Of a stretch of DNA of 64,000 nucleotides, positions 1 through 64,000 are shown in pieces (the stretch's first letter is position 1; each line of letters begins with the position of its first letter). The DNA is from Cristatella mucedo (taxonomy: Eukaryota; Bryozoa; Phylactolaemata; Cristatellidae): assembly GCA_009760855.2 (NCBI GenBank), contig WPIO01000306.1, positions 1 to 64,000 of the forward strand. Direction: 5' to 3'. Made by a program: the position numbers and the translations under genes. The notes under the pieces were generated by a model. That model was given only the letters and a program-made list of their open reading frames with translations. It was not told the origin of the DNA and ran no database searches.

Positions 1-854
1 ATAACTTGAGCGGCAATAATCTGTGAGAAAAGCTTCTCATTTGAATGCAATTGCAAAGAAAAACCAAGTGTCTCTACCTTAACGATCTCTTATCGACTAG
101 AATTTCCCTCGGATTGTCTTATTGGCATGTACTGGTTGGCTCACACTCCACCAAATGAGTGCATTTAGTAAATGATGCACTAATTTGCTTATGCAGATCA
201 CTATAATTTTTTATCGCTACAATGTTCCATAGTATCAATAAAACTTTTGCACAGTTAGGTCCAACAATCGAACTTTCTTACAAGGAAGGTTAAATATGCT
301 CGATGTGTAGCATTTAAACTGATCTTAAAGCAAGCAGACGGTAATTCACGTGGACAGAGGTGTAGCCAGTGCTACGAAGAACAAGTTGGATCGTATTGGT
401 CCTTTAAATTTTGCCATGCCACGAGAAATAGTTATGTCAGTTGGAATTAAACTGTTTTTGGGATTTTGATTGTAAAAACAGATGGCATGCTTCTAATGGG
501 TTGGATATTTGCTCGATGTTCAGCTGAAAAGGAAAATCCTATGGAGATGGGCGGCTCGACAGGAGTCCTGGGTATTAGGCACGTCGCAGAATAAGAGCCG
601 GAGCAACTGAACAAAGAGAGCTCACAAGAAAGCTACCTGACTGTAAAGCCATCTACTGGATTTACATGATGGTAAGGTGATTGTAGGCTATCTCTAAAAT
701 GTCAAGCGGGTATAAAACTGAAGTCCTTGAAGGACGACCAAGTAACGAACACTCAGATTTACTTTTAAATTATTTATTTAGTGGGTCTTTAGAATATAGA
801 TAAAAACTAATTAACACATAAGTTATGCATGCAAACGTAATTTTAAACTCCTTA
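1..854. other. AT-rich intergenic DNA, no gene seen
   Basis: No open reading frame with recognisable protein motifs, no tandem repeat, and no match to the repeat families found elsewhere in the window. It is probably intergenic or old, decayed repeat. Confidence 0.4.
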
Positions 855-1000
855 TGCCTCAGTGGTCAGTCAAATGGTTAAAGTGATTTCCTTGAACCAC
901 GATCAAGGTGCATGTATTCGAAGAACGAGGTCACGGGCTAGAGCCCCATAATTCATGATTCATGCTCATAAAGATAAATTCACATCGTGCTCCTTAAGAC
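855..1000 (+). mobile_element. tRNA-derived SINE (SINE-B), copy 1
   Basis: The head resembles a tRNA gene: an A-box-like stretch (CAAATGGTTAAAGTG, about 876-890) is followed about 60 bp later by a B-box-like stretch (ACGGGCTAGAGCCCC, about 933-947). The tail (about 965-995) resembles the 3' terminus of the LINE-2 family (AAGATAAATTC... then GTGCT). The same head-plus-tail arrangement recurs near 25,030 and 48,480. It is diverged and not a functional tRNA gene. Boundaries are approximate. Confidence 0.5.
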
Positions 1001-1347
1001 TGAGTGCTATGTGCTTGAATTGTTTGTGTTTATTTTAATTTATTGTTCCTTAAACCTTCCTGTCATGAACAAAACGAAATTAACTTGAAATTAAATCAAT
1101 TTTTAAAAACAGACAATGATAATTTTTGTGCTTCGATTTAGTCAGAAAAAAACGGGAAACATTTGAATAGGGATAGATGTGAAAATTACCAAAACAAACT
1201 ATTCCAAAATGATTAGGAAATTGACTTCGAAATTCTCCTGCAAATCACTCTCTAGACCTAGTAGCTAAATAACCCTTCATCGGGTCTTTGTTTTAAGTCC
1301 CACGAATGATCTTCCGTGTTGCCGTTTCATTACTCAGCAATATAAGC
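1001..1347. other. AT-rich spacer, nothing recognised
   Basis: No coding motif or repeat signature between SINE-B and the truncated LINE. The break with the following LINE at about 1348 was placed by comparison with the two full-length copies. Confidence 0.35.
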
Positions 1348-3133
1348 CTTTCTTAAAACTTTCTCCGATGTTTCTACCTGTGATGTGGCTGCCTTAATAA
1401 GGTCTATCAAAAAGAGTTCGTCTCCTGAAGAACCTATACCATCATCTCTGTGGTCTTCACTTGCAGACCAACTTTGCCCTGCCATAACCAAGATTTGTAA
1501 TGCTTCTTTGGGAAAAGGGGTCGTCCCTAAGTCCTTTAAATCGGCAATCATTAGACCTATTCTTAAAAAGCCTGGATTAGACACAGAGATCCTAGCAAAC
1601 TATCGTCCAGTTTCCCTTGTTCCGTTCTTATCAAAGATTCTTGAAAAAATTGTTGCTAAGCAGCTTGTTGAACCTATTGAAAATAATGGAATGTCAGAAA
1701 CATTTCAATCAGGTTTCAAGAGGCAGCAATCTACTGAAACTGCTCTCCTCCGTGATAACAATGACATTATACACGGCAACGACGACCGGAATGTCACTGC
1801 CTTAGCTCTACTAGATCTGTCTGCTGCCTTCGACACTATTGATCACGAAGTTCTGCTTGAACGATTGAGAACAACGATCGGTCTGGCAGACGAAGCATTG
1901 GCGTGGTTTAAATCATACTTGTCTGATCGTGTTCAATCCATGTCGTGTAGGGGTCAGGTCTCAGACATGAGAAGGGTCACCTGTGGAGTCCCTCAAGGGT
2001 CTGTACTTGGTCCCTTGATGTTCTCCATTTATATGCAACCTCTGGGAAAAGTGATAGAGGCCCATGGAATAGGATATCACTTTTATGCTGACGATACTCA
2101 GTTGTATTTGTCATTTAAACCGTCGGAATCTGCTGCAGCGACTGAGAAACGGAATGCTTACCTTGCCGATATTCGATCCTGGATGTCGGAAAACTTCCTG
2201 AAATTAAATGACGATAAAACCAAACTGCTTCTCATAGGACACCCTAAGCGTGATGCTGGATTAAAAGGCTTTCCTGTTCTAATAGGTGATGCTATTGTGC
2301 CACCGTCACCACGTGCTCGTAATCAAGGTGTCGTGTTCGACAGCTGCCTCAATTTCAAAATCTTCATTCAGAAGACTGCCTTTACAGCTAGCCATCACAT
2401 CCGATCCCTATCCAACATTAGAAGCTGTCTCCCACAGTGGCTTGTAAAAAACTTAACTAGCTCTCTAGTTCTGTTTCGGCTTGATTATTGTAATTCCCTC
2501 TTGGCTGGGCTACCAAAGAAAGCTATTATGCCACTACAGCGGACTATGAATATGGCTGCAAGGCTGGCCTTCGCGTCCCAGCGGTTCGAGCACATGTCTC
2601 CTTTGCTGAAAGAGCTAGAATGGTTGGCGGTTGAGCAATGGATACAGAGCAAAGTTCTTACGCTGACCCATTAGGCCTGCCGTGGCTTGGCTTTTTCATA
2701 CCTAGCTGAACTGCTCCATCAATTTCAGCCTGTTCGCGCCCTCAGGTCCTATGTGGACAATAAATAAGCTGTCCTATTCCTCCGCTTTAAGACAGTTGTG
2801 ACAGAAGCTTTAGCTCTGCAGGTCCTAGACTGTGGAACTCGCTTCCACAATTCTTATGCAACGACATCTACTCTCCAACTGCCGACTATGGCACATCTTT
2901 TTCAGCGGTCCTGAACTGCCACTTCTATGCTACTCACTACCTCAACTGCTCTCCTAACTCTATGCTTCCCACTTTCTCTTTGTTCCGTGAGACGAAGTCT
3001 GTTGGCTACCGAATGCGTACCGAAAGCCGCTTAGGCTGTGAGTGAGCTATACAAAACTCTCCTGTGTAACACCCACATGGTCTTTATGACTTTGTGGAGT
3101 TATTGACGGAGATACATCACATCACATCACATA
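1348..3133 (+). mobile_element. 5'-truncated CR1/L2-type LINE (L2-A copy 1)
   Basis: This is the 3' half of a non-LTR retrotransposon: reverse transcriptase, C-terminal domain, 3' UTR and tail. The 5' break near 1348 is inside the linker between endonuclease and RT, as shown by alignment with copies at 8,856-12,290 and 51,957-54,938. The element ends in a short pentameric repeat, (CACAT)n at about 3115-3131, characteristic of this family: the other copies end in ATTACATT-type repeats. 5' truncation plus a simple-repeat tail is the normal outcome of target-primed reverse transcription. It is inactive because endonuclease and 5' end are missing and there is a stop in the RT C-terminal region. 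Confidence 0.9.
1385..2674 (+). pseudogene. Reverse transcriptase ORF of L2-A copy 1
   Basis: A continuous frame of 429 codons encodes most of a CR1/L2-clade reverse transcriptase. Motifs in order: the RT entry motif [20 protein letters not shown] (about residues 72-91), [19 protein letters not shown] with the first catalytic Asp (about 142-160), [17 protein letters not shown] (about 201-217), the catalytic box [13 protein letters not shown] (about 231-243), [14 protein letters not shown] in the thumb (about 271-284), and the conserved C-terminal RLDYCNSLLAGLPKKA (about 366-381). The frame ends at a TAG (2672-2674) where the sister copies read through a further ~75 codons, so this is a premature stop. 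The ATG at 1385 is not a biological start, because the true protein begins with the missing endonuclease. Confidence 0.9.
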
Positions 3134-3667
3134 TAAGCCACGATACGAACATGGCTGTAACCGGTTCTTTTTTGGTATGGTGCACCTTAGCATTGTAGTT
3201 TAAACAATTGATAAAGAGCTGAATGAAGATTCCTGTAACGACCTTGTAGTTCCGTCAGGATAATACCGTTTTAAAGTCGCCGATAACATCAGCCTATTTC
3301 GTCGTTTCAAGGCTCTCAGGAGCAACTCCGTGCAGCTTCTCATCATCTGTGTATGGTTGTGCCTACAGAGCTCAGGCCAGTTTTGCACTTGGGCGATAGA
3401 TGAATCATGTGTGAATTCCGGATAAAAGGCATACTCTTCATAGCTTGAGGTTTCGCAGGGTCAATCTTGAAGAAGTGAAATGCTATGTGGTCTATCAGTT
3501 TCAGCCACATTCTTGGAAAGCCAACTTTAGGACACTCTTTCCTTTCATTCATGTTTTTTCCTTAACTACATTTGACGTGAAAAAATTGTGTCTCATGAGG
3601 GGCAATATTTCACTTTACTTCAACACCTCTCTTGCCGTGTTAGCACAAATAATAAAAATAATAAAAG
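3134..3667. other. Spacer with an unrecognised minus-strand ORF
   Basis: A minus-strand open frame at 3552-3343 (69 codons) has a protein-like composition (MWLKLIDHIAFHFFKIDP near its start) but I do not recognise it. It continues out of frame into 3388-3200. It may be a decayed repeat. No plus-strand coding is supported. Confidence 0.25.
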
Positions 3668-3850
3668 CTATTTGATTAGCCAGCCCCTTTTTGTATACCG
3701 ATTGAAGAGCTATTACAGCTATCACCACCGCTTGCAGTGACGATTAAGGTTCGCCCACTGCAGGATTAGAACCAACAAGCTCGGGCCGAGGTCGTGAAAA
3801 GCAAATAACTTACCTAGTGAGCGATTATGGCTTACCGCTTGTGACACGGG
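3668..3850 (-). mobile_element. tRNA-derived SINE (SINE-A), copy 1, reversed
   Basis: Read on the minus strand, it has an A-box-like segment (CACTAGGTAAGTTATTTGC), then GACCTCGGCCCGAGC, then a B-box GGTTCTAATCC (canonical GGTTCGANTCC), then a body with the family-specific AAGCGGTGGTGATAGCTGTAA and a 3' end AAAAAGGGGCTG. The same order is found at 5,805, 22,990, 35,575, 36,805 and 48,180. Confidence 0.65.
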
Positions 3851-4096
3851 ACTCCCACAACTTGTCTTGAAGTAGGACAGGCATTTAATGGTTTGTTTTT
3901 TTAGGCTCGGCACTTCTTAACAAAAGCTCGTGTCACGTATTACTTCAAAGCTCATTTTTTGAATAAGTTTAGTCATACCTAGCAAAATGCATGGTTGAGT
4001 CAAAGCAACTTATCAGTGCTATCTGAATCAAGTATGAATGTTCCTTATTCTCTATTTGCGAAATACAAATCAAAATGCATAATCGGATAGTGATAA

Positions 4097-4738
<642 letters not shown>

Positions 4739-5804
4739 ACTGCTACTAATAATAATGCACTTGATAAAGCACCCTCCGATAACTCAATCTCTCTCTGGGC
4801 GCTTTACATTTGCTGCAAAGGGAAATGCGAATGAACGGCGAGTAATATCGTGCTTGGTAAACAAACAAAATGAATGATATGGTTAGAGGTGACATGCACA
4901 GGGTCTGCATGCAACTGTGGTTAGTGGTAGCATGCACAGTGTCAGCAGGCATAAGTACATGCAGGACGAATCACAGGGATGCACTAAATGCTGTCCTCAT
5001 TAGGTGTGTATTTAAGTTCTGTTTAAACATGGTAAGGTCATTGAATATTCTGACGCAGGTCGGGAGGTAGTTACAGGTTTTAGCACATACGAACTAAATG
5101 CACGGTCTCTACAGGATTTGAGGTTTGTACGAGGTATTTGTAGGCGGTTGGACTCCGAAAAGCTGGTGGTACGATGCTTAGCCTGATTGGGGGAGTATAT
5201 CTGAGAGTTAGGTTGGAGCAAAAGAATTAAATGATCAAAAAGTGAGCGACAATACCTTGTTGTCAAATCGCAGCTTGACTGATAGCCAAGTGCAGGTCGG
5301 CGAAAAGAGGTGTAATTTGGAAACTGAGCCGCTCACGACAGACAAGCCTAGCTGCAGAGTTTAGCACCAGCTGCAATCGCCTGATCACTCATGCTGGTAG
5401 GCAAGTAAGCAATGAGTTGCAAATGTCGAGACTGGATGTCATGAATGCATTCACCAACTTGGACATGGTATCCTTGTCTGAAAAAGCCCGAATATTAGCA
5501 ATGTTTTGAAGCTGAAAATAGCCAGATTTGACTCTGGAGCTAATTTAGTAGTCTAACGAGAGGTCGCTTTGAAATACACCTAGATTTTGAGCCGATTCAA
5601 CAGGGCCTATGCTGGCAGAGCCAATATTGAGCATAAGCCTTTCTAATTTGTGAATCACACTGGGTTTGCCCATAACTAGTAAGGTAGTTTTATCATCGTT
5701 TATTTTATAAAATATCTGCCATCCATGTGGGATGCCATCAATACATGCAGCAAGTGAGTTGAGAGAATTTGAGGTGCTCGAAGGCTGGGAGGGATTAAAA
5801 AATA

Positions 5805-5966
5805 ATCCAAGCGGATTAAACAGCCTCTTTTTGTATAGCGACAGAAGAGCCTTTACAGCTATCACCACCGCTTGCAGTGGCGATACAGAAACGCCCAACA
5901 CAGGAATCGAACCCACGACCTCTGGACCGAGGTCATAAAAGCAACCGCCTTACCTAGTGTAGGCAA
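5805..5966 (-). mobile_element. SINE-A copy 2, nested in LINE-2
   Basis: The best-preserved SINE-A in the window. On the minus strand it has an A-box-like ACTAGGTAAGGCGGTTGC, then a B-box GGTTCGATTCC (about 5911-5901), then a body and terminal GCTATACAAAAAGAGGCTG. It splits the LINE-2 RT immediately after the decayed YADD motif. LINE-2 coding resumes on the far side, so this is a clear younger insertion. Confidence 0.75.
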
Positions 5967-6202
5967 AGGTACAACTGTGTTTCCTCCGCATAAGTGAAAG
6001 TTTAGATTGTGTTTGGCAGTCAGGTCAGCAAGAGAGACAGTATAAACCATAAAAACAACTAGACATAGCACTGAGCGCTCTGGTATCCCATATTTCAGAA
6101 GTACCTCAGATGATCGTTGTCAATTCACGTCAATACTCTGGAGTCTCCCCTTGAGATAATACCTGAATCACCGTGGAGCAGTGCCAGTGATACCCACGCG
6201 AT

Positions 6203-7861
6203 GTAATGTAATGTAATGAAATGTATCTCCGTCAGTAACTCCACTAGTCGTACAGACCATGTGGGTGTTACACAGGAGAGTTATGTATAGCTCACTCAAA
6301 GTCTAAGCTGCTTTCGGTACGCATTCGGTAGCCAACAGACTTCGTCTCACCCCACAAAGAGAAAGTGGGAAGTATAGAGTTAGGAGAGCAGTTGAGGTAG
6401 TGAGTAGCATAGAAGTAGCAGTTCAGGACCACTGAAAAAGATGTGCCATAGTCGGCAGTAGGAGAGTAGTTGTCGTTGCGTAAGAATTGTGGAAGCGAGT
6501 TCCTCAGTCTAGGACTTGCAGAGCTAAAGCTTCTGTTGCCAACTGTCTTTAAGCGGAGGAATGGGACAGCTAATTTATTGTCGACATAGGACCTGAGGGC
6601 GCGAACAGGCTGAAACTGATGCAGCAGAATAGCAGTTCAGCTAGGTATAAAGGAGCCAAGCCACTGCAGGCCTTATGGGTCAGCTTAAGAACTTTGCTCT
6701 GTATCCTTTGCTCAACCGGCAACCATTCTAGCTCTTTCAGCAAAGGAGACATGTGCTCAAACCGCTGGGACTCGAAGAACAGCCTTGCAGCCATATTCAC
6801 TGTCCGCTGTAGTGGCATAATAGCTTTCTTTGGTAGCCCAGCCAAGAGGAAATTACAATAATCAAGCCGAAACAGAACTAAAGAGCTAGTCAAGATTTAT
6901 ACAAGCCCCTGTGGGAGACAGCTTCTAATCTTGGATGGGGATCGGATGTGATGGCTAGCTGTAAAGGCAGTCTTCCGAATGAAGATTTTGAAATTGAGGT
7001 AGCTGTCGAACACGACACCTAGATTACGAGCACGCGGTGAAGGTGGCACAATAGCATCACCTATTTGAACAGGAAAGCCTTTTAATCCAGCATCACGCTT
7101 AGGGTGTCCTATGAGAAGCAGTTTGGTTTTATCGTCATTTAATTTCAGGAAGTTTTCCGACATCCAGGATCGAATATCGGCAAGGTAAGCATTCAGTTTC
7201 TCAGTCGCTGCAGCAGATTCCGACGGTTTAAATGACAAATACAACTGAGTATCGTCAGCATAGAAGTGATATCCTATTCCATGGGCCTCAATCACTTTTC
7301 CCAGAGCTTGCATATAAATGGAGAACAGCATGGGACCAAGTACAGACCCTTGAGGGACTCCACAGGTGACCCTTCTCATGTCTGAGACCCGACCCCCACA
7401 CGACACGGATTGAACACGATCAGACAACTACGATTTAAACCGAGCCAGTGCTTCGTCTGCCAGACCGATCACTGTTCTCAATCGTTCAAGCAGAACTTCG
7501 TGATCAATGGTGTCGAAGGCAGCAGACAGATCTAGCAGAGCTAAGGCAGTGACATTTCCTTCGTCGTTGCCACGTAGAATGTCAATGTTAACACGGAGGA
7601 GAGCAGTTTCAGTAGATTGCTGCCTCTTGAAACCTGATTGAAATGTTTCTGACATTCCATTACTTTCAATATGTTCAACTAGCTGCTTAGCAACAATTTT
7701 TTCAAGAATCTTTGATAAGAACGGAAGAAGGGAAACTGGACAATAGTTTGCTAGGACCTCTGTGTCTAATCCAGGCTTTTTAAGAATAGGTCTAACGTTT
7801 TCTGATTTGAAGGACTTAGGGACGACCCCTTTTCCCAAAGAAGCATTACAAATCTTACGAG
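6203..7861 (-). mobile_element. 5'-truncated L2-A LINE copy 2, nested in LINE-2
   Basis: Minus-strand L2-A copy. The 3' tail is RC of 6203-6226 (repeats of TTACA). RT motifs are intact in sequence: [19 protein letters not shown] (about 7545-7490), [17 protein letters not shown] (about 7360-7310), [13 protein letters not shown] (about 7272-7234), [16 protein letters not shown] (about 7150-7105). Two in-frame stops interrupt it: TAG at 7428-7430 where other copies have Tyr, and TAA near 6894 where others have Lys. Both flanks are LINE-2 RT sequence that would be contiguous without it. Short imperfect flanking similarity (ACGCGA/ACGAGA) may be the target duplication. Confidence 0.88.
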
Positions 7862-8847
7862 AAGTGCTCCAGAAGAACTTTCTGATCGATGGTATCAAAA
7901 GGTGCCTAAGAATCGAGCACAACAAGCAGAGAGAATCTACCCATATCTGCATTACCATAAAGAGTACTGTATACCCTAAGCAATGCTGACTCCGTGGAGT
8001 TATTAGCTGAAAGGCCAGACCAGAACTCACTAGCAAGGTTTAACGTTTCGATATATGTATACAGCTGGTCCGCCACCACCTGTTAAGTCTCTTAGATAGG
8101 AATGGTAGAATGTAGACTGGGCGGTAGTTGACTAAGTTCTTTTGGTCTAATGTCACTTTCTTGAGAAGTGGCCTGACTACGGCTTTTGTGAAAGGTTTTT
8201 GGACATGACCCGAGGCTAATAGCATATTAATGATGCTAGTTATGCATGGCAGCAGATCAATGCAACGAAGGAGCAGGACAGTGGGAATAGGGTCCTGAGG
8301 ACTTGATGTCTTCTTCGATTGAACGTACGAATGAATTTGGAGATGATATTTGATCCGCTACCAGCAGGGTGAAGCTGTTAAGAGCACTTTATGTGTGAGA
8401 TCGATGCCACAAAAAATATGTCCGTCGAGAGAAAATTCTAAGGGCTTCATCACAGGCATCATTATAGCAGCTGTTTTTGACTTTCCGTAGCTCAAAGAAC
8501 CTTTGTGTTTTCGATGGCATCCGTGTTTGTGAAAAGGATAGGGAGCATTTCATAATAGCCTGCATAGCGATCGTATGATTACGGTATAGCCAGGCATCCT
8601 ACTATAGGCTTAGCCATTATTCTGCCGGTATCATGTTTCCCAACACCTTGTACAACCCTTAAATTCTTTGGAGACCGTGCATTTAGTTCGTATGCTCCCA
8701 AAGCTTAGAACCCACTCCCGACTTCCACCGCACTATCTCATGACTTGACCAAATTGAAAAAAAAACTTACGAACACACTTATTTAGGACAGCATATAGTG
8801 GATCCCGTGATTTTTCTTTCATATGCTTACGGGTTCTGACACTGTGC

Positions 8848-8855
8848 ATGCTTCC
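8848..8855 (+). repeat. Target-site duplication, left (ATGCTTCC)
   Basis: Exact 8-bp match to 12,291-12,298, immediately outside the two ends of L2-A copy 3. The corresponding uninterrupted LINE-2 position at about 35,349 reads ATGCTGCC. Confidence 0.9.
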
Positions 8856-9041
8856 CGAGCTAGAGAGCAGCCTCGGGCGTCTCCTAGAGTGGTGTAGACC
8901 TTCACTTAATTTCTCCGTAATACCTTCGGTATTTAGTTGCCATCTTTGCTGTGACTATTTATGAGCTGTCCTCGGATATGCTATACAAAACAGGACCAGC
9001 TTAGCGTAAGGGGCAATGTCTCCATTAGTTGATACCTACCG

Positions 9042-9977
9042 GTGGGCCTTCTCTGGCTGGTCAGTGACAAACTTCCTGCATCCAGCGTTCGCCTTATTAA
9101 CAGCTCGGCTATCAAACCTATGACTCGTAAGTTTAAAGCCCTGAATAGTACTTGTTGCAGTAGTAGCCCAGCACGTTGTGAAACGTTGTCTGAAGGCCGC
9201 TACCTAGGTTCAATTCAAATTCGAAGAGCCTGTGTCAGCCGTGCCGGACGCAGACATAAGAGAATACATGCCACTTCATCACCGTCGCCCAGTTGTTGGA
9301 CAGCCACCTTAATTCCACCAACTGAATGTATGCTCGCTAAAAACCACGGAGTTACTTATCCGCGATCAGGTGGTCCAGGAGATGCATTTCTGCTTACCAA
9401 AGCTTCGATGATGCCTTGTTCCAGTAGCTGTATTTCTGAGACTACTCTACCCGGGTTCTCCTTCTATCAGTCCATGCGTACTGACAAGGTTGGTGGCAGG
9501 GTCGCAATTGTTGTTCACAAATCCTTTGGCTATAAAATGTGCAGTTACTCGCATGGGCCATTGTTCGAAGCAGTGGCAATCTGGTCTTCATCAAAGACAT
9601 TGCCTCTCACTGTTGTGATATACCGGCCTCCTTTTGGCTGTAAAAACTTGTTTGTGGAGGGGTTTTCTGAGTTCCTTGCTAAAATATTTGTGTGTGACAA
9701 GCCGTTACTAATTGTAGGAGATATCAATATTCTCGTTGTCAACCCTAGCAACAGCCACGTCCTCTCGTTACTCGACTGTCTGGAGAATTTTGGTTTGGCC
9801 CAGCACGTTAATCGTATCATCCATGTCGGTGGCCACATTCTAGATCTCGCGATCACTAAGGATGTCTTCCCCATGGACCTAATGGTGTGCCCACTGACCC
9901 TCTCAGATCATTTGTTGGTCTCGTTTACTGCTCCTGCTCCCTCGCACGTACCGGGCAACGTTGAATTTGTCGAATGA
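9042..9977 (+). pseudogene. Endonuclease domain ORF of L2-A copy 3
   Basis: A frame of 311 codons covers the AP-like (EEP superfamily) endonuclease that nicks target DNA for target-primed reverse transcription. Visible motifs: FLLTKAS (family LLLTETW, with the catalytic Glu changed to Lys), [36 protein letters not shown] (family GDFNIH), GHILDLAITKD, and LTLSDHLLVSF with the SDH motif retained. Loss of the metal-binding Glu and other changes predict a dead enzyme. The upstream ~100 residues are out of frame relative to the intact leader seen in copy 4. Confidence 0.85.
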
Positions 9978-9998
9978 CGTGACTTACTTAGCATCGAC

Positions 9999-11695
9999 AT
10001 GGACAAGTTTTTGAAATCTGTTTGTGATGCAGGTCTTCTTGATCGGCATTCAGACCCAACCGGCAGCCTTGATACCATCACTGATGCATTCAACATAACA
10101 CTCAGGAGTGCTCTTGACAAGCATGCTCCCGTTCGCTCTATCCGTGTTCAAAGTCGTGAAGATTCCTTTCAATTTACAGATGAACTCCTAAAGATGCACC
10201 GGGTTGGGCTCAGGCTTGAACGTCGTTTCAAGAAATCGGAGTCTAATGCAGACTTTGTCAATAACAAGTACTTCCTTCTAGTGTGCACCCGAACGCTTAA
10301 AGAAACAGGTCTTCTTTTCTCATTAGAAAAATGAATTCCTGCCAGTTGCACTAAACAGGTTTTAAAGGCAGTAAACCCTTTGCCGGCCAATGCTGTGTGG
10401 TCTGAATCCCCAAATATCAAGAGCTCAGCCAAACAATTTTCAACGTTATTCACTGAAAAAATTGTGTGCATTTGTGCCTTTGTTAAGCCCCATCCATCTA
10501 AAGCTATCGCGTTTTCTCAACCAGTGACCTTCTTACAAGGTTCTCCAAGGTTTCTGCATGAAATGTGGCTACTCTAATAAGGTCAAGCAAAAAGAGCTCG
10601 TCTCCTGAAGACACTATACCTTCATCTCTACAGTCTTCACTAGCAGACCAACTTAGCTCTGCCATAACCAAGATTTTTAATGCTTCTTTATGAAAATAGG
10701 TCGTCGCCAAGTCCTTTAAATCGGCAATCGTTAGACGCATTCTTAAAAAGCCAGGATTAGACATCGAGGTCTTACAAACTATCGCCCATTTCCCTTCTTC
10801 TTTTTTTGTCAAAGATTCTTGAACAAATTGTTGCTTCGCAGCTGTTTGGACATATGAAATAATGGAATGTTGGAAACATTTCAATCAGGCTTCAAGAGGC
10901 GGCACTCCAATGAGACTTCTCTCCTAGGTGTTAACTAAAGACATTCTCTCTGGCAACGACGACAGGAATGTTACTGCTGTAGCTCTGCAAGATCTGTCTT
11001 CTGCCTTCAACACCATCGATCTCGAAGTTCTGCTTGAACGATTGAGAACAAGATCGGTCTGGCAGTCGAAACACCTTCGTGGTTTAAGTCATACTTGTCT
11101 GATCGTGTTCACTTCACTTCTTGTAGGGTCAGGTCGCACACACGAGAAGGGTCACCTGCGGAGCTCCTCAAGGGTCTGTTTTCGATCCCTTGTTGTTTAC
11201 CATTTATACGCAACATCTGGGAAAAGTGATTAAGGCCTATGGAATAGAATATCACTTCGAAGTTGACGGCACTCAGTATTATTTGTCATTAAAACCGTCG
11301 GAATTTGCTGATGCAACTGAGAAACTGAATGCTTGCCTTGCCGATATTGGATCCAGAATTGCTGAAAATTTCCTGAAGTTAAATAATATTAAAACCGAAC
11401 TGCCGCTTGTAGGACACCCTAAGCCTGATTACAAGGTTTTGCTCTTCTTATTGGTGATGCTATTGTGCGACCATCACCACGTGTTCGAAAATTAGGTGCC
11501 GTTTTTAAGAGCTGCCTCAATTTCAAAAGCTTCATTTGGAAGTCTGCTTCTACAGCTAGCCATCACATCCGATCCCTATCCAAGATTAAGAGCTGTCTCC
11601 CACAGTGGCATGTAAACAATTTAACTAGCTCTTTAGTTCTGTCTTGGCTTGATTTTTGTAATTATCTTATGTGGGCCGCCAAAGAAAGCTATTAG
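9999..11695 (+). pseudogene. Linker and decayed RT of L2-A copy 3
   Basis: The linker is open at 9,999-10,334 (RSALDKHAPVRSI motif) and 10,380-10,577 (SAKQFSTLFTEKIV). From 10,570 RT similarity switches frame repeatedly: ALQDLSSAFNTIDLEVLLERL (10,979-11,041), HFEVDGTQYYLSL in place of [13 protein letters not shown] (about 11,250-11,290), LKLNNIKTELPLVGHP (about 11,373-11,420), SSLVLSWLDFCN (about 11,628-11,660). At least four frame changes separate these blocks. Confidence 0.85.
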
Positions 11696-12290
11696 GCCAC
11701 CGAAGTAGACTATGAACATGGCTGCAAGGCTAGCCTTCAAGTCCCAGCGGTTTGAGCACGTGTCTCCTCTAACAGAGCTAGGTTGGTTTCCAGTTGAGCA
11801 ACGGATACAGAGCAAAGTTCTTAAGTTGACCCACAAGCCCGCCACGGTTTGCTCTTTCATACCTAGCTGAACTGCTGCATCAGTTTCAGACTGTTCGCTC
11901 CTTCAGGTCCAGTGTGGACAATAAATTAGCTGCCCCATTCCTCTGCTTAACGACCGTTGGGGACAGAAGCTTTAGCACTGAAGGTCCAAGACTGTGGAAC
12001 TCGCTTCTAGAGTTCTTACACAACGACAACTGCTCTCCTACTGCCGACTATGGCATATCCTTTACAGCGGTCCTGAGCGGTTACTTACATGCTACTCACT
12101 ACCTCAACTGCTCTCGTGACTCTGCTATGCTTCTCACTTTCTCTTTGTTGCGTGCAATGGAGGCTATTGGCTAGGGAATGCGTATCGAAAGCAGCTTAGG
12201 CTGTGAATGGGCTATACCAAACTTTCCTGCGTAACACCCACATGGTCTTTATGATTTAGTGGAGTTGCAGAAGGAGATGCATTACATTAT

Positions 12291-12298
12291 ATGCTTCC
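12291..12298 (+). repeat. Target-site duplication, right (ATGCTTCC)
   Basis: Partner of 8,848-8,855, directly after the terminal ATTACATTAT of the LINE. Confidence 0.9.
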
Positions 12299-12480
12299 TC
12301 TAACCCAACTACCATGCTGAACCTGTGCATGTCACCGCTAGCCATGTTATTCATGTTGTTTATCAAGCGAGATGTTACTCAATATTGAATCGAGTTTCCC
12401 GTTGCAGCATATGTAAAGCGCCTAAAAAGAGATTGAATTTTCCGTGCCCGCATCATTGAGTGCATTATTATCATTATTAC

Positions 12481-13404
12481 ATTTCACGCAGGATATGTCA
12501 TACATTTGAGAAGGGCGAGATATCCCAATAGAGTTAGAGAGAGAGAGAGACCGAGAGGGAGACAGAGAGACAGAGGGAGTGAGAGAGAGAGAGAGAGCCA
12601 GGAATTATTGCTATCATGCCATTTTAGTCCTACACTGTAGCCTGAAGACAGGCTCAATTGAACTTGCTCAACCTAGTGGGTATATATGCACAGACTTTCG
12701 TATCAGGATTCAAGGCTGAATGGCTGAAGTGGGAGAGGCACTTCTGGCTAGGGTGGCTGGGTTGTCGAAGCTTTCCTCTACTTTCCGACTTGCTTATTTG
12801 AGAAAATAAGGATTATTTTTTAGTTTTTTCAGAAAGGTATAATTGCCGAGCGATGCAGTAGAACGTGGTGGTGCACACGTGGAAAGACTGAGTGAAGTTA
12901 AACTGAGTGAATAAAGATTAAAAGAAGTGCAGTTAGTATAAGCAATATTATTACGATTTTGACTAGATACTAGAATAGGACTCTGCAACAGCGAAAACTT
13001 GTCCCAACTAAGTTAAGATAAGCTGGAAGGGCAACTCACCAATTGTTGAACAATGAAATGCACAGTGCCAACTTTCGTCAAGTTCATAATGGAGACTATG
13101 TTGTCGAATGACATCGCCTTGACCTTCGTAGGGAGAGGCAATCGAATGACAGGTGAACCGGGTAACGTGAAGCCTGGCAGACCGAAACACCACCAAAGGT
13201 CGTTCCCAGTGGTTTATCATCCACTTACGTATCAGACTGCAAATTGCTGCCTCTGGAAGGTCACCTGGATCGACTGAAAAACCGAGTAACCAGCGAAAAA
13301 ACACATCACAACGGAGCATGAGAACGGCTAACATCAGGGATTGACGTTCATGCGTTTGCTAAATATCGTAAGATATTCCCATATCCATTATTGAAAGGAC
13401 TCAT
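12481..13404. other. Spacer with GA-rich repeat; no supported gene
   Basis: Contains an imperfect GA/GAGACAGA microsatellite at 12,533-12,598. A minus-strand frame of 108 codons at 13,334-13,008 has no recognisable motif and lies just outside the duplicated block. I do not call it a gene. Confidence 0.3.
12533..12598. repeat. Imperfect (GA)n microsatellite
   Basis: GAGA runs interrupted by CC and GACAGAGAG units over about 65 bp. Confidence 0.9.
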
Positions 13405-15470
13405 TTCTCGGCTGACATGGCTGTAGGGAAATGGTGCATAGCTTACGGTCGAAAAAGATGCTCCGTAATTGGACATTTGCTCTGGACATTTGCAGTACTG
13501 ACTGAATTTTTTTCTAGATCATTCCTAAAAATGTCCATCACCCACTAGAGCTGCTCTGAGAATTAGTGCTAATATCTTAGACACTGTAGTATCAACTTGT
13601 AAAATGGGGCGAATAGCCATTTGAGCGAACTTCCGATCTACGGTCTGTGGTTACTGTCTCGGGATTCACACAATTGACGGCTCAAGGACTCTGTACTGTG
13701 ACTATCCTACCAGCAGCAAGCTAGTGGCCCCTGTCCCTGGCAAGGGCACACCAGGAATCAATATTGCACAGCTAGGGCATGCGAAAAACTGTGACTATCT
13801 GACCAAATGATTACCTTTACAGCTTCTCATTTTATGAAGAAGCAAGAAAAAGTGAACACATTGGTCCACTAGCTGAACAATCTTACTCTTTATCTCAGAT
13901 ATAGTATAACCTGATTTTTTCGGCTGCATTACTTCTAGTATTCCCGTAGGAATTCTCTTGCAAGTGCAGGCCATAATTTCTTCTAATTACCTGCAGATTT
14001 GGAATGCCTTGCGGCCTCATCGATTACCAATGATTCTAGCTACTTAAATAGACATAGATGATACAACTGTGCACCATTTTTATAATCTACATGACAAGCA
14101 CATTCAATTAAGCCAGCCCTGTGGCCACAGGGAATAATTTTGATGAGTGGTTTCAGCACTTAGTCAGTGGCCTAGCATCATCGTACAGAGTCAGCCATTG
14201 TGATTTCCAATGTCGGACAAAGGATACGATTAACTATCATGGTCACATTAGCTACTCAAAATCAGGTAATTACTGATAAGGGTCTTGGTGACCTTTATTC
14301 GCCGTGGGTAGCCCTAGTTAGTAAAACAAAGTGGTCACTAGTTGTCATGAAATGCATTCAGTTCAAATCAAACTCTTGTTTATTCCACCAAGTATTATTT
14401 CGGAGCAATAGCTTTTGGACCGCCTATAGTGGTTAATTAAGAATTCATAGAAATTTGATTATTACTGTTAGATATCTGCTCTATTTGCTCGAAAACGGGA
14501 TGAGTTGCAAAATAATTAGATGCGGCCAATTTCTATGCATAATTTGCTGCACACACAAGGGTCTGGTATAACTACATATTATTATCAAGTTTTAAGAAAT
14601 GTAGGGCAGAAGACCTTTTAAATCACAACGGAAGCTTCCATGGCTGAGCCACCCGATTCAGTAGTCTTCTTCTCATATAGGAAAGAGAAAACGAGAAGCT
14701 ATTTCGAAGTGCTAAGACGGAGTAGGAAAATAGTTGCAGCAACGTTGTGATAGAGTACCCCAAAGAAAATCTAAAATCGATACGGTAACTGAAAAATACC
14801 ATTTTGTCTGCAAATTGTAAATGTTTGTTTCAAATTTCACGATCAAAAGACCATGACACTTCATTTTTAAATTGTCATTAAAAGGCAAACACTGACCTTT
14901 TTAAAAGATGTTGATGTCAATTGATAATACAACAATTCATGAAGAAATCCTTGTCATGTACATTCTTTGAATAGTTATGAACATATTTAGAGAGGAAGGA
15001 TTTTTTATTATCCCCTGAGCAACGTCCTATTTACACTACTTAAACTAAACTCCCAAACATTTTTTGAAAAAGAGCACACACAGCACAGGTTCTTGGATTC
15101 ATGAGTTATCAGAAAAGATAGCATTCACTTACTCAGTATTTGATTTGTAAACATTAAGGAATTTTCTTAGCAGTCATTTAAAAATTGAATTACAGTAAAC
15201 TAGTTTTCAGAGTATGATCAAAATGGTAAGATTATTTCTTAATAATGGCCTTAGAATATCGGCACTTCTGAAGCTAGCGAAGGAACTTACAGATATTGAA
15301 ACCAGAATTTTGAATATTATGATGTAATTATGTCATCATGGATGTAATACCTTATGTAATACCTTAACACCTGTATACCTTACGGCTGGATATACAGATT
15401 ATACCTCAAATGCTTCCACGGAATTTAATCTTAGCCCACAAATAAATATTAACCACAGAGCTTAACCACA

Positions 15471-15538
15471 AACACGCACACACCCACACACACACACACC
15501 AGCTCACCCACGCAGGCAAGCATGCAGGCTAGCACACA

Positions 15539-15573
<35 letters not shown>

Positions 15574-15650
15574 GCACACACACACAAGCACACACACAAA
15601 CACACAAACACGCCCACACAAGCACACACACCCAAATACACAAAACACAA
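15471..15650. repeat. (CA)n-rich microsatellite
   Basis: CACACA/CACG/CAAG array of about 180 bp. The paralogous position in block 2 (about 50,820) has only ATAATCACACCACTC, so the expansion occurred after the duplication. The His/Thr and Cys/Val frames across it are artefacts. Confidence 0.95.
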
Positions 15651-17009
15651 AGAGTTTACTCTTGGACTCTTCGTTCTTCATTCCACACTTCAATGCCACA
15701 CTATGCATGCATATAACAGGTGACATTGTCATTAGACTCAAGCACTTTTCTGCATAGAAAACCGCTACCTGGTTTTTTGTGCAGCAGCCGTTGCCAAATA
15801 ATGGCGTCTCTAAATTGTATTGCATATAAAGAAAAACACGTCAAAAGTAAAAGTATTGCCTACGTAGCTTGCTGTGCCACGTTTTTCAAAAACAAAAAAC
15901 ATGGTGTTTTTAGGATGTAAATAAAGGACACTTGTAGTCGGACCATACGGATCGATGCTTAGTATTTGTAGTTACTTGCTATATCATACTGTCTCAAACA
16001 AAAGGGGGCTTATATAAAGAAAGAAGAAATATATAAATTTTGGAATTCAACATTGGTATAGTAGAACACATTCCTTGGCTCAGGGGTAAGCTTTACCAAC
16101 AATTGAAGTTCAATTATCACTACATTCATGATAAAAAAGAACAATTATATCAATTGGAGTGTGCATATGTTTTAAATGACTTCGTAATGAGATATGGGTA
16201 ATTTCAATTTTTTTGATTTAGATTTGAGAAAACCTGCAATCCATTACGCCTGCTGGACTTTCCATGTGAGAACTCAGTTTATTACTGTTCGATTATTGCA
16301 CTTGAAGTTTGAAAGTGTGAAAGCAGCCGATTATCGCCGGTGCAACAAATTGCCTGTGAAATTTGTGCGGCTTATCTTTTTGAATAGTGCGATCTAAAAT
16401 GAGGACCGGAAGAATACCGAACGTAGGCTCTTGTGGAACACCAAGATCATAATTTACATCTTGGGAATCTCTAAAGGCCTTAGATGACCTGATCAAAAAG
16501 CAAGAATTGATCGATGCTTCATCGGGCATTTACATCCATTATCCCAATGTTTGTACAGTTAAATGCTGTCATCCGTAAGGTCAACAATGACCACATCTCT
16601 TGAAGGGGTGAGGAATTGACCGTTTAAATAAAAATAATACTTGTAATATTATGAGGCACACATAGAAACACAAATCCTGTACGATTGCTTAGAATCGAAT
16701 CGTGATTAAAGTATCCTGCCCATAAGCTCAACAAGGATTGTCGGTCTTTCGCCCAAAATTTATTAGATTTTACACTCTAAATGTATAGTGTCAATAAATT
16801 GAATGACTTCAAGATTTATTATTTAGTGTTTATTGTAGAGCTAATCAAGGATGTGATTAATTAAGATTATGTAACATCCTCACAGAAGGTACGGAATACA
16901 TGATGAATGTAAATATTTTCAAAAGCTAATCCAGTTCATCGTCTACATGCTAGCGTTCCTTAAATTATTGGCTGATTGAATAATTGGCAACTCGTCAAAG
17001 TGGGCCTAA

Positions 17010-17420
17010 TTATAATAATATTATTAGTAGTACACTTGATCAATCGCCCTCAGAGATCTCAATCTCTTTATAGGCGGTTTGCATTTGCTGCAAACTAAAC
17101 ACGGTTGAATGGCGAGTGGTATCATGCTTGATAAGCAACCTGAAATATGGTTAGGGGTCACATGCACAGGGTAAGCATGCAGGTGTGGCTAGTGGCAGCA
17201 GCATGCAACAGTGTCGGCACGCTTAAGCACATAGAGGTCAAATTACGGGGAATCACTATATGCTACCGTAAATAGGTTCGTCTTTAATTTCATTTTAACT
17301 GTTGTCAAGTAAGAGGATGTCATAATGGAAGTTGGGAGTGAGTTCCAGACTTTGGGAGCATGTGAACTAAAGGCACGGTCCCCAAAAGGTTTGAGGTTGT
17401 AAGTCTTCGAACGAAATTGT
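17010..17420 (-). mobile_element. LINE-2 3'-end fragment
   Basis: On the minus strand it reads the LINE-2 C-terminal end (GACCGTGCCTTTAGTTCACA-like), the 3' UTR GCAGCAAATGCAAACCGCCT and an ATT-repeat tail at 17,010-17,035. It is absent from the matching position of block 2 (about 55,170-55,400), so it inserted after the duplication. Confidence 0.8.
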
Positions 17421-18380
17421 ACTACCCACTTCGAGTTTTCATGCTGTAATACAAGCTCATCTAATTCTTTGGATTACACAGTATTCTAATTTTAACTACA
17501 ACGCTTTCTTATTTAATACTTTCATATGTTGCTTAACTTGTTATTCGCAGCAAAAAACAAATGTTTTTAAGAATAAAGCAAGTCTGCTCCCTGGCTATCT
17601 TAAAGAGGTATTAATGACAGGTAGCAATAGAAAAGCTAAACTGTTTAGTGCTAAGACAGTGCTTGAATGTATACAGCTGAGACAATACTCAGATAAATAG
17701 GAAATAATGGTATTTGAGACTGTAATTTTGGATTAGTAAGTAGAAGCCATGCCGACATTTTTCGTTGCAAAAGCTGCCTTCCCTGGTACAGATTTCGATG
17801 TTTATGGAAGCCTGTTAGAAATCTCCTCCAGTACGACGGATCTACGTTGCTGTGAATTAAAAACCTTTGACCTCGTACAAGATTTTGGAGTTATATATTG
17901 ATATGTCATGTTTATTAAAGGAGAAGACGTTGATGATAGTAGCAATTTTAAAGGATCACACACAATTGGCAGTTTCTGAATAGTACATGTGTGCTTTTGG
18001 TAGATTTTGCAAACATGGTACCAAGCATATCATCAACCCTTGAGTATTCCTTCTCTCACAGTCTTTTGCAAAGTGCCGAGGAATAGATATTTATAGTTTC
18101 CCTTTGAGTTTTGCACAAAAGAAGTATTATTATTGCTGCAAGAGAATATTGTAACCACTCAAGGTACTCCAAACGTTCATACAGAATAATTGCAACAACG
18201 AAAGCAATATAGTTAAAGCAAAATTATCATTACACTCGTAATTCCAAGCAGCCGACGAATAAAAATGTAATCCAAATTTTTACAGATAACAAAATTCTTA
18301 ATCTACAGAATTGAACATCGAGGTGTATGCTTGCTTTCATTTTATGCAACTTGGAATATATAGTGCACATAAACACTTAC

Positions 18381-18585
18381 CTTCTATTTTGGCAGCCAAG
18401 CCAAGAGTGTCGTTGATGTTGCACATATTGTTTGTACTTGGATACAAATCAGGAATGCGAGAGCAATTTTATTCTGTGAGCATCATTCTGCATTCCGTTC
18501 TGCCTGATGATTGAGTGTAGGTGTGAAAATACTCGAGTTGTCGGTTAGAATCACATTCAACTACCGGTAACTCAATATTTTCATC
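18381..18585 (-). pseudogene. Pseudogene exon equivalent to channel exon 4 (stop codon)
   Basis: 205 bp, acceptor TTTTTAG, donor GTAAGT. Reads ECRMMLTE then TAA as codon 39, then NCSRIPDLYP and NNMCNINDTLGL. Three cysteines that form the extracellular disulphides in the intact copy are replaced. Confidence 0.87.
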
Positions 18586-20935
18586 CTAAAAAGTACCAGG
18601 TAATTGAAAGATAGGTGGACTCTTTGTCATGAAGTATTAATCAATATATCTAATGATATCATTCTTTGCTTTAGCATTTTCAAAGTCCTAGTAAGAGATT
18701 TGGATCACTTGAGATATTAGAAATATGCTATCGTCGTAATATTATTATCGTAATAGCCATAATAGTTATTAAGGTTTCTGGATGTCATTAGGAGTTAGGA
18801 TCTAAGCAAAAAGATATGATGATTATTGCTCGTAGCTGAAAAATCCCTTGAAAAATGTATTAGCGATTCGGGAAATAAATGCTGCGAAGTTTGATTATTG
18901 TTCATTCTATTTTCGTTATGCATTGTCGATTGAACAGTCCATTTATTATAAATAAAATAGGGAGTCTGTGGTTCACCACAGTTTGATCTCGAGTCCTTTT
19001 ATTATTGAAATGAAAAACATTCTCCTTCAGTACAGTAACACCGCCATGTATTTTTTTTTCTTGTGATGCAGTTTTATGTATAAGAAAACTCATTATTGAT
19101 GCTGGGAAAATCCCATCTTTATATGAGATTAAATATATTTATTTTTCCATGATCAATGTTTTTAAAACGTTGTATTGGTAATAGCAAAGGATATGGCATG
19201 AAGCATCTCACGAAACTGTGAGCTTCCAAAGCTTTCAGAAACAAATTAGGCATAGTTGTACTTAAGGCCAAGCCTTATATATGCTGGCTGGGAGAGTTCA
19301 GAGTGACAGACAATTATTTCCTTTTATGTACTGCATGTTATTGCATTCATTCAATAAGCTGAGGTGGAACCATAGGTCTTCTGATGTTAGGAGAAAAGGC
19401 CATATTGTTTTCAGCTTCATCCTTGGATTCTCTTTGCAATAAATGCTGGTAAAATGAATTCACTAGCTGTTGTAATGGAAATGGGTAAGTTAGAAATCTA
19501 AAGTGTCCGGTTTAACTGGATTTACCATTATTGACAGGTGCAGCAGAATCCTCTCTTTCGCGATAAAGTTCAATAAACCAGCCAAAGTTTCTTGAGAATC
19601 TATAATTTAGCTAATAAATCAGGTAGTTGTTTACATGCTTCATTCTAAATACTTCGGAAAAATATTATTACGTTCATGACCACGAATTTCGTGGTTGGTT
19701 ACCTTTCTCCAAGATTAAAACTGTGTTCGAAACCATTTATTGCATACAGCGTTTTCAAGTCGGCCAAATTGTATATGGATTTTCATTGGCTCTCAGTTGT
19801 GATTGAGTCGTACCGAGCTGCAGAGTTGACTACAGCTGCTCGCCTTTCCAGCAACTAATGGAAGTTGAGCTTTTACATTGGCTCTTCTTCAACTAAGGTT
19901 TGACCGTTATCGTCTCATCTTTTTGCCATATGCAAATCCTCATACAATCACTGTCCCTCATTTGCATGAGTAAGACCAATATTGAGTTTAACCTACAGTA
20001 CACTAGGGCAACTGAAATTCGGCCTATTGCAGGAAAAATATTGTTTCTACTGTAAAACAAATCCTTAATATTACAAGTAAAGGTTCGAATTTGTCACTTC
20101 ATTAATTTATGAAAAAACATGTCTGAAAAATGAATTAACCCAAACACTTAAGTTCTAGAGATGATGACTAGTTGAGTTTTAATAAGTATGGAGATATGAT
20201 ATGTAGCAGATTGATTGTGATCAAAGGTAAAAAGTGAGTTTGCATTGTTCATAGTTCCTACTATGCATATAAAGAAGAAAATGATCAAACACACGACAAT
20301 GCTAATAACAATGATTTAGACGATACTCAGTTTAAACCAAATGAGATCAATAATGAATTCAAATATTTAGAAGAGGCCATTATAATTATAATTTCTAAGA
20401 AAATATGGTAATGGGCTCCCCGTCATGCATTCCCACGTTGAAAACAATTAAGAATTATAAAAACTGCAATTAGACTGCACTTCAGCCGATCAGTGTAAAT
20501 CGATCGATTCTTAACTACAATAATTTCAAGAAAGATGGAATGCAGATGCAGATGCGCAACATATGAATGGATGCAGATGCACGAAAATTCAATGAATGTC
20601 CATTTTGCGACATGAATGAAAAGAGATTTGTACATTTATGCTCCAAATATTTTACGAGTGACTTAGTCAGATGGGGGCATGTGGAAAGTGTACCCTAGCT
20701 AAAATTGTAAGCGGCAAATCGTTATCTGCACTCATCAAAAACTCTCATCTTTCCAAAATCTTTTTTTTATTTATATCGCAGAGTCTGTTTTCTGGCTTAA
20801 CCAATATATGAGTATTCGGTGGCTAAGAACACATCCACTTCGTCTAAACGCACTCTCGATTGACTCAGGCGGAAAACCAGATCATTCGTAATACACCAGG
20901 TACTTAATGAAGGTAGACACGATTTCGCCCCTTAC

Positions 20936-21088
20936 CTCTGTGCATTTGATTCCAATCGTAGCATGCAATACCGGCCCCACAAAGATACCCGAGATTGTGG
21001 GATCAGGCTGGTCATTCTTGGAATGGACTAAAACCTTTAAATCTGACAGAGGGCTTCCATTTGTCACGCATGACTAAGAGTAATCGTT
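20936..21088 (-). pseudogene. Pseudogene exon equivalent to channel exon 3 (stop codon)
   Basis: 51 codons including an internal TAG as codon 5. Retains [19 protein letters not shown] and GPVLHATIGIK. Acceptor CTTAG, donor GTAAGG. Confidence 0.88.
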
Positions 21089-21167
21089 CTAAGTTTGCAA
21101 AGAATCAATAGGTAAATGTGCAAATGATGTGACATATTTAAAACAGACAGAACCTAAAAAAGCTTAC

Positions 21168-21338
21168 CGCTTTCATGTTTATGTAGAGCTTCAATCTATT
21201 AGCTGCAGATGCTTGACTCTGTTGCAAAGGCGGTTTTAGCAGAGATTTATCGCCTCCGATGCTGTCAAGGTTATCCTTGGTAACTTCTTTATTAAAAGTG
21301 TAGCACTTGCCATGGCTCTTCATTCGGTGGCGGAAAAA
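21168..21338 (-). pseudogene. Pseudogene exon equivalent to channel exon 2
   Basis: 57 open codons, phase 0 at both ends, acceptor TTGGCTTAG and donor GTAAGC. Encodes FFRHRMKSHGKCYTFN, then a loop, then LKLYINMKA. The GxCYTFN motif is diagnostic for DEG/ENaC channels. Confidence 0.85.
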
Positions 21339-21415
21339 CTAAGCCAACACGATAGTCTTAAACAGTTGTTAATGGTGGCCCATGAATTCTGAGGCTACCA
21401 AAATGAGTTGCTTGA

Positions 21416-22989
21416 TTTGCTCACTTTGATGATGCTGATAGACTCTTACGGTGTGTACACGCACTCAAGCCGAGTGCTAATTAGAAATCAATTTCTATGT
21501 GAATACGAAATTAAGCCCAGTACAAATCAAAACTCAATCCTTATTCCTATTTGGATACTCAAAGTTGTTTTGTATTTGATATTTACTACAGCGGAATTCC
21601 TACTTCGACATAAGTTGAAAAAATCTGGGACACATAACTGCTTTTCTTATAAGATTAGTATTTTAATATATCCAATATTGTCATACGCCGAGTTGACTGC
21701 TGTAGGTCTTTAGTACAGCGCCCCAGGAGAATGCAGTTTCTATCCAGGTGTTTTAATCATCGTTGCAAGAGATTAAAACTTCCTGGTCGCGGAAATAAAA
21801 AAAAAAGTCGTCCATGTCCAGCTTTACGAAGTTGTCCTGCTGTCAAGGCTTGAGCTTTCAATCTTCGATTTTTGAAGGACAAATCCATACCGCATGACCC
21901 GTGTTGAAAGCAAGAGGTGGTCCGTTTCAGTGCAAAAGACCTGACGATACTGAAGACAAAAAAGTGAGCTTCGGCTATTTGAGTGCAACTCAGATAGTCG
22001 CGGGCTACAGCAAACCTCCTGCATTGCCCACCACTTCCAGCCACCGCCAGCGTAAGGGAGGAGCGACTACAGCGATGTGGCTGCCGATTGCCCTGGTCTT
22101 TAGGTGACTGCACGCTATATCAACCAGACTCTAGCTGATATCAATTAATTTTTCGCGGACCGTGAATCATAAAGGCAAGGAACCGTTCATGCGATAATCT
22201 ACGGCCGAGGCCGCATTAAAACCGACGCCGAGCAACATGCAGGTGGTTGTCCTTCTGGGGGTTAGCTTAGGTTTATAAACCGATTTGAGCTATAGGCTAA
22301 AGCACCCTTGGCATAGGTCCTGGCCGTTGTTGAACACAGGTGATCATCCGTTACTGTCGAAAGGACTTGTCTATATTAGGAATATGGATTAGGAAATAGG
22401 AACATTCGTCATATTCAGCTGAGATTAGAGGCAGTGGGAACGAGGCATTGGCAGCCCAGTTCTGACCGGTAATTTTCCAGTCCGACATGACGATTACTCT
22501 ACTAGACCTTACAACTGTTGTTATCTTTTCTAAGATTTTTGGTCAGAGTTTATAACTGGAAGAATGAATATATCCTTAGCATATTAGGTACCAAGCCAGC
22601 ACGATCAAAAAAACGTTGTTAGGCTCGCTATTTCGAAGGAAACACTAGATGCAATGCAATAGCAGAACCAGAGGAGGATGGGAGGGGTCAATGGCCATCC
22701 TCCGTACAGTGGGGGGGGAGGGGCAGCGATCTGGGCCACTTCCTATTCCAACGCCCATAGGCCGTCAGCAGCGACAAAAAAGTATGTCTCCAATCGATAA
22801 ATAACTAAACCGCAGAGTTTGTGTCGAAAAAGTGCTACGATTCTGCACTCTTACTTGTTTACTATGTGCTGGTCTAGCTCTGCCTAAACGAACGTTTGAC
22901 GGTTCTGGCCATCCTCATATAAAAATGTTGCAGGTCTTTCACCCATATACAAATTCTGGCTCTGAAACATACCAGACGACGACTTATTT
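21416..22989. other. Unassigned DNA with a GC-richer segment
   Basis: 21,720-22,300 is clearly GC-richer than its surroundings and carries a minus-strand frame of 118 codons (22,113-21,757) with no recognisable domain. 22,675-22,735 is G-rich, with runs of three to eight G. 21,440-21,590 resembles 44,290-44,420 in sequence and may be an old shared repeat. No gene is supported. Confidence 0.35.
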
Positions 22990-23148
22990 GTCCGAGGTAG
23001 CCCAGAAGGTAAGGTGCTCGTTCTTCACGGCTGTGTTTGCGGGTTTGAATCCTGCAGTTGGATTATTCTTTTTCCGCGAGGACCAAGTGGTGGTGATAAC
23101 TGAAAAGGCTTGTATGCCACTACACAAATGTGGCTTTTAAATCAGCTG
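22990..23148 (+). mobile_element. SINE-A copy 3
   Basis: A-box-like GTAGCCCAGAAGGTAAGGTG, B-box GGTTTGAATCC (about 23,042-23,052), body AAGTGGTGGTGATAACTG and terminal CTACACAAATGTGGCTTTTA. Same orientation and order as the other SINE-A copies. Confidence 0.72.
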
Positions 23149-23293
23149 AGATTTTTTTTTTAACTAAAGCGGCTCTCCCACACGTTTCCTACTATTACTG
23201 CTATAATATGCTCACGGACGAGCAGTGACAGACCAACTAAAATCAAATAGAAAACTCAAACCTACGAGGTAAGTTACACTTGGGTTACGGATC

Positions 23294-23905
23294 TGTAACC
23301 ACTCAAAAAAGGTCGTCGTCCCGGCTCTCTGCCGGTGGACTGTGCGATGCAGCTCTGCTGTGCGTTTAAAACACAGGCGGCCACAACTGGGTGCCGAAAG
23401 CAACAGTTTGTTGTGGGTCAGTTAGTAGTGGTTACGCGCCGGCGCAAGCGCTTTACTTTGCACGTACCAGACCGACGGAGTTAAATGTGCGAACTCCCGA
23501 AGCCCGAGTATAACCAACTACTATTTGAGTTTAGGCGGCGCGCATCGGACGAATGAAGTTAAGCGTGTCACTAGTGATTGTGAAGGCGGGTTGCTACAGC
23601 ACCCCAAGATACGAGCAGCTAACTGAGTAGCCGGCAAAACACAACTGCAAGTCTAAGTTGCACTTAGCTGTTCGTCGCCGTAGGTTCGTCTCTCGTGCTC
23701 TCGAAGCGTAGTCTCGCATCGACTACCAAGCTGCAGCCCCGAGCTCTCGGGGCGTAGTCTCTGCTCGACTACCCAAGCTGTCGCTGTAAGCTCTGTCACT
23801 CATCTCATTATATTATCTTTCATCTCAACTCCTGACCTCACGCGAAGCTGCTACTTGTATAAGTAAATGTAACTTACGAGTGGTAAGTGACACTAAGGCT
23901 ACAAT
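23294..23905 (-). mobile_element. Solitary LTR related to the 28.5-33.2 kb element
   Basis: On the minus strand this matches much of the LTR at 28,527-29,352: GTAGTCGATGCGAGACTACG, CTAAGTGCAACTTAGACT, GTTGTGTTTTGCCGGCTACT, TTGGTTATACTCGGGCTTCG, GCTTTCGGCACCCAGTTGTG and CCACCGGCAGAGAGCCGGGA, ending at GGTTACA (RC of 23,294-23,300). There is no gag or pol next to it. About 36-bp degenerate direct repeats (GTAAGTTACACTTGGGTTAC at about 23,270; GTAAGTGACACTAAGGCTAC at about 23,884) bracket the block. Confidence 0.8.
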
Positions 23906-23989
23906 TCTAATCACTCCCTAGAGTCGGTACAGCTCTTTACGGCATTATGAGAAATACCGATCAATGGAGAGTCTGTTAGCTTGTACGTG

Positions 23990-24900
23990 CTCTATCTCGC
24001 ACGAGCATTTGATAGTTTTGATCGTCCAATCCTGTTTGAGCATCTCTCATCTCGCCTGGCTGTCTCTGGTGCTAAACTGCAATCATTTAGGTAAAATGTA
24101 AATCGTTAGAATACACAGCTTTGATGCCGATAGAAGCAGTCCAAGGAGCCTGTGAAGAGCTGGGTGTCACCGGGCGCTTGATGACGGATCAATGTTTTTT
24201 CACGATGTACTATCTCCTTCTTGCCATCTTATTTACATGGCATGATCTCGGCTTTCAATTCTATGCAGATTGCTCACTGCTGTATCTGTAACGGCAGACA
24301 ACATCAGCTGCACTGTCCAGTCTTCCAAATTTCAGAAAACTGAAATTAAAAATGTTCAATCCTGTACAGACAAGTATGCAACAATAGAGCTGGCCTATAC
24401 ATATGTGGCAGCCGGTATAAAAATTAGTTAACCCAATATTTTCACGTCTTCCAGCCTATTCCATGAAATGCTTACAGTTGGTTTAAAGAATTTTTGGAAA
24501 GGCTAGTCCCTCGATAGCTGCTGAGTTTTCACGTTGTACCACTTTTCGACCCCCTGTAGTGTTATTCCATCAAGCAGCACTACGACATTGTTCATATGAC
24601 AAGTTCTGTCGTTGACTTTTAGGTCACCTTATTCTCCGGCTACAGCTTCTCAACTTGAACTAAATCTCAATCAGGCTAGGCGCGGCTCTTCTTACTCATG
24701 CTCGTTAGCTCAGCTTTGAACCAAGATCGAATTGTTTGAAGAATGCCTTCAGTTTGAAACCTTCCAAAGCCTATAATCCATTATCGACTGTCATAAAAAA
24801 CTTTGCTGACTTGATGACAACAACAAAGATCTAAAACACTGCTGCACCTCGAATAATTTGCTCTTGATCTCCTTGGGTTGTAGCTTTGAATGCTTTATAC
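23990..24900 (+). mobile_element. Decayed LINE-2 RT fragment
   Basis: The beginning matches the LINE-2 RT block also seen at 62,870: ARAFDSFDRPILFEHLSSRL-like coding (about 23,995-24,060) and TCTCATCTCGCC. Later parts (YADCSLLYL-like at about 24,263-24,290, thumb and C-terminal fragments to about 24,900) are heavily mutated. Confidence 0.6.
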
Positions 24901-25029
24901 CTGCTGATGCTTAAAGTTTTCAACAACAAGTAACTAGTTATAGTTCTAACCTGTGAGAAGTTAGTAAGGCGGTTCTTTGATTTACCTCTAAATAGGATGA
25001 AAGTGGAAGCGACTATAGTTGTATTGTGC

Positions 25030-25190
25030 TAATGCCTTGGTGTGGCACAATGGTCAAGGTGCTCGCCATTGACAGTAAAGGTAAAGGCAATTTTACTTGA
25101 AACCCAAAATCGATGTCTCAAGCGATGTGGCACATGTGAAATGCCTGAATCAAGATCAAGTTCTCTATGGGTGTTCAAGCAAGTAACTAT
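25030..25190 (+). mobile_element. SINE-B copy 2
   Basis: tRNA-like head GTGGCACAATGGTCAAGGTG and a weak B-box region (CGATGTCTCAAGCGATG), then a LINE-2-like tail GCCTGAATCAAGATCAAGTT, corresponding to GCGCCTGAATAGAGATTAAG in copy 3. Confidence 0.55.
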
Positions 25191-28100
25191 TTAAATAAAA
25201 GGATCTATAGATGGATCTAGTTACGTTGGCATGCTTTCTTTGCAGTACATATTAAAGGTCTAGGAAAAGTGAAGGGTTCTGTGGGGGTGTGATTCAAGCA
25301 TCAAGCTATTGCACATTCCAAACTTTTTTTTATAATTGTGAATCCCCTAAACGGATGAAAACAGTTAATTGCTATTGTTCCGCAAAAGTAATATTTCCTC
25401 TATGTTTCATACAATAGTTTTTTAATGGTCCACATGGATATATGAGTAGTACTCATGGATATATGACAGTACCAGAACAAAGGATCAGCATTTTGAGTAT
25501 GTTATGGTAGAAGAAGGAAATAGTGAACAGCCATATGTGATTAATACATCATCAAGTGGTTGCTTCCATAAAGCAGGTGCATTTTTTTAGGCATGAGGAA
25601 TACTTATTATACAATTTGCGAAACATTAGTAAATCAAATAAGCATCTGCTCAGATATACAGCACCTGAAGAGAATACCTTGTAACGTTTGTTGGGCTCAA
25701 GAGAAGTCTCAGTGCCCAAGGTTACATGCAAACACGCAATAAAGCTGTTGCAAGTGAAGTAACAAATCGCTGCTCACTAGACAATGAAATTTAGCTCACG
25801 AAATACAGTGTTAGGTATATATAATTTTTTCAGTTTAGATAAGTCCATATTTTGTTCAGTCCGTTCAATGAAAGACAAGGGAGCCATCAAGTTGGCTATA
25901 CAGTTTACGCGGCTGGAACAGTTAAATCACTCAGGTTTTTGCCACTTGTGCACAATTAAGAGTTCAAAACTTGGACCTGGGAAGACGGATTGATCCGCAA
26001 GTTTTTGAACCAACGCCTCAGTAATACACTGCCTAAGCTCCTTGTACCAAACCATCAAGTGGAAAGTGGTAGCTGTAGGCAGTTGAGCAGCTGAGTGCTT
26101 GAGTAATGGCGAAAAGACTTACTGGCAATTTGAATCTTCAAAATTGTGTCATTTATCACAGGTCAGTGAGGTCTCACACAGAGTTCTAACGTCCTCCTAA
26201 TTAAAGTGACAGCTATAACGCTCAAATGCACGCTCCCAAAAAAATCTAGCCACGGTTGATGAGTTGTCCGCCGAGAAGCACACCGACAAGTGGGAGCCCC
26301 TGCTTGATCCTAGCCACATACCGATGCTATTCTTTCAAGCCAAATTGTGCCAAATCTATCAATTTATAATGGCTCAAGAAAATGAGTCAGGAAGTTTCAA
26401 ATGCATATGAAAAGTCTTTTTCCACCGCTGTCGGAAGTAATTTCTGAAGCTGGTAGATACGTCCGACCACTAGAAAAAAAGATCATGCAGTCTGGCTGAC
26501 TCTCTTAGAAGCTAAACAATGAGAAGAAAGTAGTTTGGAAAATTGATGAAGCTTTCTTCTCTGATAAATTAAAAGGATTTGAAACTATGGTAACAGTTTC
26601 AGGTCCTGATTAACCTATAAGTTTACATCCTTAATGCTCAACTCAACAAAATAAATGAGAACATCGGAGATTACTCAGAGAAGCTAAGACAGCACTTTCG
26701 TCAGGTGTTCGTGGCCTTTCAACGACCATGCCAAGAAAAACATAACATAAAAACTTGCGAGAGAGTATCTTAAGATTCCTCTAGAAGGCTATTTGCAGTT
26801 GAGCTGAATATATACAGAGCTGCAAGAGTGTCTAATCATTGCTGAACTATTAAGAGTGGTTAATTTTGCATCAGTTGCTAGAAACGTTATGTGAGTGTAG
26901 TGATGTTTTTTCCGACTAAATCGGGAAACTCAAATTTGTTCGTTTTATCTTTGGAAATGGTTCTATTTCAATTTAATTTCTGTATTGACCACCAAAGCTA
27001 AGTGCTTAAGGAATAATTGATAAAAATAAATAAGTAAAATTCGTTTACATAGCACCCTAAGAGAACTTAGTCTGTATTTAGGGGTTTCGCCTTGCGCTAC
27101 GGGGCCCTAGCAAACTACACAATCATTAACTGAATTCTCCTTAACGTTGGTTCGAGGCTAGTGCCTTGTCTATTTGACAGACTCTTGAGGCACGAGGAGT
27201 TAAAAATCAGGCTAACTACCCAGAGAAAAAGGTACCATATGTAACACATTCTCTATTTTGAAGACCAGCTCGCCAAAAAACTGTAACGTAAATCCACCTG
27301 CCGGTTACTTAGCAGTGATTCGAAGGCTCTGAAATTAGAGTCGGTCGGTAGTTAAGGTATAGCCTCCAACGACCTAGCCCTCACACGAAGCCACCAATCG
27401 ACTTCATGGTCAGGCAACTTTTGTTTGGATACCATTGTTCCCATTCTCTGGCGCTTATTCGTTGACTTTCCTTACACCCAGAAGTCCCACCGAGCCGCCC
27501 CATTTCTCCATATCTTGCTGTTCAGCGGGGCATCTAACCAATCTCGAATCTATTTTTGAGCTTGCCTTCGGCTCATCTGCTCCTTAAGCTTACATGATAT
27601 TAATGGGCTCCAGCTGACATAGCAAAGTTTAAAACACTGGTGCAATCCGATTTGTAGCTGAAAGCACTGACATCCTCCATCAATGTGAATTGCCCTCTGC
27701 ATGCTTTAGGATCATTAAAATGTTTGCTATCGAATATATTTTCGCTTCCTAATACGAGATATAGTTCCATTTTGTGCTTGCTGCGCAAATCTGCTATTTA
27801 TGTTTTTGCTCTCAAACCTACTGGTAATATGCATAAATACGATAGCACATGCACTCATATACTCGACTGTGGGGCAATTAGTGCTTGCAAATGAGACGCA
27901 CTAAGTGCTCTTCTAGTCGTGCACGGCACCGTGAAGGCAAAGAGATTGGCTTTTTCTCTGATTGTATATTTACCTACGATGTTTGTCTCTCAGATTATCG
28001 CCTTTCAGGTTATTGCTAGTAGCTTTTCTATTTACTCCTACCCTATCAATTCCGTTATATGACCTTGCGTGATGACACCAAATCATCTTTCAGCTTTAAA

Positions 28101-28229
28101 AAGAAGCATGATGGACCAAAAACTATACGACCAACTTGTCGATTAGCTAATTTATTCAACCCATGCCTGTTCTTTGCTTGAGAATGCGGACAGACCGTAA
28201 ATATTTTGAACCAATCTATCTGTGAAAGA
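25191..28229. other. Old repeat debris, no supported gene
   Basis: No intact gene. 26,640-26,870 has a gag-like feel in one frame (LRQHFRQVFVAFQRPCQEKH) but is too decayed to assign. Short frames at 25,784-25,993 and 27,600-27,894 show no motif. Confidence 0.35.
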
Positions 28230-28450
28230 TTTAGTGGGTCTTTGTGAATCGTTCTTTATGTGCTTATGCATTCGCTCTGATACTGTTGCATGCTGACCGT
28301 GTGCATGTCTACCCTAACTATGTTATTATTTATTTCTGCTCCCACTTACCATTATAATGAGCTTCCTTTACAGCAATATGAAATTGCATTGAAAGGCATT
28401 GAGTTATCTGAGGGCGCTTTATTGAGTGTATTATTGTTATTATAGTTAAG
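28230..28450 (+). mobile_element. LINE-2 3'-end fragment
   Basis: TTAGTGGGTCTTTGTGAATC, TGCATGCTGACCGTGTGCAT and TATCTGAGGGCGCTTTATTG match the LINE-2 3' end at 35,310-35,525. The tail is ATTATTGTTATTATAG. It ends about 75 bp before the LTR element. Confidence 0.8.
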
Positions 28451-28526
28451 CGCCCTGTGATTATATTTTAGGAACTTTGCTTCGAGCAGAAAACCCTCCA
28501 TGTGAACCTTTTTCATGGAATAGCTC

Positions 28527-28821
28527 TGCAACGGAGCAGCTCTCAGGCTAGCCGCGATATTAGCCCTTGCCTTAGTGGGTCTGACTAGGGCACCAAGAGC
28601 AACCGTAGCAGGCGGGCTAGCCTAGGATTGGCCATGGACTGGTCAAGGACTGGCCAAGGGCTGGCCGAGGAATGACCAAGGGCTAGCCAGGGGCTAGCCA
28701 ATGGCTAGCCAGGAAGACGTAGGCCGAGGACGGACACCGAGAGCTAGGGTCCGACAAAAACAACAAGAACAAGAACAAGAACAAGAACAAAAACAACAAC
28801 AGGTACGCCCAAGGTCAAGAG

Positions 28822-28856
<35 letters not shown>

Positions 28857-29352
28857 GGAGTATAAATGACAGGACTGACAGAGTTCAGGGCTGCAGCTTC
28901 GGTAGTCGATGCGAGACTACGCTTCGTTAGAACGAGAGACGAACCTACGGCGACGGACAGCTAAGTGCAACTTAGACTGCACTGTTGTGTTCTGGCGGCT
29001 ACTCAGTTAGCCGCTCGTATCTAGGGGTGCTGTAGCGACGCGTGCATAGGGTAGTTGTTATAGTCGGGCTTCGGGAGTTCGTGCAGTTAACTCCGTCGGA
29101 CCGATACGCGCCGCGTAAACGCATACGTAGTTGGTTATACTCGGACTTCGGGAGTTCGCCCAGTTAACTCCGTTGGTCCGGTGCTCGCCGCGTAAAGCAC
29201 TTCCGCCGGCGCGTAACCGCTACGAACAGGCCCAAAATAAGCTGTTGCTTTCGGCACCCATTTGTGGCCGCCTGTGTTTTAACCGCACCGCAGCACTGCA
29301 TCGCACAGTCCACCGGTAGAGAGCCGGGGACGAGCTTGTCTGGGCGGTTACA
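28527..29352 (+). repeat. 5' LTR
   Basis: Starts TGCAAC, ends GGTTACA. Contains in order an 11-12-bp minisatellite of GGCTAGCCAAGG-like units (28,626-28,712), a CAAGAA run (about 28,760-28,800), (AG)14 (28,825-28,852), a TATA box (28,861) and the R/U5 part. It differs from the 3' LTR at scattered positions and mainly in the length of the AG tract. Confidence 0.92.
28861..28867 (+). promoter_or_regulatory. LTR TATA box
   Basis: TATAAAT immediately after the AG tract, conserved in the 3' LTR at 32,708-32,714. Likely the U3 promoter driving genomic RNA. Confidence 0.65.
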
Positions 29353-29354
29353 TT

Positions 29355-29371
29355 TGGTGACCCTGCTTTAG
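29355..29371 (+). promoter_or_regulatory. Primer-binding site
   Basis: TGGTGACCCTGCTTTAG starts 2 bp after the 5' LTR. TGGTGACCC matches the complement of a tRNA 3' end of tRNA-Trp type, as used by CsRn1/Kabuki elements. This is family knowledge; the tRNA was not checked. Confidence 0.65.
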
Positions 29372-29409
29372 ATTCGAAACACTTGCAACCTTCTTGATTA
29401 AACGTGGAG

Positions 29410-31812
29410 ATGGCTTCGTTTAACGGTTCGGAGCTATTGAATACCTCTGGCCCAGCGTTCGACATCCTGCATTCGAGCCTGAACGACCCCACTATTTTTG
29501 CTCCGAGTAGCCGCGATCTAATGGGGCATTTGCATGCGCTCGAGGAAGAGAATACGCAGCTACGCGAGGCGGCCGCTGCTGCACGGGTCGGCCGCCCCAG
29601 CGCCGGCACACCAGCCGGGTCGGCAGCCTTACCCCCGACCTGCACACAGGCTGCAGCGCCACGCGGCCAGCCCACGATACTTCGTTCGCCATCGCAGTAC
29701 GCGGTTGGTTTCTTACCGCGCCCGGAGGGGTACGCTGAGCCCACCGCCTTGCGACGCGCCGAAGATTACGCCCCGTTCGTTACGACGTGCCCGGCAGGAG
29801 TCGTTCCGCAGCAAGCTGCTCATATTTCGCACGCTGTGACCGCTATCTTTCCTTCACCCCGCGTGGAGCCTTTTTCCGCTAACCCTGCTTCGGGTGGCGT
29901 GGCAAGCTATCAGTGGCCGGACCATGCAGAAAAACCACAGGTGCACTACGGCGCCGCCCTCACTTTCGTGCCGGCGGCTAATGCAGGCGGAGACTACACC
30001 CGAGCTGTCGCTAGCCCGGTCGCTGAGCAGACTCCTCGCACGGCTGAGCCGGCATTGCCGAGCCGGATCTTCATTGTGCCCGCAGCCGCTGCTGCGTTTG
30101 ACGGGAGCGTAGGGGCCTCACCTCTGCAACTGGCACCTTTCCGGGGGGACCTGATGGACTCCTTCCTACGGTGGATCAGCGATTACGAGGTGCTTTCCAG
30201 GTCCTTCGGATGGTCTCCGGACCTCCAGCTATTGCGCTTGGGCGCATACTTTCGCGGCCGAGCGCTTGACGTATATCGCTCGGTCTATGGATGGCTTTGT
30301 GCTGAGCCAGGCCAACGATGTACATTCGAGAGAATGAAAGCTGAACTGGTGTGAATGTTCACCTCTGGCGTGCTTCGCGATTCTGCTCGCGGGGCCCTAC
30401 ATGGTTGTCGCCAGGGTGCTGCACAAAGAGTTTACGACTTCTACAGGCACCTTGTAGATACTGCCACCGTCGCATACCCTACTACTCCGCAGGCGGACCG
30501 TGACGCTATGGTCCTCTCCTTTTTCGTTGGCGGCCTTCATCCCGCGATTAGCGGCGCGGTCTTTGCCAAAGATTGTGCCTGCCTAAACGAGGTTCTAGCT
30601 TTCGCTGAAAGATGCGAAGCCAACCCTCACTTCTTTAGTCGCGGGGCTGCTTCCGCCGCGCCCGCCGGTGACCAAGGCCGCCCATACCCATCCGAAAGGG
30701 ATAGGGCCCCTGTTTCTCGATATTTAGAGAGTATGGTGGATGCATTGGCCGTGCAAATGACCCAAGTACATGACCTGCTTGCTAAGGGACCGTGGGGAAC
30801 CTTCGAACCCACCACAAAGCAGTCGTATCAGCCGAGAGGCAAGCCGCCTGTACAGAACAGTTGGCGGCCCGACTACCGGGTGCAAGCTGCCATGGGCTAC
30901 AGGGATAGATGGGTGGATGCAGGACGTGGCAGACCGTGCCAGTATGGGTTGGCTTATCGAAGCCACGGAGAGTACGGACCAACACACCCCAGTCGCGCAG
31001 GTTCACGGCCAGACACGAGGAGCCGGCGACGTTCCGGACCACTGTCACCCAGTTCTCTTGGTCCGAGGGGGTATGTGGGCCGTGCTTCCGCTGGGTGGGC
31101 ACCTTCGCTCTCGACAGGCGCCCACACCTATCCCAGGGCTTACCATGCCTCTGAGAGTGGTTTCGGTCTTCATGGCTATGTCTTCGTTGAGGCTCGATCG
31201 GCCCTGCCGCAACAGGAGCCGCTACCACCGGCACCGATGAGGCAGGAAGTGTTGGGCACCAGTGTCCATGCGCCGCCTACTCTTGCACCGGTGACGGTGA
31301 ATGGTGGTCTCGTTACGGGACTTCGGGACACAGGTGCCAATATCTCCCTGATGGCAGCCTCTTTTGCCCACCAGCTGTGCCTTCCCTTGTCGATAGAGTC
31401 AGTTCGGGCGTCCAGTATCACGGGTTCTTCCCTGCCTATAATAGGGGCCGTGACAGCGAGCCTGCAAGTGGGAGGTATCCCCCGTGAGCACCAACTCTAT
31501 GTCACCACCGAGTCTCTGCAGCCGCTGATGCTGGGATCTGACTTTCTTGTCTCCCTGCCGCCGGTCACCTACGACTATGGGCGTGGAACCGTGCAAGTGG
31601 GTGACCACCATCTACCACTGGTGGGTCACTCGGAGGCTTTAGCCCTGCCACAACAAATTCGCCGAGCTACGGTCAGGCAGAGCAAGTCACCAAAGCTGGT
31701 GGATGCAAAGCTAGTCATAGTAGGCAAAACTAATGCCAGTGTTTCAGTTGCGGATTCGTCCACGTCAACCACTGCCAACCGGATTGGATGCGAACATTCC
31801 CACCGTTACTAG
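29410..31812 (+). pseudogene. gag-protease ORF with in-frame TGA
   Basis: From ATG at 29,410, one reading frame runs to TAG at 31,810-31,812, broken by an in-frame TGA at 30,352-30,354. Before the stop: a possible coiled coil (HALEEENTQLREAAAAARVG, about residues 39-58), Pro/Ala-rich linker, then gag capsid-like FRGDLMDSFLRWISDYEVL and GAYFRGRALDVYRSV. After the stop: capsid continues (ALHGCRQGAAQRVYDFYRHL, AYPTTPQADRDAMVLSFFVG). A degenerate zinc knuckle, CGPCFRWVGTFALDR (31,074-31,118), is in another frame, implying compensating frameshifts in the linker. The aspartic protease follows: RDTGANISLMAASFAHQL with the active-site DTGA (about 31,327-31,380), and PLMLGSDFLVSLP (about 31,522-31,560). 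No RT follows. Confidence 0.88.
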
Positions 31813-32277
31813 GTTCTCGGTTGCAACACCATCAGCTGCGGACCCGGCTCCACCACAGTTTCGCGGCAGCGATGCGGTTCAGCCGGAGCCAGCTTCACGG
31901 ACAGGTCACCTCATCGAGGCCTCTACGCATGGTATAGCTGAAGTCGGAGTGACACCTCCGAGCCCTCACCCTCTGGCCAGGCGGCAGGGCGAACCAGGAG
32001 AAGACGATCGCCGTTCTTCAGCTGGGCAGGAGGACAGCCAATGTCATTTGCTGCGCCACGACAGCGAGCGTAGGCCTAATCCTCGATATCGAGATATGTG
32101 GTGCTAATGCGAAGCTACCACAGCATCGCAATTAACACCACCCCGGACGGGCCGAAGTGTCGGGTCAGTCCATTAGGGGGCTCCATGCTTTTTTTTCCAC
32201 TCGGGCCAGTGTTTTTTTTAACGCTGGACCCCGGACTGATCAGATACGAGGCCGTATCTTGCGAGGAAAGAGAGTAA
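31813..32277 (+). other. Post-protease tail and purine tract of the LTR element
   Basis: 465 bp between the protease and the 3' LTR. It holds an Arg-rich frame to 32,107 that may be the extreme C-terminus of a lost pol, with no catalytic RT, RNase H or integrase motif. The polypurine tract GCGAGGAAAGAGAG lies at 32,261-32,274, 3 bp from the 3' LTR. Confidence 0.7.
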
Positions 32278-33201
<924 letters not shown>

Positions 33202-33276
33202 GCTCTCTGCAAAGTCACCCTACTAAGATTTAACTACACAGCACTCAACCTATAGAATCTCTGCCTTTTCTGTAAT

Positions 33277-33282
33277 TTTATT
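33277..33282 (-). terminator. Candidate polyadenylation signal of the channel gene
   Basis: AATAAA on the minus strand, about 520 bp beyond the stop codon of the channel gene and just past the LTR element's right end. Placement is plausible but unsupported by transcript data. Confidence 0.25.
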
Positions 33283-33799
33283 GGTTTAAATTAAACTTCA
33301 GTGTACTTGTAAATTTCTAATATAGGTTTAATGAAGACATTTCATACCATCATGCTAACAAGGATTGCGCAAAGAGGAGACCCTATAGTTACAGAAATCA
33401 ATGGATACCGAATCCGTGTTGATACATCGTCAGGCAAGCTTCAGAGTTAAGATGAGCTCCTTAGTAATCAGCTTACTGTTATGCAATATGAGAGGTATTA
33501 GGAATGATAGAAGCTAATTGTTTAATCACGGTACTGCAATGTCACAGGAGTCGAAGGCTCGCTTCTTGATGTCATACTGTGGAAAGAAAAGAAATAGACG
33601 AACACAGAGCTAGTTTTAGCTGTAAAAGCACATGGCAGTGAGCATTGGGATCAAACATGCCGATCAGGTAATGAAGTTAGTGAACCAAGGATGATTCTGT
33701 TGATATTTAACGTGTGCCCATAAGTCATTAGACTGCAAGCAAAATGGTTTGATAGTTTTGTCACTAAAAAACAACACAAAAACAAAGAAATTAAGCATT

Positions 33800-33966
33800 C
33801 TAGAATGCTATTTTTCTGATGCTGCTTGTTGATGGAGAAATAGACTGCACGGCATTCTTTTTCTTGAGAAAGCGGCCGTATGCAAGTTCTATAATCACTT
33901 GTGCAAGTTCAATAAAAGTCATAAAGCTGATGCCGATGTAGAGTCCTGATGTTCCGCCCAAGTCAT
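33800..33966 (-). CDS. Channel exon 8 (TM2, terminal exon)
   Basis: 167 bp, acceptor TTTTCGTATTTCAG. Encodes [20 protein letters not shown] and [16 protein letters not shown], with TM2 and the family's DxGG...G-x-S...E signature, then a 20-residue cytoplasmic tail and TAG at 33,800-33,802. The selectivity-filter G-x-S position reads GIS. Confidence 0.92.
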
Positions 33967-36900
33967 CTGAAATACGAAAATAGGCGAACATATCCTTAAA
34001 CTTGGTTCAGTTTTTTAATGGAAAGTGAAAAGTAGACATCGCATATATTTTCTCATAATTTCATTGTCAATATTAACCGAAACAATACGCAGAGATTCTA
34101 AATATCCTATCATCAGACGGAATGGGCTGTTCAGTTTAGGACACTGTTTTTTTCTAGCGAGCTTGGCAGTTTTAGTTTCGAAGGAGGCCAGAAATTTTAC
34201 ATGAAATTTCCCTCAAACCAGCTAGGTTATGTATCAGTTAATTAGTTGGTCCACGTGTCCGTGTTTTCGTAGCTGTCACTGATATGATGCCTAAATTGAG
34301 TCGTGTCTGTTAAATTTAGAACCTGTCAACGAGCATACAGGAATGATGCTCTCCAAAGTGGAATGATTATGGATAATTTGCATATGTTGCTGCAAAGTGA
34401 GCACTCGTTGCTAAATGAATGAATGGATGAAACACAAAAATGCTAGAGCATGAAATGCATAAATGTGTTTGAGCTTAGTATGATTTTTCTAATTTATACC
34501 ATGGCATTACGAGCTTCTTTCACTGTAGCTGCATGCATTAATGACATCCACACATGGGTGGCAGCAAATTTTCTAAAACTTAACGATGATGAAACTAACT
34601 TACTAGTTACGGGCTAACCCAATGTGATCCAGAGATTGGAAAGGCTGACACTCAAAATTGGCTCGGCCAGCATATCTCGAGTTGAATCAGCTCGAAATCT
34701 AGGTGTCATATTCTAATGCGACCTCTCGTTAGACGACGATATCAGCTCCACAGTCAAATCAGCCTATTTTCAGCTTCATAACATTGCTAAAATTCGGGCT
34801 CGTTTAGATAAAGATACCACGTTCAAGTGGGTCCATGCATTCGTGACATCCCGTCTCGACTTCTGCAACTCACTGCCTACTGGCCTACCAGCATGTGCGG
34901 TCAGACGATCGCAGCTGGTGCAAAACTCTGCAGCTAGAATTATCTGTCGTGAGTGTCGCAGTTGCCACATTACTCCACTTCTCGCCGACCTGCACTGGCT
35001 ACCAGTCAAGCTACGGATTGACTTCAAGGTTTTGGCGCTCACTTTTAGGTCCCTTCATTCTATGGCTCCAGCCTATCTGTCAGATATACTACCCCATCAG
35101 GCTAAGCATCGTACCACCTGCTTTTCGGACTCGAACAGTCTAGAAATACCTCATGCAAACCTTAAATCCTTTAGAGACCGTGCATTTAGTTCATATGCTC
35201 CCAAAGCCTGGAACTCCCTCCCGACCTGCGTCAGAACATCCCCTGACCTTACCACATTTAAAAGGAACCTAAAAACACACTTATTCAGGACAGCATTTAG
35301 TGGTCCCTGTGATTCGTCCTTGATGTGCTTATGCGTGCTGACACTGTTCATGCTGCCACTAACCACATTTGCACGCTGACCCTGTGCATGTCACCCCTAA
35401 CCATATTAGTCATTTAGTCTGTTTTTCAAGCATGATTTTACTTACCATTCAATTGCATTTCACTTTGCAGCAAATGTAAGGCGCCTATAGAGAGATTAAG
35501 TTCCCTGAGGGCGCTTTATCAAGTGAATTATTATTATTATTATTATTACACCAGATGTGACAGTTGGTGCTAATGAACCACGGTGGCCCACTGAGTCAGG
35601 CTGTTGCTTTTCATGACCTAGGTCGCATGGTCGTGTATTCAAATCTTACGGTAGTTGATTCATCATCACAACTGGAAGTGGTAGTGATAGCCTTAAAAAG
35701 GACCTTATATAGCTACACAAATGAGGCTGTTAAATGTGCTTATATTCATTTAGACGCTTACCAGCTTTCAATTGTCTCAGCTGAGTTAGCATGCTAAACA
35801 AGTCGCCCAATTTTTTGAAAGTATGAGTTATACGTTTCAGCATAAGTGCTTTGTGTTTACCAGTTTTTCAATAACGGCTGAAAATAAATAAGAGGATATT
35901 AATTTTTCAACAGCACATTTTTTATGGAAACCAATCTTGATCCAGCGTTAGCAGAAGCTGAAAAGAAAATGCCTTCTGGGATGCTAAAAACAGCCCAACA
36001 GCCTGAGGACGAAGCAGACGCGAAATACAATTTCCAGCAACTTTTTTTGGCCCTAAAATTGGTGAGATATAGTACTCAGGTTGCTTATGTATTAATACAG
36101 TTTCAAATTACTTACGTCAGAGATTGAAGTCATTTAGCTTAGTTAAAAATGATCATCTGAACTTTATGCAAAGCAATTGTCAGTCATTTGTATTATTCGC
36201 CCACAGTTAACATGTAGCATGAAATATTATTGCTCCTAAAAACAGACCTCTGATAATTAGCATCTAGCTTTAATGAATAATTTACTATATTTCCTCTAGT
36301 CAAGTTTTTGAAAGCTTTAAGTCAGATCCGAATTCTTCGACTAAATATTGGGTTTGCAGAGCACCTCATTTTGACTTATGTTCGGGAAAAATAAACCATG
36401 ATAGTAGGAGACTGAAGAAAGTTTAGTTCTATGGCCTAACCTGACTTATCGTTAGACGTGTACTTTCCCAAAAGAATGTGCACATTTTTTTCTTGTAATC
36501 TTTAAGCTGACTCAATGTGGATTTTTACCTCATGACACCAAGTACTAATTTAGTTTATTGTCCTTTGCAGAATTTTCTTCCGAATATTTATGTTCTCAAG
36601 AACATCGTATTTGCAAATGGATTGAGCTAAGACCTTTCTATACCTAGTCTGTTTGGTTGGTGGCCGTAACGCCTAAGAAATTAAGTGCCTGTGGACATCT
36701 CAATGCTTACCACTTAAAGCTGAGTCCCCCAAACCAGAGGCATCGTGAGATATGCTGACGGCTGGTCACATGCTTAATAGTTATGATCGCGCCGGCCAAT
36801 TATGGTGAGCCGTGATGGTACACTAGGTAAGGCTGTTGATTTTCTCGACCTTAGCCACGACCTTGGTCCCGAGGTCTCGAGTTAGAATCCAGCAGTAGCT

Positions 36901-39900
36901 AATTTGTTTTATCACCACTGCAAGTGGTGGCGATGGTCGTAAACGCTCTTCTAGCTCTGAAAGAAAGATGCTGCTTAATCAGCTAGAATTGGTTTTATTG
37001 TCATTTTTTTTATTGTCGTAGAAATGTATTTATAGAAGTTATTGCTGTTGCATTATTGTTCGTGAATTATGCAATAATAAAAAAACGCTCCTGAGCAGAC
37101 GCAGGGGGCGTAAGCTGAGAACCCACCGTCCAGCACGCCTAGCATTGTCTCGAACTGCTATGCACGTTCTCCCTAAAGCGTGGCTATTAATCTCTCTGTC
37201 TTGGCATTTATCAGGCTATGACTCAGGTCACCCAACCCAGCACTTGTCTTTGGAATCCTCTTGCTCAATGGCAAATAACACTTAATAATAAGTTAGACAG
37301 ATTTCTCTGATCTCATATTGATTCGGTGCGAAATAAATCGATCTTTATTCGGTATGAATGACTTCAACATTCATTTTAATTGCTTATCTGACGCCCGTAG
37401 CACTGATTTATTTGCACTGATTGACTCGTTGTCTCTTGAAGCTCATGTGCATGGGCCTACTTAGATCAAGGGTCGGATTCCACATTTTCCCCCTACAATT
37501 GCATTCTATCATCACCAATTACTACCGAACTATGCTTTACTGACCACATGTAGATCTCATTCAGTCTACAATCTGTGCACTCCTCGTCGAAATTAGTTCG
37601 TGCATTTTGGACATCTCGCCTCGATTTCTGTAGCTACAACTAGCTATTCTACCGGCCTGTGCAATAACTCGCTTGCAGCCGGCGCAAGTCTTTTCATCCA
37701 TGCTTTTCGGTAATGAGCATCAAAGTTGTCGAATCACTCCACTTCTCGCCGACATGCCCTGACTCCCAGTCAAGCAACGCACTGACTTTAAGGTATGGTC
37801 ACTCACTTTTAGGTCACGTCATTATTGGCTTTATCCTACCGATCAGGTATACTCCCCAAACAAGCTAAGCATCGTAGCACCCACTTTTTTTGGAATTAGT
37901 AGGTTACCTTTACAGCACGTTCAGCTCCTAAACTCCCAAATCCTGGGACGCTTCCAACTTGTGTCACGGCATTCACTGACTAGACGACATTAACAAAGAA
38001 ACTAAAAACGAGTCTATATATCGGAGCACTTAGTGGGTCTGTGAGGATTTTCTTTTTGTGCTTATGAGTGGTGGTCTGCTCTTATCAGTGGTGGTGCCAA
38101 TGTGCGTGCTGTCACTAACCATCTTTGCATGCTGATCCTGTGCATGCGACCTTCAACTGTGTTATGCCGATTGGCATTGAACATGCTATCACTAAACCTC
38201 CGACCATTCTTGCTTTGAAGCAAATGTACTGTTCCTAGAAACTGATGGAATTTTCTGGGGCCCTATAACAAATGAAGTTTTATTATTGCGATGCTGAACA
38301 CGAGCAAAATGTTTGTCAAATGGCAAATAAGGAGTCGTTAAAGGAACGTCATACAAGAGTGGAGTGCATTTTGCAGCTTTTTCTGAAGACTTAGCCACCC
38401 TTGTTGTTTTCCAAAGCTCTTAGGCGATGAAATGGGAGGTCATCATTTTAAAATGTGGGGCCTGCCTGCAAACGTCAAGGCACAAGGTGCATTTCAGCTA
38501 TAACACTATAGTCGCAAGGTTTATGCCATAAATTCGTTGCACGAGTCTCTGTTTGAACCTGATTAATTGGTAGAGTGTGATTCACAAAGTTATGGAATAT
38601 GATTCACGCGGCTCTCACGAACTGCAGTGGTCATCATCTTTTTCAAGTCTCAGTATCACAAAACAGTTCAGCTCATCGATCCTTTTGTTTAAAAAAACTT
38701 CTCCGTACTCTTCCTAATCACTTTGCTTGCACAAGCGTGCATAATTTAGTGCTCATAACTAACCAGATTGCTCTTATCAACGATTGTATCCTGATAGGAT
38801 ATAGTCGTTAAGCTGGACCTTTTGTAGACTTTCGCATGCAGGTTGAACTGTGATGCATGCTGTTTTTGTATGCTAGTCTTAGCGGAATAAGTTGCATGTT
38901 AATAGCCCTTGTTTATCAATTCTCTTGCAGCGAATTTAATTTCGCCTAGACAGAGCTTCGGAGATTTTCGTTGGGCACCGTATACATGGATTATCACTAC
39001 TTAATTCAGGAACATATGATTTGACATCTGTAAAGTGTAGCTTTAGCTCCTTGAAGGCGATATTTTCATTTTGAATTTAAAGCAACTGTGGCCAGTTCAT
39101 TTGTATGCAAACGGTTATCGAGGCATTCCGTGACGTAACTGTTTTTGTCTATCGTTCTTGTACATACTCAGAATTGAAATCCCAGTATGAGCAGGTGCTT
39201 GAGACACAACTGTGCTTCCAATCTCCGAGAAGTATATTTTGAGTCCAACCCAGTTTTTTCTGCAATAAAAAATAGAAATAAGCCCTCATAATTTTAATCA
39301 TGAGTGTGCGAGTACGAAAGCTCCATAAACACACATTACTGACCCCTAGCGAGTTTTTCCCCTTTTAGATGTTTACATAGCACCTGTAACGGTGCTGCTG
39401 TTTAAAGTGACTTGCCGAACATTTCATTTTTGTATAATTAATTTATAAATTTGAATATCTAACTACAACTGTCGATTCCTAGTAAAACCTTGAGCATATA
39501 TTTAAATATTTAATAGTGACTAAGTAATTAGCTCGCTATCATTGAAGCTTAGAGAGAAAATCTCAAATTTTTAATTAATCTTCTGCTAGTTTGATTTATT
39601 TAAAAATGACAAATTACCGATAAAGAGAACAATAGTCACCTGATTCAAAGGCCTTATATTAATTAAGTCTCAACATGGTTGTGGTAAGTAAAATGTGAGT
39701 TGCAGTTGAGGAACTCATGGGTAGTAAAGTGAATGCACCTTACTGCTGGATTGAAAAGCAGCTGAACCGAGTCAAACTTTGATCTATTCAAAAGCCACTT
39801 TTAGGCGACAGTAGAGGAGTTTCAGAGCCTATTAGCCAAAGTTAGCCTGTGCATTTAAAACTATACCTGCAGTATTTGATCTTGCCTGACCTGCCAGAAA

Positions 39901-40097
39901 CTTAGTTGCCAGAATTTTAATATACTTTCTAAATCTTGAATTGAATAATAAAAACAAGCTTTAGCCTTAATTACAAATTCATCGTAATGATGGAGTAATT
40001 GAAAACAGTTCTTTCAAAGGTGTTCTTCTTTATTGCCCTCTAAACTAACTAAATAAGAATAAACGAATAGATAAATTATGTCAATAGTATTGGCAAC

Positions 40098-40130
<33 letters not shown>

Positions 40131-43100
40131 TAAATAAATATATATATATATATGTATATATTTATTTATTTGCGATGGTATTTTTGTTATATGACCTCTT
40201 TAAAGTGTGCCTAAATTTGTAGATTCTACGAAGTCTGACTTTATATTTTTTGATGACATCAGCAGGTTGCAAACTAGTGGAATAATAATTCTATTGAAAC
40301 TTTGCATGCAGACTAGTAAAGTAATTACCAAAAAATCTTGACAAGAGGGGCTACTGATATTTGAGGTGATAGACAGATCTCTGTATTTAAGTTGCATAGA
40401 TGTTAACATCAGAGACTGAATTCTTTGTAGGGACTGATATATTCTAAGAGGTTTTCAAGTACTCTTAAATTTTAGTTGCGGCTTCGGCCTTGAGGTCCTG
40501 AGCTAGCGTCCTTTGCTTCGACCTTCGGAAATAAATGTTAATAACCGTCTGCTAGCCAAGAACTCATATAGTACAGCTTGAAATTATAATCCTAAGCGGA
40601 AATTAGTGTTGGGTTGGGGCGAATTGTGACTATTGCTGAAAGTTGGAAACAACATGGCAAACCTGAAAGTTATTGGTAAATTGTTGACGCTCTATATTCA
40701 TATATGCAAGTTTTCTCATAGGTTTTGTTCCAAGAATATTTTAATGAAATGTTGCACGTTTGCTAGTTGTCTTAGATCAGGGGTGTCCAACACGTGGCCC
40801 GCGGACCACAACCCGGCCCGCCGAAGTCTTCTATGCGTCTTGCAACGTTATCCCAAAAATATTTGTCACTCCATGTTTTTCGTTAATTTTTAATCATTAC
40901 AAAGGCCGATATAAGGTGCTGTGATGTACTTCACGCCCGCGTGAAGCCTGAAGGTGTCCGAGTGGCTATTTTCGCTTGAAGGTAAAAAGTCCATTTATCT
41001 TGCTACCTTCATGTGAACATTTTGGCGTGAAGGGGCAATATATTTGTGCTACAGCGGCGCCATTACAATCACATTTATAACACTTCTGCAAGACGTATTA
41101 ACTGTTTCACACCGTGGATAGAAAAAAGAGCCGTTTCTTAGCTGCTGCTGCACGAGCTGGAATCAGTCGGTAGGTTTTCAAAAACGCGTATTGCTCAACT
41201 TACTAATACTAAGATACTGCTGTGATAAAATATAAATTAATCAATTCGTAACTGATCTGTTTTTTATTTCACAGTGAAAAATGGCGGCGAACGTGAATAC
41301 TAGCTAAATACGAATAATTGACGCAGAAGGAAGACATTTCAAAGCATCTTGGACTGTAGACTATTTTGAAATGGAACGCTTCGGCAGGATAATGTGCCTA
41401 ATATGCCAAGAAACGATTGCCGTTGCAAAGGAGTACAATGTTGAGCGACATTTTCCAACGAAGCATTGCGACAGGAACAACAGCCTGACTGGTAAACTTC
41501 GAATTGATCGTGTGAACTCGTTGAAACAGAGCGTCACCGGACAGCAGTCACTGCTTACAGCAGTCAGCAACGAGTCTGAGGCTTCAACCACAGTAAGTTT
41601 TTTATTAGCTGAAGCCATAGCTAAGGGGGGAAGAATTTTCCGATGGTGAATTCGGAAATTAATACCACAGGCTGTTTACTGGTGTGGTCTGTCCAGAAAA
41701 GAAGTCAGAAGTAGGGAAAGTCACTCTTTCTCCTCCAACGGTTGCGAGAAGATTCGACGAGCTCGCATCCAACATAGAAGAAAGTCTCACTAAAAGACCT
41801 GCTGAATGCGAATTGTATTCTCTTGCGCTCGACAAAAGCACGGACAATAGCGATACGGCTCAACAGTCAGTGTTTGTACGCAGAGTAACAGGAAAGTTTG
41901 TCATAATCGAAGAACTGTTGGATATATGTTCAATGAAAGGCACTACAACCGTGAGGAATATTTTGGATCAGGTCAAGTGGGTCCTCACAAAATTTATTTT
42001 TCCTGAAGCTAAATTGATTGGTTTAACCACAGACGAAGACCCTGCAATAACAGGTAGACACAATGGATTTGTATCTTTAATAGCAAAATTAGTACCTCAC
42101 AAAATTGTCAGTCATCACTGCATCATCCACTAAGAACAGCTATGTGCAAAGGTCTTGAACATGCAACATGTAATGGACAATGTAGTTTGCACAGTCAATG
42201 TGATACGGTCTCTTGTGCTAAACCACAGACAATTTCAGGGTTTCCTTGAAGATTCGGGATCAGATCATTGTGATGTCATTTATTTCTCGCTAGTCCGTTG
42301 GCTAAGTAGGGCAAACACGTTAGCCAGGTTTTGGTCACTTCGGGACGAAATAGAAACATTTATGACAGAAAAGGGAAAAGATGTTGGCTTCCTCGATGAC
42401 TAGCACTGGTTGAATGACTTGGCTCTTTTGGTGGACATGAACAATTATCTTGCAGATCTTAATGTCAAACTCCAAGGTAAGGATAAATTCGTCCATGCAA
42501 TGTATGAGTGTGTTGTCGCATTTGTGCTAAAGCTAAAACTTCCGGAAACACTTAGACCAAAGAAACTGTTACATTTCACAACACTAGCAACAAGATCGCC
42601 TGAAATGCTGGCTCATATGAAGTACTCCACTCATGTTAGCAAACTTTTTGATGAATTCAAAGAGAGGTTTCGGGATTTCCATTAACATGCTGATGACATA
42701 AACATGATTAGTAATCCATTTAATATCAATCCCTCTGATGCACCTGATGAATTTCAACTCGAACTAATCGACATTCAGAATGACAGCAATTTAAAAACTG
42801 CTTATGATCAGCATGACCTTGTTACCTATTACAAGCAGTATGTTTCATAAGAGTCTTTTCCTAACCTAGCCAAACATGTTCGCAGGCATATTGCACTTTT
42901 TGGCAGCACATATTGCTTTTTTCCAGAGAGGAAAATGTGAAAACAAAGACTCGATCCGTTCTCACAGATGAACATTTATCAGGAATCCTTATAATTGCCA
43001 CATCCACTTTTGCAGCACATGTCGACTTTTTATGCAAGCTGAAACAATGCCAAATATCTCATTGATGCCTGCAGTGCAGTAGACATTGAATACCTGTGGC

Positions 43101-46100
43101 ATTTAATTGATCCGAAGACATTAATATTATGTTAGTCCTTGTCATGTAATTTTATGTTTTATAAGTTTCTGTCTCCATGTTATTAAAATAAAAATCCAAA
43201 AGTAAAAGATTGGCCATAATATCTATCGAATTATTTTCCAGGACACATGATTAAATTTTATTATTCATTATTTTCAATTATAATTATGCTAAAACATACT
43301 ATTGTATTGCGGTTAATTTATTAGGTATAATAGTAATAGACATACTAAATTACGATTATATTTTCTGATGCGGTCAACTACCCCAATTGACATGTGGCCC
43401 CCGGAGTTTAAAATTTTTTTCAATGTGGCCCCCAATGCAAAAAGCTTGGAAAGCCCTGTCTTAGATCCAGCGATCAATTGATGCTTCCGTGAGGACTACA
43501 TGAAACCCGAGGTCAACTAGGATCAGTAAACACTCAGCCATGACAGCTAACAAAGAGGCCATTATCGTGGCTCTTCGAGATCTTCAATGATCTCAGCGTT
43601 TGGTAATTGTTGTTGATCACACATGGGTTTGTTAAAAGCCGTCATTTTTTAAACAGCTGTTTGCAGTTTAAAACTTTCAAAAAGATCTGTTAGCAGCAGT
43701 TTTGCTGTTTTCACATTTTTCACTACTTTTACAGTCTCAGACTTATTTTTGTGAAGAATACAAATTCATTTTGCATATTTGGTGATGAATTCTAAATCAA
43801 TGCATTTTACTTATTATAATATTATTTAAGGATACAAATTCAAATAAGCTCTTGTAAATTAAGTAAAAATATATTGATTGAGATGCAATCATAGTTTTCT
43901 ATTAAAAATTGTTTAAACGTCCGTCTAAGTTGATTCCATGCATACAATTGCCTTGTGCATTTGTTGTTGCTTTTATTTCGATGGACCAAGTTCCCGAAGA
44001 GCATAAATTTGGACTAGAGCCAATTAAAATGGTCTTGCCCTCTGACTGCAATCGACGTTCCATCTTTTGTGAGGTAACAAATTAAATAAATCTTGAAGAG
44101 AGAAGATCATACTTTCAGCATCGTTTGACGACTGTTCTATGGCAACCGGTACATCGTTTATTCTAAATAGAACTGGGGCTACAATTTTGGCCAAATTAAA
44201 AGTACGTTATGCCTAATTAATGGATGGGTCTTTCATATTGTGATTGAGGATCATGATATCGTTGCTCAATGGCTCTTCAAGACAACACATCACGTTTTCC
44301 CCGAGCTTGGTACTAATGTCATTATTCAGTATAGAGAGCTTTGTGAATACGAATTCAAAAATCGTGTTACCACTTATAGGCGTTGCTTCTTCTCGACTTG
44401 GATTCTAAACAGCAAGTTTTATAGATTCTATTGCTTTCAATAAAGTATCAAAATCTTCCAACTGCAATGCTTTAATAATTTCAAGCGCCTTGAATTGGGT
44501 TGATATTTTGCGATGGCAATATTTGTCTTTAGTTGGGCCTCTAAAATAATTGGGATGCAGTTCCAGCTTGTACCCACGTTAAGATGCAGTTCGTTCTGAA
44601 CTCTACTTTAACTTTAGATCTAGATCTAGTTTAACTCGGCTTTTACTTTCGATTAAAATATTATTTCAAAAGGTTTATTTTTGATACATTTGACAAGCTA
44701 ACTGGGTTTCCTGAGCTGATGATGGTAATCCACGTTTCTTACTCATGTATCCTCACTGATCACTTTAAAGTCTGTACCTGCTTCAAAAATTGCTTATTTC
44801 ATCAATAACGTTACTACCCAGGTGAAAATTGATCATATCAATACTCTTCTTCGCCAATGTATCACATACTCAAATGTGCAGACCGCAGTTTAAGCAGAAC
44901 GGTCTAATGACATTGGTGTGGGTAATGCATTTCTTATTTACTGCAGTGCCGTCCTTTGCAAATCCTAACAAATCCCTTTCCGTAGTTATTCAAAAGCGCT
45001 AAAATGTTGTCTCATTATTTTGTCCATACCAGAAGCCATGCACGAACAAAATAAGTGAGCAAGTCCCATCTCGATTGGTGTTTCATGGCTTCTATCATTA
45101 ATGTTACCCCCGATGAATCAACCAGCTCTCACGGCTGGGTATTTGTCAATAGTAAAGCTAAAATTTACTCCTCTCTCTAGTTTTCCCGTATGTAATGTCG
45201 GTATTCATTTTGTCTCTCTTTTCTTAGTAATCATCGTGCACCAGCTCATCATTTCGCTTTCATTCGCTGGAAGTGATAATCCATCCCGTGAGATTGATTG
45301 CATATATGCTTAGTTGTAGTGATAGATCTAATCAATATTCCATCACTAGCCAGGTTGAAAAAAATCTCCTTCAGACTGTTTTGCACTAGAAAATACGGTA
45401 TTTGTTTTCTGATAGTTCAAAGTTTCTTCCTTGGGCGTAAAACCTCGGGCAGAATTATCACAATCAATTCCACGTATTTTCAGATGCTTTTTTTGGTTTT
45501 GGGAAAGTTTTCAGAGCATTAAGAATTTTATTGAAATTTCAGCTTCCACGTCAACTTTCTTGATCAGTGGTTAGCATTCTTCCTTATCCCGCGACCTTTT
45601 AATATAGTACTTCGTGTTGTGGCGACCCCCAACCGTAAAATTAGTGTATGCAAAATGCGAAAACGCATGTTTTCTGATAGTCTGACTTGACCCTGGTGAA
45701 AGGGTCGTTCGACCCCGAAAGGGGTCGCGATTCACAGGTTGAGAAGAACCAGAGGTTATAGATCTTCTGTAATTAGGTGGTTTCGTTTTGCGACATATTT
45801 TCAAACAGAAGACGTGACTGAAAATAAAATCAATATTTATTGACGCCAGAAGATCAAATTAATTTATATCCGACTTAATTTAAAACAAATTAAACAACAA
45901 ATATAGATTTTGGCCAATTTGATAGAACCATGATAATTTAAAAAAATTTGAACAAAATTAAAAGAGAATCTGGTTACTTATTTGATATCCCTGTAGAAAG
46001 TTTGAGTTTTATTTGTAATATCTTTCTGTTAAAAATACTTCCGTTTGAAACAATATAACAGGAGGAAAACCGATTTTCACTGGTTTTGATTATGAGTGGA

Positions 46101-47634
46101 AAACAGTTGTTTTACTTTCACTATTAAACAGTTACCAGAAAACCTAGTCACAAAGTAGAAATGGCTGAAACAATTTAATACATACACGGCATGAGATTCG
46201 TGCTTAGCTGTAGCTGGAATGTTTGCAGCTATCCTAGTGGGAGTATTTCACCTAATTCTCACACCTCTGACTGTGTATCAAAGCGAACTAAATTGGCAAA
46301 GATGGAATTAATGCTTACAAGAAGAACCCACGATCCGCCGAAGTGCGTTGCATTTAAAAAAGAAACACCTTAGTGTAACCACAGGTGGCTCGTACCTATT
46401 TGAAAACATTTCAGCGATTCCAATGTCAGGCGTCACAATATGGTTGGTCATGGTGTCCGCCTCTTAAGCTAATTTTTCCGGGTTTATCGACCAACCAAAG
46501 AGAAGCTTTCGGCTAATCTTTAGTAGGGCATGATGCCTAGAGTGAAATGCGTCGACATTCTTGGTTGAATAAATAAACCGTATCCATTGAAGCAATGAAC
46601 TCACTAGAAATGCATAAATGTCTATCTGCAGCTTAATGCCTTCCGTAAGTGGGAGGCAAGAACAAGCTCAGGGGCGTGTGTCAGTTAGTGGACATCTCAG
46701 CCCAGTTCAACACTCCTACTACGCTCTTGCTATCGAAGCAAATTATAACTTTGAAAACTTCAGTTATGGTCTATCCCAGAATGCGAGCAACGTCCAGTCT
46801 TTTTAAATGAAGGCTTGAGAGCACAGGTGAGGGGCTGCACAATAATTCTTCGTAAGAGTTCGACCAGCCACTACTGAAGCAAGCAAAGAATTGATAAGAA
46901 ATGAGTGTAGTGCCTATCGAGGTTTCCATTTTTACACACTGGTTATAAAAACTACCTCTGTTCACTATGCATGTCCTGAAAAGATAAGGCTAGGAGCTCG
47001 TCTAGTAAATAGTTCATAAAGCTGGATGCACATCGAAAGCCGCTCAGACATTGACCGGGATAATGAAAAAATACCGCCCGTTTAGCTGAAAAGTTCTGGT
47101 GGTTTCCTAGAGCTAAAGGCGGAAGGAGAATACATTATGCCTCAAAAAAGCTGGAAATGTGCATGTAGTGTACCGAAATAGCTTAAAATCATTCACATTA
47201 TGAGAGCTAGGTAATATAAACACGTTTGCACCATGCTTTCAGGGCATAGGTGCTTAATGAAAAAATATAGCTCATTCATCTAGCCCCGCAAGAGAACTTG
47301 ATATGTTTTAGGGAGCTTTACATGCTGGAGTGTCAAACTGTCCGGTCTTGTCTGCGATTGCAAATTAAAGATTGCAGTTGCTAGCTTATTCCAGAAGCTT
47401 ACATTATCGTTGTGTGCATTGGGCTTGCCTTCATGGGCAGTGAACGATGGCTAGCCAACACTCGGCTCTCCAGAGCTTACCGCTTCTGAAGCCTTGGTAG
47501 TTGACGGCGGTTGTAGAGGAACATATTCAAAAGCAATTTCAGTGCGTGCTCCGAACCGCTAGGTCTACTCAAGGGTACGGCCTGAAGCTCACGCTACACT
47601 ACGATGGCTATGTAGGAAGGTTTTCTCTCTCCAG

Positions 47635-47684
<50 letters not shown>

Positions 47685-50600
47685 CTTTCTATCTCTCTCA
47701 GTCTCACTGCGGTGCAGATATTAGTTCGAGCTTTAAGAGTCGTGCAACGGCAATAGCTGCTTTGTAGGATCTGCAATTTTCCCTTCGTGAGCTACAGCTC
47801 TACACTTTGAACTTTGCTCATGAAGCAGTGCACAATGAAATTACCACTCATTGCTTGACATAGCTGCAGCGTGAGAAACTGGACTTACGTGATAAAACTG
47901 ACTTCGACTTTCGACGACGACTGCAGTTCACGGCCGATATTGCAGTTAGGGAATTGTGCGTAGCTTACGGTCGAAATGAATTCCTCGTAATTGCAAGGCT
48001 CTGGACATTGGCAGTACTGACTGAAGTTTGTGTTGATCATTCCTATAAAGTTCCTTCTCTCGATAGAGTAGCTCCGAGCACTAGTGCTTACAACTTAAAC
48101 AGTGCAGCACATACTTTTAAAATGAGCACGACACATCTCTTAAGCTATTCAGATTACTCGAGTACAATAAATACTTGCAGATACAGCAGCCTCTTTTGTA
48201 TAGCGACAGGAGAGCCTTTACTGCTATAATCACAGCTTGCAGCAACGATGAATGATAGCCCACAACAGGATTAGAACAAAAACCTCGGGACCATCAATAA
48301 TAATACTTATAATAATGCACTTGATAAAGCGGGCTTGGTGAACTCAATCTCTTTCTATGTGCTTTACATTTGCTGCAAAGGGTAGGTCGGGAAAAGCAAC
48401 TACCTTAGCTAGTGAGCCATCGTGGCACAAGCCATTTGATTATAAGCCTATTCAGGACTTTCACTGGCATGCAGCTAGCTGGTTTGATGGAGCGATTAAG
48501 GTGTTCGCCCCGACCAGGTTCTGTCTGAGATCGTGGGCTCAAGCCCAGAGGCACATATGTAGCGCCTGAATAGAGATTAAGTTCTCTTGAGGTGCTATTC
48601 GAATGAATTATTATATTATCTATACCCAATAATAGCAATGATCTTTCTTAAAAGAATCAAGCAAGTAGCTTTGTATCTTGCTAGAATTTCGAGCGAACGT
48701 CTGATCTACGGAATTGTGTTACTATCTGGGGAGTTGCACAATTGACGGATTGACGACTCCATGATGTGACCATTCTGACAGCATCAAGTGAGTGGTGCCT
48801 CCCCGGCAAGGTAGCATCAGCAATTAGTACTGTGCAGCTAGGGCATAGGAAACACAATGGCTCGCTGACCGAGCGGTTCCGTTTAAAGCCTCTAATGTTA
48901 TGACGAATTACGAAATAATGAAAGCGTGTGTCTGCTAGCAGAACAATCTTACTCAATATCCCAGATATCGTCCAACCTGATTGTTTGGCTGCAGTACCTC
49001 TAATATCTCATTAGGAATGGGTGTGCAAGTGGAGGCCAGAAATATTATCAATGACTTTTTGATGTTTGTCGCCTCACGGCCTCGTCGATTATCAACGATT
49101 ATAGGTACTACCACATTGATATATGATAAAACTGTGCAAAAGTTTAGAATCTTCAGGATATGTGCCTGAGATTTAGCTGGGCTTGAGACCGCAGGGAATA
49201 ATTGGGATGAGTGGCTTCAGCTTTTGCTCAGTACCCTAGCAAAGCATGGTGCCGGCCATTGTCAATTGCAGTGTCAGTCGAAGTATAGGATTTACCATCC
49301 TGGTCAAATAAGATGCTAAAAATGAATCGAATGGATGATCAGTGTCTCGTGACCTTTCTTCTCCGAGGGTATTGCCAGATAGGAAAGAGAAAGTGGTAAG
49401 CCTTAGTCATGTAGTGCATACAGGTCAGATGTAACTCTTACTTATTTCACCAAGTACCATGTCGAAGCACTAGGTTTTGGACTACCCATGGTGGTTAATT
49501 TTGAATTCACATGAAATGCGATAGTTACTACTAGATACCCCATTCGTTTGGCCTGCAATTGGTTGAGTTGCAAATACAATTAAATGCGGCAGATTCTATA
49601 CATAATTTCCTGTCAACACAAGTGGATGTAACTCCAGTCTGTAGCTCTGCAAAACCATACAGACTATGTGGGTGTTATTCACAAGAGTTTTGAATAGCAC
49701 GCTCACAGCCTAAGCGGCTTTCGGTATGCATTCGGTAGCCAACAGAATTTGGCTCACGCAACAAAGAGATAGTGAAAAGCATAGCATAGTCGGGAGAGCA
49801 GCTGAGGTAGTGAGTAGCGTTGAAGTAGCAGCACAGGACCGTTGAAAAACATGAGCCATAGTCGGTAGCAGGAGAGTAGTTTTCGTTGCCTAAAAAATAT
49901 GGTCAGCGAGTTCCGCAGTCTAGGACCCGCAGAGCTTGAGCGTCTGTTTAATTATAAACAATCATAAAGTCGAAAATAATTGTAGGGCAGAAGTGCATTT
50001 TACAGCACAGCAGAAGCCCAAGTGGCTTAGGCGCAGGGTCACCAGCCTTCGTCTCATATAGGGAATAGAAAACGGAAAGGTAGTTGGAATGACTAGGACG
50101 GAGTGCAAAAATAGCAGCAGCAACATTGTAGTTGGATACCGCAAACAAATCACAAAATCGACGGCAAAAGTAACTGAAAGATATTATCATGCCTACAATT
50201 TACAAGTGTGTGTTTTAACCTTACCGATCAAAAAAAGCACAACAAGTTTGATAACACGGTTATTAAAATAAATAGACAGCTCATTTAAAAAAAATTGATA
50301 TTCATTAGTAACACGGAAATGTTTGAAGAAAGCAGGTGCTGTGCCGTGTTCAAATAATTATAAATACATACGCCGTGAACGGATTTTTTAGTAGACCCGT
50401 GTGACGTGACGTCTTATTCATATTCAATTAGATAAAACCACCAAATTAAACAAAAATAATACACACAATGCAGGCTCATGGATTCATGCATTATCAAAAT
50501 ATGTAGCATTCGTTTACTCAACAACTGCTTTATAAACATCAAGTGATTTTAATGGCAGTCCTTCTACAAGTGAGTAAGAGAAAACAAGACTGCAGAGTGG

Positions 50601-53600
50601 AATCAAATAGTCAAATCCTTTTTTTATTATTGGCCATAGGCTATCGTTACTTCTACAGCCAGCGAAGGTGGTTATCGGTCTTGAAACCAGAATTGTAAAC
50701 ACTACGGCGTGATTAGGTTGTTAAAGATTCACCGTTGTGCTGGCTGTAGCAGGTAATATCTCAAATGCTTCCCCATAATTTAATCTTGAGCTTTGACTAC
50801 ATATAAGCTACATAGTTTACATAATCACACCACTCAAAGAGTTTACTCTTACTCTTTGTTTTTTGAACCAGACTTTAAGGCCACACTCTACATACATTTA
50901 TTCGATGCCATCATCGTTAGACTAAGAATTTGTCTGCATAAAAAACCTCCATCCATTATTGAAGTGCAGCAGCTGTGGCCAGAGGAGGGAATTTCTAAAT
51001 TAAGTTACAATTCAAGAACAAAATTGTTGAAAGTAAAATATTGACTAATTAGCTTGTTTCACCACCTTTCTCCACACAGGTATGGTGGTTTAGGATGATG
51101 CAGAGAGGTAGTCGTAATCAGACCATTTGGATCAATGCTCAATAAGTGCAGCCTAATCATCGACAATGCTGTCTCAATAAAATAGGCTTCTTAAAGGAAA
51201 AAATGAATCAATATACTTCGTAATTTAATATTTACATAGTAGAACAATTACTATCCTCAAGGGTTAGCTTTACTGACAGCAGAAGTTCAAATAACTTCAA
51301 AATAATAATAGAAAACAGAACAACTATCAATGGGAATGTGATATAAGTTTTCCAAGACTTGGCAATGTGAATACGGGAATTTTGATTTTTTTTAATTTTA
51401 GATTTCTCATACATTAGGCCTCCCATGCTTGTCATGTATATTCAATGTGCAACTCTTCAATTATTATTGCATCTTACTTTGAAATTGTAAAGTGTGAAAG
51501 CAGCCAATTATCAAGTGCACAAAAAACCGCCTACGTAACTGGTAAGAACTATCTACTTGAAATAAGCTATCTGAAATCGCAATCAGAATCATACAAAGAG
51601 GAAGCTCTTATCGAACACCCTGAGCAGGATTTACGCAGACAGAACATTTGAAGGCAAGGTAAACATATGATCAGAAAGGTTGAACATTGAGTGAGGCCTC
51701 ATCATCGGATATTCGTGCACCTGATCCTCAATCTGTTTATAGTTCAATGCTGCCAACCAGAGAGACAAATAATTGCCTACAGCTCCTGAATGAACAAAGA
51801 AATGTTCGTCTTGACATAAACACTACTTGGAATGTCATGAGGCATACATAGAACGACAAGTGCAGTACTATCGTTTTGAATCGAATCGTGATTAAAAAAT
51901 ATCTGCTGCAGAAGTTAACAAAGATTTTTGGTATTTCGCGTCAAACATATTAATTTAATGTATCGTATCTCCGTCTTTAACTCCACAATTCATAAAGACC
52001 ATGTGGGTGTTAGGCAGGAGAGTTTTGAATAGCACACTCACAGCCCAAGCGGCTTTCGGTACGCATTCGGTAGCCAACAGACTTCGTCTCACGCAACAAA
52101 GAGAAAGTGGGAAGCATAGCAGAGTTAGGAGAGCAGTTGAGGTAGTGAGTAGCATAGAAGTAGCAGTTCAGGACCGCTGGAAAAGATGCGCTTTAGTCAG
52201 CAATTGGAGAGTAGATGTCTTTGCGTAAGAATTGTGGAAGCTAGTTCCACAGTCTAGGACCTGCAGAGCTAAAGCTTTTGTTGCCAACTGTCTTTAAGCG
52301 GAGGAATGGGTCAACTAATTTATTGTCCACACAGGTCCTCAGGGCACGAACAGGCTGAAACTGATGCAGCAGTTCAGCTAGGTACGAAGGAGCTAAGCCA
52401 TGGCGTGCCATGTGGGTCAGCGTAAGAACTTTGCTCTGTATCCTTTGCTCAATCGGCAACCATTCTGGCTCTTTCAGCAAAGGTGACACGTGCTCAAACC
52501 GCTGGGACTTGAAGACAAGCCTTGCAGCCATATTCATATTCCGCTGTAGTGGCATAATATCTTTCTTTGGCAGCCCAGCAAAAAGGGTATTACAGTTATC
52601 AAGCCGAGACAGAACTAAGGAACCAGTTAAATTTTTTACAAGTCACTGTGGGAGACAGCTACTTATCTTGGATAGGGATCGGATGTGATGGCTAGCTGTA
52701 GAGGCAGTCATCCGAATGAAGCTTTAGAAATCGAGGCAGCTGTCGAACATGACACTTAACTTACAAGCACTTAGTGAAGGTCGCACGATAACATCACCTA
52801 TTAGAACAGCAAGCCTTTTAATCCAGCCTAATGCTTAAGATGTCGTATGAGCAGCAGTTCGGTTTCATCGTCATTTAAGTTCAGGAAGTTTTCCGACATC
52901 TAGGATCGAATATCGGCAAGGCAAGCATTCAATTTATCATTTGCTGCAGCAGATTCCGACGGTTTAAATGACAAATACAAATGAGTATCGTCAGCACAGA
53001 AGTTGTATTCTATTCCATGGGCCTTAATCACTTTTCCCAGAGGTTGTGTATAAATGGAGAACAGCAAGGGACCGAGTAGAGAACCTTAAGGGACTCCACA
53101 GCTGACCCTTCTCGTGGCTGATACCTGACCCCCACACGACACGGATTGAACACGATCGCACAAGTATGATGTAAACCACGGCAGTGCTTCGTCTGCCATA
53201 TCACAGGCGGAAACTTCGGAGAACCTTTTAAGAAAGGTCACAGGTTGAGGAACGGCGATTGCTTTGGTCGGAGGGGGCCCAATGGAGGCACGAATGTGCA
53301 CAATTTTTTCAGTAAAGAATGCTGACAAGTGTTCAGCTGAGCCCTTAATATCTGGGGAGTCAGACCTCACAGCATTGGCCAGTAAATAGTTTACTGTCTT
53401 ATAAATCTGTTTAGTGTCCGACTGGCAGTAATTCAGCTTATAATGAAAAAAGAAGACTTCTTTTTTTAAGCTTTCTGGTGTAAACTCGAAGAAAGTCTTT
53501 AAAATTGACTAGATTTGCCTCAGACACCGATTTCTTGAAACGACGTTCTAGCCTGTGCTTAACCCGGCGTATCAAAAGGAGTTTTATTGTAAATTGAAAG

Positions 53601-56600
53601 GAATCTCGACGACTTTGAAGACTGATAGAGCGAACGGGAGCATTTGTTCAAGTGCACTCCTGAGTGTCATGTTCATCGCATCAGTGAGGGTATCGAGGCT
53701 GCCGGTCGAGTCTGAATGCAGATTAAGAAGACCTGCATCACAAACACATGTGAAAAACTTGTCCATGTAAATGCTTTGTAAGTTACTTCGTTTGGCAAAT
53801 TTGACATTGCCCTGTACATACGAGGGAGCAGGAACAGTAAACGAGACCGAACAATGATCTGAGAGGGTAAGTGGGCACACCAAAAAGTAAATGGGGAGGA
53901 CATCCATAGTGATCACGAGATCTAGAATGTGGCCACCGTCGTGGGTGCTATGATTAACCTGTTGGGCCAAACACAAATTCTCTAGACAGTCAAGAAATGA
54001 GCGGACCTGGCTGTTGCTAGGGTTGTCAACGTGAATATTGAAAGTCTCCCACAATTAGTAACGGCTTGTCACACACAAATATTTTAGCGAGTAACTCTGA
54101 AAACCCCTCTATAAACAAGTTTAGACAGCCAAAAGGAGGCCGGTATATCACGACAGCGAGAGGCATTGTCTTTGATGAAGACCAGATTGCAACCGATTCA
54201 AACGATGGCCCATGCGAGAAACTGCACATTTTATAGCCAAAGGATTTGCGAACAACAATTGCGACCCTGCCACCAACCTTGTCAGAATGCATGGACTGAT
54301 AGAATGAAAACCTTGGTGAGGTGGTCTCAGAAATACAGCTACTGTAACAAGACGTCATCGAGGTTTCGGTAAGCAGAAATGTATCTCTCTTCTCCTGGAC
54401 CACTTGATCCCGGATAAGCAGCCCCTTGGTTTTTAGCGTGCGAACATTTAGTAGGCGGAATTTAAGAGGCTTTTCAATAACTGGGCGACGGTGATGAAGT
54501 GGCTTGTATTATTTACCGTTTGCGTCCGGCCCGGCAGAAACTGGATCTTTGAATTTGAATTGGACATTGGTAACAGCCGTCGGACGACGTTTGACACCGT
54601 GCTGGGCTACGGCGGGTGGGCTACTACCGCAACAAGTACTATTCAGTGCTTTAAACTTACAAGTCGTAGGATTGATAGCCGAGCTGTTGATAGGGCGAAC
54701 GCAGGATGCAGGAAGGTTCTCACTGACCCGCCGGTGAAGGCCCGCTGGTAGGTATCGACTAATGGCGACATCGCATCTTATGCTAAGCAGGTCATATTTT
54801 GTGTAGCATATCCGAGGACAGCTCATAAATTGTCACAGCGGAGATAGCAGCGGAATACCCCAAGGTATTACGGAGAAATTAAGTGAAGGTCCACACCACT
54901 GTAGGAGTCGTCCGAGGTCGCTCTTTAGCGCGTGGAGGAATTTTTCACCCTCTAAATTGTCATTCTACTTCCGCTGAATGACTTTAAAATTTATCATCGA
55001 AATTTTCTTTCAACTCCAATCTAGGAGATGATGATTTTAATTCGGTATCAGCCTCAAAGAAGGTGCAGTATCTACTATAAATGTAGGTATTTTCAGAAAC
55101 CAATAAAATTAATTGCCTGTGTGTGTACTAGCATTGCCTAAGCTATTAGCTGGGTAAATAATAAAAAAAATGTCAAAGCGGGCATTATTTATGCGTTTCA
55201 CATAGCTCCCGTGCTGCTACAAAGCTCTTATAGAAATCATTCAAAAGAACTGTTAAATTACGGCAACAAGTCGATTCGGGTTTTTAGTTTATACCTCGGT
55301 TAAGGATTTTTGAAGTGCATAAACACATTTTGGATAGAGGAAATTAATAGAAAGTATCATTCTAAGTCTTTGAACTAAATTATGTTGAGGATTTTGAATT
55401 TTCCCATGGTGATCTAATCTCATCAAATTCTTTGGATAACACCGTATTATGATTTTTACTTCAACGCTTTCTCACTTGATAGTTTAATGTGTTGTTTATC
55501 TTACCACAGCCACAACATTAACTTGTATTCGAGAATAAAGCGAGTCTTTTTGGCTGCATGTTATTATAGGACAATGCCAGTCATTTACTTGGCTATCTCA
55601 ATGAAATGTGAATGACTGGCAGTGGTTTAGCAGCCAAAGTGATTAACATCGTGAATTGGCTTGCATTCACAAAGAAGAGCAAATTGTCAGAAGAACATGG
55701 GATAATAAAGATTTAGACAGTAATTTTGGATTAGTAAGCAGAAACGATGCAGACATTCGTAGTCGCAACAGCTGCTTTCGCAGGTAGTGATTCCGATGCT
55801 TGAGCAAATCTGCTAAAGTCTCCTCTAGTTAGACGGATCTAACTTGCTGCTATTATATGAGCTATTCAGTCACGAAAGATTTTAGATTTATAGATGCCAC
55901 GTTTAGTATATAGAGTTTAGGTTGACGGTAGTTGCAATTTTAAAGGATAAAACGCACTTGGCAATCTCTGAATAGTACCTGTATACTTTTGTATATTTTT
56001 CAAACATGGTACAGTGCTTGTCTTTAACCCATGATTATTGCTTCTCTCGCAGTCGTTTTTAAAGAGCCAGGGTATGGATATTTTTGGTTTCTCTTAGGTG
56101 TTCAACAGAAGAAGTATTATTATTGCTGTAATAGAATTTGGTAACGACCCAAGAGACTCCAAAAGATAACAAATAGTTCCAAGAGGGGGGCAATATAGTT
56201 TCAAAGAAAATTATCATGACACTCGTATTTCCAAAAGGCCGACAAATAAAATTGAGTCCAACATTTACGAACAGCAGAATCCTTTATCTAAAAAGTTAAC
56301 TTCGAGATTTATGTTTGCTACCATAATACGAAACTTGAAATGCAAACTTTACACAAATACTGACCTTCCATTTTAGCAGCACAGCCTAGACTTTCGTCGA
56401 TGTTGCACATATTGCCGATTTTTGGATAAAAAAAAGGTATGCATGAGCAATTTTGTTCTGTTAACATCATTTTGCATTCTGCTTCACACGATGAAAGAGT
56501 GTAGGTGTCGAAATATTTGAGTTGTTGGTTAGGGTCACATTCACCTTCTGGTGGCTCAATATTTTCATACTAAAAAGTAACAGGTAACTTGATAGATGCA

Positions 56601-59600
56601 TGCTATCTTTAAAATGAAGTATTAAACATAATATCTCACAATATCGTGCTTCGTTCTAGCATTAAAAAAATGCTAGTAATACATTTGGATCATTTAGCGT
56701 ACTAGAAAAATAATATTATCATCGTGATTGTTAAAGGGATTCATTGACGTTTCTAGATGTAAATATTAGCTAGGATTTCAGCAAAAGCTATACTGAGACT
56801 TGCTGGTAGCTTACATTCTCTCGAGAAACGCATTAGCAATACAATAAATAAATGCACGGAAGTTTGGTTGCCTATTCCTAATAATTTTCTAGTGAATAGT
56901 GCATTTTTATTTATATAATAGACAGGCTGCCGTTCGCTGCGGCTAGATCTTTAGTTCCTATATTACCAAGCTAAAGGATTAAAATAATCATTCTTCAGTA
57001 CGATAACACAGCCATTAATTGTGTCATGCAGAGAAGTTGTTGAAAATTAGAAAATGCATTATGGATGTTGAGAATTTATCCTTAACTATGATTCAATATG
57101 TATGATTTTAATGATCATCTGTTTTTTTAAACTTTTTCATTGGCAATCGCACAGGCCATGATGCATTACTCAAAGCTGTGAGGTTCCAAAGCTTCCTTAA
57201 ACAAGTTAGGTGTATTTATACGTAATGCCAAGCATTATATCATCTGGTAGTGCTCGGAGTGACAACTCATTAGTGCCCTTTAATGTATTGCATTCGATGG
57301 TTTTTAGTCGCTAAGCTTGATTAGAACCACAGATCGGCAGATGCTAGCAAATTCTTAAAGGCCATTACAAATGTTTTTAGTTATGCTTGAATTCTCTTTG
57401 CAATAAATGCTGGCACGATGAATATATTGTCTGTCGACATGGTTAAGTTAGAAATCATTGGTGTCACTGAATTGACTGCATTTACCTTAAATGGTCTTTC
57501 TCTGTAAAGTTTGATAAACACATCGACGTGTATCGAAAATCCATAGTTTAGCTGATAAATCACGTAATTATTAATAAGCTTCATTCCAAATATTACAGGT
57601 AAATATTAAGGGGTTCGTGACCACGTAGCTCGTAGCTGGTTACCTTTCCGAAAGCTTAAAAATGTGTTTGAATCAATGTATTTGTGACAGCAGTTTAAGG
57701 CTGGCAAATGTATTTATAGCGAACTTTTTAGTGCTCAACTGTGATTGAGCCGTGCCCAGCTCCTGGGTTGACTGCCACTCCTAGCCTTACCAGCAACCAA
57801 CAGAAGTTTAACTTTGACATTGCCAATTTCTTTGCTAAAGGTCAAACTTTATATTGATCTATTAAAAAGGTTGAACTCTATATGATATAACAATATTAAT
57901 TGGTCGGCCATCAAGATTCGTTCTACCGGAAGCTTTTCACATCTGTTGGAGGCTGTTTTGAGCTTAACCGTTTAGCCGTTCCTGCGAGGTAATTATTTGC
58001 AACGTTACACGACGACAATGCAAACTAAAATGCGATTGTAGAGTGCGACATATTATATTAATTTAATCTTTATTATGTAGCAAGTCAGTGCATACGTTTA
58101 ATCTTTTTCCACGTACAAATCCTCACACAATCGCTGGTCCTCATTTGTGTGAGATTGACCATTATTGCGTTCCAACCTGTAGTCTCCAAGGGCAACTCAA
58201 ATATGGCTTACAACAGCAATAATTCATATTTCTACGGGGGAAATGCATCTTAAATGCTAGAAGTGACATTTATTAAAGAAAATAGAATTCTTACACGACA
58301 AAATAACATGCTTGTCAAAATAATGATTGATGCAACATTTCGGATTTTAGCTATACTGATTAATTGAGATAGACTAAATCTGAAGATATAATTTGTTGCA
58401 GATTGATTCTAATCAACAGTTAACAGTGGGTTTGCATTGCTAATAGTGCCTACTTTGCATTTCTGTATTAAAATGATGAAGCACACGCCAATGATAGTAA
58501 CCATGTCCTTCTCTGTTTAAAGCATGGGAAATTAATAAAACATTTCAAAATTGAGAAGAAATCAGTCATGACTCTAATTTATAAGTAAAATATATGAATA
58601 TACTCACAGATGTGCATTGGCACCTTGAAAACAATGACAAGTATTAGCACTCCAATTAAGCTGCACTTCAGCCGACTAGTGTAAGTCGGTTGATTCTTCA
58701 TAAAAAAAATTATAGCAAAATTTAAAATGCGTGCAAAGGTACAAAAACTTAATGAATATCCATATTTTGGTATAACGATATGAACGAATAGAGATTAGTA
58801 AGTATCTGCTCCTGATATTCGATAAGTAATTTAGACTTATTAGAGGTATATGGAAAGTGCACCATACCTTAAATCGTGAGCGGCTTTAGGTATACATCTG
58901 CAGTCGTCCCTAATCTTCGTTTCTCCAAACAAATTAGTTTTATTTATCTCGTAAAGGAAGTTCATTGGCTTAACGAAGTTCAAAGTATTCAGTGGCTGAG
59001 GACATAATGCAATTCGTTTCTATGCACTCTGGATAGGCTCAGGGAAACAACCCAATTGTCATACATTAAATGCCAAGTACTTAAATGAAAGTAGACACAA
59101 TCTTGTTCCTTACGGCTGTACGTCTGATTCCAATCGTAGCGTAAAATCCCGGCGCCACGGAGATTCCAGAAACCGAAGGATCAGGCTGGTCTTTCTTGGA
59201 ATGAACTAAAACCTTCAAACCCAACTGAGGGCTCCCATTTGTTACGTATGACTCCGAGTAGTCGTCCTAAATTGTCGAAGAATCAATTAGTAAACGTGCA
59301 TACCATTTTTAATATTTAAAACTAGCAGTGGGTAAAGAAAATTACCGCTTGTACGTCGATGTAGAGCTCTAATCCACTGGTTTCGGATGCATGACTCTGT
59401 TGCAAAGGCAACTTTAGTCGAGATGTATCGCCTCCGATGCTGTCAAGGTCATCCTGAGTAACTTCTTTGTTAAAAGTGTAGCAATTGCCATAGCTCGTCA
59501 TTCGATGGCGAAAAAACTAAATAGACACGATGGCCTTATGTAGTTGATAATGGTGGCCCGATGAATTTTGACGTAACCAGAATGAGTTGCTAGCTTCTGT

Positions 59601-61585
59601 TACCAAAATGTAAGGAGCAAGTACAGAAAACAGTGCTGTGACCGGCTTCTCTCAGAGTGCATAAGGTATTAGTCATAGTGTGCATAACTATCCACACAGC
59701 AACTTCCTTTTGAAAATATGCAAAATATTGTTTCGCCATTTAGGAGGGAACGCTCAATTTGATGACAATTATGATGAGAATTTTATGTTAAAATCTAATG
59801 GGTAAGATTATTTACTAAAGGTTCATTTCTATAAAACAGCCAAGAAAGTGCGAAAGGGAAACTGCTTTTGCCAATTGATAGAGCGGGCTCTGTATAAGTT
59901 CACATTTATTACTTTCCGAGAGCCAAAAGCATTCACAAGGCAAGATGTGCAAAATACCATAGCCCGATAAATATTTTGCATATACTTGATTATCCCGTGT
60001 CCAAAATTAGTAGTATTCGATATAAAAAATTAAATTAAACAAAAAACTTATAATATTAACATTTTGAACCTAAGTCTCTTAGCCAAGTGAGCATGGAAAT
60101 CCAGCTTTCAATGTGAGATTTTAGAGTATTGGTCGAACAGCATATGAAGCCATGCAGGTGTTCAGATTCAGAGTTATCTTTATCTGAACGATTTCAGCCG
60201 GTCAGCAGATAAGCCTAGCTATTTTCAGCTAAGTTAAAGGGCACAGAATCGGGCATGTTCAAACTGGAATAACTTATCCAAGTCGGTCCATGCACTTGTC
60301 AAGCATCTTCTTAACTTTGGCAAATCAATTTCTGCAACTATTTCCTTACGAACCTCAAAACCGTTGGATACCGTGCCTTAGTTTGTATGCTCTTAAAGCC
60401 TGAAATTTGCTACCCACTCACGTCTCAACGCCCCCATACTTGCAATTTAAAAAGAGCTCAAATCACATATTTCTAGTGCAGCATCTAGCGAGTCTTTGTA
60501 TTCGTCCTTCGAGTGCATGTATCCGCTTAGTTGCTCGTGCCTACTGCTTACTAAGCCCGCGTCTTAAGAATGTTGCTCCCAAACATTTTGTGATGCTTTA
60601 TTAGCAGCATTTGTAAAGTGCCTAGAGTGAGAGAGAGATGCATTTCTCTGAGGGCGCTATACACGTTCACTATTATTAATAGTTAAACTGATATTACCAC
60701 CTAAGTAATGCGGACTTACGGTCGCTAAAAAGGTCTGAAGCTAAGCCTGTTGATTTTGAAAGTCACAATCACCACATGAAACCACTTTTCAAGCAGATTT
60801 ACGCTTTCCTAATCAACCAGTAAATCAACTTCAAGGTGTTGTCCCTCCATTTTATACCTCCACCAATGCCGTTCACTGGCATACCTCTGATCTGCTTCTC
60901 TATCAGGCATGACATTACACCACTGGCTGCTCTGACTCAAGTCACTTAGCTGTACCTTTAAATAACGTCAAATCACCAGCCGGCTGTGTCTTTTGTTCAC
61001 ATACTATCGATGCTAGGGACCAAAAACACATCTAAACGTGAACAGCCCAATCTGATCTAACGTAATTTTTACAAGAGGCTACAAGTGCACATGCTCTTCA
61101 AAATAGCTACTCGGTCCGAGTAAGCTGTCATTATGTAGGCAAAAACTGGAAATGTGACTAGTAACCTTTGAAACTGTTCTTTTGCAAATATGTCTAGTTC
61201 ATAAAAAGAGATTTAGTGGATTTTTTCAAAGGAGGTTCCACAATGTGTTATGATTATCAGTATTATTGCACAAAGTCAATTTTTACTGATATTTATAGGG
61301 AAAACATGCGATAAAAGTAGCACTTTCGTCAAAAAGTAACAGATTTTAAATCGCGCCATTAAGTAAAAGTTTAAGATGTCTCTATTAAGTTTATCGAAAA
61401 AAAATCGGATAATGAGAGACTAGAACTCTTCATAATTAAACTCACCTTAGAATTGCATGGAGTCCCGGCAAAGTAGCATCTTAAGAGGGTCAAGCTTGTG
61501 TCACCAGCAAACTGAGCAGCATTAAATTTGTCTACAAGATGCCAACCTCTGTCGTAAGTGAAATTGTAGAGATCAATCGGAGTAA
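33800..61585 (-). CDS. DEG/ENaC-family sodium channel gene (partial, 7-8 exons, N-terminus not found)
   Basis: A ligand- or proton-gated cation channel subunit of the ENaC/ASIC/FaNaC family: plasma membrane, two transmembrane helices, large cysteine-rich extracellular loop. Exons (minus strand): 61585-61446, 59516-59346, 59266-59114, 56569-56365, 56092-55958, tentative 55824-55770, 39259-39168, 33966-33800. Diagnostic motifs in order: [47 protein letters not shown], the cysteine-rich SSCEAEC and [38 protein letters not shown] and the TM2 segment [20 protein letters not shown]. All confirmed exons are open, with GT/AG borders and matching phases. About 370 residues are covered; full proteins are usually 500-700, so TM1 and the N-terminus (about 100-150 residues) lie upstream or outside. 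Introns hold most of the window's transposons. Which ligand gates it cannot be told. Confidence 0.85.
34515..35549 (+). mobile_element. LINE-2, 5'-truncated, best-preserved 3' third
   Basis: Starts in the RT thumb ([17 protein letters not shown]) and continues through the C-terminal domain, open at 34,843-35,379 ([55 protein letters not shown]), to the 3' UTR and a perfect ATT-repeat tail (35,525-35,549). It lies in the intron between channel exons 7 and 8, opposite strand. It served as reference for aligning the other LINE-2 fragments. Confidence 0.88.
35575..35750 (+). mobile_element. SINE-A copy 4
   Basis: GGCCCACTGAGTCAGGCTGT, CATGACCTAGGTCGCATGG, decayed B-box GTATTCAAATC (35,635-35,645), GAAGTGGTAGTGATAGCCTT and terminal CTACACAAATGAGGCTGTTA. 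Confidence 0.65.
35751..36804. other. Intronic spacer, nothing recognised
   Basis: Part of the exon 7-8 intron. A plus-strand frame at 35,924-36,127 shows no motif. Confidence 0.4.
36805..36985 (+). mobile_element. SINE-A copy 5
   Basis: CACTAGGTAAGGCTGTTGAT, GACCTTGGTCCCGAGGTC, decayed B-box GAGTTAGAATCC, CAAGTGGTGGCGATGGTCG and AACGCTCTTCTAGCTCTGAA. Confidence 0.65.
37330..38290 (+). mobile_element. LINE-2 with internal deletion
   Basis: 37,350-37,560 carries an endonuclease remnant ([19 protein letters not shown]-like, one base off frame). 37,600-38,060 is C-terminal domain ([15 protein letters not shown]-like, then [15 protein letters not shown]-like). 38,060-38,290 is the 3' end. The RT core is missing, so this copy is internally deleted. 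Lies in the exon 7-8 intron. Confidence 0.65.
38291..39167. other. Intronic spacer between LINE-2 and channel exon 7
   Basis: Short frames at 38,192-38,398 (minus) and 38,599-38,811 (plus) have no motifs. No repeat recognised. Confidence 0.4.
39168..39259 (-). CDS. Channel exon 7 (pre-TM2)
   Basis: 92 bp, excellent acceptor TTCTATTTTTTATTGCAG and donor A|GTATGT. Encodes [18 protein letters not shown], then [12 protein letters not shown]. This is the beta strand and linker directly before TM2. It ends with 1 nt that, joined to exon 8, gives Asn of ILNDLGG. Confidence 0.85.
39260..40777. other. Intron DNA between exon 7 and the hAT element
   Basis: AT-rich, contains the AT/AAAT repeat at 40,098-40,172. 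No coding motif seen. Confidence 0.4.
40098..40172. repeat. Compound (AT)n(AAAT)n(AT)n repeat, self-complementary
   Basis: AT run, five AAAT units, AT run, then ATTTATTTATTTG. The AAAT arm and the terminal ATTT arm are inverted, giving hairpin potential. Confidence 0.9.
40778..43458 (+). mobile_element. Complete but inactive hAT DNA transposon
   Basis: 2,681 bp, flanked by an exact 8-bp duplication TCTTAGAT (40,770-40,777 and 43,459-43,466), the size produced by hAT transposases. Imperfect terminal inverted repeats: CAGGGGTGTCCAA at the left, CAGGGCTTTCCAA (RC) at the right, followed by GTGGCCC-rich subterminal motifs on both sides. The interior holds one transposase gene with several stops. 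It sits in the large channel intron, opposite in strand to the host gene. Confidence 0.93.
41371..43020 (+). pseudogene. hAT transposase, GTF2IRD2/ZBED-like, broken
   Basis: Open blocks 41,371-41,649, 41,684-42,133, 42,155-42,403 and 42,410-42,685, with further remnants to about 43,020. In order: a zinc finger (CLIC...HFPTKH), [17 protein letters not shown] with the first catalytic Asp, [11 protein letters not shown] with the second, SHHCIIH followed by a stop where relatives have Gln, [15 protein letters not shown], the block [20 protein letters not shown], and a C-terminal dimerisation-type [19 protein letters not shown] (about 42,947-43,003). The order matches the lineage that gave rise to vertebrate GTF2IRD2-type proteins (family knowledge). 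Stops at the block junctions and after about 42,683 make it inactive. Confidence 0.85.
43467..45564. other. Intron DNA with a possible minus-strand RT remnant
   Basis: Apart from the RT-like stretch at 43,980-44,190, no motif is supported. 44,290-44,420 resembles 21,440-21,590. Confidence 0.35.
43980..44190 (-). pseudogene. Possible non-LTR RT remnant of another family
   Basis: One minus-strand frame reads [20 protein letters not shown], then [19 protein letters not shown]. This resembles the post-YADD helix and the W-x-V-N-x3-KT segment of non-LTR RTs, but the catalytic residues and the KT are gone. Low-confidence recognition. Confidence 0.3.
45565..45755. mobile_element. SPIN-like hAT MITE
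   Basis: About 191 bp, non-coding. The left end CAGTGGTTAGCATTCTTCCT continues TATCCCGCGACCTTTTAATA and GGCGACCCCCAACCGTAAAA. The right part has GTGAAAGGGTCGTTCGACCC, GGGGTCGCGATTCACAGGTT and GAGAAGAACC. These terminal and subterminal motifs correspond closely to what I know of SPIN (Space Invaders) hAT elements, with the middle shortened. An imperfect 8-bp duplication (TTCTTGAT/TTATAGAT) flanks it. Located in the large channel intron. Confidence 0.8.
45764..47927. other. Intron DNA left of duplication block 2
   Basis: No supported gene. A CT repeat lies at 47,626-47,702. The plus-strand frames across 47,500-48,060 look coding-like in composition ([20 protein letters not shown]) but are broken by stops, and the block 1 counterpart is not open. 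Confidence 0.35.
47626..47702. repeat. (CT)n microsatellite
   Basis: CTCTCT with TATCTATC interruptions over about 75 bp. Confidence 0.93.
48180..48430 (-). mobile_element. SINE-A copy 6, split by a LINE-2 fragment
   Basis: CAGCCTCTTTTGTATAGCGA through AACCTCGGGACC (48,186-48,291) is the 3' part on the minus strand. GGTCGGGAAAAGCAACTACC and AGCTAGTGAGCCATCGTGGC (about 48,386-48,425) complete the tRNA-like head. The two parts would join without the 48,292-48,383 insert. Confidence 0.7.
48292..48383 (-). mobile_element. LINE-2 3'-terminal fragment inside SINE-A
   Basis: RC reads GCAGCAAATGTAAAGCACAT, AGAAAGAGATTGAGTTCACC and the ATT-type tail, i.e. only about the last 90 bp of LINE-2. A severely 5'-truncated insertion. 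Confidence 0.72.
48480..48612 (+). mobile_element. SINE-B copy 3 with LINE-2 3' tail
   Basis: The clearest copy. A-box-like GATGGAGCGATTAAGGTGTT (48,487-48,506), B-box-like GATCGTGGGCTCAAGCCC (about 48,530-48,547), then GCGCCTGAATAGAGATTAAG, TTCTCTTGAGGTGCTATTCG and AATGAATTATTATATTATC. The last ~60 bp match the LINE-2 3' end at 35,488-35,549. Confidence 0.72.
49624..49945 (-). mobile_element. L2-A 3'-end fragment
   Basis: RC of the family 3' end: CATGTGGGTGTTA-like region, GCTTTCGGTATGCATTCGGT, GTAGTGAGTAGC, ending inside the C-terminal coding region. Block 1 has no insertion at the matching place (about 14,570), so it inserted after the duplication. Confidence 0.85.
52241..53370 (-). pseudogene. 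Decayed RT and C-terminal domain of L2-A copy 4
   Basis: 53,370-53,086 open: [19 protein letters not shown], then [16 protein letters not shown], where linker sequence is fused directly to the mid-RT (deletion), then VQSVSCGG. The block 53,085-52,560 contains the YADD region and thumb in broken frames. 52,555-52,241 is open: [20 protein letters not shown] and [10 protein letters not shown]. Confidence 0.85.
53584..54826 (-). pseudogene. Leader and endonuclease of L2-A copy 4 (frameshifted)
   Basis: Leader 54,826-54,509 ([20 protein letters not shown]). Endonuclease 54,403-54,026: [10 protein letters not shown] with the catalytic Glu kept, [35 protein letters not shown] frameshift lies near 54,045, and the rest is at 54,054-53,584: [46 protein letters not shown]. 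Better preserved than copy 3. Confidence 0.87.
55770..55824 (-). CDS. Tentative channel microexon 6
   Basis: 55 bp. The acceptor TAACTAG and phase fit exon 5, and the outgoing phase fits exon 7. Encodes [17 protein letters not shown], which resembles the helix before the N-W/Y-V segment. The donor (GTTGCG) is poor, and the block 1 copy lacks a GT there. Phase requires some exon between exons 5 and 7, but it may be a different one. Confidence 0.4.
55958..56092 (-). CDS. Channel exon 5
   Basis: 135 bp, starting in the phase left by exon 4 and ending in phase 1. Acceptor CACCTAAG (weak pyrimidine tract), donor GTGCGT. Encodes [14 protein letters not shown] and [19 protein letters not shown], the PC-x4-Y motif of the family. 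The paralogue has TAA at codon 4. Confidence 0.75.
56365..56569 (-). CDS. Channel exon 4 (cysteine-rich domain)
   Basis: 205 bp (68 codons plus 1 nt), acceptor ACTTTTTAG, donor GTCAGT. Seven cysteines in the expected order, within [35 protein letters not shown] and LGCAAKME. Open across a run of eight T that keeps frame. Confidence 0.9.
59114..59266 (-). CDS. Channel exon 3
   Basis: 153 bp, 51 codons, phase 0 at both ends, separated from exon 2 by a 79-bp intron. Acceptor AATTTAG, donor GTAAGG. Encodes [23 protein letters not shown] and [14 protein letters not shown], the palm/knuckle region of DEG/ENaC channels. Fully open where the paralogue has TAG. Confidence 0.9.
59346..59516 (-). CDS. 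Channel exon 2
   Basis: 171 bp, 57 codons, phase 0 at both ends, acceptor TCTATTTAG and donor GTAATT. Encodes [16 protein letters not shown], then [13 protein letters not shown] and [10 protein letters not shown]. Paralogous to 21,168-21,338. Confidence 0.88.
59601..60179. other. Intron DNA between channel exons 1 and 2
   Basis: Beyond the right edge of duplication block 2. No repeat or coding motif recognised. Confidence 0.4.
60180..60690 (+). mobile_element. LINE-2 3'-end fragment
   Basis: Decayed C-terminal domain ([15 protein letters not shown]-like at about 60,388-60,435) and the 3' end GCATTTGTAAAGTGCCTAGA, TTTCTCTGAGGGCGCTATAC with tail CTATTATTAATAG. Lies in the exon 1-2 intron. Confidence 0.72.
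60740..60980 (+). mobile_element. LINE-2 C-terminal fragment
   Basis: [20 protein letters not shown]-type region decayed to [20 protein letters not shown] (about 60,778-60,845), followed by a remnant of the next block ([10 protein letters not shown]). No 3' UTR. Confidence 0.55.
60981..61445. other. Intron DNA next to channel exon 1
   Basis: AT-rich; no feature recognised. Confidence 0.4.
61446..61585 (-). CDS. Channel exon 1 (first one found)
   Basis: 140 bp: 2 nt completing a codon plus 46 codons. Strong acceptor TTTCTTATTGCAG and donor AAG|GTGAGT. Contains [11 protein letters not shown] and [16 protein letters not shown], the C-x-F/Y-x-G-x2-C extracellular motif that precedes GxCYTFN in this family. 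Ends in phase 0, matching the next exon. No counterpart exists near block 1, because the duplication stops at about 59,600. Confidence 0.8.
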
Positions 61586-61833
61586 CTGCAATAAGAAAAT
61601 AGAAACTTCTATGTTCTTCATTGAACGTAGCATTTTATTGGAAACACCTGCAATCTTCAATATTTCTGGCTTAAATATCATATCAATGGGCTGTATGAAA
61701 GGCTACATCATACCCTTTCTATACTGTGCCAACAAACAAGACCATACCCCAGGGTAGTTAGGGACCAACGCCATATTACAAAAATGCATTTACAAATTAT
61801 TCTCGAAGTTCAGATAGCGTTTGCCACGCAAAA

Positions 61834-62525
61834 TATGTGTTGATGAAGGCGTAGTTCACCCTAATGGACTTAATGGTATGCACGAAGCAAAGCTGTCATT
61901 CAGTGAGTTTTCATTGAGTCGCTCCCCAGCATGTGAGGGACCGATCGCTGAGCTTTTGCCTGATCATGGTGACCTGCTTGCATGCCGACACTGGCCGTCG
62001 CTCGATGCTTGACTGCATCGGCTCTCACTCTTTCCAGTCCGAGCACTGCACTGCAGGGAATGCTTCCGGCAGTAAATCCGGGTGTGCATGGAAGAACACG
62101 GCGCTTGCAGCCTGCAAGCACTAGGCGGAAAACTCGCTTGTCCTGTCAGACTGCCTACGCAGCCCCAAGCTCACCACCGGTGGATTGGCAGACTGGGATG
62201 ACCCGGCAGTCCTGCCCAAATCCATGCATTGGCGGCATCTGAGGGTACATCAATCTACCACAAACTGCCACCAGCTGTCGGGCAGGTTCGGAACGAACAG
62301 TGGCCCGACGCTGCGAAAAACAAGGCATGCATGGAATATAAGGGTTGCCGGAGGAGTACAACAGGTGGAGAGGGAGAGATCCCTCGACGCTTGAAGCCGT
62401 CTACTGTGTGTAGACTGGGCTTGGCTGGCGTTGCGTGAATTAAAGGTTTTGGTGTTGGAGCCAGCAGACTTGTTGCTCGGTTGCTCTACCCAGTCCGACG
62501 ACAGGTCTTGCAGAGGGCTGTAACA
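61834..62525. other. GC-rich LTR-like block
   Basis: About 690 bp, markedly GC-richer than its flanks, with overlapping short frames on both strands but no protein motif. GGAATATAAGGG (about 62,334) could be a TATA box, and the right end GGCTGTAACA has an LTR-like TG...CA look. No partner repeat lies in the window and no target duplication was identified. It could be a solo LTR of a family unrelated to the 28.5-kb element. Confidence 0.3.
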
Positions 62526-62819
62526 GTGTGCTGCAACTTTTTTTACAATACAGTGAACGGACCATGCTCAAGTCCCTACAAAAGTGTCTCATCACGAGAC
62601 CCGTTGGGATCCATAAAGGGGGCGGTCCATGTCATAGTGGGTGCATCTAGAGGGTGATTACCCGGTATTGCACTATATTACCAGTCCCTTGCTACACGTC
62701 TGTGTGCGAGATAAAACAACGTTTGTGAGCTTCTTTTTGTATCAACCATTTTTAAACAGCTGCCCACTAGTAGGAGATGAAAGTAAACTTTTGTATGCAT
62801 GGTCCTCCCTAACCACGAT

Positions 62820-63650
62820 TCTTAGTAATAGAAATTGGTGACACAACTCAACAATGTGTACCTTGTTTTGCTCGATCTGTGGCAGCATTTGATACCATTA
62901 ATCCCGAATTCTTTCTCGAGAGCATCTCATCTCGCCGGGCATCACTGGTGCTGAACTACATGTCAATTGCTTATGTCAGTTGAAGACTCCATAGTATTGA
63001 TATGAAGTGAAGATCTCCGAAGGAATTATTGACCAATGGGGTACCTTAGGGGTGTGTGTGTGGTCTACTTCCCTTTACATCATATACCCTACCTCGTGCC
63101 GATGTAATCTCCGGGCATAATATAGGCTTTCTATTTTTGCGGTTGAAACTCTGTTGTACCTTTGCTTTGATCCTTTCCCGCCCATAAGCACCACGAGCTC
63201 TCTAAGCTCCTTTGCTCCAAGTAGTATTGATATCGCCACATGGATTGCAGCAAACTTCTCAAACTGAATGACGATAAAAATGGCTTAGCGGTTATGTACA
63301 AATGAAGTGGGAATCAGAAATTAGAAAGCTTAATGCTCAAAATTTGCTCTGCCAGCATATATCCTCTTGCATCTGCACGAAATCTAGTGGTCCTGTTTCA
63401 AAGTGAGATTGCACTCGACGCCCACATCGGATCAGCAATAGTAAGATCTGCCTGGTTTCTGCTGCGTGACTTTGTTAAAGTTCAGACTTGCTTAGAAAGG
63501 GATTCTGCGTAAAAATAGGTCTATGCAATCGTAACATTCCGTCTCGACATCTGGAACTCACTTCTTGCTGGTCTAACGGCCTGTACACTCAGGTACTTAC
63601 AGTTGCTGCAAAACTGTGACAATACGGTTGTCTCTCATGAGCAGCCCAAG
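62820..63650 (+). mobile_element. Decayed LINE-2 RT fragment
   Basis: ARSVAAFDTINPEFFLESIS (62,870-62,930), GVP-box remnant (about 63,040-63,070), IATWIAANFSN thumb region (63,230-63,265), and TFRLDIWNSLLAGLTACTL (63,535-63,590). Many stops and frameshifts. Confidence 0.72.
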
Positions 63651-64000
63651 TTGTCACAGCACTTGCAAGAAAAGGTAACACCAATCAATACCCTTATTTA
63701 GCAAAAGTTGGTTCGCTGTAGATTTTTTTGAGTACAGCGAGTATGTGTCCTACTGACTCTGGTAAGAGTCTAGTTTCGAAACTCCAGAAGCACAGCTATA
63801 GGGAGACGAAAACGAATGACACCACAATACCAATGTTATCTGACATATTCATCCAGACCGGCACACTGGCACTTAAGCGAAGCAGGTAGAGTAGCTGAAT
63901 AAGCATTTCGAGGCAGAAGTCAATTCCCGCATTACTATAATTAATTGGAAATTAGCTCTAACATTTTGACACCCCTAATGTTGAAATTAATAACCTGAAT
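63651..64000. other. Window end, nothing recognised
   Basis: No motif on either strand. The missing TM1 exon of the channel gene was looked for here and not found. Confidence 0.35.

Follow-up and report, generated by a model that had tools for sequence, protein, structure and literature searches.

The channels with the closest solved structures to the gene described here are ASIC5/BASIC, ASIC1 and ASIC2. In the text of PMC9949801, the core proton determinants of ASIC are H73, D78, K211, E411 and E416, and the acidic pocket is described as conserved solely in chordate group A ASICs. The pocket carboxylates D237, E238, D345 and D349 are named in PMC10507113, which also mentions other DEG/ENaCs that sense protons without the ASIC residues. 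A His-Gly pair before the first transmembrane segment (TM1) and a Trp at the start of TM1 are given as DEG/ENaC hallmarks (PMC9822975), and the His-Gly of ASIC1 sits in a re-entrant loop below the selectivity filter (PMC7308080). The degenerin position corresponds to G430 in ASIC2 and is Ala in BASIC and Ser in TadNaC6 and ACD-1 (PMC6827283). In the NeNaCs of the sea anemone it is Gly, Ala or Ser, and a large side chain at this position opens some DEG/ENaCs permanently (PMC9822975).

The locus was analysed in the window, that is, the whole 64-kb stretch C229:1-64000 of a genome record of 572 Mb in 688 contigs. We read it as an intact, most likely functional gene for a DEG/ENaC (Pfam ASC) subunit with nine coding exons and 463 aa, one of an expanded family and accompanied by a decayed partial copy downstream; the probability of this reading is put at roughly 0.88. 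From its N-terminus, which is short and cytoplasmic, the predicted protein passes through TM1 into an extracellular domain rich in cysteines; TM2, with a GIS filter, and a short tail follow. By family knowledge, the product would be a trimeric amiloride-family cation channel.

Gene model and surroundings

A sequence-only reading of the window had proposed seven minus-strand exons with GT/AG borders. All seven positions were borne out, with a reading frame that is continuous across every junction:

61585-61446, minus strand: exon A, coding exon 3 of the complete gene, 140 bp, AG acceptor and GT donor, phase 1 in and 0 out, palm/finger segment
59516-59346, minus strand: exon B, 171 bp, alone ASC E 4.8e-6
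59266-59114, minus strand: exon C, 153 bp, alone ASC E 4.5e-6
56569-56365, minus strand: exon D, 205 bp, thumb segment with seven conserved cysteines, alone ASC E 2.5e-10
48042-47889, minus strand: exon E, 154 bp, acceptor TTTATAG|GAATG, alone ASC E 1.7e-4, under the gathering score
39259-39168, minus strand: exon F, 92 bp, phase 2 in and 1 out
33966-33800, minus strand: exon G, 167 bp, carries TM2 with the GIS selectivity filter, the C-terminal tail and the stop, alone ASC E 0.0042

AG was present at all seven acceptors and GT at all six inner donors. The junctions 59114/56569 and 39168/33966 were exact as claimed, and the last of them, between exons F and G, is the predicted split codon (A|AT, Asn) that yields ILNDLGG. 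The phase chain, given as 0,0,0,1,1,...,1, was right except at E/F, where the intron is of phase 2; the computed inner introns are 0,0,0,1,2,1 and the intron entering exon A is of phase 1. A start of exon E at 48020 (ttcag|TCAG) was rejected on incompatible phases. The start at 48042 fits, and its AG is kept in five of five sister copies looked at elsewhere in the genome and in the decayed copy. Exon A was present in all six sister copies looked at.

As had been stated, no long ORF marks the gene: none of the 16 ORFs of at least 120 aa covers its exons. The family assignment was confirmed by the ASC profile, which the joined seven-exon peptide matched with an E value of 4.3e-61 over profile positions 147-453 of 455. 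Searched singly against Pfam, five of the seven exons matched ASC at E<0.01, and three of these (B, C and D) exceeded the gathering score. No match was obtained for exon A or exon F.

A TM1 exon had been expected upstream of 64 kb and was found in the genome record at C229:68,297-68,496. A profile search of the genome gave the ASC match for TM1 at C229:68278-68460 on the minus strand, and a motif search and the listed ORFs gave no TM1 exon between 61.6 and 64 kb. The exon reads MAEPNTEALLPLKVFKVIVLLVLGSVTIWQCYLNVQEYLKHEAVTSISKVSADSIDFPQVTICNYNR and terminates at a phase-2 donor. Scanning the gap between it and exon A for open segments with matching phases and fair splice sites produced eight candidates. 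The ninth exon was placed at C229:65,014-65,123 on the minus strand, with both splice sites kept in 8/8 aligned sister copies and the aligned codons of these copies free of stops. Indels occurred in five of the eight alignments, three of them 9-base and in frame and two of 1 base (the mirrored pair L019/L024). An alternative at 63263-63160 kept its borders in 9/9 and 8/9 alignments, but its copies held 12 stops. Of the nine coding exons, which stretch over 34.7 kb of the minus strand (C229:68,496-33,800), seven fall inside the window. Their product of 463 aa has no internal stop and matched Pfam PF00858 (ASC) with 262 bits (gathering score 23.6) and an E value of 1.6e-77 over profile positions 22-453 of 455.

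The description of the locus as transposon-packed is fair, yet the load is modest for the gene itself, with at least four transposon-like pieces in 33.8-61.6 kb:

about 34.5-35.5, 37.6-38.1, 41.7-42.1 and 52.0-54.9 kb: transposon-like pieces inside the gene
51951..54936, minus strand: degraded CR1-like LINE of about 3 kb in the D/E intron, detected by self-BLAST, with similarity to reverse transcriptase and endonuclease-like ORFs of other copies

The CR1-like insert is missing at the matching place of the decayed copy, and both gene copies align on either side without it. A hAT-like transposase fragment at 41684-42130 showed a weak DUF4371 match under the cut-off, and about 45000-45780 resembles what we take to be a non-autonomous hAT element. 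Denser transposon clusters lie outside the gene, at 1.3-12.3 and 28.5-33.2 kb. Roughly 600 bp beyond the downstream end of exon G, at 28527-33198, lies an LTR retrotransposon-like element in a GC-rich patch (56%). Its long repeats are 87-94% alike in pieces; one ORF had an aspartyl-protease match and another was gag-like without a Pfam match above the cut-off. Broken CR1-like LINEs, mutually 82-94% identical in their longest matches, form a cluster at 1350-12300, and a nearly perfect (AT)115 dinucleotide run was present at 4093-4322.

Channel class

The best PDB matches of the full protein were ASIC5 with 161 bits, ASIC1 with 157-159 and ASIC2 with 154, matched over about 410-425 residues. ENaC subunits reached at most 88 bits, FaNaC at most 83 and Pickpocket 26 reached 48. 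The product shares with ASIC5/BASIC and ASIC1/ASIC2 all 14 cysteines, a GxS filter and FPxVTxCN after TM1. In the window part, each of the 13 ASIC1 cysteine positions that were tested is kept, and the 14th (TICN) lies in the TM1 exon. The filter is GIS at the GAS position of ASIC1 and GFS in six of six sister copies read. Identity to chicken ASIC1 was about 29% over the window part (84/293 aligned). Unlike ASIC and BASIC, which hold Gly and Ala, respectively, at the degenerin position, the gene has Asn there; it also differs in its short N-terminus, its known first exon without His-Gly and its TM1 start without Trp. Judged by similarity score, the product is a DEG/ENaC on the ASIC/BASIC side, but by its determinants it is no ASIC.

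The mitochondrial code of the animal was read from COX1 on the mitochondrial contig C688, where ATA stands at 12 places, AAA at 2 and AGR at 11 (AGR read as Ser). Several of the ATA places are presumably Met in other animals, and both AAA places presumably Lys. This codon usage indicates the invertebrate code, NCBI code 5. In the flatworm mitochondrial codes 9 and 14, ATA encodes Ile and AAA Asn, and the code found speaks against the flatworm framing that had been given to the gene; the animal is probably no flatworm. A stretch of C688 has a nuclear copy on the 5.6-Mb contig C166, about 97% identical over 3.8 kb; C688 therefore belongs to the animal itself. The contig measures 21 kb and its recognised protein genes are all on one strand (order read from ORFs, names by eye). 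One unnamed open frame recurs in L053, L054 and L011, so that part of the contig is repeated.

The code is compatible with molluscs, annelids and brachiopods, the animals whose DEG/ENaCs include the FaNaCs (PMC9234716), and the gene could encode a neuropeptide-gated channel of the FaNaC/WaNaC kind. We consider this unlikely, as the FaNaC structures 7yvb and 8on7, which share the superfamily and the ASC domain, scored only 83 and 70 bits against 161 for ASIC5 in a comparison by bit score.

A possible role as an acid-gated channel was weighed residue by residue. ASIC positions were counted as the chain index of 3ij4 and taken as rat numbering, which is consistent with K211 and W287. In the window gene, K211, E411, E416 and W287 are replaced by H, S, T and E, and the acidic-pocket residues D237, E238, D345 and D349 by T, N, A and G. 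In a gapless alignment drawn by eye from the FPxVT anchor, H73 corresponds to A and D78 to S, where we assume the ASIC1 letters at both positions. An acidic residue at chain index 219 is kept. That the gene is an ASIC, opened by protons through the wrist histidine, the palm lysine and the acidic pocket, is improbable despite ASIC5, ASIC1 and ASIC2 being its closest solved structures: none of the five core determinants (PMC9949801) and none of the four pocket carboxylates (PMC10507113) is kept, and ASIC5/BASIC itself is described as not proton-activated (PMC10507113). Since conservation of the pocket is confined to chordate group A ASICs, its absence alone decides nothing. With the ASIC proton residues absent, ASIC-type acid gating is unlikely. 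Acid sensitivity of a non-ASIC kind is possible, as other DEG/ENaCs sense protons without these residues.

Gene copies and selection

The window part of the gene gave 114 matches in the genome. Counted by hand among the matches listed, with two shorter rows excluded, 19 rows span most of exon D, the window gene and the decayed copy included, in addition to one gene on C135. They are borne by nine contigs: C14, C32, C52, C104, C135, C229, C317, C382 and C441. Seven copies were read for 58 of 63 possible exons, nine each in C104a, C32a, C52 and C317, eight in C104b and seven each in C104b2 and C104c. Their exon order was that of the window gene, and exon length was identical in 51 of 58 cases. 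The exceptions were the ninth exon, 9 bases shorter in three copies, three exons of C104c that differ by one base and exon G of C52, which differs by one base. AG was found at 51/51 acceptors and GT at 51/52 donors. The single lost GT donor belongs to C104c, which is a pseudogene by this loss and its length differences. The TM1 exon and the ninth exon of its mirrored twin L024, which lies outside the set of seven, have the same frame breaks. Of six copies read for it, only C32a and C104b retain the terminal stop of exon G.

The dN/dS of the window gene was 0.357 against C104a, 0.436 against C32a, 0.355 against C52, 0.369 against C317, 0.446 against C104b and 0.453 against C104b2. These pairs covered 338-459 codons, with exons of unequal length dropped pairwise, and the bootstrap upper limit was at most 0.67 in each. 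C104b and C104b2 come from the two arms of a single inverted duplication. The sister copies in general are young and in part mirror images of one another, which limits their independence as witnesses.

Contig C104 carries, at about 57-340 kb, a large inverted duplication with several DEG/ENaC copies per half. The halves matched inverted at 97-99.5% identity in all four fetched pairs (L017/L022, L019/L024, L018/L021 and L020/L023). Either a genuine palindrome or an assembly that fused two haplotypes could account for this structure. C135 (L001, L004 and L007) holds a more distant DEG/ENaC gene whose back half is one long exon; its TM1 begins RRALW and is preceded by no clear His-Gly.

Self-comparison of the window revealed a second, decayed partial copy at 13.4-21.4 kb, which the sequence-only reading had overlooked. 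It is a same-strand copy of 47.9-59.6 kb and lies about 12 kb downstream of the live gene:

21168..21338, minus strand: exon B', still open, 70% aa identity
20936..21088, minus strand: exon C', one in-frame stop
18381..18585, minus strand: exon D', a stop in frame, three of the conserved cysteines missing (by eye)
13398..13524, minus strand: truncated exon E' with indels, one of the conserved cysteines missing (by eye), clear homology stops within the exon

Altogether, 4 of 11 testable cysteines are lost, judged by eye. The idea of a complete second gene inside the window was rejected, as tblastn did not find exons A, F and G of this copy and the TM1 motif search found nothing for it. Exon E' was aligned separately. 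Over 66 aligned 100-base blocks, introns of the live and the decayed copy show 68% identity, and their exons are 83% (B), 78% (C) and 77% (D) identical. The dN/dS between the two was 0.35 (bootstrap 0.23-0.55), whereas the two wrong frames gave 0.83 and 0.97. Neutral simulations had a median of 0.79, and none of 500 was as low. With dN/dS below 0.5, the copy itself was perhaps under selection for some time before its decay; this is a weak hint, as the interval extends to 0.55.

That the exons are relics of a gene no longer alive, as the decayed neighbour, at least one broken sister copy and the transposon-invaded introns might invite one to think, is highly improbable given 463 stop-free codons, every splice border and cysteine kept, a dN/dS of 0.36-0.45 against six sister copies and a value against the decayed copy that neutral simulation did not reach. 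Paralogues of the same genome can thus support a scattered gene model without RNA. Because animal genomes contain DEG/ENaC genes, the gene-finding result is solid but ordinary.

Degenerin position and N-terminus

The degenerin position was placed by its seven-residue spacing to a conserved Gly (ASIC2 G437). It coincides with the codon that exons F and G share, AAT for Asn. Asn was found in all seven copies with both exons read, the window gene and the broken C104c included.

The TM1 exon, as far as known, begins only 10-20 residues before the membrane. His-Gly was absent from this known exon of the window gene and of the sisters read, upstream of which a further 5' exon is possible, and it was also absent where the exon continues through the site in divergent relatives, of which one on C14 and three on C441 could be read. 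A relative on C32 has a Met start at the matching codon. The ATG in the TM1 exon of the window gene is kept in only four of eight aligned copies, two of those broken, and an ATG seven codons upstream is present in six of eight but lost in the window gene. With the one start poorly kept and the other lost, there may be a spliced 5' exon, which could hold His-Gly. An upstream scan of 13.5 kb on the minus strand gave eight HG[LIVMFA] tripeptides, one with a phase-2 donor (C229:76,533); none was convincing as a His-Gly exon, and C229:76,533 is a weak candidate. TM1, LPLKVFKVIVLLVLGSVTIWQ, has a Trp at its outer end only and none at its start. The gene is therefore a DEG/ENaC member by homology and not by the canonical hallmark set; the Pfam ASC profile demands neither His-Gly nor the Trp at the TM1 start. 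A limited literature search (including PMC10728431, PMC8536179 and PMC10148893) met no DEG/ENaC with a degenerin Asn and no His-Gly-less subfamily; 200 divergent sequences had been set aside in PMC10507113.

The degenerin Asn, together with the known N-terminus without His-Gly, suggests non-canonical gating. Such a channel may be constitutively open or altered in its gating, or it may serve within a heteromer as a modulatory subunit. Constitutive opening and a heteromeric role are both guesses worth testing, and the constitutive idea would extend to this gene, from one residue, what published mutants of other channels do. Losing such motifs need not change gating, since working Hydra channels keep His-Gly and other motifs only partly (PMC4212090). 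TadNaC6 and NeNaC8 are open at rest (PMC6827283, PMC9822975), which is the behaviour guessed for the window gene. They are likened to it by behaviour and not by sequence, with Ser at the degenerin position of TadNaC6 and Gly, Ala or Ser in the NeNaCs, unlike the Asn found here. A wider reading is tentative and we regard it as doubtful: an expanded DEG/ENaC subfamily would have dropped the His-Gly loop before TM1, and Asn would have become fixed at its degenerin position, as seen in all copies read, with purifying selection in several copies. It would then be nature's equivalent of the 'degenerin' mutants made in the laboratory, either conducting at rest or gated by a different lower pore.

The gene itself is an ordinary member of a known family, and the pore and N-terminus of its subfamily are a variant that merits a direct test. 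The His-Gly loop and a small degenerin residue are treated as near-constant in the DEG/ENaC family. If the wider reading is true, a subfamily under purifying selection would allow expression experiments to test whether both are needed for a closed, sodium-selective channel.
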